Source of the DNA: Deuterostichococcus epilithicus
Taxonomy: Eukaryota; Chlorophyta; Trebouxiophyceae; Prasiolales; Stichococcaceae
Length of the DNA: 64,000 bases
Reading direction: 5' to 3'
Assembly: GCA_033439295.1 (NCBI GenBank)
Contig: JAVTLE010000015.1
Location: 930,001 to 994,000, forward strand
Shown: positions 1 through 64,000 of the stretch, piece after piece
How the letters are laid out: the number at the start of each line of letters is the position of its first letter
Numbering within the stretch: the first letter of the stretch is position 1
Translations under genes and position numbers: made by a program
The notes under the pieces: generated by a model
Databases searched by the model: none
The model's input: the letters and a program-made list of their open reading frames with translations, nothing else
Told to the model about the DNA's origin: nothing

Positions 1-669
1 GGGCAAGCCCCACGCGGGCAGCTGGGCACGGCTGTTGGCGCACGATGCCTGGCGCTGCTGACGGCGCAGCCTCCCGCTCTCAGGACCTTGGACGAGCGAG
101 GGGGAGGGTCAGCGGCCATACTTGAGAGACACCATTGTCTCTGTTGGGAGACCATGTCTTAATTTGCTTGATCCGCAATCTGCTGCTGCTGTGGCTCCTC
201 CGCAGCAGAGTATTTGCCGGGAGCTCTGCCTGCACTTCCGGAGCGCGATGCGCCTCAGAATCATCTTAGAAGCCCTTGTCTGTCTGGACAATTGAGGAAT
301 GGTGACGGACATCGCCTTTGGTTTGCCTTTGGTCTGGCAGAATGGCGGCGCTTGCGGCAGGGTGATACCCTTGCCACTTCAAAAGCTTTACTTCGCATTG
401 ATGTAATGTTTTGAGTTGTTGTTGGCGTGTTAACGGGGTCGCAACGCACGTCCCCATCGGCCAAGTAGGTGTTTCTGCACTTCCCGACTCCCAGCCAGCG
501 GGAAGGATACAATATTCAGGGGGGACAGATGCAAAACGGGAAGATAGCCGTTTCGGAGTGAGCTAGCGTCCCCAGGCTTTCACGCCCTGCACCAGCGGCA
601 TACCGGGGCATTTCTGCAGCGAGGCAGCTCGAACGGATCTGGCGGGTTGCCTGTGGCGCCACAGCAACC
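1..669. other. Left-edge flank upstream of the LSM14-like gene
   Basis: No gene is recognised here. One + strand frame is open from base 1 to a TAA at 160-162 and could be the 3' end of a gene starting outside the window, but open frames of this length are common in such GC-rich DNA and the peptide resembles nothing I know. The rest (163-669) should hold the promoter and 5' UTR of the gene starting at 670. No clear TATA box is visible. Confidence 0.3.
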
Positions 670-3600
670 ATGGCGGAGCAGGAGGCCGGGCAGGGAGGTG
701 GCATCCCGTACATCGGTTCGCTTATCTCGCTGGTCTCGGCCAGCGGGCAGCGGTACAGGGGCACCCTTTACACGGTGGACCTCAACGAGAGCACCATCGC
801 CCTCCAGAACGGTGTGTCAGCTGCATGCTGTGCTGCCTGTGCTCGCGCGGATGTCAGACCCTTCACGGACTCTGCCGTGCTGGTGACCTGCCGATCGCGG
901 CCGAAGGGACGCTGAGTCTCCACACCTGGCGCGTGCAGTCACTCTAGGTGCAGATGACGCGCCGGCCGGACCGGTGTATGAGTTCATCAAGTTTCGAGGT
1001 AACTGTCGCCGATCACATCCTCGCACTGCTGGCCGTGTCAGCAGTGACTGTGTTACTCCATCGCCATACGCGTGCCAGGCCATGAACTTGGCTTCCATGA
1101 TGTCTTCCGGCCTGCGTTTCAAGCTGCATCGCGCACATCCACCTCTGACGCACATACGCCCCCAGTTGCTCCTGCCGCGTGCAGGCTCTGACATCGCCGA
1201 GCTGACGGTGCTCGCTAACGGGCCCGAGCCGGACGCGGCCTCATCCCAGCCTGCAAAGGTGCCACTGTTGTGTCGGGCATCCCCCTACTTGAGCCATGTG
1301 CAGGTGCCGCAGGCGCTCAACGTCGATGCATGGCAGCCAATCTCACGGCTGCGTGCCAGCATGTTGATTCAGCATTGGACGACGGCTGCTTGACGTGCTG
1401 CGGCAGTCCATGGCTGGCGGCAGGACATTGTTGCCGCTGATGCATCAACTTTCGCCTCCCGGCCCCTATGACCTCCACATGGAGCCCATGCACACTAGCA
1501 CACGAAGTCTGCTACTTGATGAGCAGCCGTTCCAGCTGGTCCACCACCCTCCACATTGCCGCACGTGCAGGAGGCGCTGGCCGCGCCGCCGCCGGTGGCG
1601 GAGCAGCCGACGGCAGGCGGCGCCCCCATCGCGCCCTCCGCACCGAAGGTCACGCCCTGGTCGCAGCCGCCGCCACCAGGCACAGGTACTGGGGACGCAC
1701 GTCTCCTGCTAGACGCCCCCCTGCCAGCGCCACACACAGTTATAGTCGCACCAGAGAAGTGCTCGCCCAAGTGATGTGATCGGATCGCGACTGGCTCCGA
1801 AGCTGAGCAAGCACCGGTGCTGCCCAGCCCTCTGCAGTACCCCTGAAATTCCTTTCCTCTGCCCTTCACAGCGCCCGGACTAGGGGGCGCCGCGCCGCCG
1901 CCGCCGCCGCCGCCGCCGCCACAGCAGGCGGCGCCGGCGCGCCGCAGCCGCCGCGGGCGCCCGCGCCGACGGTGCTGCTCACGCCGGCGGCGCCGCCGCG
2001 GCAGCCGCCGGCGCCCGGCCAGCAGCAGGGGGGCCAGCCCCGGCCGCCGCCCGTCCAGCCGCAGGAGGTGCTGCGCCCCCCTCTCCCTGCCGCACATGCG
2101 GCATCCGATATTCTGGTTGCCTGCTGTGAGGCTTCGGACAAACCGTTCAGCCTCGCAGCGATCCAGCCTGGATGCCACAGGCTTCGGAGGCCACTAGACA
2201 TGGGGTAGACCAGCAGCTCCAACCCCAGCTGGTTCTGGTGCTCTGGCTGACGTTTGAGGTACGGATGGCGCAGGGCGGCCCCCCACAGCATCAGCAGACG
2301 AATGGGTATGCCGGAGGCCAGCAGGGGCGCCGCGGCGACGGCCGAGGTGAATGGTCCTGCTCTCGCCGGCAGCGTGGCCTGACTCCATGCTGCGAGCTGC
2401 CAAGCTGTGTGCTGGGGCCCCTCAAATCAGATTGCTGTGGACCGCCGCATCAGTGCCCGTCACCGCGGATGGGATTGCGGTCAAAGCTGTACTGCAGTGC
2501 TGCAGCCCTGATGTGCACTCGGCAACGGTCTGAGACGTGTGTGCGGCGTCCAGGGCGCGGCCAGGGGCGCGGCGGCGGCCGCTTCCAGGGACAGGGACAG
2601 GGCCGCGGCGGGCCCGGCTTCGAGGGCGGGCGCGGCGGCGAGAGGGGCGCGGACGGGCCGGCCCCGGCGGCGACGCAGGCCGTGGCGGCGGCCGGGCGGC
2701 CGTGGCGGCGGCCGCGGCAGCGGTGGTGGCCCCCGCGCGCCCGGTCGGGGAGCTGGCTCCGGTGAGTGTGCCTGCCTGTGGGTTCCAGAACGGCTGCCGC
2801 AGGACAGTTGGGCTCCCTGGTCAAGGGTTTTAGGGCCGGTGGAGTCTTGCACACTCCGCTGCCGTGAGTGCGTCGGACAGCGCTGGCAGTGCAGTCAGCC
2901 GCACACACATCATCCCGCACTCGGCACGTGGCCCCTGCCTGCTGATCCGGACCACGAGCAGGCCGCCGAGATGCTTTCTGGCGCTGGCCAAGCTCGCTTC
3001 TGTGTGCGCCGGCAGGCTGCGGTGCGGCCAGCGGACGTGCCGAAGGCGGACTTTGACTTCGAGGAGGCGCTCGCCAAGTTCAACAAAGCCGACATTCAGC
3101 AGGAGCAGGTGACCCACCGCTGCCCCCTGCTGGCTGCCGTCCCTGCCTTGCCTGGCACCTTCAACCTTTTTCGTGCATGGGCCGGCGTTCGTGCAATCCC
3201 TGATCATTGCCACGGAAGAGGCTGTTCGTCGTGTCCAGCCCGGAGCCGGGTGCCGAGCAGCGAGGGTGCGCCGTGCCGCCGCACGTGTGCACACTGGGCC
3301 GCTGAGCTGGCTCTTGAGCCATGCCCGGCGCCCGAGAGCCTCGTTGCCTGATGACAATCCAAAGGAACGAGACTTCAAAAATGGCCTGAGCACGAAGCCT
3401 CAAACAACGACTGGAACCTCTCAACTCCAACAACAGGAGGGCGAGGCGGATGCGGAGGCGGCGCCGCCGGCCAAGCCAAAGTACGAGAAGGACGACTTTT
3501 TCGACGAGTTGAGCTGCGAGGCCCTGGAGCGGCTGGCCATCGCGGAGGCGGGCGCCGACGGCCGCCCCGACGGCCGCACGCGCGCCGCCGGCCAGCGCAA

Positions 3601-4256
3601 GGCGAGTGTCCTCCCCTGTTGCGAATCTTGTCAGCCTTTGTTGCAGACACCCATGACAAGCATGGCACGTGTCGCTGTGCGGTTGAAGATGTGACATGTG
3701 TCGCTGTGCGATATGTGACGTGTGTTCAGGCAACAAAGGCTCAAGGCGCTGACGCCGCGGACTGCAGGTGGACATTGAGACGTTTGGCGCGGCGCACGCC
3801 GGCCGCTTCGGCGGGCGGCGCCGCGGCCCCAGCTACGGGCACGGCGGCGGACGCGGCCGCGGCGGGGCGGGCCGCGGGGGCGGCGATTACGGCTATGCCG
3901 GCGGGCGCGGCGGCGGCGGCGGCGGCGACTTCGCCGGCGGGCGCGATGGGGTGAACCTGGCAGCACTACAACTCCTTGTTCTGTGGGAACACTTCCTGAC
4001 ACTGTGTGACCTGTCCTGGCTGGGCTGTCGTGGAGCTTTTAGGGCCTGGGGCGCCAGCCACTGGCCAACCGGCTGTCAGCTTGCCCTTGCGTCCGAGGTG
4101 CTGACAGGACCTTTGCTCACCGCAAGCCCCCAGCGCGCGCCTCCCGTTCAGACATGCACATGCGATGATCTGGGCCTGATCCTGCAGCAGGGTCGCGGCG
4201 GTGGCGGCGGCGGCGGCAGGGGCCGCGGCGGCCAGGAGGTTGCAGCGTCCGCCTGA
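670..4256 (+). CDS. LSM14/SCD6/DCP5-like mRNA-decapping and translational repressor protein
   Basis: Members of this family bind mRNA, repress translation and promote decapping in cytoplasmic P-bodies. Exon 1 (670-811) encodes the start of an LSm14 domain (YIGSLISLVSASGQRYRGTL), continued in 954-998 (VYEFIKFRG) and 1185-1258 (SDIAELTVL). Pro/Gln-rich exons follow (about 1571-2090, 2259-2346), then an RGG-rich exon (about 2537-2762). Further exons are an FDF motif (3016-3108, DFDFEEALAKFNK), an FFD-type box (3437-3601, KDDFFDELSCE), a TFG-type box with more RGG (3768-3950, VDIETFGAAHAGRFGG) and an RGG tail ending in TGA at 4254-4256. Phases match from the FDF exon to the stop. The donor after 3601 is GC (AAG|GCGAGT). 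The conserved loop between the two Lsm halves was not found, and frame changes near 1.9 kb and 2.7 kb suggest missed exons or sequence errors. Family call secure; middle exons uncertain. Confidence 0.85.
1891..1922. repeat. CCG triplet run in the LSM14-like gene
   Basis: About ten CCG/GCC triplets in a low-complexity exon. Read in one frame they give polyproline and in another polyalanine. The downstream frame that looks coding (Pro/Gln-rich) differs from the upstream one, so a miscounted base in this run is plausible. Confidence 0.6.
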
Positions 4257-5067
4257 CAGCAGCCACCGAGCCCGCAGGACTGCGCAGACGACAGCCGCCC
4301 ACACATAGGGAGGCCGCACTGCACGCATGATGCGACGACTGCCCCTGGAGCGGGCAGCTGGGGCTGCTTGTGTGTGTTGCCGCTCGATGGCGGCCTGCGC
4401 GGCAGGAGGTGCTGCGAGTTCGCCACGCCCTGGATGCAGCGATCGAGCCACGGCTGCTACGAGGCGACTGGCGCCATGGCCTGCGATCGAGCCGGAGCTG
4501 CGGGCTCACTGTAGCCCCAGTCCGCGAAGTCAAGCACGAAGCCAAGGCTTTTGCTCCGATGAATGCCGCAACCGGCTGCAAAAGACTTGGCCTGGTTTAC
4601 ACTGCGACCCCAGTGGCTTCCCACCAGTGGACATGGACGCTGCGATGAGTCTGGTCCGTCGTGTCATGCTGTAGCGCAAACAGCGCTGCCACAGCAACGT
4701 GTCCTAGCTGCCTCCCTGCAGGGTCACTAGCAGTTGGGTCAAATGTGTTTGCAGCCTGCCTGGAACGGCAAAGGCTGCAGGACCGCTGCCGCAGCTGCAG
4801 GCAGCTTTTTGCTTTGGGTATCGCCTTTTGCATCAGAATGCAAAAGCTCTGGGGTGAGACCAAGTCCGGCAAGGGTGCTTTGAATTCGGCGCACACAACG
4901 CTGGCTCCCCATGTCCTTGTGCCGCTGGAGTGTCAGGACATGCTCATCAACATAATAAACCAGTCGAGAGCATGAGTTTGCTCCGCCGAAGCTCCATTTT
5001 CAATCAGACCAAACTCGAGATCCAACTTGCTTTCGCTTCTACTTCGGCGAACGTAATCTGCCATCGC
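4257..5067. other. Intergenic region between two convergent 3' ends
   Basis: This stretch separates the stop of the LSM14-like gene (+) from the stop of the JmjC gene (-). It should contain both 3' UTRs. I see no exon-like segment, RNA gene or mobile element in it. Confidence 0.5.
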
Positions 5068-8000
5068 TCAACCCAGCCGCAGCTTCTTCATAATCCGCCC
5101 CTTGACGGAGAGCTTCTTCCCGGCGACGCCCGCGGCAGCCACGGCAGGCAGCCCTGCATGCCGCCCCGGGCGCATGGCCTTGGACCCTGCAGCTCGCCAC
5201 ACCATACAGGTCGCACCAGAAAGGCGACACCATGCCGACAATCGCACAGGTTGCCAGCCAACATTCCAGTCCTGAATTGTCCTCTAGAGAAGGTCAAGTG
5301 CTTCATGAAGCTTGGCCGCCTCAGAATGCCTACGCAGCCACTGTTGGCCGGCTGCTTCTAGCCTTCCAACCTAAACTGCTCGGATCAAGCCGCCAACGTG
5401 GGCGGCACTGCCTTGAAAGCATTTTGATTGGGGTGCTTCATAGCTTCAATTGCCACCGAGGGGAGTGATTGGCTGCCTGGTGAGCAATCGCATCCAACCA
5501 GACAGCAGCCACCTGTGGCGCGGGCCTCCGCAACGGAGTCGCCGGCCTCCTCGGCGCCCTCCGGGGACAGCGGCCCCGAGCGGGCACGCCGCTTGAGGCC
5601 CGCCGGCCCGCCGCCTGGCGCCGCGCGAGGGGCGAACGCGCCGTGGCTGCTGAGGCTGCCGTCGCTACTCTCCGGCTCCGCCTCGCCTGCGAGCATGCCG
5701 TCTTGAATCCATTCAGCTGCGCATCGTGAACGGTGCAGGCGAGGTGGTGCGAACCTGATCGTTCCAGCGAGGTCTGTCGCTGCCGCTGCCTGGCTGGCAT
5801 GCCGGGCTGCACGCACAGCGTGCCCCTGTCATCCCACCTGCTGGCTGAAACTCGTTGTCCGAGGGCGGTATCTGCAGCGCTCCATCTGCCATGACCAGCG
5901 GCGTGCGCCCGGCAGGCCTGGGCACGCGGCGGCGGCCGGCCTCGGGAGTGGCCTGCGCCGCCGTCGCCGCCGCCGTGTCCACGCCAGCGGCGGCGATGCA
6001 CGCCTCCAGTTCGTCCAGCAGCCGCTGCACCAGGGGAAGAAGCAGCACATACTGCTGTCGGGCGACTGCAGGCCTGTGCAGGCACTCAGCTGTGCAAGCA
6101 GCCTGTGCGCTAGGTGCTGGCGGGGGCAGCCTGATCCCGAATGGGCGCATTCTGCGGCTTTCAAACTATCCCGGATTGGGCGGCGCAGGGGGCACGCCCA
6201 CTGACAACCCATCGCAGGTGGACGATCACCGGATACTCGTTGTGACATGCTAAGTGCTGTCCAACAACCAGCAAGAGCGACTCTCATATGCCGGAGGACG
6301 GTGCACCACCTGGGGGTCGGGCACGAACGCCGGCGCCGCAACGCCCCGCTGCAGCAGCGCCCGCAGCGCGGCCAGCAGCGCCGCGAGGCCGGCGCCGTCG
6401 CGTGCGGCGGCGGCGCCAGCAGCGGTCGCCCACTCCAGCTGCGGGGCAGCGTCGCCCGGCTCCTCCCGCTCATTCGTCTGCATGGCCACGGCGGCGGCGT
6501 CGCCCAGCTGTGGCTGCACTGTCCCACCATCCTGTTCGGCACGCGGCGCCGGCTGCGGCGTCCCAGCTTGCTCAGGCGGCCCGGCCTGCGCCGGGCTGCT
6601 GGCCGCCGCAGCGGCAGCCGTAGGTTGCTGGGCGCTTGCGCGCAGCCCGTCTGCTGTCAGCACCTCAGGCGCAGGCGCGCCAGCCGGCGAAGACCGACAT
6701 CGCTGCTCGTCCCCCGCCGGCGCTGCTGGATCCACCGGACAGCTCTCAGCTGGTAGAGCTGCGTGCGTTGCATGGTGGTGCTGCGGCTCCTGCGGCTCCT
6801 GCCGGACTGCTCCAGCAGGTGTCTCAACGATGGGCGCTGGAGTGGCCGTAGCGCGGCCCGCTGCTGCTTCTGCTGCTGCGCTCGGCGCCCCTCCAGCTGC
6901 AGCAGGCGGCTCTGCAGCCTCCGAGGACCGCGCAGCTTTGCCGCCAGACGCCGCCGGCGAGCGCGCGAGCGGCGTGCTGCTGCCGCCGCCTGTACTGCCG
7001 CTGTGAGCGGCGGGGGAGCTCGCCTGATGCTGCGCGGGCAGGGCGGACGATTCGCTGCCGGCAGGCGCTTCTCCAGTGGCCGGCAGGTGCCCCGGCACGG
7101 CGGCATCCAGCATCTCATCTTGGCCGGCGGCCGTGGCGGCCGGCGTTTCTTCTCCGCGTGCAGCCCCTGACACGGGTGCTGACATCAGCTGCCTTCCAGC
7201 CACTGCAGCCTCCAGCGCGGCTGGTGCCGCCGGCGACGGCGCCCGCCGAGCAGGCGAGGCTGGTCCTCCAGTCTTGCCCGCCGCCGCAGCCGCCGCCGCC
7301 GCCGGTGGCTGTGCGACCGCTGCTGTGATGCCGGTCAGCCCATGGCGCAGCACCGGCCGCTGCATCTGGCCTGCTCGCTTGCCTGCGAGCAGGGGTGCCG
7401 CAGGACTAACCTGCCGATTTCCAGGGGCTGCTCATGTCATGCCGCTCATCCGCGACCTGCTCACAGCGCGCTTACCCCGCCAGCGTGCAGCAGTGCACCC
7501 ATCGTCAGGGCGCATGCCGCGCGAGGTGCAGCCCGCACCTGTGGCCACGATGGCGACGCCCTCAGCAGCCTTGCGCTGCATGAGCGACCCCTTCTGCAGC
7601 GATGCCGGCGCGCGCTGCGGCGGCGGGGGTCCGCCGGCGGCGGCGCTGACGCATCGGGCCCAGGCGTTCGTGCCGGCGAGTCGCCCGCGAGCGGCTGCCG
7701 ACCGCTGACCGCCTGCTGCGGATGATCGGGAACCCGCAGCTGCGCCTGGGGCAGGGGCGGTGCCGGCGCCGTGGCCGGCGGAGCGTCCCCGGCCGGTCGG
7801 CTCGCTCGCCGTCTCGAGCGGCGCCGACGCCGTCTGCCTGGCCGGTTCGGACACTCGGGCATCGTGCGGCGCTGCTCGTGGCTGCGGGACCCCGGTGCCG
7901 CTGGATGCAGTGGAAGCAGGCCGCCGTCCCCGCTCAGGCGCACCCGCACAGCCCGAAGGCTGCTGCGGCTCTGCTGCCAGCAGCTGCTCACGCCGCTCCA

Positions 8001-11000
8001 GCGACGCTGCCGCCTGCAGCGGCACATGCGCCGCCGCCGCTGCCGTGACCTGCGCCTCGGCTCCCGGCGGCTCGCCCGTCGGCTGTGCCGTGGGCAGCTC
8101 CTCGTCACCGCTCTCGTCAGCGGCGCCGTCCACCTGAGGAATCGTCGCACCCCGCCTGGCATACAACCCACGGCACAGTGTCAGCGTGTGCGGCAGCTGA
8201 CAGCTGCCAGATGGTGTGCAGCTGGTGCATGTAGGACTGTGCAACACAGCGCACCGGCGGGCTAGTGCAGCACACACTTGCGGGAGACCTTCACGGCGAT
8301 GTCTGACACGCTGCTATGCGACACCTCTTACGGACGTCAACTCACGGGTGCGTGTCGAAGGGAGACCTGGCACCATTCAACGCTCGCAGCTCGAGGGTGC
8401 CAGTGGCTTGCGGTGCGCTGATTGCGGCATGACGGCTGCGTTACGGCATATCAATGTCAGCGCAGACACTGGTCGAGGGTCCACCTGGACGTGACGCGCG
8501 GACGCCCGGCCGCGGCCCCCCCACCGTCCTCGGAGCCGCCGCTGCTGCTGCTCAGCGGCGCTGCGTCGGCGCGCGTGAAGGCGCGGCCCGCTACGCGGCC
8601 ACTCTTAGTCCGCACCTGCCCCCACGCCAGGGCGCCACGCATCGGACGCACGAGTCTCTGCTGACAGGCACACGGGATGCAGACACTCCGATGTGCCAGA
8701 GAGTCCCTAGGGCGCAGCAGTCACACCAGCAGCGCGGAGCAGCAAGCTGAACCCTTGTAACAGGACGCTCTGTTCTGTGGAGCCACCTGTCCAGGGCCGG
8801 GGATTGCCCCCAGCCTGATGCGCAGCCGGCCAGACCCGCCGCGGCCGGCGCCCGCACCGGCACCGCGGTTGCGCTCGGCCCTTCCCTGTCCTTCGTCCTC
8901 CGAGTCGCTGGCGTCGGCGTCGGCACGGGTGTAGGCCCGCCCTGCGCTGCGGCCGCTCTTGGTCACCACCCGCCCGGCGGCGGGGCGGCCGCTGTTGGCA
9001 GCAGTGGGCTTTGCCGCAGGCTTTGCGGCCGGCGCCGGCGCCGGCGCCGCAGCCATCACGGGAATCCCGGCCCGCAGCTCCCCCGACGAGCCAATCTTGA
9101 TGCGCAGGCGCGGCTGGGCTCTGGGAGCACCGCTGCCGCCGCCGCCAAAGCTGCCGCTGCCATCGCGAGAGCCCAGCCTGGTGCCGACCGGCAGTTGGGC
9201 CTCGGCCGCGACTGAAGGAGCTGCCGCTGGCGCAGGGTGACCGCCGTCTGCGGCCTGCGGGCGCACAGCCTTCCGGCGGTGGCCCCGCCGCAGCGAGCCC
9301 GGCGGCGGCTCCGGCTCCGCGGCAGCGGCGGGTGCGGCGCTGCCGCGGCTGCCCAGGCGCACCCTCAGACCGCCCGCCGCCGCCTGCATAGTGACACATT
9401 GGCAGTATGGGAGCGGGCAGCGAGTTACGAGATACATGAGAGAAGGGACAAGCTTGCGGTTTCCAGAGTTGGGCCGACTGCAGCAGCCGCACCCGATGTG
9501 GCCATCCACACCCAGCCAATAGGCCTTGTGCTGCAGCTGGTGCCTGAACGGAGCCTGACGTTGTACGCCGGAAGCCAGCAGCATGACAGCGCACCGGCCG
9601 GGCGGCGGGAATCAGGGCCTCAGGCTGCTGCACGAGGTCATCGATGTCCTCGTCGTCTCCCAGCCCCGTCGCGAGACGGGCCGACGGCGGCCGCGCCGGC
9701 GGCGCCGCCCGCTCCGCTGCGCGCCGCCGCTCCCGCGCCGCCCGCTGCTCCCCCCGCCGTGCCGCCTGCTCGACCACCCTGGCCTCGTCCTCGGCACGCC
9801 GGGCCACCAGCTCTGCCACCTGTGCGTTGCAGAGGTTCGAGCGCTGGATAGGGTCTCGAAAGGCACCTCGGAACGTGTGAAGGAGGGCCACTGACGCAGC
9901 CACGCAACCAGCTGTCCTGGCCGCTGCGACAGCGGGCATGCGTCCGGTCGCTGCTTCTCAATGTCACTGCACGCCTTGCTGCCTGTGTGAATGACCCTAG
10001 ATAGTGGCATCCTGTTGCAGGCTGCGCTCCCTGGTGGCGCGGAGCAGTACAAAAGCTTCAAAGCAATGCCGAGATGTTTGTGGTCCGTCCACGACCCTGC
10101 CACCCAAAGGGGCTGCTGCGCACCTGGGATGCGAGGCAGTCGTCGGACAGGCCGGCTGCTGCCTGCAGGTGCGACGCTGCCGCCAGCGCGACGCGCCACA
10201 GGAAGCTGTGGAAGGCGTTTGCCTGCTCCGACGGTACACTCTCCTGCAGAGCATGATTCGCTACGCTGGTTGACTGACCAGGTTGGCGGACTCGCCTCCT
10301 CAAAGCTGGGGTGTGACCTGCAGCAATACTCTGCGTTCTTTCAGGGCGACACCGTCGCACAGTCCTGCACCGGCGGCTCATGACAGTCGCTGGCTTGGGC
10401 CAAGACAACTGCTGGCCATCTGTTGCAGTGCAAGCGCAGGTGCACGCGAGGGTCGGAAGGACAGCAGTCGCCGCCATTGCTCACCGCATGCTGCCACGCC
10501 ACAAGCTGCGGTGCCAGCGCGCCCTGCTGCAGCCAGCGGCCGGTGAGGGCGGTGCCTTCCGACAGCGACACATGCGCCGCCAGCCAGCCGCCCGGCAGGA
10601 ACACGGTGTGACCTGCAACAGCTGCCACGTTCAGGCCCCTGCACGCTGCCCCTCTTCAGCCACATGCAATGCTCCGTCTCCGCTGCAGCACCCGGACACG
10701 AGGGCACTGACAGTTCCCGCATCCAGCGCGTCATTGACAGCTGAGCAGCACACGCCGCCCGCTACGCGACCGCGGAGAACCCGACAGTACATTTGAATAA
10801 GGATTGCCCTCACTCAAAAGACTGCCAATTCTAACGACCCATGCATCATGACCAGAAAGCCACCTGGCCGCAGAGTGACTGCAGAAAGGCCCTGCAGGCG
10901 GTCAGCCAGCAGAGGCGCAGCGCCGTCCGGGCCCCGCAGCCGTCGCCACGCCGCGAAAGCGGCCAGGTTGCTGGCGCTTGGGGGGGCCGCCAGCAGCAGC

Positions 11001-12783
11001 CGGCGGCCGCTGGCCTGGTGCCACCTGCAACCGGCGGGGTCGAGGTGTGAGCAGGGCCAAGCTCAGGTCATTCAGACGGTCGTCACTGTGACAGGGCGTG
11101 GCATGCTCAACCTGGGCGGGATGGTCGCATCGCCGCACAGCGCCTCCACTACCTAGGCAACTGTCCTTCAAGCTGGAGGCGAGGGGGAACGATGGTCAGA
11201 TGCCATCATCGTGTAGCCCTCAAACCGTCCGCAAAGAAGCACCAGGTGGCGGCGCCGAAGGGGTCGGTGTGAAAGTCGGCGGCAGCACCCGCGCAGGCCA
11301 GCACGGCCGCTGTGCCCGGCTGCAGTCCGTCGAACAGCCCCGCCACCGCGCCCGGCGGGCAGGCGGAGTCTGCCGCCACCGCCAGCGGCGGCCCGATGCC
11401 GGCCTGTGGCACCGCTGGTCAGCCTCGACACCCAGCTGGTCTGCAGCCTGCCAGCAGCACGGCCATGCATGCGCAGACGCAGATGTACCACGACACTCGC
11501 GACAAAATTTGCTGGCAGTGCATTGTGTGGCAGGACTCGAGATAGATGGCAGGTGCTGTCCCCACCAGCGGGGGCAGCGCCATTCTGGCCTGTAGCGGCA
11601 GCTCCGATGTCAGCCCTTGCGCCTGCTGGTCGCCTGGGACCGGCGATTGATCGCCGGCCAGAGGCTGTCCGTTAGACTCCACCTTTACTTCTGGTGGATG
11701 ACCTGCTGCTGCCAAGGCCGCCTCGGCACCAGTTTCAGGCGCCACATCCGGCATCGGCGTATCGGCCTCGGCCGCCGGCTGCGACGGTCCAAGCGCTGCC
11801 GCATCTGCAAGCTGGCCCACAGCTTGCACAGCCGCTTCCTCGCTGGCGATGAGTTTCGCTTCATGATGCTCAGCTGAGACAGAGGCAGCGGCGGCGGCTG
11901 CGCTGCTGTCGCCATCCTGCCCTGCCTTGCGCAGCCGCTTGAGCTGCCGCGGCGGCTGCGGCGCCAGCGGCTCAGCCTGCGCAGTTGCCTGCACCGCGGC
12001 CGTCTGCGCCGCTGCGTGCGCCTGCCACTCCCGGATGGTGACGCTCGCGTGCTGCGGGATGGCTGCCGACGAGGTCTGAACCTGCCGACACAGCGCAGCC
12101 CACACATCAACAGCACGTAAACAGCGCATCAATGCAGCGGCATGTGCGTCCAGGGTAAGATTCGTAACCGTCAGGGCATCTGGTTCCTGAGGATGTGCGT
12201 GCTTGCAGTATGCTTCCTGGTCCGGCGATGCTCGCTGAGCTGGACAAGGCTCCTGGCAGCTGGGGCGCCGCCACACCTGAGCGTCCCACCCCAGCGCCTC
12301 AACGAGGCCTTCCAGGGTGACGGCAGGGTCCGGCGGCAGTTGCGGCCTCAGGTCGCTGTCGGCGGCGCTGCCGCCTGCAGCGGCGGCATCGCCGCGGGGC
12401 GCGCTCAGCAGCAGTGGCGCCGCAAGTGGCCNNCCGCCNCGCNGCCAGGCGCTTGCCAGCGCATCGGGCGGCGTGGCGACGATGGCCGCCGCGCCGGCCG
12501 CGGCCTCCTGCAGCCGCTTGCCCAGGAACTCCGGGTGCACCGGCGGCTCGTAATCCTCTGCGGGCACGGTACCACTCAGAGTTCAGGGCGCATCTGGTAG
12601 CCCTTCGTGGAGCAGGCCAGCGCGCCAGGCGTTGGTGCGTGTGGCAGGCAGCTGTGATCGTCATGGTCGCCGGCAGAGAACGTCGAGGAAAACACGGAGC
12701 GGCTCACCCGAACCCAAGTCGGAGGAGGAGCCTTGCTCCATGCGGACATAGTCGGCGCACGCTATGGCCCGCTTGGTCCTCAT
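5068..12783 (-). CDS. JmjC-domain protein of the KDM2/KDM7-PHF8 type, long disordered C-terminus
   Basis: JmjC proteins of this group are Fe(II)/2-oxoglutarate histone demethylases. The 15-exon model closes exactly (1593 aa): 12708-12783, 12277-12557, 11497-12081, 11243-11403, 10864-11024, 10485-10612, 10124-10243, 9595-9843, 8787-9383, 8485-8615, 7476-8155, 6310-7382, 5838-6054, 5513-5716, 5068-5186. The start MRTKRAIACADY has a good context (ccaccATG). The JmjC core spans about residues 315-460: FHTDPFG gives the first His and Asp iron ligands (about H359, D361), then ATWWHQASGRRLLL and a GHTVFLPGGWLAAH strand. Alignment with PHF8-type domains puts Ala where the second iron-binding His should be (GWIH becomes GWLA), with a His two residues later, and Arg where the 2-oxoglutarate Lys should be. 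No PHD finger is seen. The C-terminal 1000 residues are Ala/Pro-rich with repeated LRIRLG-like and TKSGR.AGRA.TRADA motifs. Activity is doubtful; family call is good. N bases lie in exon 2. Confidence 0.85.
12432..12443. other. Ambiguous bases (N) in JmjC exon 2
   Basis: Four N bases lie at 12432-12443. Similar isolated N clusters are near 47318-47328, 50268-50274, 53273-53297 and 63030, all in very GC-rich sequence. They are assembly uncertainty, not biology, but translations across them are unreliable. Confidence 0.9.
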
Positions 12784-13296
12784 GGTGGTAATAATTTCGC
12801 GCTCAGCTTTTCTCAGTCAGCCCTCTGGGTGTGTTCGGATGTTTTTCTATGCTGTGCGCACGTGAATCGGGTGCATGCAAGCTGCCCGGCACATCGGCAG
12901 GTGTCGAGGCTTCAAGTCGACACGATGGGTTCGAGACCATCATCACGTGCTAGACACGGAGGTGAAACAGTTTCCTGATATCATGCATCCTGCATGCAGA
13001 ATGTTGCAGCTGTTTGACTCCGCTAGCATCTTCATGAATGTCGTGATTTGGCTGCAGGGCGGGAACAATTTCGGTTTCGCCAAGGGTATATGGGTATATC
13101 ACACCCCTTGGGTTTCGCTCAGCTGGCTTCCCAAAGCATGTTCGCGTGCTGTGCCCCATTTGCAGCTCACGCTTAACAGTATACACAACACATGCACAGA
13201 CTGGGTTCTTGAGTGGTTTGAGACCACCTGACAGCTCGACGCCCCCTGAAAGCGACGTTTGTCATATTGCGGCAGAGGTGGTTTGGCAGACGAATC
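12784..13296. promoter_or_regulatory. Shared divergent promoter region, JmjC gene / POLD4
   Basis: The JmjC gene starts leftward at 12783 and POLD4 rightward at 13297, leaving 513 bp that must carry both promoters and 5' UTRs. The stretch is less GC-rich than its surroundings. No individual element can be assigned with confidence. Confidence 0.5.
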
Positions 13297-13873
13297 ATGG
13301 CCACAGTGTCAGCTTCCTTCAGGCAGCAGAAGCCCACGGCAGCCCGGAGCAGCAAGACAAATGCATCAGATCTCCAACGCAGCGGCAGCGTGGCCGGCAC
13401 AGCGTCCAGGGCATCGCCCTCCAGGCAGCCAGATGGTGAGCCCTGTAGCCTTGTGAAAGCCGATTCGTGTCCACCAAAGCAGTGCTGCACCGCTTGAAGC
13501 AGGCACCTCTGAGTCATTAAGTGTCGTTGCTATGTGCAGCTGAGGCGGTGGAGACAGCCCTGCGGCAATTTGATCTCAGCTCGGATTACGGTCCCTGCAC
13601 TGGCATGACACGGGTCCAGCGGTGAGGCTCCAGCCCACCACATGCGGCACGCAAACTTTGAATGCATTGCAAGATGATCTGCTTTGTTCTGAGGCATACT
13701 CGTTGAGGCACACTCTACGGAAGCAAACATACTCAACTTGCTTCATGCGGCAATTCTGTCAATACAGCTGGAACCGGGCAGAGCGGCTGGGGCTGCAGCC
13801 GCCGCTGGAGATCAAGCAGCTGCTGGAGCAGTACGGGGACCTGGGCGAGAGCCTCTGGAATGGCCGCGTGTAG
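13297..13873 (+). CDS. POLD4: DNA polymerase delta subunit 4 (POLD4, smallest accessory subunit)
   Basis: POLD4 stabilises the replicative DNA polymerase delta complex in the nucleus. Three exons (13297-13435, 13540-13621, 13768-13873) join in phase to give 108 aa, the usual size for the family. The N-terminus is basic and Ser-rich. The hallmark C-terminal half is unmistakable: LRQFDLSSDYGPCTGMTRVQ, then RWNRAERLGLQPP and the ending LGESLWNGRV before TAG. No canonical PCNA-binding box is obvious in the N-terminal 45 residues. It diverges from the JmjC gene and converges on eIF2B-epsilon. Confidence 0.93.
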
Positions 13874-14255
13874 TTGTGCAGAGGATTCCAGCGCTGTGTA
13901 TGTGGTGGCAAATTGCCGCTGCTCTGCTCTTCAGTGAGAACAACGGGAGGGGGGGTCTCGAGGACAATGGCGTACACATGCTGAAACACGCATGGCGATC
14001 CACGCGAAACACTAAACCTTGACCTATCCTATTGGGATTTGCTCTGCTGACTTAGAAAGTGCATGCAGCACTCGACAGACCGGCTGGGACATTGTCGTTG
14101 TGGTTTTGTAGCCGTTGTCTGAACAACCAACTTGATGATCTGCAAAAAGCGGTCCAGAAGGAGTTTGGCAAGAAACACTGCCGACGATTGGCAGCAGCCC
14201 CTGGTCCAGTGACTTCATACCACACACGAATAGGCACCTTTCAACAGATCCCTCG
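13874..14255. other. Intergenic region between convergent POLD4 and eIF2B-epsilon
   Basis: About 380 bp between two facing stop codons; presumably the two 3' UTRs. No further feature is recognised. Confidence 0.5.
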
Positions 14256-17200
14256 TCACTCGTCTGACTCTTCGCCCGACTCTTCCTCAGACTCGTCAGC
14301 TGTTCGCAGCCACTCAATGAGTGGCGCTGCCTGCAGGCATTCGGTGTAGCTGTTCAGTGCCACGGGCCTGAGAGCACCGTGATACGATCTGCTGCTTTAG
14401 GTGTTGCGCCGCCATGTGGCGCGGTCAGAGATGACCGACCACACCTCCGGCGACAGTTGACGTCAGGTGTGCCCGTGTGCACGAAAGCAGGCCAGGATTG
14501 CCAGGGCGCATGGCGGGCAGGAGTCTTTTGTGGTTGATCCGCTGCGCCAACCAAGATGGCGCACCATTTTGAGGAAGGTACGCTCCTCTGCCGATGCGTT
14601 GGCTTTTTCGTCCGCCCATGCCAGCAGCGCGTCCTCTGCCAGGATGTCCGAGTCGTACAGCTGCTTCAGCACCTGCACGCACCAAAGTCGTGGTGTTGGC
14701 CCCGCAGTCGCTATCCGCCGCGCAGTCGACGCACAGGAAGCCGAGACACGACAAATCAAGGTTGAAGACGGCAGCTGCAGCCGCACAGCAGCTGGGGTGC
14801 ATCTGGCAGCGTAGCTGGCAGAGTTCAGGAGTTGCAGGTATGGCCAGTAGGAAAGGCCCCACCTGCGGGAAGATGGTGGCAAACGCCGAGCCCTGGTCCG
14901 CCAAAAACTCACCCTCCTCGCCGCAGAACTCCTCGAAGGTCAGAATGATCTCGACCTGCGCCGCACAGAAGGACGGCGAAAATCGAGAGCCTCACCAACT
15001 AGTGGACTCGGGCTGCAGACCCACATCAGAGGGCGGATTGTACCAGTACCCATAGGTGCCAGGTCGGCAACACTGTATGTCATAGGCGGATGCATGCTGC
15101 ACTCTGAGGTGGATTGTGCAACCACAGTGCCCGATACCCGCTGCCAATCGTCTGGGGGGGCCAATACTCGCTGCCAATCATGTAGAGCGGCGACACTGAA
15201 GCGAGCCAGTCCTGCAACGACGAATGTTTCCAGTCCGCAACCACGCCCGCCCACCTGGTCATCCTCGTTTTTGAGGAAGCGCTGCAGCAGCGGCGCCCAT
15301 TCCGCCAGCTGCGCCTGGAAGGTAGCCAGCAGCGCGGCTCGGCCCTCCTTGCTGCCTGTGTCCGCCGCCGCGTCCGGGAACAGGTCCCGATACTCCGCCC
15401 GTACGCGCGCTGATGCCGGCAGGCACAGCCCTGCACGCACGCATGGAGGAACAATCGTTCATTGGGCAGGAAGGAAGGCCGACTGCCGGGATGCGTTGCA
15501 GGCATCCTGTGAGGGCGGAGCAGGGACAGCAGTGGTACCGGCAGCGCGCAGCGGTGTGCTGCATCGTGCATGTCTGCGCCCATGTGATGCGGGGGCTCCG
15601 AGCCGCGCCGCACCGCTGTCATCAGACGCGCAAAGCGCAAAGCGCACGCACCGCCACCCTTGTCGCTGAGGACCCTACCCGGCTCGACAGACGCGATGCG
15701 ATTGTTGTGGTATGACGGTCCCACCAGCGCAATGCTTTCCACCCCTTTACATAACCCTCACGAGTTCAGCGTTCATATTACGTTTTCACACTCAACGCTT
15801 TACGTCGTCGCAAGTCGCGGGATTTTGAACGGTCATCTCCCACAGGATATCATACTGATCGTCGTCGATTTGCGACTGGATCAATGCGTGAAGCAGGGAA
15901 CTCGTTGCAGCACTGAGGACCAGCGCGGTGTAGTAGGGATAGGTTGGTCGACTGTGTCGTGCAACGCAGTGCCAATAGCACGATATCAGGTGCGCCGAGC
16001 GCCAGAGCAGCACTCACTACCTTGCAACCCATGTGAGACTCGTAAGATCGAACGCACACCAGCCAGTCAATGTCCTGGCGGGGCCGATCGATGATTGGCC
16101 CCACGTCGCGAATGGCTGATGTCATCTAGACTGCCAAACTGGATCGCGCCGACGATCCGGGGTCAACTGATCCAAGAATCTCTGATCATTCGTGCAGTGC
16201 TGTCAGCTCCGATGGCGCCTCCGAAGGTCGTCATTGTGGGTGCCGGGCCGGGAGGCCTCTCGTGTGCCAAGGCCCTCAAGGGCAAGGCTGACGTCACCAT
16301 TATCGAAGCGTGAGCTGACGACCTGCTAGCTGGCCAAGAGCCTGACGTTTTCAAGCTCTCGCAACAGTTACTGCAGCCTGCCGCTGCATGCGTACGCACC
16401 AGTGCCAGGCAGTGCTGCTTCGCTGCCGTTTGTGCTTGGCTAGAAGGGAGGCCTGACGCACCCAGGTTCCCACACGACAGGAAGGGCTGGCACGAGATCA
16501 ACTGGGCAACGCCTCGGGTGCTGACGGACTCGGCGTTCGTCAAGGAGGTGGTGCACCCTTACGCCGCCATCCCTGACGTCGGCACCTTCGTTGCCGCGCG
16601 CGTGACAGGTGCGCCACGCGTCAGCTGCACGGCTGCAGGTCAGGCAGCTCAGACACAGCACCGCTGCTGTGCAGCCCTATGCACCGTCTGCAGCACCTTC
16701 ATCATTGCTGGCAGCCCTGACCTCAGGACTACCTGACTCCTTGAAGCTTCCTACTGCCACATGGTTGTAGGCATCACCGATGCCGCGGTGCTGCTAGACA
16801 GCGGAGCCAGCAGCATACCATATGACTTCCTGGTGCTGGCGCCTGGGTCCACGTACCCGGAGCCGGTCATCAAGGGCTTTTCCGGCAGCCTCGCGGACCG
16901 AAAGGCCACGATACAGGTGCCGCTCCAGCAGGGCGCAGTCTCCCGATTCGAATTGGACTGCTCGTCATCGCTGGCATTGTGTTGCATGGTGTTGAGGTTG
17001 GCAAAGCCCCCAGTCTCAGGGACAGGGACAAAGCTGGACACGTTTCACGTCGCTCCTAATGCAGGCGGAGTACCAGCGCCTCCAGGCGGCGCGCAGCGTC
17101 GCCATCATCGGCGGCGGCCCCGTGGGCATCGAGGTCGCTGGCGAGATCTTGACGGACCTGCCAGGTGCGCGGTGCAGTGCAGCATGCTGCACCCCAGACG

Positions 17201-20200
17201 GTTGCAGGTCGATGCAGGTCGATGCCTTGCCAATCTGTAAAGCGACCGGCCTGCATGTCATTCCCTCTTGGGCAAGGATGGCAGCCGGCGGGTCAGGCCA
17301 GTATGTTCATGACCATGCGCAGGCAAGCAGGTGACCATCGTTACAAGCGCGCAGCAGCTGCTGGCTGGCAAGTCGCCCAAGGTGGCCGCAGCCGCGGCAA
17401 ATTGGATCACGCAGCACGGCGGCAAGGTGGGCGGCCTTGTGCTGTCGCCTTGCGATCATTCCAGAATGTCACACCACCGCCTGGCACTGTCGAACCAGAC
17501 TCTGGCCAGTGCCCCGAACTGGCGATGCAAGTGCTGTGAGCTACCAGAGGACAGCTGCAGCAGCCCAGCGAACAGCCAGTGTTGCTGATTGGCAATCTGG
17601 ACTGACAGCCCAGGTGGCCACCAGAACTGGATGTAAAATTGCTCACGTATGACACGCTCTGTATCGGTGTCTATTCATGACACCGGCCAGGTGGTCCTGG
17701 GCCAGAAGGCTGCGCAGCGCAACAACGGCGTCTGGACGCTGACGGACGGCTCGCCGCTGGATGCTGACATCGTGTACCAGACCGTCGGCGGCGGCCCCAA
17801 CACGGACTTTCTCAAGGGCCTCGACATGCTCGATGCCAGGGGCGCCATTAAGGTGCAAAGGCACTGAGACTTCATGATAACCTTGTCCAATGGCGTTGCA
17901 AGGCGACACGGCGGTGGGCAGGGCAGCTTGGCCGGACCCGCCTTGCCAGGCCTGTGCTAATTTGCGCCAGCCCAGATCGGAGCTTGTGCGGCTGCAGTGT
18001 GTGAGCCCAGACGGGCCTTCACGACAGCCGCCGCTGTGTTCGCCGCCACTAAACGCTGCTGTCACAGCCATCACTCAACGCAAGATCTCATGCCCTCTGA
18101 GAGCTACGATCTTAATTGAAAGACCTCTTCTTCCGCCTGCGCAGGTCACCGACAAGCTGCAGGTGCCGGGCCACAACAACGTGTTTGCCATTGGCGACGC
18201 AACAAACATCAGGGAGACCAAGCTGGGCTACCTTGCCAGCCAGCACGGCGCGCTGGTGGCAAAAAACATCCAGGCAGTGGTCGTCGGAAAGCCGCTCAAG
18301 GCGTGGAAGCCCCACGGCGGCCTCACGGTGAGCTGTCACCTCTTTAAACCTCTTTAAACAGCGAGATCGAGGTCTCGTCCTCTGGGGGCAGACCTCCTGG
18401 TTGTCTGTGAGTGCGGCCGGTGACACCTGCTGCTGCACAACGTCAACAAGGACGCAAGTTGCGCTAATGTGCAACACCTGACAAAGCTGATACTGTCTGA
18501 CCTATTGAGCTTCCTGGCACGCAGGTGATGATCGTGTCCCTGGGGCGCGGCTTTGGCACCGGCCATGCGGGCCCGGTCACCTTCACTGGCTGCCTCGCCT
18601 TCCTGCCCAAAATGAAGGCCAAGGGGCTCTTCGCCGGCAAGACCAAGGCCGACCTCGGCATCAAGTGAGGGCGTGCGTGCACACGGCGACAGCGCCGCAG
18701 GCAGAGATCGCAGGCGGCGCCTGCTCAACGCAAGGCCGGGTGCCAGAGGGTGTCAGAGCAGAAGGAGCTGTCGGGAGTGGCCACAGCTGCAGCACAGTGG
18801 CTGCCAGCAAGACTTCAGCTTGCGGCATGCCTTGTAACTGTCATTTGAAGTCGTTTCAGGAATGATTTCCCTTTGACAGTCAGGCAGTCAGTTGGAAGGC
18901 GCGTCATCTGCTCTTTATCAGATGTCAGAACGTCCCTATAATTTTGCACGTTCTTCAGCGGTTTTCTGTTCGTCAATTTCCTCATCCAGCTGGGGCTGCA
19001 CTTGCTACAGTGCTAAGAGACATGTAAACTTTACAAGCACGGAATCTGCAGGAAGCAGTGCCGGTGCAAGGCCCGTCACTACTATGATTACGAGCTTTCA
19101 TGTGAGAAGCTTTCGCGCGAGCAGCCAGGGTTTGATAGGCCCGGCGCACCCAGGACGGTGGTGAAGATGTAGCGGGCGCAGTCCGCGAAGGTGCGGTCCT
19201 CTGCAATCTTCAGCGCGTTGAGCTCGATGACGGCGTTGGTCTGGTCGAAGCCCTCCCGCTTGCAGCGCAGGAATGTCTCCGCCACCTCCCGCGGGAACGC
19301 TGTCTCCACGTCCGCCACGCTGGCCACCTCCTGCACGAGCACATGCCCCGGCTTGTCAAGTTTCGTGTGTGCGAGACGCGGCGCGCCCGCACGAAGGGGG
19401 CCTGCGGTTCCTGCTTCAGGACCGCTGTCTCCGCACCCGCCACGCTGGCCCTCTCCCATCGGGGTCGTTCCCACGTCGCGGTTTGAGAGCTGCACGGACT
19501 GCACGATGGCCCTGCAGTTCGTTATAGGGAATGGCCATCAGCATGTCCCCGACACAGGCCCACCTCCTGCGTGGGTTGACGACTCCACAGCGTCAGGGTC
19601 AGGAACCAGCTCGACAGGAACCAGCTCCTGCGGAGTGGCTCCAAACGAACATACAAGCATGCTGCGGGGCATTCTCCAGCGCCAAAACATTCGTCGGAGT
19701 TGGGCTTCACGCCGCCATCGCCTCAGGTGGAGCACCCACTCAGCCACAAGCCAAGGCCACAACTGCCAGAAAATCCGCCAGAAAGGCCATCACACACCTG
19801 CAAGCTGCAGAGCAACTTGCACGAAACTCACTCACCGGGTCCGCGACGGTCGCGGTGCTGCCGGCGTCGCTGCTGACATCCTCGTCCGGCGGCGCTGAGT
19901 AGTCGCCGGGCGCCACGGAGAAGCGCGCGTCGTCGTCGGGCGGCTCCCACCGCCAGCCGGCGCCGCCGTCGCCCACGGCGGCCTGGTCGAAGCGCGTGCC
20001 GTCTGCGCGCCGCGGAGCGAAAGGGGCGTGAGGAACGTAGATGGCACACAGCACTGCGGTCGGCGCCGGAGTGGCTGCTTTCGGGGCCTGCCCATGCTGC
20101 CGCCCAGCTCTGGTCAGATTGTGTTGGCGTCTTGAGTACTGGGCAGATTTGGCATGTCGCTACAGGCGCATGTACTGGAGGTGGTGCACAAGCTGGAGGG

Positions 20201-23200
20201 CTGTTCGCTAGCATTGGGCAGGAGGAAGTGGATGCAGGAGGGCTGACCTACGGAGACACGACAGGCCCAGGAAACGTGGGTTGCAAAGCAGGTGCCACGG
20301 TCATGACGATGTGCGGCACATTTGAAGCATGAGCCATTCGACAGAGTAACACGCAGTCACGAGTGCCGGGGGGGTGCTGGGCTGGTGAGCGTACTTTCGA
20401 TGTGCCGGCCGAAAGCGAGTGCACCTGCACTGGCGACATCGTGCGAGCTGGGCTGCTCTGTGGCGCCGTCCCCCTCATCACCTTCCCGCGGCGAGAATCC
20501 TGCAGGCGGCGCAGACTGAATGTCAGTGCTTGTCAGAACGGATGCGGAGGGCTTCAACAGCTGGCACAGACAAACACAGATTTCCACCCCGATGCAGGAT
20601 GTGAGGGTGCATGCAGGACCCCCTGTCTGACAACCACTGCCCGCCTGAATTGCAGGTGGGGCGCCCACGCCACGCGCCACAACCTTGCATGCGCCCAAGC
20701 AAGCGGGCGCTTTTCCATGTACATAATGGTGCCGCATGCCCCACAGCCGACAGAAGGTCTACCTCACAGCTGGCAGAAGGGGGTAAGGGAAGGAGGGGCT
20801 TCCGTCCCACAGCAGAAGGTGTGCACCAAGGATTTCTCCTGAAGTCCATAGCCCACTTGTCTGCCCCCTAAGCCTTCTTGAATCCCTGTAAATGCACGCC
20901 CGCCCCTGGACAGGGCGCACTGGTGCTGTGGACATTTCAGCTAGCACAAAGAGCGGCCCGTGAACTGGCAGATCGGTAGCGCCTTCTTTGAAAGGGTGCA
21001 CCGGCCAGCCGGCACAGAGAGCGCCTGGCGAACCCTACAAATTGGCAGTGCCTTTCTGGAAGGGCGCACCGGTGTTGGAGGGCATCTCCAGCTCGTCATC
21101 GCTGAAGCTGGCCAGCGACTCCAGCTGCTGGCACAGCGATATGCGCTCCCGCTCCAGCACCGTGTGCCCCTTGCCGATGACGCACTGCGCAGGTTCACGC
21201 ACAGGAGCCCGTCAGACGATGTCTCATCTCGCCTTCCTCATGTGGTGACCCTTAGCAGCCCAGAGAGCTTGCTCCCGCTCCAGCACCATGTGCCCCTGGC
21301 CAATGACGCGCTGCGCACTTCAACGCACAAGCTCGTTTCGGAAAACTTGCACTCGTTCCGTTCAGGTGACAGATGTCAGCCGGCACAGGCATGTGCCTCA
21401 GTAAGAATGAGATCTCGGCATGAGCTTGGCGCAAAGTGGCCAGCCGGAGCAGCATGCATGCGGCAACATCGGGCCCTGTCGCAGGGCAGACTGCCTTGGG
21501 TGCCAACAAAACAGTGCCAGCAATAGACGGCGAACAAGCCCCAAACAGGTGTTGGGTCAGCCGGCACCTGTCGAATCGCAACACCTATCCATTGCTAATA
21601 GGATGCTCAATGAACGTCTTGGTCTGTGAAGAGGAGCGAAACCTCCCGTGCGCTTACACCCACATGCTTGCGTTGCATGCACAAGTACAGGCACCATAGC
21701 CTGGAGCCTGGCAGTCCACACCAGAGGCACCGCGTACAGCTTTGAGTCACTGACAGGTTTGGAGCTCCGCGCCTTGTAGCTGACGATGCAGCCGGGCAGC
21801 AGCTTGGCGCCGGAGTGGATGACGGCGCCTTCCAGCACCAGAGCCCCCACCACCATCGCGCCGTCATGCACCGTGACGCGGTCGCCGATGTAGCTGTCCC
21901 GCACCACGCAGCCGCGCCCGATCTCGCACTCGCGACCGATGACGCTGGTCTCCACCTGCGGCACTGGATCTCATCAACACCTGGTGTTTGCTCGTCAAAA
22001 TTCCATCAGGCTGCACAACCTGCTGGTTTGCGAGGGGGTTTCAGGAAAGCTCGTGCTGGAGCGAAGCGCTCAGACTGGCACTGCATCTGGAATATGCTCG
22101 GCAGATGCAATCAGCTGCGGCGTGTCATGCAGAGGCAGCTGGGCACACAGGATGCCCACAGAAGCAGGGAAATGAAATGGACGCGCCAAACGAGCCAAGG
22201 GTTGTGACCCATCCTGGAGGCGAGGACTGTATGTATGGCAGTGGACCTGGGAGTCGTCCTCGATGACGGTGTGCGCGCCGATGCAGCTGTCGTGGCCGAT
22301 CACCGCGCCTCGCGCTACCGACACGTCGTGTTCCCTGCGGCATCGTTGCGCAGTGCTTGGTGATCGCCACCTATGCAGGGCGTGGGGCTCTCTGGTGGGG
22401 GCTCTCAAGGCGTTGCTGGATGCGTGCTTGCGGTTGCACTGTCACCACAGGCACAGGCTGGGCCGGTGGCCCAATCCATGAAGCAGGCTGATTCAGTGGC
22501 CGGCAACTCGACATTCCGATCCAGAGGCTGCTGAGGATGCTGCTGAGGATGTATGCTGAACCAGAGCACGTAGGCTGAACAAGGCCCCGCAGCCCTCGCG
22601 GCACAGTTGCAGCCCTCCTGGGAAGGCGGCTGCTGCCCCCCTGCAGCCGCTGCGCCGCGCCGCACTCGGGGGTTCACATCCAGGGGGGTCCTTCACGCAC
22701 CTGTACACGTTGCCCCGTGCAAAGCGGTAGGTGCTGCCGATGGCCCACGGCGCCGGCGCCGGCGTGTGCAGCACGTTGGTGTCGGGCACAAAGGGGAACG
22801 CCCACCGGCCCAGCACGTCTCGCGACACCTGCGGGGAAGCAGCTGTGCTTTCAAGACCGCGGCATGGGGATGGTGTCATGGCGGTAGGAGGATATCGGCC
22901 CAATGAGGGAATCAAGGATGCCAGCATCAGCCAGAGGAGAGTGCGCAGCAGACGGCAGAACCAGCTCAAGCGCCTCAGCGGCCGATCTGTCAGGGAAGGA
23001 ATCGCTGTCTTGACCAGGCAAACCCTGGAGACAAGAGCCGACACAGTAGAGCCCAGGGCAGCAGAGTACTGCACAACCGATGAAATGCATCCAGCACAGT
23101 CAATGAAGTGTGTCCACACAACACCTCCAGGAGTCACTAACATTCTGATAACGTGCAGCACTGCAGGCGTACAGGCTGACGACGCGCTGGGCACTCTTGC

Positions 23201-26200
23201 GGTTGTAACCCACAGCTTCGCTTCCTCTTTGCTTGCTCAGCAGAAGACCGAAACCAGGACACGCCGAGGGCAGGCAGGTCGGCGACGCCGGCCCCCCTGC
23301 AGCTGCTGTTCCAAGGCCTCTGTGCATGTTGGAAACACTCTGCCAAAACCGCAGCAAAGGACGACCTGCAGTGAGCACAGGGCGCACCGCGTCGTAGGCG
23401 CGCAGGTTGGCGACGCGCTCGGCGTACTCGGAGCGCCCCAGCTGGTGCACGAAGATCTTGTTGCCCAGCTCCTCCTCCGACAGCACCCCCGTCACAAACT
23501 CCCGCCGCACATTCTGCAGGGGGCCAAGAGGCAGAAGAGTTGACGAACAGGCTTGAGAAGCCAACGACCAAGCTCCTCCGACAGCAGCCCCATCACAAAC
23601 TCCCGCCGCACGTTCTGCAGGGGGGTAAGAGGCAGAAGAGTTTGCAGCAGGCTCGAGATGCCGCCGGCCAGCTCGTGCAACAGCGCCCTGTGGAGCACAA
23701 ACTCCTGCCGCAAGCGCTGCAGGGTGTGAGGCGTTTCCGCAGGCTTGATGGCGGACTTGAGAGGCACGTTCAGGGCGCCGCGCGCGGCAGGTGAGGCGCA
23801 AGCGTAGCACAGACAAGGGACGGGCCGACGGACTGGATGGCAGGGTTGCAGGGCGGCGCCAAACAGGGGTGGCATGCTGGTTCGGTCTTGCAAGCAGATC
23901 GGGATTTGCTCAGAGCATGTTCAACTTGTCCAAGTCTGCTCGTCACCTGGTAGTCGAAGTTGTCAGAAAACAGCATGAGAACCTCCGGCGCAGCGATGTA
24001 CACCTGCGCAGTCCACAAACATCATGTCGCTTCGAGTTTTCACTCCTCCTCTGCCCAGCGGGGGTGGGAACCGTCAGCACTGCAGTGAGTCAGGCTGCAG
24101 CCGCAGCCGGGCGCCCCCGCAGCCCAGGCCTTTCCCATGCATTGCGTCCCATGCATTGCGTCACGAATATCTAGTCCGAAAGCCCGCTGAGTCTTTCCCC
24201 CGGCCGGCCTGCCCCTCTGAGCTTACAGAACAGCACAGCTACATGCCCTCCGTGGCGGCGGCGCTCGGCGCCGGGAAACAGCAGAGTCCATAATCTGGAT
24301 GCGAAACCACCTGATGGGGTTTCTTGAATGCATCAATCATCACTTCGTTTCTATGCAATTTCAAGCGCCCACCTGACAGTCGAGCAAGTCGCTGCGAGCG
24401 GACAGCACGTCGTGCTCGCCAAACAGGCGCGCGTCCACAGCCAGGCGCGAGCGCTTGCGCCCGCCCGACGCCGCCAGCCCAAGGTCCTCGTACCTGCCAG
24501 AGAAGTTTTGCAGTGACAGGCATCAGCACTGACATTTGGTCGAACGTTAAAATGGCTTTGGTGCGCGTCCGCAGCCAGGCGCAGGCGTGCGGCGTCAGCT
24601 GCACGTTCCAGGTCCCCCTGTACCTGCTGACAGATCACAGTTTCAGATTCACAGCTTGATCAACATGCGACAAGACGGCGTCGTTGCACTGTAACTGCCC
24701 CCGACCTCGCCCAGCTGTGCGCAGCCCCGTGCGGCTGGGGCTGGCGCCGCAGCAGCCGCAGGCGCTTGTGTGACAGGCAGGTCCGTGATCTCCTAAGGTG
24801 ACACCCAGGAGCCGGCTTGCATCGGATGCGGCGGCGCGCACTTGAGGAGCTGCCCTGAGGCAGGGTTGATGACCACAGCCAGCTCGTCCTTGCCCAGCCG
24901 CGCGCGATGTAGCGGGCTCGCCGCCGGCCGCATCACCTGCACAGGGGAGCAGCCGGGACGGTGTGACACGCTTGGGGTGAACCATCAACGAGGGTCCGCC
25001 AGGGGCATCAGTCCCAAGCCCCACCCACAGCCCCACAGCGCAGCACGACCGGACTACGCAGCAGGGCGCGGCCATTGTTCGGTCCGCCAGCAGACTGGCG
25101 CGAGCCACATGCAGACATCCGGTCCAATCTCCCTGCATCAACCCCGGGGGGTCGAGACGCCCCCTGCGGGACCCCCAGCACACCAGGGTCTTTGAGTGTT
25201 ACATGGAGGAAAACAAGGAAAACAAGGCGCACCATAGTCAAGATGGCGAGCTTGTCCTTCTCACGGCGAATGCGGTGTGCCTTGACCGCCGCGCGCAGGT
25301 CCATGTTGGCCACCGTGTCACCCGTCACCTGCCCCACCACAGCCAGGCGGTCAGCATCAGCCACAACTCTCGGCAAGAATCTTGTAATAACTTTGCCTTC
25401 GGTTTGACATTCTCCATCCTGTCCATGTTGGCCAATGTCACACAGATGTCAGATCCTGACGGCAACTTGTGGAAATATGCAACAGAGGCATGGGGCTCTC
25501 TATCTTGTCCTCATTCATCCCGCCGGACTTGGCCTCGGGGCACGAGCACGGGCAATCGCAGGGGCGGCGGGAAGCAGAGAATTTGCGGATCGTGCGGGGT
25601 GCACAGGGATTGCAGGGTCTGCGGAATCTACAGCGCAGCAGGCTGGCATCCGGGTCAGGGCAGGGGGGAGGGGGCCGGCGAGGCGCCTTTTTTTCATCAT
25701 TGTATTTTGTGCGTCTCGCCGTGGACACGCTGTGAGCGCTGACGCCCCGCCAGGGCAGGCTGCACGGAGGCCGTCGTTCCTGGAAGGCAGGTCTGTTTCG
25801 AGCCCTGAGGGCATCACCAGCACGAAGTCGTTCTTGATGAGGTGCTTCTGGTCGATGAGGCGCAGCGCCTCACCCGCCGACGCGCAGTTGGTCGACACCA
25901 GCACGCTCACCTGCATGTGGACATGGGCCGCTCACACGGGGTTGTTGGCCCGTGGACAGGGAGCCGCTTGTGGCACCATCCAGCCGGTGGCTGCCAGCCT
26001 GCCGGAGCCGCGTAGGACGATTCGAGGCCGCAGTGCCGTGCGCAGCAGCGGCCGGGCGGCAGGGCTCTCCTCTCGATGGCCCGACTGCCAGGGTGCTGCA
26101 GCTCGAAGGGGAGAAGCGCAGCACAGGAGAGTCATGCAGCGTGTTTCACCGACCTTGCAGGAGCGCAGGCGCAGCCAGGGCCCAGCCTCCAGGTGCCGCC

Positions 26201-26981
26201 GCACTTGTGCAGCGTGCGCGCAGCAGAAAACTAGGATCTGTGCGGCACGAGCAGCAATGTTCAGATCCGTTCCTGTCGTTCACAACAGTCGTGCTCATTG
26301 CCTTCACACCTTCCCTGAGAACTCGGCCCTCAATCGTGTGCCTGGGCCTGCACGCGGCGCCACCAGAACGCAACGGACTGGCAGGGCTCAGCCGAGCACA
26401 GTGCACGGTTCCGCAGCTGCGCGCGTGAATCATCGCCACAGGCTGGTGCGGCACCGTCATCGCCCCTCCGCCGCCGCTGCTGGGCCTTCGGCGCTGCAGT
26501 GCGCGCTGGCGGCAACCGCAGCAGCGTCCATGCGGCCGCCCAGACATGCTGCTGCGCCACCTCTCAATAAGTAGAAGATGGTGGTGACAGGCAGGCGCCC
26601 ACCTCATCGACGCCGGAAGCAACCAGCCACTCCAGTGTGTAGTTGATGAGCGGCACGTTGACAAGCGGCAGCAGCACCTTCGGCTTCTCCACCGTCATCG
26701 GCCGGAAGCGCTGCGGCGACTCACCCCAGTCAAGCGCTAAGCGTGCAGAAGGTCACCAAGTGGGCATGCAGCGCCGCACGCACAGACGCTGACGCTGAGA
26801 TGGTACAAAATGCTCGGATTTCCTGGGCTTACGGCATTTCGTACCACCACTGTGTGTTTCAGGCTTATTACAGCCCAACGTATTGCAGTTTTGTTACCTG
26901 CGTGAAGGAGTCGGCCAGCAAGATGGCCGACAAAACATCCTTCGAGCTGTTGAGATCCGCGGACTTGCCGCGCGCCACCAT
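14256..26981 (-). CDS. Translation initiation factor eIF2B, epsilon (catalytic) subunit
   Basis: eIF2B-epsilon is the catalytic subunit of the guanine-nucleotide exchange factor for eIF2. Twenty exons join in phase (about 749 aa; family about 720): 26898-26981, 26603-26710, 26154-26237, 25818-25910, 25233-25328, 24842-24936, 24373-24493, 23947-24003, 23388-23513, 22701-22828, 22247-22334, 21755-21955, 21070-21184, 20425-20499, 19836-20002, 19150-19330, 15255-15409, 14863-14955, 14565-14672, 14256-14330. The N-terminus is a nucleotidyltransferase-like domain (LPLVNVPLINYTLEWL, FVLVTGDTVANMDLRAA). Hexapeptide-repeat (left-handed beta-helix) exons follow (VIGRECEIGRGCVVRDSYIG), and the C-terminus is a W2 HEAT domain (LKQLYDSDILAEDALLAW) with an acidic tail. 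The donor near 21755 could instead be GC at 21772, removing 18 bases. An extra in-frame exon near 19580-19632 is possible. Intron 16 (15410-19149) holds a whole gene on the other strand. Exons 9 and 13 have decayed partial copies beside them. Confidence 0.93.
16212..18668 (+). CDS. FSP1/AIFM2-like FAD-dependent NAD(P)H oxidoreductase, nested in an eIF2B-epsilon intron
   Basis: The family comprises flavoprotein NAD(P)H dehydrogenases; animal AIFM2/FSP1 reduces coenzyme Q and vitamin K at membranes and suppresses ferroptosis. Nine exons join in phase to 370 aa (AIFM2 is about 373): 16212-16309, 16466-16608, 16771-16916, 17065-17164, 17323-17426, 17614-17646, 17691-17852, 18145-18327, 18525-18668. 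Domains: N-terminal FAD dinucleotide fold (VVIVGAGPGGLSCAKAL, residues about 6-22), central NAD(P) fold (IIGGGPVGIEVAGE, about 143-156), FAD-binding motif NVFAIGDATNI (about 274) and the family C-terminus (GLFAGKTKADLGIK). It lacks the glycine at position 2 needed for N-myristoylation in the animal protein. Exon 6 is only 33 bases and the following intron only 44, the least certain part. A TGTAA motif, the usual green-algal polyadenylation signal, occurs about 165 bp after the stop. The gene lies antisense inside an intron of eIF2B-epsilon. Confidence 0.9.
20963..21079. repeat. Tandem copies of the eIF2B-epsilon exon 13 donor edge
   Basis: On the minus strand the donor segment gtgcgcccttccag is followed shortly by a diverged second copy (gtgcaccctttcaaag) and related flanking sequence. 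This is a short tandem duplication on the intron side of the exon 13 donor. Confidence 0.6.
21145..21330. repeat. Duplicated acceptor and 5' edge of eIF2B-epsilon exon 13
   Basis: The real exon begins at 21184 (minus) and reads CVIGKGHTVLERERIS. About 120 bp upstream in the intron (about 21265-21320) lies a second copy with its own ..gcgcag acceptor that would read RVIGQGHMVLEREQ and then diverge. The copy keeps the acceptor and about 45 bases of exon but not the exon's 3' half. Confidence 0.75.
23500..23732. repeat. Three tandem copies of the acceptor and 5' edge of eIF2B-epsilon exon 9
   Basis: The functional exon starts at 23513 (minus) with NVRREFVTGVLSEEELG. Two upstream copies, each preceded by an acceptor-like ctgcag at about 102-bp spacing (ctgcag near 23519, 23620, 23723), read NVRREFVMGLLSEELG and, more diverged, LRQEFVLHRALLHELAG. 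Both copies break off before the rest of the exon. Decay increases with distance from the real exon. Confidence 0.8.
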
Positions 26982-27561
26982 GCTGCAATCTATCCTCACA
27001 CACGTACACCGCACCAACTTCGAACAATGCAGAGCAGCTGCAGAGCATGCCTGGCTACTCAGCTCTGGTCACGTGGTTGGCTGGAGTTTCATTCCCCCTG
27101 GTTGCCACTTCCACCGTCCGCAGGTGCTTCCCCTTGCCCTGCCATTCATTATCTCATTTGTCTAGAATCAACCTTATACAATTGCACCAGCAACTTAAAC
27201 GGGAAGATGTTGGGCCACTGGACCATTTCGTGCAGCAGACCCTCTGTAGACACGGCACCTTTACATGGTAGGGGGCGGCGGCCGGCTCTGCATGAGCGAC
27301 GGCGGGCCACTGCATTTTGCAATCATGCAGCGGCGGTCGAATACGTCTAGGTATATAATGGGTCTAGGTCGACGTACAGGTAGACAGCTGCAGTACAGGT
27401 CCATGTCGCCAGCGAATAGCGCTGAGTGTGATGCGGTAGGTCAACACTGATTTGCCTCTGAAAGAATTCCCTCTCTAGGGTACAGCTTGACGCCTCCCTC
27501 TCTGGAATCGTTATGTCCGAGCGCAACCCAGCATTGCTTGCTCGGCGGAGGCGCGTCAGCC
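26982..27561. other. Upstream region of eIF2B-epsilon / 3' side of the GAF-domain gene
   Basis: 580 bp between the eIF2B-epsilon start (26981, minus) and the stop of the next minus-strand gene (27562). It should hold the eIF2B-epsilon promoter. No exon, RNA gene or repeat is recognised. Confidence 0.45.
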
Positions 27562-30500
27562 CTAGTCGACATGCTGTGGCGCCCGCCCGCGGGCAAAGGT
27601 GCGCCGCGCCGCAGACTCGATGAGGTACAGCCCTGCCGTCGGCGCGGCCGCGCAAGCCGCGGCCATGGCGAGCTGCGGCAGCGCGCCCCTCCAAGTGAGC
27701 CCGGACGTTGATGCGGCGGCTGCCAGAAATATGACCATCTGCAGCGCCGTCAGCAGCAGGTGCCGCGAGAAGCGGACCTGCACCGGTACCCATCGCAGCC
27801 AGTCAACACTCGTCAAGCTCACTGCAATTTCTATTCGGCTGGACATGCAGGTGTGTCACATGTGTGTGTGGATGCGGCATGTGGCTTCCAGCAGCACAAC
27901 AAATTATGCATGCCAAGAGCCCAGAGGGCGAAGCCGGGGCAGCGCGCCTGTGCTACCAAAGGCAGGAGCACCAAAGCTGGCGCCGCCCGGCGCAGGCCAC
28001 TGGCGGAGAGGCACCGCATCAGCGGCTGCTGCGCCCCTGCAGCCGCCGTGACCAAGCACACGATGCGCACGCCTGGGGATGGGCGCAGAATTGCGGCGTC
28101 AGCACGACTGCAGCAGATCACGGTCGGTGCCTCACCGCCATCGCCATTCACCTCTTGGCTGAATGCAGCCGCTGTGTGCAGAGCCTGAGTGGACAAGCCA
28201 CCACAGCCGTGGGAGAACACTCGGTTCGGAGTTAGGGGTTTGGGAGTTTGAAGTACCCAGGGAAAACTTAGCACAAGACACGGGAAACACCCCATCTGCC
28301 ATCACGAAGATGAGGAAGCCCACTGCAGAACGGACCTGCAACAAGCGCCTCGCGATGGCGCGCATAGCGGCCGCGCCGCACGAGCATGAGGTAGATGCCA
28401 ATCAGCAGCAGCGCCGCCAGTGCAATGCCGCAGGCGCCTGCCAGCCAGCCATCGTCCAGCAGCCCGCACCTAATCGTTGGCAGGGCGCCAGCGTCAGCAC
28501 ACCAAGCGGGGGACGGCGCACAATCTTCGTCACAGGTCATGTGCGGCTGCAAGCTTCTTCACAAGCCAGGAACGCGGGTCTGGGCATGAGAGGATGTCCT
28601 TCAGGACGGGCAACGGCGACGGCGACGAGCACACCAATGTTTTCCTCCACAACAAGGCGCACCCTAGGCAGGGGCGGTCGAGGGAGGCTGCCAGCATCAT
28701 CAGGCGGCCCAGCGCCAGGCCGCCTGCTGCCACATCCAGCGGCGCCTGCAGAAAACATGTGTGCCTTGGCGTCATTCTTTCGGTCGTCTGAAGACATCAG
28801 CGAGGCGAAGCTGTCAGCCCAGCGCCCGCTGCAGCCTCCAACAGCCTGTGTAGTGAGCGCTACGAAGCGACGATGGGCAACCTACAAAGAGCTTTGATAC
28901 GGCAGAAGTGAATGGCAGAAGAACATGGCACTTGCCTGCCACGCCGTCGACGCCCACGACATGTAGGCGCCCTCAGAGGACAAGTCCCAAAACTCCAGCG
29001 GGCCCCACCACCTGGCCAGCGGCGCGGCCAGCGCCGGTCCGGCCTCGGCCGCCACCAGGTCAGCCGGCTCGTCGTCGTCTGAACGCAGCTCGTACTCCTC
29101 GAAGGTGTAGCCCTCGCTGTGGGCGCGGCGGCCGCGCGAGCGGCCCTTGCCGCCCTTGCTGTCGCCCGCCGACCTGGCTGCTCGGGCACGGGCCTCTGCA
29201 GCCATGGCCAATGCGGGGCGCATGCGGACCGGGGCTGCAGCCCGCACGCACGCTGCAAAGGCGGCCACGAGTGCCCCCGCGCCAGCCAGCGCGCCGGCCG
29301 GTTCCGCCTCCGCGCGAGCGGCAGTGTCTGCCGTGGACGTGGCGGCCACTGCGGGGGCGCCAATGTCTGCCGCGGATGTGGCGGCCTCCGCGTGAGCGGC
29401 AATGTCTGCCGCGGGTGTGGCGGCCTCCGCATGAGCGGCAATGTCTGCCACGGGTGTGGCGGCCTCCGCGCAGTCGGCTGGTGAGGCGGCTTGGTTGGCT
29501 GCGTGCGGCGAGTCTGCGGTGACCGAAGGGTTCGACTCCGTGCGGAGCGGCAGCTCCGAGGCCGCGGGCGTGACTGGTCGCGCCTCGGCAGCCGGCAACT
29601 CGGCGCTGTACTGGCGCCCAGCACCCGCATTCGCCCGTTCCAGGGCCAGTGCGTCCTGCAGCAGCTGCTGCGCCGCCTGCGGAACGTCAAATGGGCAGGG
29701 TGGCTTCAGGCAGGGGAAGTCAGCACTACAATAGGCGTTGGACCAGCCTCAGCGAAGCAGTAATGCGATCTCAGGGACGTAACCTTGCGCACGCTCCAGA
29801 TGCCTGTTGACGTCACAGAGCGCAGCGGCAATGCTCTATGTCAGCATACGGTAGCCAATGCATTGCTTACCTTCAGCTCCTTTTCCGAGCGGGTGAGGCG
29901 CAGGTGCGGCGCCACGACCGCTGCTAGCGCCGCAAAGGTGTGCTGCAACCTGCGGCGCGTGGGGTGCATCGCCATGAGATCAGGACCTGTGGTTGAGGTC
30001 GCGGACCTCACGAAGCAGACGTTCCACACGTACTGGTCTGGATCTCCGCGTGGGCGACGGCGCAAGGAATTAATCAAAGTACAGGGATTGTGGGCTCCGC
30101 CATCCGCCAAGCCGGTGCGCTGCAGGGCAGCCTCTCACCCGCTGAAGGCGTGCGGCTGGGGCGACGTGACGTTTAGCGAACCCAGCGCGACGCCGTTCAT
30201 AAGTAGAGGGGCGCAGATGGCGGCATGGCGCGCCTCCCTCACCCCCTGCCAGTCCTCCAGTGGCGCGCCGCTGCGGCGGGGCAGCACAGGTTATGGATCT
30301 GCGAGTGGTTGAGGGCGGTAGTCAAGCAGGTCCGACAAGTGACGAAGTCGACGGCAGTGACAGGTGCCGGGTCGAGCTGCGCAGCCGTACTACTCGACTA
30401 CAGATCGCATTGCGACACTCTGTCAGGGGCAGCGAGGGGAGGGCACCTGAGGGCCGCGTCGTCGCTGGTCACCGCCCGGCGAGCTGTGATCGCGGCTGCA

Positions 30501-31178
30501 GCTGCTGTTCGATGCAGCGGCAGCGCCCAGGCGTGGCGGTGCGGCGCGCCGGAGCCGCTCAGGGTAAAGCAGTGCAGGCTGTCACCCGCGGTCAGACAGA
30601 GGCTGCACACAGTCGGAAACGGGAGACGCGGTCAGTGCGCGCACACTTGATCCGTAGAGGGACCGGCGTGAAGCATCGAACACGCGACGCGCCAGGGACC
30701 AGCAGCGTGCAGTTTCTCGGGCCACGTTGCATGGCAAGCCGTGGTAGTACAAAAATTGGTCTCGCAGCCTTTGCATCCATCACCCATCGCATGCAAACGG
30801 GCCAGCGACAGAAAGAAACCCAGAAAGCCCAACCTGACAGTGTCTGCTGACGGCGCCAGGCGCAGGCAGGTGTCGTGCACCAGTTGGAACGTGCGACTGT
30901 CTTTCTCGCTGCACAGGCTCATGGCCAATGCCGCCAGCTCTGACATGGCTGGGCACCAAGCGTCCGTCACGTACCTACGGCAGCAGCAGGGGCGACGCCT
31001 GTCAGTTGGCAATCAGGTGCAAGGCCCACCGTTCATGGCCGACACAAGCCCCACACGACGTCCGGCTAGCGCACCCCATGCGCGGCCGACGGCAGGCACT
31101 CAATGGATCGCCGATGGCAGCCACCAGTTCCCTCCTCTGCACCTGTCACATATTGCCGCCATCGGCAGGCTCGCTCAT
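27562..31178 (-). CDS. GAF-domain protein with Ala-rich linker and hydrophobic, probably multi-spanning C-terminus
   Basis: The 10-exon model closes exactly at 596 aa: 31150-31178, 30834-30974, 30447-30602, 30139-30270, 29871-29949, 28936-29676, 28663-28745, 28336-28469, 27957-28036, 27562-27777. The start MSEPADGGNM was chosen because its donor phase fits the next exon. Residues about 10-180 resemble a GAF sensory domain: a helical start (MSELAALAMSLCSEKDSRTF), a middle strand region, the typical HAAICAPLLMNGVALGSLNV strand pair, and a closing helix. A 247-residue Ala-rich exon follows, with four imperfect 13-14-residue repeats (AEAATPAADIAAH type) and an acidic end. The last four exons carry three or four hydrophobic segments (for example GIALAALLLIGIYLMLV and LLLTALQMVIFLAAAA). 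The donor after the large exon is GC (CAG|GCAAGT). Ligand, location and output are unknown; I recognise no named family with this layout. Confidence 0.75.
29280..29480. repeat. 42-bp minisatellite in the GAF-domain gene coding region
   Basis: About four imperfect direct copies of a 42-base unit (containing gcggcaatgtctgccgcggg and gtggcggcctccgc). The period is a multiple of three, so it encodes the Ala/Asp repeat of the linker without disrupting the frame. Confidence 0.75.
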
Positions 31179-32115
31179 CGAAGGGAAAACTGGAGCCAAA
31201 CACTTCAGCACGGGCGCAGGCTACTCAGCATCATTACTAACAGTGTGAACCCGCGTCATTACCCGTGGCGCCAAATTGGCAAATTTGGCGACAAACGTGC
31301 GAACCGACTGAAGTCCTATGCAATCAAACGCAGGACCATCAGCCGCTGGCCTGGCGATGGAACTGAAGGAGACAACCAACGTCCCGTCGTCTGCGTTGCA
31401 CTTCGATGCACAGGTACGCCCTACTGCTTCAATGCCGCAGTCCAGCTCCAGAGCTTGCGTTGTCCAAACAGGACATCAATGGTCGGAGAGACGGATCAGA
31501 GGCTCGTCGACCGTGCAACCTTTGCCGCAATGAGCGGTTCCACAGTATATGTCACTTTCTGACAGCCTGCTCGGAGGACACGGATTACAGCCCATGCCAT
31601 AACCTCCTACACAAGCCTGGGCTGCCTGCCTGGCAACCCTGGTATCTAACGACGAGGCCACTGAGCCGCGGAAGCACGTGTGTGGAGGGTGGCACTGAAG
31701 TGCGTCTACCAGTGCAAATTGCAGCGCACACGGCACACGTCAACTAAAGCCATCAGGGCCTGGTTGGAGGGTCACGAGCGCGATGCGGCAGCGCACGACC
31801 CGGGTGCAGCTATTGGCGGGCTGCTCCAGGTGCGCAGAATCACGCTCGCAGCCGCGCAGCAGCATGCGACAAGGCACGTCCCGCAGTGCTGCTGCTCGCC
31901 GCTCGTCAGCATACCCGCAGGCTGCCAGGCGCCAGCGCCGAGGTGATGGCATGCGAATAATGACCTCTGGTGCGACCGGAGCAACCCCTGGCTGACATGC
32001 CCCCACGTCTTCGGTCCCGTGCTTGCAGCGGGCGCTATCGGTGCGGCCAGCGAAGGCAGCACCTCCGGCTCCCCCAGACACTCTTCCCCCGGAGTGCTCA
32101 CTCCTTGTGCAGCGC
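31179..32115. other. Intergenic region between the GAF-domain gene and VMP1
   Basis: 937 bp between two minus-strand genes; it should hold the VMP1 3' UTR and the promoter of the GAF-domain gene. An open minus-strand stretch near 31742-31950 has no recognisable similarity and no fitting splice phase, so I did not call it. Confidence 0.4.
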
Positions 32116-35100
32116 TCACTCCTTGTGCCGGTGCTGCTCCCCTTTGAGGCGAGCGGTGTCCACCTCCAGCGCGTGCGACTGCGCAAACTGCTCTATGCAG
32201 CCCACCACGAAGCTGCCCATGAACAGCAGCAGCACCGCCGACCAGGGGGTGGGAGCGAAGGACTTTAGGTAGGCGGCCGCTGCTGGGCCGCTGCTGAAGT
32301 GGCCTAGGAAGCGCTGGTGCCACCACCTGCGCGCATGCAGGGGGCGGCCGTTGGTCTGGCTTCGACCAGCTGGGTAGCAGTGGGTGTGCAAGCAAGGCTC
32401 GGTGTTGAATGGCCGACGGCAGGTAGTGCAAAATGAGTTGCGTGCCGCACTGCAAGGCCTAGATACCTCCAGCCAGCAAGGAGGAGCTTCTCTGCAATGC
32501 AACCAGGATATGCGCGGGCTTGTTTGCACTGCTGGAGGCCCATGGACCAGTCGCTGCTGTACCCGCATTCGCAGCTCTGGGTATGCAGTGGGAGCCCTCA
32601 CCGGCTGTCCGCGGCATGCGCGGCCGCGCGGCGCGCGACGCCGTCTTGGAAGCCGCTGATGCGGGCGTTGATGAAGCCGTGCAGCGCCGCCGCCGGCGCC
32701 ACCCGGCCGGGTAGGAAGGGGATGTGCGACGGCAGCCGCCGCTGCAGCCACGCGAGGATGGCGTCCCGCGACTCGCGCCGAAAGATCGCAACGAGCGCCG
32801 CCGCCTGCAGATTCACCTGCGGCAGCGAACGTGGCAGGAGGTGGAGGAAGTGTGGCAGCAGGTGTGGCGGCGCATTGCAGTCTGCCGGACCCTGCCTGTG
32901 GGCAATCGTCTGCCCCAGCGAGTGGGGAGCCATCGCGCCTCTGGGGTGTGGATGCCACCTGGGAGGATGTACAGTGCCAGCTGCGCACACATCGGCTGCA
33001 CACATCGGCTGCATGTGACTGTTGGCGACAGTCAGCAGTCAGGCTGTCAGCCAGCTGTGTGGCCAGACCACTATCTGGCAATTTGACCCCACACGATACG
33101 AGTAGAGTGATAGGTTGTACACATCATCAAGTGATGACTCATGGCAATCTCCAGCAGTACACCTAGATTAGTGAGGTCAGAGGATCTGAATGCGAAATCC
33201 CAGAGAACCGTGCATTGCAGGATCACAGATCAGGCGCGCAGCCTGTGTTGCATGGGCCTGATGCATCAGCGGCCGTGCCGCAACAAGACATACGGGTGGT
33301 CCACCCCACGCACCTTGATCAGGGCCTTGCCGATGAAGGTGGCGCCGAAGAACTGCCAGAACGGCATCTGGAAGTGGCCGCAGCAGATGCCGCACAGGTC
33401 GAACGCGGCGTTCGGCCACGCCGCCAGCAGCAGGATGCCCGCAAACCCGCGCGTCCGGATGAAGCCCGTCATCCACGACTGCATGCTGTCCGTGACGCGC
33501 GCTATCGCGCCGCCGCCTGCCCGGCCCTCCTTCTCGAGCTACGGCGCAGCACATGTGACTCGCTGTCAACGCAATCTCGGGGCAGGGGGCAGCTGGTCAC
33601 GTTTGGCAATCAGGGCACTGAGCCATCACGCCGCCACCCGCCCGTTTCTCCCTTCTCAAGCTGCAGCGGCAACACATGCGTTGTGCCGCCAGGGCGGCTG
33701 CCCTGCAGGCCGAACTTTCCTTTCTCTGCTATCGCATGCCCTTGAGGAGACTGCACTGCCGTGAGCCGCCCCGATACGCGCCTCCTTCGGCAGCTGCATG
33801 CGCGCCACAATTGACTGGCCAGAAATCTTGCGATGCTGCTGGTGCCTGCACGCAGTGCTGCTGACATGCAGTGCCGCATGAGTTCGCTCACAACATCGCG
33901 TCGACTACATCCCTGCCACAAGTGCGCAAGCGCTTGTGAATTCCGCATGTGGCCAGCTCACGGCTCGACCCTCACCGCGAGAGATTCCTCCATGCCAGAG
34001 ACCTTGCCGCCAGCCACAGAGGCGTGGAACGCCACCGCATACGGTGGAATTTCGCCGAAGGCAGTCCCTGCACCCCACAGCACCGCCGCCGGCATCACCT
34101 GCAGAGCACCAACAGCTGCCGAGTGTTGCCTCGTGGTGTGCAGTGACAAGGTCCGTCATCCGGATCCCAGTCGCAAGGCCACACGCAACTTGGTCAGCCT
34201 CCTTTCAAGCTGTGTTTCCATCCCCCTCAAGATTGGTCGACATGCATGTCGCGCCTCCTGCCACGGCAACGGCGGTGCGAGCCGGTGGCGGCTCACCTTC
34301 AAGAAGATGGCACCAAAGGTCACGTCGCCTGCGGGCGCCTCGTCGCAGCGAAAACCCTCGTGACTCCACCACATGTCCGGCTTCGAGTCGAAGGCCACGT
34401 GTTTGCACCGCTCCGCCGCCAGGCAGATCTGCATGCACCAGGGTTCATGGTAAAGGCCAGTGAGATCCGCATGTGAGTACTAACACACACTGCCTCCAGC
34501 AGCGCTCGCCATACCCATACCATTACATTGTCTCCCAAGGATGGCTTGCCAGCATGACTCAGGCTGCGAGCCAAGGCACATCGGATGATGCAGACGCTTC
34601 CTCTACGATGGCCGATTGCGGCACAAGGGTGTGGCCTCACATTCAGCTCACCTTCAGCAGCATGTGGGGAAAGAAAGACAGCACCCCCCAACTACATACT
34701 GGTGCCCGGGCCGATGAACGACAGCACGCCTCGAGCTTTCAAACCTTCTCTTTCCTTTTGAAACAGCCAGTCCTGATCACAGGAGCGGTCGTACCTTCAG
34801 CATGTGGGGAAAGAGGAACAGCAGCCCCGAGTGCATGCCGGTGCCCAGGCCGATGGACGACAGCACGCCGAGACCTACCCACCAGACGGCGTACTGCACT
34901 GCCTCCTCCAGCTCAGCGAGCTGCCCTGCCGCCGAGCCTGCGAAACGCACCACATGCACGGCACGCTCGAGTGTGGCGGGTCACAAGCTTCGGGTGGGAT
35001 CTGTTTCGCAGGAGACTATCGCATGTGTTGCAGTACGCTGCTCGTAAGCGCTGTGTTGCTCGGGCACCGAGGCCGCATTCCAGTTGGAACTCTGCCGAGT

Positions 35101-35644
35101 GACAGCCCACACATTGTGCCTGTGCGAGGACTGCGCTGTGGGCATTCGTCAGGCGCAGCCCCACCTGAGTACTTCCAGAAGAGATAGGCCACGAGGACGG
35201 GAAGCGCGATGAACAACGTCAGCGGGTGATGCGCCGTCCAGGCAATGCCCTGGACCGTCGCCGAGCCCGCATTCGCGCTGAAGTGCCGCAGCATGGCGCG
35301 CGGCGCCCTCCACAGCGTCAGGTTCCGCCGCTTGAGCGCCAGCTCTGCTTGCAGCTGCACGGTCACACAGAGCTCGGGCTTCAGATCCTGCCTTTATTCG
35401 CTCGCCATGGCTGTGGCCTCGTGAGTGCATGCAGGGAGAAGCCATCAGGTGCACCCTAGCCTGCATGAGCGAGCTGGAATGGCTTACCAAATACCCGCCT
35501 GTAGCAGGACGACAGCAGAAGGGCACAGTTTGAACGAAACACCTTCTCGATGCGTTCTTTTTCTGCAGGTTGCAAATCATCCCCAGCATCCTCGGCGCTG
35601 CTCACGATGCTGTCCATCGGACCATTGGCCTCGCTGCCGCCCAT
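32116..35644 (-). CDS. VMP1: VMP1-like vacuole membrane protein (ER scramblase/autophagy protein)
   Basis: VMP1 is a multi-pass ER membrane protein (VTT/DedA-related) with lipid scramblase activity, needed for autophagosome formation and ER contact sites. Eight exons join in phase to 437 aa (human 406): 35543-35644, about 35165-35354, 34795-34937, 34297-34428, 34003-34098, 33314-33538, 32602-32816, 32116-32326. Diagnostic stretches are [16 protein letters not shown] before the first membrane segment, [36 protein letters not shown], and [20 protein letters not shown] followed by [14 protein letters not shown]. The C-terminal segment ([20 protein letters not shown]) ends in a charged tail with no obvious retrieval signal. 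It diverges from the R-SNARE gene. Decayed copies of exon 3's donor edge and exon 6's acceptor edge lie in adjacent introns. Confidence 0.95.
33520..33670. repeat. Duplicated acceptor and 5' edge of VMP1 exon 6
   Basis: The real exon starts at 33538 (minus, LEKEGRAGG). About 118 bp upstream (33636-33670) a copy keeps an acceptor (ccgctgcag), the codons LEKGE and a G-rich tail, then diverges. Confidence 0.65.
34650..34870. repeat. Duplicated 3' edge and donor of VMP1 exon 3
   Basis: The end of exon 3 (34795 upward, encoding [20 protein letters not shown]) is repeated about 140 bp downstream in the intron (about 34652-34735). Recognisable shared blocks are cagcatgtggggaaag, ggtgcccgggccgatg and gacgacagcacgcc, and a donor-like end is kept. 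The copy contains substitutions that break the reading frame. Confidence 0.75.
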
Positions 35645-36469
35645 GGCGGCCCAGCGGCGAAGGAGCAGCGCTGTGGACCTGCAGTTGAACACAAGATTGG
35701 CGTCGAGCTCACGGCTGGGAGGTTTACACGCCTGCCGTAGGCGATGCTGTTGATGCTGCATGCAGGCACGACGTTTGCGCACTTCGCACAACCGAGTGAG
35801 GTGCATGATGGGCACAACACGCTCGCAGCCAATGCACATAAAGTCCATTGTCATCCCAGCGCAGATCTGATGCTCACCTGCAACGCTGCTAAGCCACGAC
35901 GACGATGCTCTCGAAGTCGAAGGGTGGAAGCTGTGAACTCGCACGAATATGCTCAGCAAGCCCACTCTATCGTGGTGCTGCAGCGTATCGTGCTGCTGAT
36001 GGGTTTTTCACAAGCGTCTCTGTTATACTTGATGAAGCGCAGCAGCGATAACCCTGCGACTGGCCAGCTGCACAGCACGCTGCCAGGGATCCTTGTCGCC
36101 AGATGGAATGCTTTGTGTGCCAGCTCCCAGATCCGGCAATTGATGACGCGGCAATCGACGAATGCCCTGCAATTGGAAATGAATGGCTGGACGTGACAAC
36201 GCTGCTCGCAAATCGCAAACCCTCTGAACGTGGTGCACATTTGCACATTGTCGGTCAGCAATCAGCACCTGCGCCATTGCGCATGCCATCGTTTCGCGTT
36301 GCGATAGTCACCGCACCGCCATACCTGTGTGGATGTGTGTTTGCGTAGCCGCTGCACATCAGTCCCTCGCGAAAACTACCTCGGAAAGTTTTGGATTTCT
36401 ACGACTGCTGGAACCGGTGCCAGAAGAGTGCCCTGGTGAATCGACCGCACGTCCAAGCAACAAGCAGCT
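35645..36469. promoter_or_regulatory. Shared divergent promoter region, VMP1 / R-SNARE
   Basis: 825 bp between the VMP1 start (35644, minus) and the SNARE start (36470, plus). Both promoters and 5' UTRs must lie here. GC content is lower than in the flanking exons. No single element is assignable. Confidence 0.5.
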
Positions 36470-38410
36470 ATGCCGGTCGAGATATCCTACGCGCTGGTGT
36501 CACGAGGCGAGACGGTGCTCGCCGAGGAAAGGTGGGCCGCTGGTGCGGCACTGCGCATTCTTGCTTCGCTGGCATCTGTGTGCCTCGTCAGACACTGCCA
36601 CCTGATGTATTTCTGTGGCTTGCAGCGCGGTGTCCGGCAACGCCAATCTGGTGGCGCGCAAGATAGCTGAGAAAGTGCCGCGAGGCAATACGTGCGTGCG
36701 TTGCTGCGCAGTGCTGTGTGTGTGTCGGCGCGCTGCATTGCATGTTTGTTCGTATGGGCTTACAAAGTGAGTCCTGCAATACCGCTGTCGCAGGCGGGTG
36801 TCATATGCGCAGGAGGGGCAGCTGTTTCACGTGCTGGTCGCAGATGGCGTCACATTTCTGTGCATGGCTGACGAGGCGAGTGGCTTGCCTCTCAAGCCCT
36901 GCGCTGACGAGAATTGCATCCGAAGTGCCTCTCATGTTTCTTGTGCAGCTGAAATGACATGTCCAATACTCCGAATGCAGCCGCTGGGCCGGCGCATTCC
37001 GTTCGCCTTCTTGGAGGACGTCCGACAGCGCTTCTTCGATGAACACGCCGCCGAGACCGGCTCGGCAGAGGCGTTCTCCCTCAACGACGCCTTTGCGCCA
37101 GTCCTAGCGCAGCGCATGGTGCGCAGCTGTTGTTGCACCGTCGGAGGTAGAGATGACCCTAAGGCCGGTGCGGCATGCTCTGAACCACCGAGGAGGAGAT
37201 GCCTGCATCGCCATTTTGCAACACTGCGTTGGCCCTCAGCTCGCGCACTTTCCGCCGCAGAAAGAGCCGAGCTGACTGCCCGACTCAGTGGGCACCCGCT
37301 GAGATCCTGAACTGCATGCGCTGCAGGACTACTTTTCACACGACCCCAGCGCGGACGCCATCAACCGCACCCGCACAGCGGTGAATGACGTCAAAAATAT
37401 CATGATCGAGAACATCGAGAAGGTGGGCGCTGGACAAGGTAGCGGACTGCGCAGCATGCTTCACACACATCGCATGCTGCTGTGCACAGCTGCCGCATGG
37501 ATGCAAGTTATCTGGCCTTGCTGCATCTCATCTGGCCTGTTGGTGATCCACCGCACCCCAGGGACCGGCCTGACCGCAGAAGCAGGGCTGTCTGGGGTAG
37601 CTGAAACCTTTCCCTGTGGGCCATGTGGCAGGTGCTTAAGCTACGCACACACTTTGCTCGTAGAGCTGCCTAGCATTTTCCATCAGATGTCAAGAAGTAT
37701 GAAAACATGGAATGGTCTGAAACAGCAGTCGGCGGCAGGTGCTGAAGTGGGGGGAGTGGAAACAGCTGCTTAGTGTTGCAATCACAACCACGATTGAATC
37801 GAACCTGATGGGCAAGAGGTGCTGGGGTGGGGAAGCAGATACACGTGCTGGTGCACAAGACAAACATCAAGCAAGATGAAATTCTCGAAGACACCTCAGA
37901 TTTCTGCGCAGGTGTTAAAGCGGGGGGAGCAGACAGGGCTGCTCAGTGGTCTCATCCAGCATAAAAACCTCAAATGGGTTACGGTCCTTGTCGGCAGGTG
38001 TTGGAGCGGGGGGAGCGGATAGAGCTGCTGGTGCATAAGACGGATGCGCTGCAGGGGCAGGCATTCAGCTTCCGGCGGGAGACACGCCGCCTGCGCACCC
38101 AGATCTGGTGCGCCCCCTGGGCTCTCCCGGCTGCCATGCTGCCATGCCACCCGGCACCCGTGCGCTGCGCGGCTGCCAGCCATATGGCACCTCGCATGGC
38201 GATCCTCTGGCGGCAAGGAGCAGCAGCATGTGAGTGGGCACTAAGGCTTGCACAGGGCATGGACGGTGACTGCAGGTGTCACTCGAGGGACTCTGCTACA
38301 TTGTGTGCAGGTGGCGCAACGTGCGGCTGACGGCGGCCATCATCGCGGTGCTGCTGGTCATTGCGTACGTGATTGTGGCGATCACCTGCTCGCCTACGTT
38401 CCATTGCTGA
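36470..38410 (+). CDS. VAMP7/VAMP72-like longin R-SNARE
   Basis: Longin R-SNAREs drive vesicle fusion with endosomes, vacuole or plasma membrane. Seven exons join in phase to 217 aa, the usual family length: 36470-36531, 36626-36691, 36794-36875, 36981-37118, 37327-37422, 37998-38107, 38311-38410. Residues about 1-116 form the longin domain (MPVEISYALVSRGETVLAEE, then a PFAFLEDVRQRFF helix). The SNARE helix spans about 120-180 (INRTRTAVNDVKNIM, then LERGERIELLVHKTDAL); the central-layer Arg is the first Arg of ERGER (about 152). A single C-terminal membrane anchor (AAIIAVLLVIAYVIVAI) is followed by a short CSPTFHC lumenal tail. The exon 3 donor is GC (GAG|GCGAGT). Three decayed copies of exon 6's 5' edge precede the real exon 6. 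It is head-to-head with VMP1. Confidence 0.95.
37734..38045. repeat. Decayed tandem copies of the acceptor and 5' edge of R-SNARE exon 6
   Basis: The real exon 6 starts at 37998 (VLERGERIELLVHK). Upstream copies at about 37734-37775, 37812-37862 and 37905-37951 keep a gcaggtg or aggtgctg start and a ggggtgggga/agcggggggagc core. One also keeps the gctggtgcacaagaca part. Spacing is about 80-90 bp. All upstream copies carry disabling changes. Confidence 0.75.
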
Positions 38411-38561
38411 GAGACGGAGCCCAGCACGGCGCGGGGATGGCAGCGTGTGGCGCGGTCGGTCCCCAGACGGGTCAGGCAGGGGCCCTGCAGCTGAACGTAT
38501 TTGATCGGCCGTTCGTTCAGGCGCAGCCGCTGTCCAGATTTCCGGCGGTAGCAAGGCGCAG

Positions 38562-38594
38562 TCAGCCCGCCCTCAAGCGCTGAGGGCGGGCTGA
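38562..38594. other. Perfect inverted repeat: 14-bp stem, 5-nt loop
   Basis: The arms (tcagcccgccctca and tgagggcgggctga) are perfectly complementary with loop agcgc. It lies about 150 bp after the R-SNARE stop, at the start of the lower-GC region. A second hairpin of the same geometry is at 52459-52491. Confidence 0.85.
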
Positions 38595-39157
38595 GGCACC
38601 AGTTTGGTTTTTCTTAACCTTTTGTTTCATATGCGCCAAGTTTGCTGGTGCTGGTGATGATATACTGCATAGCACCAGAGCTTACCAGTCTCATTTCCTA
38701 GTAGTTGCGCAAATTCCAAGATCAAGGCGAAGGTCAGGTCGTGTAATATATGCTGTCGAAGCCTCTTCAATGCTGCAATAGCATCCATTTGATCAGAACA
38801 AATGCCACGTCGCAGCCTGCGGGCGATGCATGACTGCATGTAAATCCGAATCCGAACTCCAGAAGTATGTACGACGATGCTGCTTGACACGGTGTCCCAT
38901 CACTGATGAAGGATGAGGGATGCTTTTATGGGTTGTGGGGGCGGGGGTTTTGGTGTGCGTATCTTTATCAGTGCGGCGGCAGATGATGTCTGCATCTGTA
39001 GCAGCAGACACGGACGGACGAAGCAGAACTTGGAACTTGTCATTCTACCACAGGTCCACAAGCAAGTGCCAGACATGCGTGGTTCAGTGAAACAACGTAA
39101 TGGCAACATCAAGTAAAGGCTCTTGTTCAAATTTCTGTGTTCACATCAGATATGGCA

Positions 39158-39562
39158 TTATGCCAACGTACGCACGTCGAAAATCGAATGTCGTGTGGTG
39201 TTGCTGACGTCCTGCATGCTTGGCGCGCCGTAACCATTGCTGAGACTGATCTCATCACCCACCGCCCGGCTGCCCGCACTGGCACACGTTGCCGGCCACA
39301 GCGCCGCCAAGGCACTGCACTCGCAGTTGGACCCCGGCATGCAGTTGCCGCAGTTGTTGATGCAGGGGCAGCCGTCCGGCACATTGGTGTTGGAGCACAC
39401 GTTGTCAGCTGGGCAGTTCTGCTTCAGGCGGCGCATGCCTGCCAGGGCGGAGAATTTTCCCTCGTCTGCAGCGCAGGTTGAACCGCTACCGTCAGGGGCA
39501 TATACCCACAAATACTGTCGCACACACATGCAGCCTTGGCCGTCGTCTTTCGCATCGTTCAT
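39158..39562 (-). CDS. Possible small Cys-rich orphan protein
   Basis: An intronless 134-codon frame starts at an ATG (39562) and ends at 39158. Its centre is Cys-rich (CPADNVCSNTNVPDGCPCIN, NCGNCMPGSNCECS), which random translation would not favour, and it lies in otherwise empty lower-GC DNA. There is no signal peptide and I recognise no family. It may be a real orphan gene, an exon of a larger gene, or chance. Confidence 0.3.
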   Translation of the reverse strand: MNDAKDDGQGCMCVRQYLWVYAPDGSGSTCAADEGKFSALAGMRRLKQNCPADNVCSNTNVPDGCPCINNCGNCMPGSNCECSALAALWPATCASAGSRAVGDEISLSNGYGAPSMQDVSNTTRHSIFDVRTLA

Positions 39563-41282
39563 TGCTGCCCAGCACCGCCAAGGTTTGTTGTGGCTTCAGC
39601 CAATCGGAAGCAGGCGGTGAGGTGCCGCAACCTGCGTCAAGCGGCCCGCCTAGTCAAGCAGCAGCGAAAGGGAGAGGGGGGGAGTTGAAGCTCGACCAAT
39701 TTGTAGCAGGCATGCTATCGCCGCTGTCAATCTGCTGTGCGCAAGTTGTCCTCGCTACTTGCACAACTTGATACTGGTCTTCAGCTGGATTCGAGGCGAT
39801 AGATCGGACGAGGCATGCGGTTTTGAAGCATATCAGCGTAGTTCCAACACCTGATTGCTGGGCATCAGCGGCATCGTTGGCGGCGAAGGACGAAGACGAG
39901 GATTTTGGCTCGTCCCGCGCCGCTTCGATCACTAGCACGCCTTCACCACACCATGTCCAATGTCTTAGCAGTAGTCGACGATGCAACAGCTTCTATTTCG
40001 TTCAAGGCCTGATGATCAGGCATCAATGGGGCGATTAGCAGGCGCCCAAGCTCGACGAATGCGAGCTAAAGCAGATTGACCATCAGTACAAAAGATGCTT
40101 GAAGGATGAGCGTTCAATCATTGGCGACTCAGGAAGGCTTTACAGAAAACCAACGCGCGGACGGGGGAAAGTGCTGCACAAGTACCCAGTTGGCACTACA
40201 AAGCCGGGAACTGGTGTATTCACTTCAACTGCCGGAGCAATACCCATACTCATCAAGACGAGCTCTAAGTTCCGCCGAGAAACTACGCAGCGGGTCGGCA
40301 TATGTTCTGCACCGAGATAGGTGGACTGATGAGATTATGCGCATACAAGACAATCAGGCTGTCACCTTGCAGCAGCGCAATCACGCAGACCGCGGCCAGA
40401 AGCGCGACTTTCGCGGAGTTTCCGCTGCGCCTGACTCGGGTAGCCATCCCGCCGCTTGATATGTGTGCGAAGATAAGCGGCTTGCGTATTTGGATGGTTT
40501 TGAGAAGTGATCAATGCTGTGCTGTGGATCGTTCCACTCTGTTTTACATGTGACTTTCACAGGTAGCTTCTCACGATCACCCGATAAATGACCTAGCGAT
40601 CACCCTAAAGCAGGTCGTTTTTGGACCCGGATGACACATATCCCCCCAACAATAAGGTGTGGACGACACACGGCATGTCACGCAGCGCTGGTAGCAGACG
40701 TTCTACACGTGGCCAGAGCAATATCTGCACTTGTCGTCGCCGCTGCTCAGCACCTGCTGTCACCGCGGCTGAGCACCTGCCGTCGTCGCGTCAAGGAAAG
40801 CTGTCTTTGTTTGCATGCCTGTGTCAGGGGGAGGATGAGGCACGGTTGCAAAAGTAGCAGGAATATCGGCATCTCATCAACAGGCAGCATCATGCGTGCA
40901 GAGTGCTACAATGTACGGCCCCTACGTCACCCAGCAAATAACGGAGCGGCCCGGCGGCGCCAGGCGGTCACTCTGCCTCTGCCACCACTGCTGTGCCCGG
41001 GCTCTCGCCCACTGATCTGAGGGGCGGCTGCGAACAAGTCCGTGATGTGCGACGGTTCCGGCGGGCGCGGCCGCGCCGGGGCGCCAAGCGGCATGCCGGC
41101 CGGCTGCAGCCATGGTTGCAGGGTTTGTCGCAGTCCTTCTGCAAGCGGCTATTGGCTCGCCCTCTCGCTGCTGCTGCCTAGCCCTCAGCCCGCAGGGCCG
41201 CCCAGCCCCTGCGCCGTTGCCGCCAAGAGCATGCCGATGCCACACAGCCGTTCTGCTGCTGCAGGGCTGGCTAGCCCTCGCC

Positions 41283-44200
41283 TCATCCCTCCCGCTGCTG
41301 CCGCGCGAGCGGGTTCTCCCGTTCCGTGACCGGCGCATCGATGATGTCGTCAAACTCCCAGTCCAGCAGGCCGCTCTGGCGCAGGTAGATGTCCGGGATC
41401 TCCTCGTCTTTTGGTCCGCGCGCGTGCACGCCCGCCCAGCCGATGCGAATCTGATCCACCTGCCGCAGTCAACCGCAACCGTGAGGCCAGCCGCTGGCTT
41501 CAGCTCATGCTCAGGGACCTCCAGAAAGTGCATTCCGCGTATTGCTGTATGTGGCCCCAGCGCTGCAGCGGGCTCGCCGGCTCTGTCCATCGCAGGCAAG
41601 CAGCGATGTTTTGGCGATCTGACTACTTAAGGTTGCGCCTCTACAGCAGGCAGGAGGCCGGAGTTGCGCGCACTAGTTGCAAAAAGTGCAGGCGCATAAT
41701 CCAGGGAGTGCCGACACAAACTTTTATATAGCCCGAAATTTTCAGTAGGTAACATTGGACGCACCTGGCCGCGCTCGCGGTCGATGTGGTACATGATGGT
41801 CAGGTCCAGCGTGATGACGCGCCCAGCCTTCCAGGCCTCCCCCAGTTTCTGCACACGCACCATGTGAAGCCGGTGAGCGTGTCGATATCCTGCTGTGAGT
41901 CGGCTGAGGATCCCTGGCGGAAGCCAAAAGTTCACTGTCTGCCGCGCGTCAGCCCTGCCGCCGCTGCAGCACTCCATGTTGCAGGTGCGGCGCGCGATGG
42001 CATGCTATTCGTTAGCACGTCCCGCCGAAAGGCGGCACATCACATGCATTGCAGTTCGTGGCACAGACAGCTAAGTAGTGTTTGTCCGTCCGCACGCGTG
42101 TGCTATCATAGCCGATGGTGGCGTCCTCCGGCGGTGGCCGCGTCGCGGACGACGCCGACGCCGGCCGCAGCTCATCCTCGGCCTCTGGCGACAGGCCGCC
42201 GCCGGCGTCACCGCCAGCCGCCGTCCAGTCCGCCGCTGCAGCGGGCGGCCAGATGCCAGCAGCCTGGGCCTGTCCCCAGTGTGTGCAGCGGAAACTCAGC
42301 AGCAGAATATGCAGGAACTGGCATTCTGGATCAGCTGCTGACAGCTTGCTGCATGCGGACTTGGCGGTTCTGGCTTGCCCGTCAAGCACAGCCAGCTTCA
42401 AGCATGCACGTAAGGTGGCAACAGGTGTCCCACCGGCCTCAAAATAGTTGACAGGCCCACGTGCCAGCAAGCACGAGGCAGGGCTACAGAGATCATCACT
42501 GCTCAACTCAAACAATGCAGACGTTACCAGATAGGCTAAACACAAAGCAAAGACGAACTTGCTGCTCGGCGCGCTCCTGACGCTCGCCCAGGTGCAGCAC
42601 GCCCTGGCTTTTGGCAGCAAACGGCACGCCGTCCAAGGGGGACCGCCACCTGCTCCCCTGCCTGTCGGCGCCGCTGCCGCCGCCGCCGCTGTTGCTGCTG
42701 GCAGCGGCGCCGGGGTCTTTGGCGTTAGCATTGGTGGCACTGCGTTCACCAGCTCCGCTGCCTTTTGCAGGCCGCCCGCGCCGCCGCTTGGCCTGCGCAG
42801 CGGCGGGCGTCGCGGCGGCGTCTGGCGCCTCCTCCGCGCGGCCGATGCTGAAGTAACACAATTGAGGACAATCATCAAGGAAGTGGTGTTTGCAGATGGC
42901 CCGGAACGCTGCAATGACAAACGCGGTGACACAACCGTCTGTATGAGCCGCATGAAACTTGCACTCGGGCCAAGGGACAGGACGCTGGCAGACGGTCAGC
43001 GCATTGCTGCAGGCACTGCCAGACCTTGGCCACAGGTGGAGGCAATACCTGTGCCAGCACGGCAGCTGGCTGCTGATGCGTCACCTTAGAGACTTCACGG
43101 GCAGGTGGTCAGCTGGGGCGGGGCAGCTGAGGCCCCCCGCGGCAGCCCGCACCTGTGCAGGCGCGCGCCCAGCGGCGGCTGCGGCTCGAAGGCCTCATTG
43201 ACGCTGGTGCACAGGTCCCCCAGCAGCAGCGCCGCCAGGTCGCCCTGTAGCGAGGTCCGCAGCCGCGGGATGTCCTCGCCGCCCGCCAGGGTGTCTTCAC
43301 TTTCGGCCCAGTCGATTGCTGCCTGCTGGAAGTCGGGGAAGTCGGAAGGGGCGCTTGCGGTCGCCGCTGCTGCTTCGGCGCCGCCGAGCGCCGCCGCCAG
43401 TTCTCGCGCCTCCTCCCTGGCCAGGTCCGCCTCCGCTGCCGCCCACACCTCCTCGACGGACGCATCCGCGCTCAGGCCAAAGCCCTCGAAGGTGGGCTCT
43501 TCCGCCGCCGCATCGGGCGCTGCCTCCGCTGCCGCCGCCGCCGCAGCCGCCGCCGCTGGCGGGACTGCTGCTGCCTTCGTCTCTGACCCGGGCGCAGGCT
43601 GCCCGCTCGGCACTCCTACCTGGCCTGCTGTGGTGCACAGGTGCGGGCAAGTCAGTCCACGCGCCGCAGATAATCTGGCACCTGGTCCCAGGCGATGGCC
43701 ACGAGTTGCCACCGTTGTCATGCGAAAGGGCTCCAGCTTCCAGCCGGACATGTTGTAGCGAACTCTTGAGCTGCGAGCTCGCAGCTCGGGAGGGCGCAGA
43801 CGATGCTGAACGGTGCAGTTGGCACACCTGGCGACCGCTGTGCGGCGTCACGCCGCACGCGTGGCGCCGCCGCCGGCCAGGCGTCTCGCCCCACCCGGTT
43901 CAACGAAACAAAGTCTGCATACCAGCGTGGCACCGGCATGTTAAGGTGCACGTCCATGTACACTGTCCACTCTGGCGGCCTGTGGGCAGGCACACACATA
44001 TATATCCTGGGATCGATTCATATATCCTGGGACTTGAGCCAGTGATGCGCATTGCTTCAGCCGAAAGCAGCGCACACCTTGAGCCGGCACAATACTGGCT
44101 TGGTCAGGTGCACATACAGGATGGTCGTGCGCTGTGGCAAAGATGCATGAGGACAGTGGTCGGAAAAGTGCTGCACCTGTCATCCGACATTTCCACCCAG

Positions 44201-47200
44201 TTGTTGGCCAGCTCCTGCCAGCAGCCTGCGGCACGAGCACCAGCATGTCAAGATCAGATCGAGGCGTGCATGCCCCTCGAAAGCTCAGCCGGCCTTAAGT
44301 CTATCATCGGTTCATCCGCACAAACCGAAGGGGGAACGCCTTGCCACAACCACGTAAACAACACGCACAGCGCCAACCCACACAGTTCCGATCTGCCGCG
44401 CCAGTCCACAAACAGCGCGGATCCAAGCGGGTGCTGTTGCTCGAAGGGTTTAGGGTTTGGAGTGGCACCTGCGCCGCGCAGCTGGGCCATGTAGTCGCGC
44501 CACAGGCCGGGCCCCCGCAGCGTCACGAAGGGGTCCTCGAAAACCATGTCCTCCGCCACCAGCCCGGCGTCTGCCAGCCGCCGGTGCGGCTCGTCCGGCG
44601 CCTCGTTCAGGTGCGCCCTGCGCATGCATCGAGTTTCGAAACTGTCGAATGGCACTCGTGCATCATGTCTCCCCCCGCCAGCCTCGCGGCCGCCAGCCGC
44701 CGGTGCGGCTCGTCCAGCGCCTCGTTCGGTGTGCGCCCTGCGCATGCATCGAGTTTCGAAACTGTCGAATGGCACTCGTGCATCATGTCTCCCCCCGCCA
44801 GCCTCGCGGCCGCCAGCCGCCGGTGCGGCTCGTCCGGCGCCTCGTTCGGGGTGCGCCCTGCGCATGCATCGAGTTTCGAAACTGTCGAATGGCACTCGTG
44901 CATCATGTCTCCCCCCGCCAGCCTCGCGGCCGCCAGCCGCCGGTGCGGCTCGTCCGACGCCTCGTTCGGGGTGCGCCCTGCGCATGCATTGAGTTTCGAA
45001 ACTGTCGAATGGCACTCGTGCATCATGTCTCCCCCCGCCAGCCTTGCGGCCGCCAGCCGCCGGTGCGGCTCGTCCGGCGCCTCGTTCGGGGTGCGCCCTG
45101 CGCATGCATCGAGTTTCGAAACTGTCGAATGGCACTCGTGCATCATGTCTCCCCCCGCCAGCCTCGCGGCCGCCAGCCGCCGGTGCGGCTCGTCTGACGC
45201 CTCGTTCGGGGTGCGCCCTGCGCATGCATCGAGTTTCGAAACTGTCGAATGGCACTCGTGCATCATGTCTCCCCCCGCCAGCCTTGCGGCCGCCGGTGCG
45301 GCTCGTCCGGCGCCTCGTTCGGGGTGCGCCCTTTGCAGCAGCATGGCCGAGGCTCAGTCATCGCTTCAGAGGGCCGGTGCGACACCCGGCCAGCCCGAGC
45401 CCAGCTGCGACGTGGACACACGAGCACGAGGGACGTGCTGTGCGTCTGCGACCAACCCTGGTGGCCACTGTCCGCCAGTGCAGCCGCCCTCTGGCTTCGC
45501 ACGCACTCCGGCGCTGCGGATCGGCGCTTCCGCTGCGCTCTCAAGAACGCATCCCCCGGCTGACCTCTCTGCCATCCTCCGCTTGATCAGGCGGCAGGGC
45601 CCGGGTGCCGCTGAGCTCCAGCGCAACCGGCGCAGCACGTGCCTAGGTGACCCACAGGTGGCAGGGCCAGGGTTGTGCTGGGGGCTTGGCGCACCGGCGC
45701 AGCAGGTAGGTGACCCACTGGGCGCGGTCCCACTGCGCCTGCACATCGGGCGGCAGGTGCGGCGCCGGCCGCACCTGCTCGATGTCCTCGTACGTCACCG
45801 GCACCCGCGAGTACGGCTGCCAGCCTGCAGTCGAAGGAACACCACAACCTTCAACGAGCTAATGACACGTCGAATCCTTAGCCATCCCTGTCGTTTCAGG
45901 GGGTCCGACCACTCCTCCAGGTGCTACGATCAAGGTACGCTCTGTCCCATACTTTGCTTGTCCATCGCCGGCAGGCCCCACACAGTCCGACGCCGGCCGT
46001 GCAGCGTCCGTCGGTCATGCGAGCTCGACGGCTGCGCGTCGCCGACGGGGCCACGAGGCTGCAGCCGCAGCCGCCCGTCAGTCGAGTCAGGGACCAGCAG
46101 TGACCAGTGACCGGGACGCGGATCAGGGCTTCCGGCGGGCGGATGTTAGGGTTTAGGGCGGGCGTTTAGGGCGCACCGGCGTCCATGTCCCGGATCTGCT
46201 CTGTTGTCAGCTTGCGCTTGCGGCGCGGCAGGAACTGCGCCTCGTAGCGGTCGATCAGTCCCTGGATGCGAGCCTTGAACTCGTCTGCGTCCTCTGGCTC
46301 CACAGTCACCTGCCGGATCGCAGATTTCGAACAGGATTTCGACAGATCCGGCAGGTCACGGGCTGCACGCTCCTGCTACGAGCACCCTCCTCCGCGCCTC
46401 CGGCTCCACTGTCACCTGACTTGTGGGACTAACAGGCCAACATGAAGGTTGTGACCTCCTCCCTGCTTGCTGAGGCAGCGCGCACGAGCCCCCGTCCATG
46501 AATGCGGACACTCAGCGCTGGTGCGGCAGCCTCGAGCCGCCAGAAACCCTGAACAACACCTCTCGTGGGGCCCAGGCAGCCGCCTGATGTCGAACAAGCA
46601 GTGTGCAGGGCGCACGTTCTCGTCCACCAGCTGGCCGCCAGATTCCAGGACGGAGAGCGCCTCGGCCACGCCCTCGCCCGCGGTAAATTCCTCATGGTCA
46701 CCCGGCAGCGCCTCGTCATCTGGCACAACCACAGCGGGAGCATGTTTGATATGTCCTCGCCCATGGTGCACTCCTCCTCGTCCCCTGGCGGCGCCTCGTC
46801 ATCTGGCCATAAAAAGGCCAAGTCGATCCGCCAGCACGGGCGGAGTTCAGTATGTAACTCATGGCGACGCCTCGTCGTGGCCAGCACAGGCGCCGCCGCA
46901 GCCACCGCTTTCCATCAAGAGCACGACTTCGGCCAGCAGCCATGACTTCTGCGTCAACCAGCCTGGACGCGCGATGTTCGCTCAAGCCAGAGTCCTGAAG
47001 CCTGGCTTTCTGGCCGTACGCACCGCCGTCTTCGAAGGCGGAGGGCCGAGGCGGCCCCGCCGGCGTCGCCCATGGCCCGTCCGCCAGCGGATCGTCGTCC
47101 AGCTCGCCGGTCGATGTGGGGCCCTCGTCCTCAGCGCCGTCTGCACAGCACGAATGCAGAGCGCCTCGGTGCTGCGGACCCTTCTGAATGTCTCCCTCAC

Positions 47201-47948
47201 GCCTCGAGCTGCAAGCAGCACTTTCTGTAACCGCGGCGCTGCTCGGCTCGCGGCAGGCAGACGCCAAGGTGCGGCGCAGCAGCAGATCCCGAACCCACCC
47301 CTCCCCTCCCCCACACTNACGCGCGNCNTCCTGCGCCACCCTGCACTCAGCGACCAGGTGGCGCACGCCTGCTCAGACCGCCATGCTCACCATCATCGTC
47401 GGGCCACTCCCAGGACGGGCCAGGCGCCCTCTCGAAGCTGTCCGGCGCCTCGGCAGGCGCGTCCGGCCACGGCGCCGCGTCGGCGACGCCCACCTCCTCC
47501 AGCATGCGCCGCACAACCGGCGGCACGGCCGCCGACGGGCCCACCTGCGACTGAAACATGCAGCGCTGAGAACAGCTCAGCTGGAAGGTCCTCCTGCACA
47601 CACATGATGCGGTTCCAAGGCACACCCGGCTTGCTGTGTTTAGCGGTGCAGCAATACCATGCCAGCGAGGGGTTGTCGAAGCGGACGGGTCCTCTGCATG
47701 CCGGATGTCGCTGAACGCTGTGGCGTGCACGACATCAATGTGCAGTGCCACTGATTGACCCGACCTGCTGTTCCGCTACGGCTTCGCCTAACTGCTGCGC
47801 CGCCGCCTGCCGCGCCGCAGCCATCTCGGCTGCAGCCTCTGCCAGCACTGCCTCCTGCCGCTGCTCCTCGGCATCCGCCTGCGGCAGCGGCAGCGGCGGC
47901 GGGAGGTCATTTGGCCGCCCACTGCCTGCCGCCGGAAGGTCTCTACCG

Positions 47949-47996
<48 letters not shown>

Positions 47997-48658
47997 GAGG
48001 CTGCTGTCGGGGGCCGAGCTAGCGGCCGCGGTGGCGGAGGCGGCTCCGCTTCCGACATGTACTCCGCTCGCAGCAGCTCCACCACGGCATCCCGCTCGTG
48101 CGGCTCCAGCCACTCTGCATCTGCAGCGACGGCTGCCATGCGCGCCGCCAGCGACTGCGCGTCGAAGAGGGGACAGGTCGCCTCTCTGTGGACCGCATCG
48201 GTCAGTGGACAGTTTGCAGGGATGGACAAGTTGACAACATGCTCGCCACTTGCCAGGGCACGGCTGATTCTGGACGGGAAGGGTGCTTGCATCGTCCCTC
48301 TGCATTGAACGAGGTTGGCGGTTTTCTCAAGAAGTCCCATGCCAAGAAGGTGCATGCACCTGGCGCTCAGCATGCAGAGCCGCTGCCGCCGCCCACACCT
48401 CCCGCCGTCGCCGCAACGCTTCGTCAGCGGCGGCGCTTTCGGCATCTTTGGCGGCGCTCTGTGCATCATTCTCGGGGCTGCGAGCGCCGTCCGGGTCACT
48501 GCCAGGCGGCATTGCAGCCTCGCCATCGCCGGCCGCAACTGCAGTGCTCCTGCGGGCCGCTGCTGGTGCGCTGCAGCGGCGTGGCACAGAGTGCAGCGGT
48601 AGATCGTGGAGGCGTGCTCCTCTTGGGCGACTCTGCGATTCATCTCGGCCTGCAGCAT
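41283..48658 (-). CDS. Large protein of unknown function with a polyglutamine tract
   Basis: Exons joined by phase, 5' to 3': a first region about 48360-48658 (MNRRVAQEEHAS; internal structure unclear), then 47765-48181, 47391-47544, 46616-46719, 46177-46309, 45695-45824, 44469-44617, 44177-44225, 43895-43979, 43682-43784, 43153-43624, 42559-43048, 42096-42269, 41765-41848, 41283-41459. All junctions after the first region keep frame. Visible features: a 15-Gln run, an acidic segment, a basic patch (FLPRRKRKLTTEQ), a stretch like small alpha+beta folds of the DUF2358/SnoaL kind (LVAEDMVFEDPFVTLRG ... PPEWTVYMDVHL), a long Ala-rich exon, a Cys/His-containing exon, an AT-hook-like KRRRGRPAKG, and a well-conserved-looking ending (DIYLRQSGLLDWEFDDIIDA). 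I do not recognise the family. The AT-hook suggests a nuclear role, as inference only. It could be two genes. Six tandem 120-bp copies precede exon 44469-44617. The true N-terminus may lie further upstream. Confidence 0.6.
44448..44460. repeat. Interstitial telomere-like motif just inside an intron
   Basis: The sequence gggtttagggtttgg matches about two TTTAGGG units. It begins about 10 bases inside the intron that follows the donor at 44469 (minus) of the large unknown gene. Confidence 0.7.
44560..45334. repeat. Six-copy 120-bp tandem array: duplicated acceptor and exon 5' edge
   Basis: Units repeat every 120 bp (the block gtgcgccctgcgcatgcat begins at 44611, 44731, 44851, 44971, 45091 and 45211, with a truncated seventh near 45325). 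On the minus strand each unit holds a gcatgcgcag acceptor plus about 75 bp that copies the 5' part of the real exon (44469-44617). The upstream units are nearly identical to each other. They differ from the real exon by a small insertion that shifts its frame. Because the period is a multiple of three, several frames on both strands run open through the array; the long frames this creates (up to 589 codons) are artefacts. Confidence 0.9.
46146..46173. repeat. Interstitial telomere-like motifs at an intron start
   Basis: TTAGGG, TTTAGGG and a further TTTAGGG separated by gcgggcg lie immediately after the donor at 46177 (minus) of the large unknown gene, so the intron begins with a (CCCTAAA)n-like sequence. 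Confidence 0.75.
46664..46870. repeat. Duplicated acceptor and 5' edge of an exon in the large unknown gene
   Basis: The real exon starts at 46719 (minus; DDEALPGDHEEFTAGEG). A copy about 83 bp upstream (46741-46805) has the same gccag acceptor and reads NDEAPPGDEEECTMGED before diverging. A third, shorter trace (cgcctcgtcgtggcc) is near 46870. Confidence 0.75.
47951..47995 (-). repeat. (CAG)15 microsatellite coding polyglutamine
   Basis: Fifteen uninterrupted CTG triplets on the plus strand read as CAG, hence Gln, in the coding frame of the large unknown gene. Uninterrupted tracts like this are usually length-polymorphic. Confidence 0.9.
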
Positions 48659-50137
48659 TGCACTAAATTTGACGCTCTGCTGTCCGCTGCGCCAGTGGTC
48701 GTCAGCCAGATATCAGGGTCCATATTCCACACGAGAGCGTTGCATATGCCGTCCTTGACATAGTTTCTGGGTGCAATGCACATCGCCAGGCCGGCTCATG
48801 GTGAAGATCGACTTCGCAAATGCTGGTCACCTGATTTGATGGCTGCCCCGATCGAATGGTGTATCGCTGGAAACGCAGCGCAAGACATCACACGCAGCCT
48901 CTGAGGCTACATAAGATCAATGGTATGCCCTATGCGACTGTCATTTATGATGTGAAGCAAGCAACATGTGCTGCGAAAAGAATAATAACCGTGTCAACAT
49001 CGCCGCCTGGATTTTATTGGCGGCACTTCCAACGGCACAGCGAAGTTGTTACGAGCCTAACGAGTATGGACATCGTCGCTGCTCGACTCTGCCGTCTGCG
49101 CATGCCGTTTCATGGCCGTCTTCGCCATTTAGATCGCCAATGTTCATGCGACTTGAAACTGCTAGTGAAGCTGTTCCAACGGCGCTTGAAACACTGGACA
49201 ATACTACCGTAAATGTATTCGTCGACATCTTGGGCACTTCTGTGAACAGCTGAGCGTCGGCCGACGAAAGCCTTCCGTTAATCCAAGCAAGATTGATCTG
49301 CAACTTCCAAGCCCCAGAAATCGAAGCTGGGTTTTGTCAATCAAATATACTTTTCAGGGGGCCGTTAGGTGCATAGCACTGCCTTGATCAACACATTTTG
49401 CGATAGCCCTCGTCTGTTGACACCGGTCCCTACAGCCACTGTCTAGCGAACCTGGGACACTGCCTGTCAGCCTGACCCTCGAGCCAGGTGCCTTTTCTGT
49501 CGTGTGCATGCTGCTTGGCCGACCCCGCCTGAGTGCATTCCACCCGCTCGCACTTTGGTTCTCGTTTCCTTAGTTGCGGGGACAGTAGCTGGTTTTTGCT
49601 GCGAACCGAGGTCAAAGTCGCGGGATCCACAGCGAAGAACCCTGCCAGTTCCGGCTGCTGCGCGTGCTGCGCTGCACTCATCTGGTCACACTGCAGGTGC
49701 ACCCTCACGACTATCGCATTTCCACCTATAGACCCACTTCTTTCAGGCTGCACTTGTCGACTGGTAACCTGAGCTGGATCTTGCTCTTGGTACTCAACAC
49801 TGACATCGGATGAGATTGCTCTGTCAATATTGGTGAACTGCCAATTGCTCATTCGCTGATACACAGAGGACTATTTGAATGGAGGAGGCATCAGAACGTG
49901 CATCAGTTTCATGAACACCCGCATCAAAGGATGAACAGCGCAAGTCGCAAGCGGCGCCTTTCTATCGAAGGCTGGGCCAGTCTGAGACCTGACGCCTGCC
50001 CGTACCTCGTGCATCGGCCTTCTTGGTCGGACTTCTGCGCGCCTTCAAGGTCCGTTCTGACTGCAGACGATGGTGCCAGACCCTCCGCCAGGCGCCTTCC
50101 ATCCATGTGCGCTGGCGTGCCTCCGCCCTGTAGTCCC
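48659..50137. other. Intergenic region, no recognised gene
   Basis: About 1.5 kb between the divergent large unknown gene (minus) and the exonuclease gene (plus). It should hold both promoters and possibly unseen first exons. The part near 48.8-49.9 kb is less GC-rich. Open frames at 48966-49253 (plus) and 49430-49864 (minus) have no motif or splice support and were not called. Confidence 0.4.
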
Positions 50138-53100
50138 ATGCTGCCGCTGGCACAGCGGTCTGCCGCGAGGCCGCTGGCCGCAGCCGCGACGTCGGGCCCG
50201 CGGACAGCGCGCCCAGAGCCGCAGCCGCAGCAGCAGGGCGGCGTGCAGGCGCCCGGGGGTCCTGCAGNGGCGCNGCCTCATGTCCCGGCGCAGCGCCTGC
50301 CGCCGTCGCGCCGCCTGCCCGGCCGATTGGTGCACCCGCCGCCAAAGCCGCAGGAGCTGCCGGAGTTGACGCTGTCACAGGCGGGTCCCGGCCCCCGCAC
50401 TGTGCTCAGCCCCGCAGCCATCACTTGGTCGCAAGGCCGCACTTGCTGGGTGCAACTTTGTCAGGAGCGTGCATGGGCCGGAGTTTTGGTTGAGATCCGA
50501 AAACGATGCAACTGCACATAGCCTCTTGGCGCATCGAGAGCAGCGCTGGAGGCGTGTTCTGGGCCTTTTGCTGCCGTCGGCTCCAGGCATGCTCACGCAC
50601 CGCAGTGCCGGGTGATCTACGTCAGCACCGCGGTGGAGGTGGACTGGTGGGCCCATCGCTTCCTGGCGGACCCGCACCTGCCCGTCGTGGGCTTCGACAT
50701 CGAATGGCGCGTCACCTTTAAGACAGGCAAGCGCACTGCTGTGCTGCGCGATGGCGGTGGAGGCAGATGCCTGCCTCTCATCTCATCTCATCCATTGGGT
50801 GTGCTGGGATGAAGTACATCATGCTGTCGGATGCCTGCTGACCTGCAGCTGCTACCAGCTCTGGCCCTTCCATCCCAAACAGACCTGCTTCTTCCGAAGC
50901 AAGCGTACCTGGGACCGTTCAGTTCACCAGCGTCCTGATCCAGCTGCATGCAATGCGCAGGCGAGGTGCCACGGCCGGCGGCACTGGTGCAGCTGGCCTA
51001 CCGGCGGTGCGCCCCCGCCGCCGGCCAGCCGCCCTACACCTGCGTGCTGCTGCACGTGGCGGCGTCGGGGCTGACGCCCGGCCTGCGAGCGCTGCTGCAG
51101 TCGGGCCATCCGCTCAAGGTGCTGTTACCGCAACGGACCGCCGCCGGGACTTTGCCGCTGCTGGCGCTTGTCGAGCTGCGCGCTGCTCACTGCGTGCCTG
51201 ATCGTCTGCACACACGGGCCAGCTGCAACGCATGAGCACACGGGACTCGACAACACTCAGAGTTGCGATTGCGAGTCTGGTAGAACTACTGCCAAATGGG
51301 ACACAGGCGGGCGTGGGCATCCACGGAGACGGCCTGAAGCTGCGCCGCGACTGGGGCATTGCCCTGGGGGGCGAGGTGGACCTCTCGGATGCGGCGCTGG
51401 CCCGCGGCGCCGGCTGCGCCGACGACGCCGTCAAGTGGGGCCTCGCCGGTGTGCGACACAAACCCTGAACCCTCACGGCGTCGGCGTCGAGCCGTCTTGC
51501 GCCTTGTGGATAGGGCATGACCTCCGCAGCCGACCACACAGGCTGAGGCCCCGGCAGCGAGCGCCTCGCTCGTGCAGCTGACCGGTTGCCGAGTCGCAGG
51601 CGTGCAGCCTGACCGAGGGCGGGCAAGCGGTTGCTCTGGAGGGATTGTGTGCGTGCAGACCTTGACCTCCTGGGAGCAGGCGCTGTGCTGGGCAAAGGTA
51701 GTGCTCTGATGGACGGCGTTGCAACACAACGCATCAGGTAGTACAACTGAGCAGCCAACCGCCTCTGATTTGCGTCAGGAGACCCCGCAGCAAGCATCGA
51801 GAATGTGAGCAGCAGGCGCTGCGGCGGAGCCATCAAGCCGCGAACTGTACATCAGCAAGGAGTCGCTCTTGCACGAACCGCTGGTGTTGCGGCGCAGGCC
51901 TGGCGGAGAGGGTGCTGCGGGCGCGGCTGGCGAAGCAGCAGGCGCTGCGGCTGAGCGACTGGGAGGCGCGGCCGCTGTCGCCGGCGCAGGCAGCGTACGC
52001 CGCGCTGGACGCCCTGGCCTGCCTGCGCATCCACGAGGTGGGTACCAGACCAGCCCACCATCTCCTGACCATCTTTCAAAAATGATTTGATATGTAAAGG
52101 GCGTGCCACCATTTCCAGGCCGTGCATTGGACGCGCTGGCCTGCCTGCGCATCCGGGAGGTGCGCCCGCCAATTGTTTGGTACCGCGGAACCCAAGAGCC
52201 ACAGCTCTGACAACCCCCTTTGAAGCGTCATACCGATTGTGCCCTCGAGACCGCATTTGACGCCCTGGCCTGGCTGCACATCCATGAGGCGCGCCCAGAC
52301 TGGCAGAATGTGTCGCAATTCTGAAGCCTGTCCTGGTACATACCAGTCGCTCACTCAACAGAAGACGAGCCGGCGCGGCTCGACGCGGTTGCGGGTGTTG
52401 TCTGTACAGACGTGCCTACCTGCACGCTCATGGTTTGACGCCGGCGCTGCTGAAGGTCGCCGGGTGCAGGGATTAAGTCCCTGCACCCGGCCTCTTGTGT
52501 TTTGGCAGGGGTATATCGAGGGACTAAACCCTCAGCCCTCAATCACCCCTATTCCTCGTCGAATTTGGCCCAGGTGACCTATGCAACCTGTCAGTCGATT
52601 GACGGACGCAGCGCCCTGCTTTAATTTACTTTGTCTTCCCAGCAGGCGCTGCAGCAGATGCCCGTGCTGCAGTCTGGGGTGGACGCCAGGGAGGCAGCCG
52701 CAGCTGCTGCCGCGGCGCAGGCGCAGCACGGCCCGCCTGCAGCGCCGGCGGCGGTGTCAACAGAGGCTCTGGTGCCGGCACTGCCCGCCCCCATCCAGCT
52801 GCAGCCAGCCAAGCTTGCCGTGTACCGCATGTTTCATGAACAGGTATTTCTCAAAATGAAAAGGCCTTGGTTCGCAGCGCTAGCCCTGATTCTCAGTGGG
52901 GATTTGGTGTAGCCCGTGCTTGGCTGTTGTTGAATCTGTGCCTGGCCCAGTGCAGCATCGTATGAAGGGTTTAAGTAGAAGCCTCTGTGTTGCAGGGCGG
53001 GAGCGTGGCAGCCATCGCGGCGGCCAGGCGCATCCAGCCGTCCACGGTTGAAAGTTATCTGGCCGAGGCGATCACTGGCGGGCACGCCTACTGCTGGGGC

Positions 53101-53967
53101 CGCTTTGACGTCCCGGACACCTCTCTAAACGCAGTGGCAGCAGCCGCCGCCGCCGTGCTGCTCGCAGCCCCAGCAGCGGCCTGCCCCATGATGCCGGGCC
53201 CATCGTGCACTGCGGCGCCCGCCTCGCCCGGCCCAGCAGCTGGCGGCAGAGACCCTGTCGCTTTGGCGGCCGNGCCGGCGCTGGNAGCAGCGGCAGNGGC
53301 GGCTCCTGCGGCTGCCTGCAGCGGTCGGCCATGCGGTCGTGGCGGCGGCGGCGGCAGAGACGGCAGTGATGGGCGTCCCCCGTGGCCGTCGGGCGGTCCC
53401 CGCCAACCGCCGCCTCAGCAGCCGCCGTCGCAGACTGCTCCCTGGGCCACCGGCGTGTTTGCTGACGACAGCGACAACGACGAGCCGCTTGCCGCCGTGG
53501 TTGCTGCTGAGGCGGGTGCCGCCAGTGCGGTTCACGAGCAGCCGGATACTGGCTCAGTGACGGCGACTTCTGCCATCGCGGCAGGTCAGCGGCCTCTGGC
53601 GCCGGCTGAGGCGTCTGCGCTGGGACTTCCCGCGCCAGGCATGGCAGCGCTGCCAGATGTTGCCACAGCACTGTCGCCAGCAGCAACGTGGGGCGTGGCA
53701 ACATCATCAGCGGCAGCGGCACGGTCAGCGGCATGCGCGGCGGTGCAGCCGGCGGCGAGAGGCCCGGCGCCATCAGCAGCGTGTGCGGCGGCGCAGCCGG
53801 CTGCGCCCTTGTCTGGCGCGGCAGTCGACCTGGCGGCGCAGCTTTGCGCGGCGGGCTGCGGCATGCGCGCCTTCAAGGACAGCCTGCCGGTGGAGCTGGA
53901 CTTTGGGCGTGTCGGACTGGCGCTGGCGCACCTGGGGCGCACCGACCCCCGCTGGCCTCAACTTTAG
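50138..53967 (+). CDS. WRN-type DEDDy 3'-5' exonuclease with C-terminal helix-turn-helix module
   Basis: The domain is related to the Werner-protein exonuclease, which degrades DNA 3' to 5'. Seven exons join in phase (658 aa from the chosen start): 50138-50380, 50606-50726, 50961-51118, 51307-51448, 51898-52037, 52643-52843, 52996-53967. Catalytic motifs are complete: exo I GFDIEW (about D112, E114), exo II GVGIHGD (about D182), exo III YAALDA (about Y255, D259). After an Ala/Gln linker comes an HTH_40-like module (GGSVAAIAAARRIQPSTVES), found in RecQ-family proteins, then a low-complexity region and a final ELDFGRVGLALAHLG helix. No helicase motifs are present, so it is a stand-alone nuclease. 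The donor at 50726 is GC (ACAG|GCAAGC), and that at 50380 is probably also GC. The ATG at 50138 is the least certain part, and N bases occur in two exons. A TGTAA lies about 130 bp after the stop. Confidence 0.88.
51998..52295. repeat. Three tandem copies of the 3' edge and donor of exonuclease exon 5
   Basis: The real exon ends at 52037 with coding for LDALACLRIHE and a GTGGGT donor. Copies at about 52123-52162 and 52257-52295 repeat gacgcgctggcctgcctgcg or gacgccctggcctggctgca followed by catcc.ga and a donor-like gaggtgcgcc or gaggcgcgcc. Spacing is about 125-135 bp. These are on the donor side, unlike most others. Confidence 0.85.
52459..52491. other. Perfect inverted repeat: 14-bp stem, 5-nt loop, in an exonuclease intron
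   Basis: The arms (gccgggtgcaggga and tccctgcacccggc) are perfectly complementary with loop ttaag. It lies in intron 5, about 150 bp before the next acceptor. It matches the geometry of the hairpin at 38562-38594 but not its sequence. Confidence 0.85.
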
Positions 53968-54748
53968 CTGAAACTTGTAGCCGGTCGGATTGGAAGTGGC
54001 CAAATCTTTATGCAAATGAGTCAACTGGGTCAATGGAACTGCTGGCGGGGTTAGATTTCTGTTGATTGTGGGAGTTGAAGTAAAGTGAAGTGATGTAAAA
54101 TTGAGAAGGGGGTTACGTGCGATGTCCCGAGCTTGTTGCGCAGAGTTTGAGAAGGGGCCATCAAGCCAAATCATGCTTACACAAGCCTCGATGCTGCACT
54201 CGTTGCAATCAGATGTCTGAAAGAAGCATCGCACACGATTCACACTTATTCAAACCCATACCCGAGACCTAGAACACTTGGTAATTGATGATCATGATGG
54301 CGCCTAACAGCCAAAAATCCGTTAATGTACAACGTCGTTGGGCACGAGGGCAGAGCAACTACAATGCCGGCGGCATACACATCCTGGCTAGTGTCCTGAG
54401 GCACGGCAGCGACTCACCGGAAGGAGCGCAGCAACAACAACCTGTGTTGCTGCAGATGCTGCACCTAGCTCGGCAACGCACAGCCGCCTGCAGAACCCAG
54501 CATGTGGCAGAACAAATCAAAGACATGGCTCACAGACCTGACACGGACTCCTGAAAGGTACACATCTTGCGATGACGGGCTCTCTCTATCTTGAGGGGCT
54601 GCCGCTGGAAGCTGCAGGGCCACACGTGCTGCGAAATTGCCGCAGCTGTGCCCAGCGAGCGAGCTCAGTGCTGCGGACACTGGCCTTGGAACCTCTCAGC
54701 GCTGCCCGAGTAGGGATGCCGCATGCGGCGACGCTGCGGGCCGGCCGC
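53968..54748. other. Intergenic region between convergent exonuclease and ProDH1 genes
   Basis: About 780 bp holding both 3' UTRs, including a TGTAA near 54094. The stretch is markedly less GC-rich than the genes. No other feature is recognised. Confidence 0.5.
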
Positions 54749-57700
54749 CTAGGTCACGGCGGCAACCTGCGGCCTTCCCATGCCGCCGGTTCCGCCTTGC
54801 GCCTGTGGACTGCCGCCCGGCAGCGCCCGGCGGGACTTGAGGCGGCGGCCCAGCTCGCACCGCAGTAGGTGCATCTCATGGCCGACGCCGCCCAGCATGT
54901 CGCTGTTTTCCTGCGCCCTGCAGTGGCAGGACCGACGAGCTGAAAGCTCATTCTTCTTGGCAAGTCGGCTTAACATTTCTGGAGTGGAAATGGTGTCATG
55001 ATGTACAATTCCACGATGAACTTTGGCTTCCTCCATAAGAAGCTGTATGTTTTCGTACCTCCTGATCAGGTACGGCATAACGTCGTCCACCGGTCCATAA
55101 GGCAGGTACTTATAACCCTGGCACAAGTGCAGATGCATCGTCAAAAGCTCTCTTCTGTATGCAGCGCTCCTTACAGAGCAGGAGCTCACAGCGCATGTAT
55201 TCATCCAAGTGTTGTCGTCAGAAGCGGGACAACAAGCAAAGACCCCTTCCCCTAGCAGCACAACGTGCGAGCGGCGGGCGCCATGGGCCACATACATGCC
55301 ATGGGTCACAGTGTGGGAATGGCCTGTGACCGAGAGCGGCACGTTTCAGGGCGCACCCGGTAGCCATTACGGCCCAGCGTGAACGTCAGGTGGTCCGACA
55401 TGCCCAGCAGCTGCCCGAAGCACACGCCGCGGTCGGACGGCTCGATGCCCAGGACGCCCATGGCGGCGACCGCCGCTGCGACGCTGGCCTGGTTGTGGGA
55501 GGCCACCATGAGCTCGGTGCCGGCGCCCGCCGCCACACGGTGCAGCACCTCTGCCACGCACCTGCGGCGTGGCTGTGTCGTCTTGACACCGCCGAGGTTC
55601 ATTTGCTGTTTGGGCAACAACGATTTGCCAGCGGCGCGCGTGAAGGTTGGGTGGGTGTATTCCTCCGACATCGCGCCGCCTACCAGGGCCGGGTCAGCGT
55701 CAGACTCGCAGGTCCCCTCGCTTGCACAGGCCTACAGCTCCCCTTTCTTGTCTGCAAGCATAACGGCAGAAACGAGCAAGAGGGGAAACGAGGAGGGGAC
55801 CCAGCCCGTGCCTGTCGTAGTTTGCGTCCGTCTGCTGCTTGGTGTCGTGGATGGGGGAGTGGCAGCCTGCGGCGGCAGCGCGCTCGCGCTCCAGCAACAT
55901 GTAGGCGCCCCGCACCAGCTTGGCGCCAAAGTACCAGCCCTCCCGCCGCGCCCGGTCCATGTCAGCCGTCAGCCTGCGGCGCATTTGCGTCTGCTCGAGC
56001 TCGAGCGAGAAGCTTTGCCAGCGTGTCTATGTCTGCGGCTTAGCAGTTTTGCATCCTCCTGCAATCTGTTCAAACAGGCAGCCTCAAGGCATAGGGGTCC
56101 TGCTTGCAAGCAGGCGCCCTTCCAAATTGATGACCCGATGTCATGACTTCTTCACGTAGCAATTTAGGCGCTGGGGTTGGTCCACGAGTGCAGTGTGACG
56201 CCTCGCAATGCCCTTGCAAAAACATTTGTCACGGTAGCGCTCGGCTGGGCCGCATGTGGCAGCGCACACCGGTCGTGCGTGTCCTTGCGGTAGCACTGGT
56301 AGGAGTTGTAGATGACGGGTTCCTGGCGGTTGAAGCGCCGCTGCAGCTCCAGCGCCGCAGCATCGATGGCCGGCTGGAAGTAGGAGTGCTCCGCATCGAC
56401 GATGAGGCGCACGTGCAGCTGTGACCGAAAAACGTGGCATTGAGAAACCCGGCAGTCACGCGTCAGGACATGACCTGAAGTTTTCAATTCACTTCGTGAG
56501 AGCCGAGCCGGCAGCGTCGACGGTGCTGGCAGCGAACAGGCAGCGCGGTGCAGTCCAGCAGGCAGACCGCTGCAATGGTAAGGCCATGTCCTGCTGTGGT
56601 CAATTCTGGAACGCTTGCCGGCCTCCGGGCTTGGGAGGTATGGATGCCAAGCTGGATGCTGCCGCCTTCGTGTGCTCGTGAGTCAACTATACATGCACGC
56701 ACACCTTGGCGGCTTCTTCGGCCATGCGGTGCAGCCGCCCCATTGCGACAGCCCATAGGCGCAGCTCCCGCTCAGTGACCTGCCATGAGCGCCCAGGGTC
56801 AGAAAAGCCACAAAATGTCTCCAAAACTGAAACACCACAGAAGTCAGCTTTTCAACGGACCATTCGCCTGTGCGTGGTGATGAGCATGCATCAGTGTGGC
56901 AGCATGCCATGGCTTGGGCGGTGGACCATCATCCAGGGTCGTTTCACCAAAGTGCCGCTGCCAACAGGCTTTGTGGCAATGCGTCACACGCAGCAGTGTG
57001 GCGGTAAGCGCGGCGCGTTCATCAGGCATCAGGGGAATAGAGAGTAAAGAATTCAGCATCAGCGTCGGCGGCGTGCTTGCTGTGGCCGGATAGTTGGATA
57101 TTCACCTTCCCTGCATTGCCGGTGATGCTGTCAGACACCCTTTCCAGCACCTCCGGCTGCGCCAGCGCGGTCATCTGCGCGAGCTGGGTGCACTTGGTCA
57201 GGAGGTTACTTGGTGTACAGCGGCACAGGTTTGCAAACTCTTGTGTGAGAGGCTGACAGGAGATGTTATGGCATTGAGAGCCTCCTTCTGCAAGCAAGGC
57301 AGGGCTGGGCATGGCAGGGCACCTTGATGGCCGCAATGCCCCGGCCCTCGCCAGTCGCTGCGGCGCGGACGGTGAGGATGGAGCCGGCCATCGTCCGATC
57401 GCACCTCGCCTGCACCTTCAAGCCATCGATGTAAGCTTGCAGGCCGCTCGTCGCATCGGCTATCAGGCTAGCCGGCCACAGGTGCCCTTTTCAGCCCAGA
57501 GTTGCCCTCCTTGCATGCTTCTCGTGCATGCAGGTGGGCGTCAGCGCGGCAGAAGGTCAAGTGATGGTGACCCTGCACTTGGGTTGCAGATGCTGGATCT
57601 ATGTGCAAGAAGGAGGAACTAAGGATGCATGCCTCGGCCTCGCGGTCCGAATCGCCCAGGCTTGACGCGCCGCCATCGCAGCCGGCCGGCATGTCGTCTT

Positions 57701-58931
57701 CGACGCTGTAGGCGGCGATGCCGCCGATGCCATTGGAGCGCAGGTAGCGGAGTGCCGTCCGAAGCTCCTCCGTGTTCTCCCCTGCAGTTCGTCATGTGCC
57801 AGGACGTCTTCGAGCAGGCATGCCGGCAGGCTATGATCGCCAAGGCTCAAAGCAGGCATGCCGGCAGGCTTGAAGCCTTCCGCATCGAGATCGTGCATGA
57901 CTGGCGAAGGCGGTGCAGTGGTGGACTCAAAAGAATCGGTGTGCAACAAAGCTTCGCTGTGTTGCAAACCGAGGCTGCAAGGGAATCATAGGAAGCCTCG
58001 CCTGCACAGAACTGCCGGAAGAAGGTGCGCTTCACGATGGCATTGGTGAGCGTCTTCCCAAAGAGCGCCTTGGAATACCCGAGCAATGCGTCCGCGTTTC
58101 GCACCAGCGGCTGCACCGTGCAGATGAATTATCAGCCGACCTGATGGACTGATTTGCTGGCAGTGTCAGCACTCCAGGGCAGCAGGGGTGCCCAGCCGGC
58201 GGAGGATGAGCGGAGCAAAACTCAGCCAAACCTGCTTCCCCTGTCAAGTTCTACACCTGAAAGACATCTGACATGCATCTCAGCACCACGGTGGATGCAC
58301 CTGGACGGAGCACAGGGAGAAGACGGCCAGGGAGCGCAGCATGGCGCCGCTGCTGTGCCCGCCGAAAGCGGCCTGCGCATTGTTGAAATTCAGCGGCTGC
58401 GGCAGTGGCTCCTGCAGGTTTCGCTGCTGCAGGATATCTGTCGGCTCGTCGACCGAGGACACACGCTCCTGTGGGTCGTGAGCAAACAGTAGCAGGTGAG
58501 GGTTTCAGCGGCATCATCGGCACAAAACACCCAGATATCTACGATGCCACATTGAGTGGCCCAGCGTCGCCGACATAACTTGTCAAAACGGATGGATTAC
58601 GCGCTACGCGTGTTGAACGTGCGGCTAGTGCAGCATACGGTGAAGCTCCTGTGGCGATGGTTGGGGTTTTTACAGTTTTGAACGTTTTGACACCCGAGCG
58701 CGCGCAAATGTGCCCCCACTGGACTATTTCGCATGTGGCGATCTCAGATACACTCACCGCTACTGCGAATACCGTTTGTGAGGTGAATGACGTTGTCAGA
58801 GCAGGCAGCGCCGAGCTGACAATGTTGGGCCGTGATGCTGCAATGGGGAATGCCGATCGACAGCCAGGGCGAGACCAACCATTCTCAGACGTTGCTCGTC
58901 TAGCTGCCAGCAAAAGCAAGCGCTGCGCCAT
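54749..58931 (-). CDS. Proline dehydrogenase 1, mitochondrial, without EF-hand
   Basis: Proline dehydrogenase is an FAD enzyme oxidising proline to pyrroline-5-carboxylate in mitochondria. Twelve exons join in phase to 524 aa: 58758-58931, 58301-58468, 58002-58110, 57633-57781, 57323-57409, 57106-57174, 56705-56779, 56270-56418, 55812-55973, 55357-55561, 55059-55117, 54749-54917. The first exon (MAQRLLLLAARRATSENG) looks like a mitochondrial transit peptide. Family landmarks are LNFNNAQAAFG, GIGGIAAYSVEDD, RLIVDAEHSYFQPAI, GAKLVRGAYMLLERERA, VASHNQASV and YLPYGPVDDVMPYLIRR. Compared with ProDH2 it lacks about 100 residues including the EF-hand; VSDSITGNAGK runs straight into the later helix. 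Three donors are GC (after 58002, 57633 and 55812) where ProDH2 has GT. Regulation cannot be read from the sequence. The tandem arrangement implies duplication. Confidence 0.92.
57811..57870. repeat. Direct repeat of 20 bp in a ProDH1 intron
   Basis: The block agcaggcatgccggcaggct occurs at 57811-57830 and 57851-57870, 40 bp apart, in the intron between exons 3 and 4. It is a short tandem duplication unrelated to an exon edge. Confidence 0.8.
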
Positions 58932-59950
58932 TGATTGCTGCGCTCCCGGAAAGTGCAAACGGGGTCCAACACAGCGACTGCAGCGATGGATCTCAAGCCA
59001 GCAGCAGCGCGATATGAAGCTTCAGCCAGGAGGATGGGGCTGTTTGCAGTGCTGGTGCAGGCTAGGAAGAGTGGCCTACTTGGCCGTTGTTGAATTCGTC
59101 TCTGCCAAGGGTATCCTCATGCCCCCTGATGACAGTCCAAGAATGTGCTGATGGCGTGATGGGGCTACATGTCAAAGGTGTTCCGTTTGAAAGGGAAGAT
59201 TCGTGTGATCTCAGAACCTGACTACACCGACTGACGGTGCATGCAGGCGAGGACATGCACATGCCTTACGTCCTCCTGTCCTTTCAGTCTGCACAGATGC
59301 TGGTGGCAAGCGACAATGCAGTGCCTCATTGCGCGGGTCCTCGAGGCTACTTTAAAGAAAGGAAGTCGAGGCAGGCCCCTGCCCAGACACGTCTTGACAG
59401 TCCTGAGTGTCAACAGCACGCGACAGCTAGAAGACTTATCTAAGCAAGAAAGGACGCATCCGCAAGACCGATGCACCTGACCACCAAGCGGACGGTGGAC
59501 CCCCGGAAAGGACGCAGCGAGGGCAGCCATGTGTGATGACCGCAAAGGCTGTGCCAAGTCGGCGGCTCAAGGCCGGCAGCGGCAGGCAACATGCAGCAAA
59601 GCGAGGTACTCCAATCAATTTCTGCACACATGCACCGCCCAAAGACAGTTCCGTCATTCAAGATGAAGCTGAATCGTGCCCTGGTGTGCCTGGAGAAGAC
59701 AGAGGTGTTGTGGGTTTTCTACACGATGCTGATGACGGCGGCCGGGCTCCAACCGCTGTCAGTCAGCCATGGCATGGTGTGGGCCCATCCAGCAAACAGC
59801 CGCCCCGATGCGGCATGCACAGCGGCACGCCCGCGTTACGTCGTCAGCATGGTGTTGATCGTCCCAGCCCTGCGCCAGACCGCGGCAGGCGCCGCGGGCA
59901 CCCAAGCCAGACATATGCCGTCGCAGCCGCCTGCTGCTGCCGATGCCTTT
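58932..59950. other. Intergenic region between the two proline dehydrogenase genes
   Basis: About 1 kb containing the ProDH1 promoter and the ProDH2 3' UTR. No exon, RNA gene or mobile element is recognised. It shows no obvious copy of ProDH coding sequence. Confidence 0.45.
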
Positions 59951-62900
59951 TCAGTAAGGGCTGCGGCTGCCGACAGGTGAGGCGGTGTTGACGGCAGTGG
60001 CCGTATCGGCTGCGCCAGCACTGCTCGCCGAGCTCGGCGGGTAGAGCACTCTGCCGCGTCCGGTCACGGCCTTGGTGAAGCGGCGCCACAGCTCTGAGCG
60101 CAGCAGGCGCATCTCGTGGCCGACGCCGCCCAGCATGTCGCTGTTCTCCTGCGCCCTGCGGTAACAAGCAGACCAACGAGCTAAAATAGTTTTCTGGGGG
60201 AGGACCAAAAACGGTGTTCCGACAACACATGCCTGCACACCACTGCCAATTGGTTTTCGAACGAAACCCTAAACCCTAAACAGAAACCCGCATATAAGAA
60301 TCAGTGAGTTATGTACGTACCTCCTGATCAGGTACGGCATGACCTCGGAGATGGGCCCAAACGGCACGTACTTGTACCCCTGCAAGACAACGGCATATCT
60401 GTCAGCATAGGAGCACGTTAACACGCTAGCAGTAGAAGGTCCAGGCCGCTTGCATATGATGCATCTTCAGGCGATCTTTGCGCGCTTGCACCGCCACTGG
60501 TGCTGAGCCCTCACAAGGCTCAAGCCTGACCCAGCAGCTGAGGGTGAAATGCGCACCCTGCAGCTGCTGCAGTGCACTGTGCCCAGCAGCAACGAGTCCT
60601 TCCGCAGCCGCTGGTCCTGAACCTTTCCAACACCGGAAAAAACGCACCCGGTAGCCGTTGCGGCCGAGCGTGAAGGTCAGGTGGTCTGCCATGCCCAGCA
60701 GCTGCCCGAAGAAGACGCCGTTCTTGTTCGCCTCGATGCCCAGCTGGCCCATGAGCGTGACGGTCGCCTCAATGCTGGCCTGGTTGTGCGTCGCCACCAT
60801 GACCTCTGCGCCCTCGCCGGCGACGTGCTCCAGCACCTCGGCGACGCACCTGCGACGGCGGCGGCAAAACCCTGTCGGATGAGACCCTATCAGGCGGGGC
60901 CGATCCGTCGGCGACTCGCACTGCAGGGCACACCCCCGGGACCACCCTGCCTCAGCTGGCTGCTGGGCTGCGGCAGCGCACGGGACATCGAGTACCTCAT
61001 GCAAACGCACCGAGCCCAAGCAGAGACCAGGTTCAAGCCGCGAAGCGCACCGATTGTAGTTCAGGTGTGTGTCCTCGATGGACTCGTGGATGGGGGAGGG
61101 ATAGCCGGACTTGGCGGCGCGCTCGCGCTCCAGCACCATGTAGGCGCCCCGCACCAGCTTGGCGCCAAAGAACCAGCCCTCCCGCCGCGCCCGCTCCAGG
61201 TCCATGACAAGCCTGCGGTCAAGGGTTCGAATTTCGCAAGGGTTTGGGGAAACGGGAAATGGGAAGGTCGCAGGTTGAGCCGCAGGCGGAGGCCTCAAAG
61301 TAGTAGCCCTCGCGCCGCGCCCGTTCCGGTCCCATCACCAGCCTGCACGTGTGCCAAGCGTTAGGAGTTTTCGTTGCCTGTTTGTGGCACGAGAAGGCTC
61401 CAGCCCGGCAAGAAGCCGAGAGCAACGTCTGCAACGTCCGCGGCAAGGATGCGATACCAAGAGAAGCCGGGCCGCTCAGGCTGCTGAATGTCTGCCTCCT
61501 GCAGCAGCACGCCTCCAGTTGGCTCGGTGTAGGCAGCGCAGAACCAACACTTCAGGGTTCCGCCGTTGGCACACGCACCGCTCGTGGGAGTCCTTGAGGT
61601 AGCACTGGTACGTGTTGTAGATCATGGGCTCCTCCTTGTTGTAGCGCCGCTGCAGCTCCACCGCCGCATGGTTGATGGCCGGCTGGAAGTAGCTGTGCTC
61701 CGCGTCAATCATCATGCGCACGTTGGACTGCGAGCAGGGGCGCACTGGAAGTCAACGGCTTTGGTGACAGAGTAGCCACTGGCTGGTGGCCGGCTGGAAG
61801 CAGGAGTGCTCTGCATTGATGGTCATGCGCATACTGGACTGCGCGCCAGAATGTGCGAGGCATCGGAGGTTGTCTCGATGGTTGCAAACTGTAAGGTCGG
61901 TACTTCGTGCACACTGTGCCGCCGCCACCTGCCGTGTGCAGCTTGCTCGAGTGGCAGCAGCTGCGACGCTGACAGCAGGCCTCTCCTGGCAACGGCTCCC
62001 GGCCGGCCGCAGCGGATGTCTGGGATCCGGGATTCATGCAGGTTATGACCGCAGATTCAAAAGAGAGCGGATGAAGGCGCCCACCTCCGCGGCGACCTCG
62101 GCAAGGCGCGACAGCCGCCCAATCATGTTGTGCAGCAACTCCAGTTCCAGCTCGGTGAGCGCGGAGCGCGACACCGGGCCCGCCACCCGGCAGTGCTTCA
62201 CCAGCAGAGGGATGTCGTTCAGCTTGAGGCGCTGGCTCCAGGACAGGTAGTCCACCACGCCCGCCCGCCGCATCGGGTCTGCACAGAACAACAGGTAGCA
62301 AAAGGCTTGACCCGAGGCGGAGCTTGGCCTGCGACATGCGCGCCTGTGATGGTGAATTATCCTGTCTGAGGTCGCTGCACCTCAGCATGCTGCACAGCAC
62401 ACAGCATCATCATGAGGCATCGTAGTCGTTGCCGACAGGACCACCTTGGCAGAGCCGGAGTTGCGGCCCGCTTAGCATGCCTGCCTTTCAGTGAAAGCGG
62501 CGGCAGGAACAGTGCAGCAGCAGAAGAAGTAGCGTTCCAACATGCCGACCTGAGCTCTCGTGCTCCAGCGCATTGAAGATGTCCTGCAGGCGCTCTGGCG
62601 TGCCGTCCGAAAACAGCTCACCATACACCTGCGAGGTTCAAAATGGGACCCTTGAGCCGAGGCCGCAACGCCCACCGGCTGATCGAGCTTGTGCACGGCG
62701 CTGGCGCAGCTTGTGCACAGCACTGGGCGCTCAGCATGTGGCTCTCGACTCTGTCGCTGCTTGGCAGTCGTCAAACAGCCGCATGCGCCTGTGCCACGGC
62801 TGCCGCACCTTCTCGAACTCGTCGCGCGTGACAACGCCGTTGAGGTCCTCGTCGAACCGGCGGAACAGGTTGTGCACCGACACCAGGCTGTCCGACACCC

Positions 62901-63960
62901 GCTCCAGCAGCTTCGGCTGGCCCAGCGCCGTCACCTGCAGTGCTCCAGCTCGAGATCTGTCATCAGGGGAACGAAGAGCTTACATCTGCATGCAGGATCG
63001 TCGTGTTTAGGCACCCCACACCCCCCCTCNTTCTCCTGGGTTCGCACAGCGGGGTTTCTATCTTCCTTTGCAAAGATGTCTTGGCAAAAGACATGATCAG
63101 TGCAGTGTCAGACTGACGCAACGAAAGGCAGCATATGTACTGCGCACCTTGACAGCAGCAAAGCCCTGGCCCTCGCTGGCAGCCGCCGCCCGGATGGACT
63201 TCATGAACGTCTCCATGTGGCGGTCACACTTGGCCTGCGCGACACGATGCAAGGATGGTCGCAGACGTCCTTGCATGCAGGGTGGCGGAGGACCAAAGCA
63301 GTTGCGGGCGCCTTGTCCCAGGACTGCTCTAGCTCGTCCTTTGCAGCTCGTCGCCTGCTTCTGTTTCAACTGGCAGGCGCCTGACATGGCACTTGCAACG
63401 GGAGCAGGTCAAGAAGCCACCAGATACAGGTGCTGCCGCTTCTGGGCCTCACCTCGGACTCGTAATCGAAGGTGCGGGCGATGATGTGCTCGTTCTCCGG
63501 CTCACGCGACACGGGGCCGCCCTCCGACTGCACATCGTCCTCCGCAGCGTAGTCCAGAATGCCGCCGATGCCGTTTTTGTACAGGTAGTGCAGCGTCGGC
63601 TTGATGTCGTCGCCGCTCTCGCCTGGATTGCAAGTGATACAGGCACGGGTTGGACAAGAAGGCTAGGTGCAGTGAGGTTTCCTAGAGCCAGCTGTCTCAT
63701 ATGTAAGAGGCGGCTGTCTTGACACAGCAGACCGCCCGGCAGCCACTGCTTGCACAAGTATCATGTCAAAGCGACAGCACATGCACTCTGCTGGCTTGAA
63801 TGCAAGTTGCAGCAATATCCACATGCGTGGCAGCCCAAAAGCAAGTCTCACCGGCGCAAAAGTGCAGGAAGAAGGTGCGCTTAATGATGGCGTTGATGAA
63901 GGTCTTGCCAAAGACCATCTTCAGCCGCCGCAGGATGGTGTCCGCATACTTCACCATCGG
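59951..63960 (-). CDS. Proline dehydrogenase 2 with EF-hand insertion (5' end outside the window)
   Basis: Paralogue of ProDH1 in tandem. Eleven exons are visible: 63852-63960, 63453-63622, 63148-63234, 62809-62934, 62550-62628, 62085-62278, 61579-61727, 61051-61212, 60648-60849, 60321-60379, 59951-60155 (514 codons in phase). The exon starting at 63960 matches ProDH1 exon 3, so the transit peptide and first exons lie beyond base 64000. Five exons have exactly the same length as in ProDH1 (109, 87, 149, 162 and 59 bases). An EF-hand loop, DEDLNGVVTRDE within LFRRFDEDLNGVVTRDEFEK, sits between the VTALGQPKLLERVSDS and LTELELELLHNMIG segments, suggesting calcium responsiveness as in other EF-hand ProDHs. 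Catalytic-domain landmarks are MMIDAEHSYFQPAI, GAKLVRGAYMVLERERA and YKYVPFGPISEVMPYLIRR. All visible donors are GT. The C-terminus ends in a Ser/Ala-rich tail. Confidence 0.93.
60264..60291. repeat. Interstitial telomere-like motif in a ProDH2 intron
   Basis: Two CCCTAAA units in tandem followed by cagaaaccc lie in the intron between 60155 and 60321. The orientation is the reverse complement of TTTAGGG. Confidence 0.8.
61155..61345. repeat. Duplicated acceptor and 5' edge of a ProDH2 exon (61051-61212)
   Basis: The exon start (LVMDLERARREGWFFGA) is repeated about 130 bp upstream in the intron (about 61286-61345) as a version reading LVMGPERARREGYYFEA with its own acceptor. The copy then runs into unrelated sequence. 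Confidence 0.8.
61670..61850. repeat. Duplicated acceptor and 5' edge of a ProDH2 exon (61579-61727)
   Basis: The exon start (SNVRMMIDAEHSYFQPA) is repeated about 113 bp upstream (about 61783-61850) as SSMRMTINAEHSCFQPA, preceded by a gcgcgcag acceptor. The copy stops matching after about 50 bases. Confidence 0.8.
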
Positions 63961-64000
63961 CTGCATCCGTGCATATGCCTCTGGTCAACGCCCTGCTCCA

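Follow-up and report, generated by a model that had tools for sequence, protein, structure and literature searches.

Background

Long introns are usually attributed to transposons and slow drift. One model of intron gain invokes tandem duplication of exon sequence containing AGGT, and requires that the length of the intron equals that of the duplicated unit. The copies described here are like that system in that exon sequence is duplicated near splice sites, but they occur without its intron-gain signature.

New introns in Daphnia carry internal direct repeats of 4-17 bp, which have been read as scars of staggered double-strand breaks (PMC4202315). Intronic direct repeats, the break-scar reading and a passive trend to longer introns are common to both cases. 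Here, however, the repeats are 20-75 bp long and derive from an exon edge, have a fixed spacing, lie at the same border and occur in introns that show no trace of recent gain. Rogers and Bendich (PMC11782384) describe direct repeats of 4-30 bp (mean 11.4) that link the 5' border of an intron to its 3' border. The position near splice sites and the explanation by breaks are similar, but here both copies are on one border, and no pair extends across the intron. In mouse and human cells, small tandem duplications arise when CST-Pol alpha fills in complementary 3' overhangs; overhangs down to 43 bp worked, and a class with extra mutation exists (PMC8355091). The duplicates are overhang-sized and arise by fill-in and end joining, as may be the case here, but they stem from induced breaks, are not linked to splice junctions and lack spacers of 30-100 bp. 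In the horse, telomeric repeats are inserted interstitially at staggered breaks, where the target may be duplicated and an exposed GG is in register; duplication is rare there (3/66 loci) and the sites look random (PMC7215372). Donor L043 has the same arrangement of telomere insert, flanking direct duplication and GG in register, but few spacers here are telomere-like. A search of mostly open literature turned up no account of algal exon-edge copies that recur at a fixed spacing.

Exon-edge copies in the window

The window is the whole 64,000 nt stretch of Deuterostichococcus epilithicus DNA that was analyzed. Its gene models are ab initio, from a purpose-written gene finder trained on the sequence itself; the trained splice signals are CAG/GTGCG (donor) and YGCAG/G (acceptor). 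Local direct repeats are visible in a self-alignment of the window, and the gene finder puts repeats on the exon edges of named genes. Pfam matches are Synaptobrevin/Longin (R-SNARE), Pro_dh, LbH_EIF2B and DNA_pol_A_exo1 with HTH_40; the VMP1-like gene has a VTT domain match below the Pfam cut-off. An Rfam scan of the window gave no match. An earlier note on this DNA had claimed that copies recur at about ten splice sites in six genes, and twelve clear sites in six genes were found:

19294-19456, minus strand: eIF2B-epsilon acceptor 19330; exon edge 19294-19331, copy 19419-19456, period 125
21145-21329, minus strand: eIF2B-epsilon acceptor 21184; exon edge 21145-21203, copy 21271-21329, period 126
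23472-23724, minus strand: eIF2B-epsilon acceptor 23513; about 2.5 units of 101 bp, intron part included
33535-33668, minus strand: VMP1-like acceptor 33538; copy near 33611-33668, period 122, with an indel
34658-34869, minus strand: VMP1-like donor 34795; copy 34658-34730, exon edge 34798-34869, period 139-140
37733-38029, plus strand: R-SNARE acceptor 37998; three copies near 37733-37770, 37817-37861 and 37908-37943, exon edge 37994-38029, period about 86
44545-45332, minus strand: acceptor 44617 of a large unknown gene; array of 6.6 units of 120 bp
46280-46418, minus strand: acceptor 46309 of the large unknown gene; copy 46387-46418, period 106-107
46672-46807, minus strand: acceptor 46719 of the large unknown gene; copy 46755-46807, period 83
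52000-52296, plus strand: exonuclease donor 52037; exon edge 52006-52040, two copies 52128-52162 and 52253-52296
61166-61346, minus strand: ProDH acceptor 61212; exon edge 61166-61216, copy 61296-61346, period 130
61669-61846, minus strand: ProDH acceptor 61727; exon edge 61669-61735, copy 61780-61846, period 111
24493, 25328 and 51898: weaker sites, or sites with the block 16-45 bp off the junction

The measured spacing (83-140 bp) and exon length (30-75 bp) agree with the values claimed. At acceptor 21184 the intron preceding the copy partly matches the spacer. The outermost copy of the 44617 array begins exactly at the exon-edge sequence; what precedes this start has nothing in common with the internal spacer. 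Units of this array (44545-45332) are about 95% alike, and an assembly duplication is possible for it; when compared with the whole genome, the array at 44545-44900 matches itself only. The scored pairs are approximately 5-30% divergent and are therefore not assembly duplicates.

The copies had also been said to keep the acceptor or donor. By eye, AG or GT is kept in register in 10/18 window copies; tolerating displacements of up to 6 bp, and GC in place of GT in one copy, raises this to 15/18. The proposed decay with distance is seen at 52037 (91% then 85%) and 23513 (by eye), but not at 37998 (86% near, 84% far) or in the array on contig C9.

Frequency and spacing

A recognisable copy is present in the adjacent intron at 43 of 759 exon edges, or approximately 6%, in a 304 kb sample that consists of the window and parts of three other contigs (the genome is 46.8 Mb). 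Low-complexity edges (270/1029) were removed from this set. Four matched controls in the same survey gave 0/759, 0/759, 0/2277 and 1/694. An earlier, separate edge survey found copies with a score of at least 40 at 10/485 acceptors and 9/476 donors; at that score the reverse-complement, foreign-intron and far-exon-end controls were all 0 and the mid-intron control was 4/359.

Comparison of edges with interiors gave 42/721 for edges, 11/915 and 6/557 for two sets of intron blocks and 0/388 for exon interiors (Fisher 1e-7, 4e-6 and 1e-8, respectively). The claim of recurrence thus survives the intron-internal control that the earlier note had itself put forward as a refuting one. Three matches in each intron-block set have a period of 80-150, and all are inside introns that already carry a copy at their edge; the remaining matches have periods of 19-67. 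Spacing is 89-142 bp in 32/43 copies, about 115 bp, and is similar for donors and acceptors. Start and stop coding edges without a splice site show copies in 3/53 cases at a score of at least 24 and in 1/53 at 28 or above, numbers that are small for separating splicing from the coding border. All pairs were compared within one genome, and the events are unpolarised. Exon-edge copies in neighbouring introns are confirmed as real and as extending past the window; their recurrence in samples of three further contigs supports the genome-wide habit that had been proposed.

Composition of the copied block

Among pairs with one copy wholly noncoding, the copied block includes no more than 8 intron bases in 22/30. 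Simulated plain duplications give such blocks in 1-11% of detected cases (binomial versus observed, 2e-15). In most pairs the copy consists almost entirely of exon sequence and terminates at the splice site, and in 17/25 pairs the spacer has no relation to the adjoining intron. The initial description, a tandem repeat of a block with the splice site plus adjoining intron, does not apply to most pairs. Tiling at a period of 80-150 shows 27 exon-intron pairs versus 3 intron-intron pairs; by calculation, uniform duplication would produce more intron-intron than junction pairs among young events. In high-scoring pairs and at L043, direct duplicates flank an insert that is non-homologous. Ordinary-looking tandem duplications that include intron, with a spacer that matches the neighbouring intron, make up 8/25 pairs.

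Intron length and intron gain

Introns of at least 200 bp have a median length of 380 bp with a copy (n = 38) versus 271 bp without (n = 619; p 3e-7), and the suggestion that copies lengthen introns is borne out. Copy-bearing introns are longer by about one period. The parallel drawn with intron gain by AGGT duplication does not hold. The signature of such gain, a similarity of the intron 3' end to the upstream exon end or of the intron 5' start to the downstream exon start, scores 30 or more in 2/637 introns and both are artefacts: C1 78417-78484 is on a mispredicted copy and C5 27644-27703 is a CAG-rich simple repeat. This origin is rejected.

Telomere-like spacers

A telomere hypothesis was prompted by the telomere-like spacers of the two highest-scoring pairs. 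Similar spacers are found at donors L042 and L043. At p < 0.05, 4/25 spacers are telomere-like (binomial 0.03), and copies are present at 2/7 telomere-bearing donors (L042 and L043; p 0.056 versus a base rate of 5.7%). Telomeric runs of at least 9 bases are repeat-flanked in 2/19 cases, scarcely above the 29/713 for random intron points (score of 26 or above). The raw count of telomere words, 197 observed versus 43 expected, is an overstatement; they are only 1.7-fold commoner in introns relative to words of the same composition, with an excess near exon edges. The counts of spacers and runs and the small word excess argue against telomere filler as a general cause. It represents a minority lead.

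Origin of the copies

The copies may well be scars of staggered-break repair anchored at exon edges, a reading that has some support and that we put a little short of an even chance; the breaks themselves we infer. A DNA break would reach from the exon edge to a point 20-75 bp into the exon. Both sides would be filled in and joined, often with filler DNA, and the product would be exon edge, filler and exon edge, with 20-75 bp of exon duplicated. Splicing at the outer site would keep the protein unchanged, so that the event would survive and the intron would be longer. The copies would afterwards drift, and a unit could later be multiplied by unequal exchange (44545-45332). Filler may occasionally be telomere repeats, as from telomerase or from CST-Pol alpha fill-in at the break. 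The edge excess, the blocks ending at the splice site and the near absence of similar duplications deep in introns argue for break repair, and so do the gain of about one period in intron length, the drift of the copies, the start of the outermost unit of the 44617 array and the telomere-like spacers. Against it are the spacers that match the neighbouring intron (8/25), as plain tandem duplication predicts, the small share of telomere filler, and spacer and duplicate lengths that are more uniform than random breaks suggest. A broader proposal, which we consider rather doubtful, is that splice junctions are prone to breakage at the level of the DNA, in either direction, perhaps because RNA-DNA hybrids terminate at them. 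Introns would then add growth rings at their borders: every repair would shift an echo of the exon edge, together with about 115 bp, outwards, and the deep intron would be oldest.

Ordinary tandem duplications of about 115 bp could also occur at random, those touching an exon remaining visible longer because one copy is selected, with the intron part decaying twice as fast. This is unlikely, even though intron homology is kept in 8/25 pairs, full-unit tandem arrays exist (23472-23724; C1 98.6-98.9 kb) and the intron similarity of old pairs would be lost anyway (introns of the ProDH paralogues are unalignable). In simulation, 89-99% of detected cases retain over 8 intron bases, versus 8/30 observed; spacers are unrelated even in young pairs of 90-93% identity (C1 78485 and C1 35969); and hardly any pairs at this period are confined to introns, although young ones should be no rarer than junction pairs. 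Plain tandem duplication is rejected for most pairs on the block ends, the spacers and this scarcity of intron-only pairs. The layout of duplicate, insert and duplicate, with the insert bearing the splice site in use, would also be produced by a short, introner-like mobile element that favours splice junctions and makes a long target duplication. However, a comparison of 25 spacers with the 304 kb reveals no spacer family, only telomere-like and weak chance-level matches, and such an element is highly improbable.

Two further explanations concern what the copies do. Selection might maintain them if decoy sites or exon-like sequence by the junction regulate splicing or intron retention. The 10/18 window copies with the dinucleotide in register, the narrow spacing, the likeness of donors to acceptors and the arrays in which copies outlast neighbouring intron sequence are consistent with such a role. 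It is nevertheless quite unlikely, given that the 207 differences in 32 alignments fall on all codon positions (49/71/87), the dinucleotide is lost or shifted in 8/18 copies, and the ProDH copies have 15 private changes among 78 sites that are identical between the paralogous exons. By their sequence, the copies look like neutral decoys. It is very unlikely that they are genuine alternative or repeated exons and that the pattern is an artefact of gene prediction. The gene finder does call some copies exons (26 exon-exon pairs in the tiling; C9 33.7-34.1 kb), and the 120 bp unit of the 44617 array is a multiple of three. However, units of this array are one base different from the true exon and therefore out of its frame, periods are mostly not multiples of three, the sequence is unrelated where copies end, and edge and interior controls would not differ if the copies were exons.

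Significance

The copies suggest a mutation process that strikes exon borders and lengthens introns. If true, a process linked to exon edges that advances in fixed steps of about 115 bp, each event leaving its own dated fossil, would make intron growth countable by event, and splice sites would have a consequence at the level of DNA. The putative decoy sites would represent natural tests of how the spliceosome chooses between two nearly equal sites.

Sample and gene models

The window lies on contig C13 (930001–994000) of an assembly of 46.79 Mb in 21 contigs, with CCCTAAA repeats at contig ends. It was analyzed together with 100 kb of contig C1, 100 kb of C5 and 40 kb of C9, a sample of 304 kb or ~0.65% of one genome. 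All exon edges are ab initio predictions by a gene finder that learned its parameters from this same sequence. It predicts 592 exons with 551 introns in the first 264 kb; over the whole sample the totals are 684 and 638. The predicted proteins show a clean reading and match Pfam families.

Exon-edge copies and their location

In self-alignments, each of the four contigs contains direct repeats at short range. With 60-bp edge queries, 43 of the 759 exon edges left after a low-complexity filter (270 of 1029 removed) score at least 28 against the adjacent intron. The same edges give no match to the reverse complement or to the reversed intron (0/759 each), none to foreign introns (0/2277) and one to the intron at the exon's far side (1/694). 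Spacing is 89–142 bp in 32 of the 43 matching edges. A longer query gives 56 matches among 976 edges, 42 of them at 80–150 bp; within this range the mean is 112 bp for acceptors (SD 15) and 117 bp for donors (SD 17), and spacing is not correlated with exon or intron length. Three separate exon-edge pairs lie within 1.2 kb in a single gene at 78.4–79.5 kb of C1, mitochondrial-carrier-like by eye.

The recurrence at splice sites claimed in the earlier note (about ten sites in six genes) withstands a comparison of copy density inside introns: 42 of 721 edges match, versus 11 of 915 and 6 of 557 intron blocks compared with deeper intron. Exon interiors give no match to introns (0/388). Eleven of the 17 intron-block matches have periods of 19–67 bp and represent a different population. 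The other six have periods of 102–144 bp, all in introns that already hold an edge copy:

C1, 19596/19411
C1, 79389
Window, 23513, minus strand, acceptor of eIF2B-epsilon
Window, 52037, plus strand, donor of the exonuclease gene
C5, 59035

Tiling of the whole sample leads to the same result with 67 pairs. Of these, 31 are exon-intron and 10 intron-intron, and in the other 26 both members fall on predicted exons. Periods of 80–150 bp are found in 27 of the 31 exon-intron pairs and three of the 10 intron-intron pairs; of these three, one is formed by two members of a junction array and another is exon-like in sequence. Shifting of labels over the 45 of 58 pairs left after a complexity filter is in agreement, with 17 junction-spanning pairs versus 10.1 expected (p 0.009), and five pairs with both copies noncoding versus 14.4. 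Other repeats include a 39-bp in-frame repeat (4.2 units, 29306–29470) inside a predicted coding exon and an uninterrupted GCT repeat (15.7 units, 47950–47996) that encodes a glutamine tract in the large unknown gene.

Shape of the copies

Position by position over 41 pairs, ungapped identity on the intron side stays close to background between -50 and -10 and reaches 0.58 across the last five intron bases. It is 0.6–0.7 over exon bases 1 to 45–50 and has faded by +60 to +70. Of the duplications spanning the junction proposed earlier, the recurrence at edges stands, but the intron part is mostly uncopied. At most 8 intron bases are included in 22 of the 30 pairs with one wholly noncoding copy, and multi-copy arrays make up three of the remaining eight. 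Simulated plain duplications with neutral decay, assuming 0.15 indels per substitution and the gene models, reach this in 11, 11, 5 and 1% by identity class; plain duplication therefore does not account for the edge and was rejected for most pairs. Among the 25 of these 41 pairs with period ≤150 and score ≥40, outside one coding repeat, the spacer resembles the intron beside the copy in eight (p<0.05) and does not in 17, including the two highest-scoring; in a stricter anchored test six of the 25 have z>2.

At acceptor 44617 of the large unknown gene (minus strand), the outermost copy of a 120-bp array starts exactly with the exon-edge sequence after AG and is preceded by unrelated sequence. 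The inner units all have a common 45-bp spacer. The units are one base longer than the true exon, and so are out of its frame.

Telomere-like sequence and a proposed mechanism

Two donors have telomere-like repeats directly 3' and a short exon-edge duplicate beyond:

L043, 1486–1567
L042, 1478–1634

In L043 a 24-bp duplicate (exon edge plus six donor bases) flanks ~34 bp on both sides, and this insert opens with TTTAGGG right after GG, a telling case for repair with telomere-like filler. The duplicate in L042 is 28 bp, at a distance of 129 bp. At the other five of the seven donors with telomere-like sequence the exon edge is not duplicated. Flanking repeats occur at 2 of 19 telomeric runs of at least 9 bases versus 29 of 713 control points, which counts against a general telomere role. 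Near exon edges telomere words are commoner than words of the same composition, and beyond 100 bp they are not. In introns of the 304 kb they are concentrated within 50 bp of exon edges, and AAACCCT ranks first among 140 words of its composition (57 occurrences versus a mean of 16 for non-telomeric ones).

The splice-site boundary of the copies, their unrelated spacer, their exclusively direct orientation and their donor/acceptor mirror symmetry fit an event at the DNA level that had one of its ends at the exon edge. Repair of staggered breaks is the favoured origin: both ends would be filled in, filler DNA would be added, and the broken ends would then be joined. Precedents are the insertion of telomere repeats at staggered breaks (PMC7215372) and fill-in by CST-Pol alpha (PMC8355091). 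The intron-side location is explained by selection against damage to exons, but the stop at the splice site and the missing intron-only events are not. A coding-border control comprised 53 edges, too few to tell splice sites from coding ends.

Age of the copies and intron length

The 207 differences over 32 alignments (one C5 pair is included twice, viewed from both sides) fall 49, 71 and 87 at codon positions 1, 2 and 3, with no sign of coding constraint; six alignments have gaps. The minus strand at 54749–63957 carries a head-to-tail pair of proline dehydrogenase genes. Only the upstream gene has exon-edge copies, at acceptors 61212 and 61727, and introns in matching places cannot be aligned. 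These two copies are old. At 22 sites where the paralogous exons differ they agree with their own gene at 13, the paralogue at eight and neither at one; they carry 15 private changes at 78 sites common to both exons, and are absent from the paralogue's introns.

Among introns of at least 200 bp the median is 380 bp with a copy versus 271 bp without (p 3e-7), and above 260 bp the gap is smaller (384 versus 332 bp, p 0.012). Over all introns the medians are 369 and 236.5 bp, in agreement with the earlier proposal that the copies lengthen introns.
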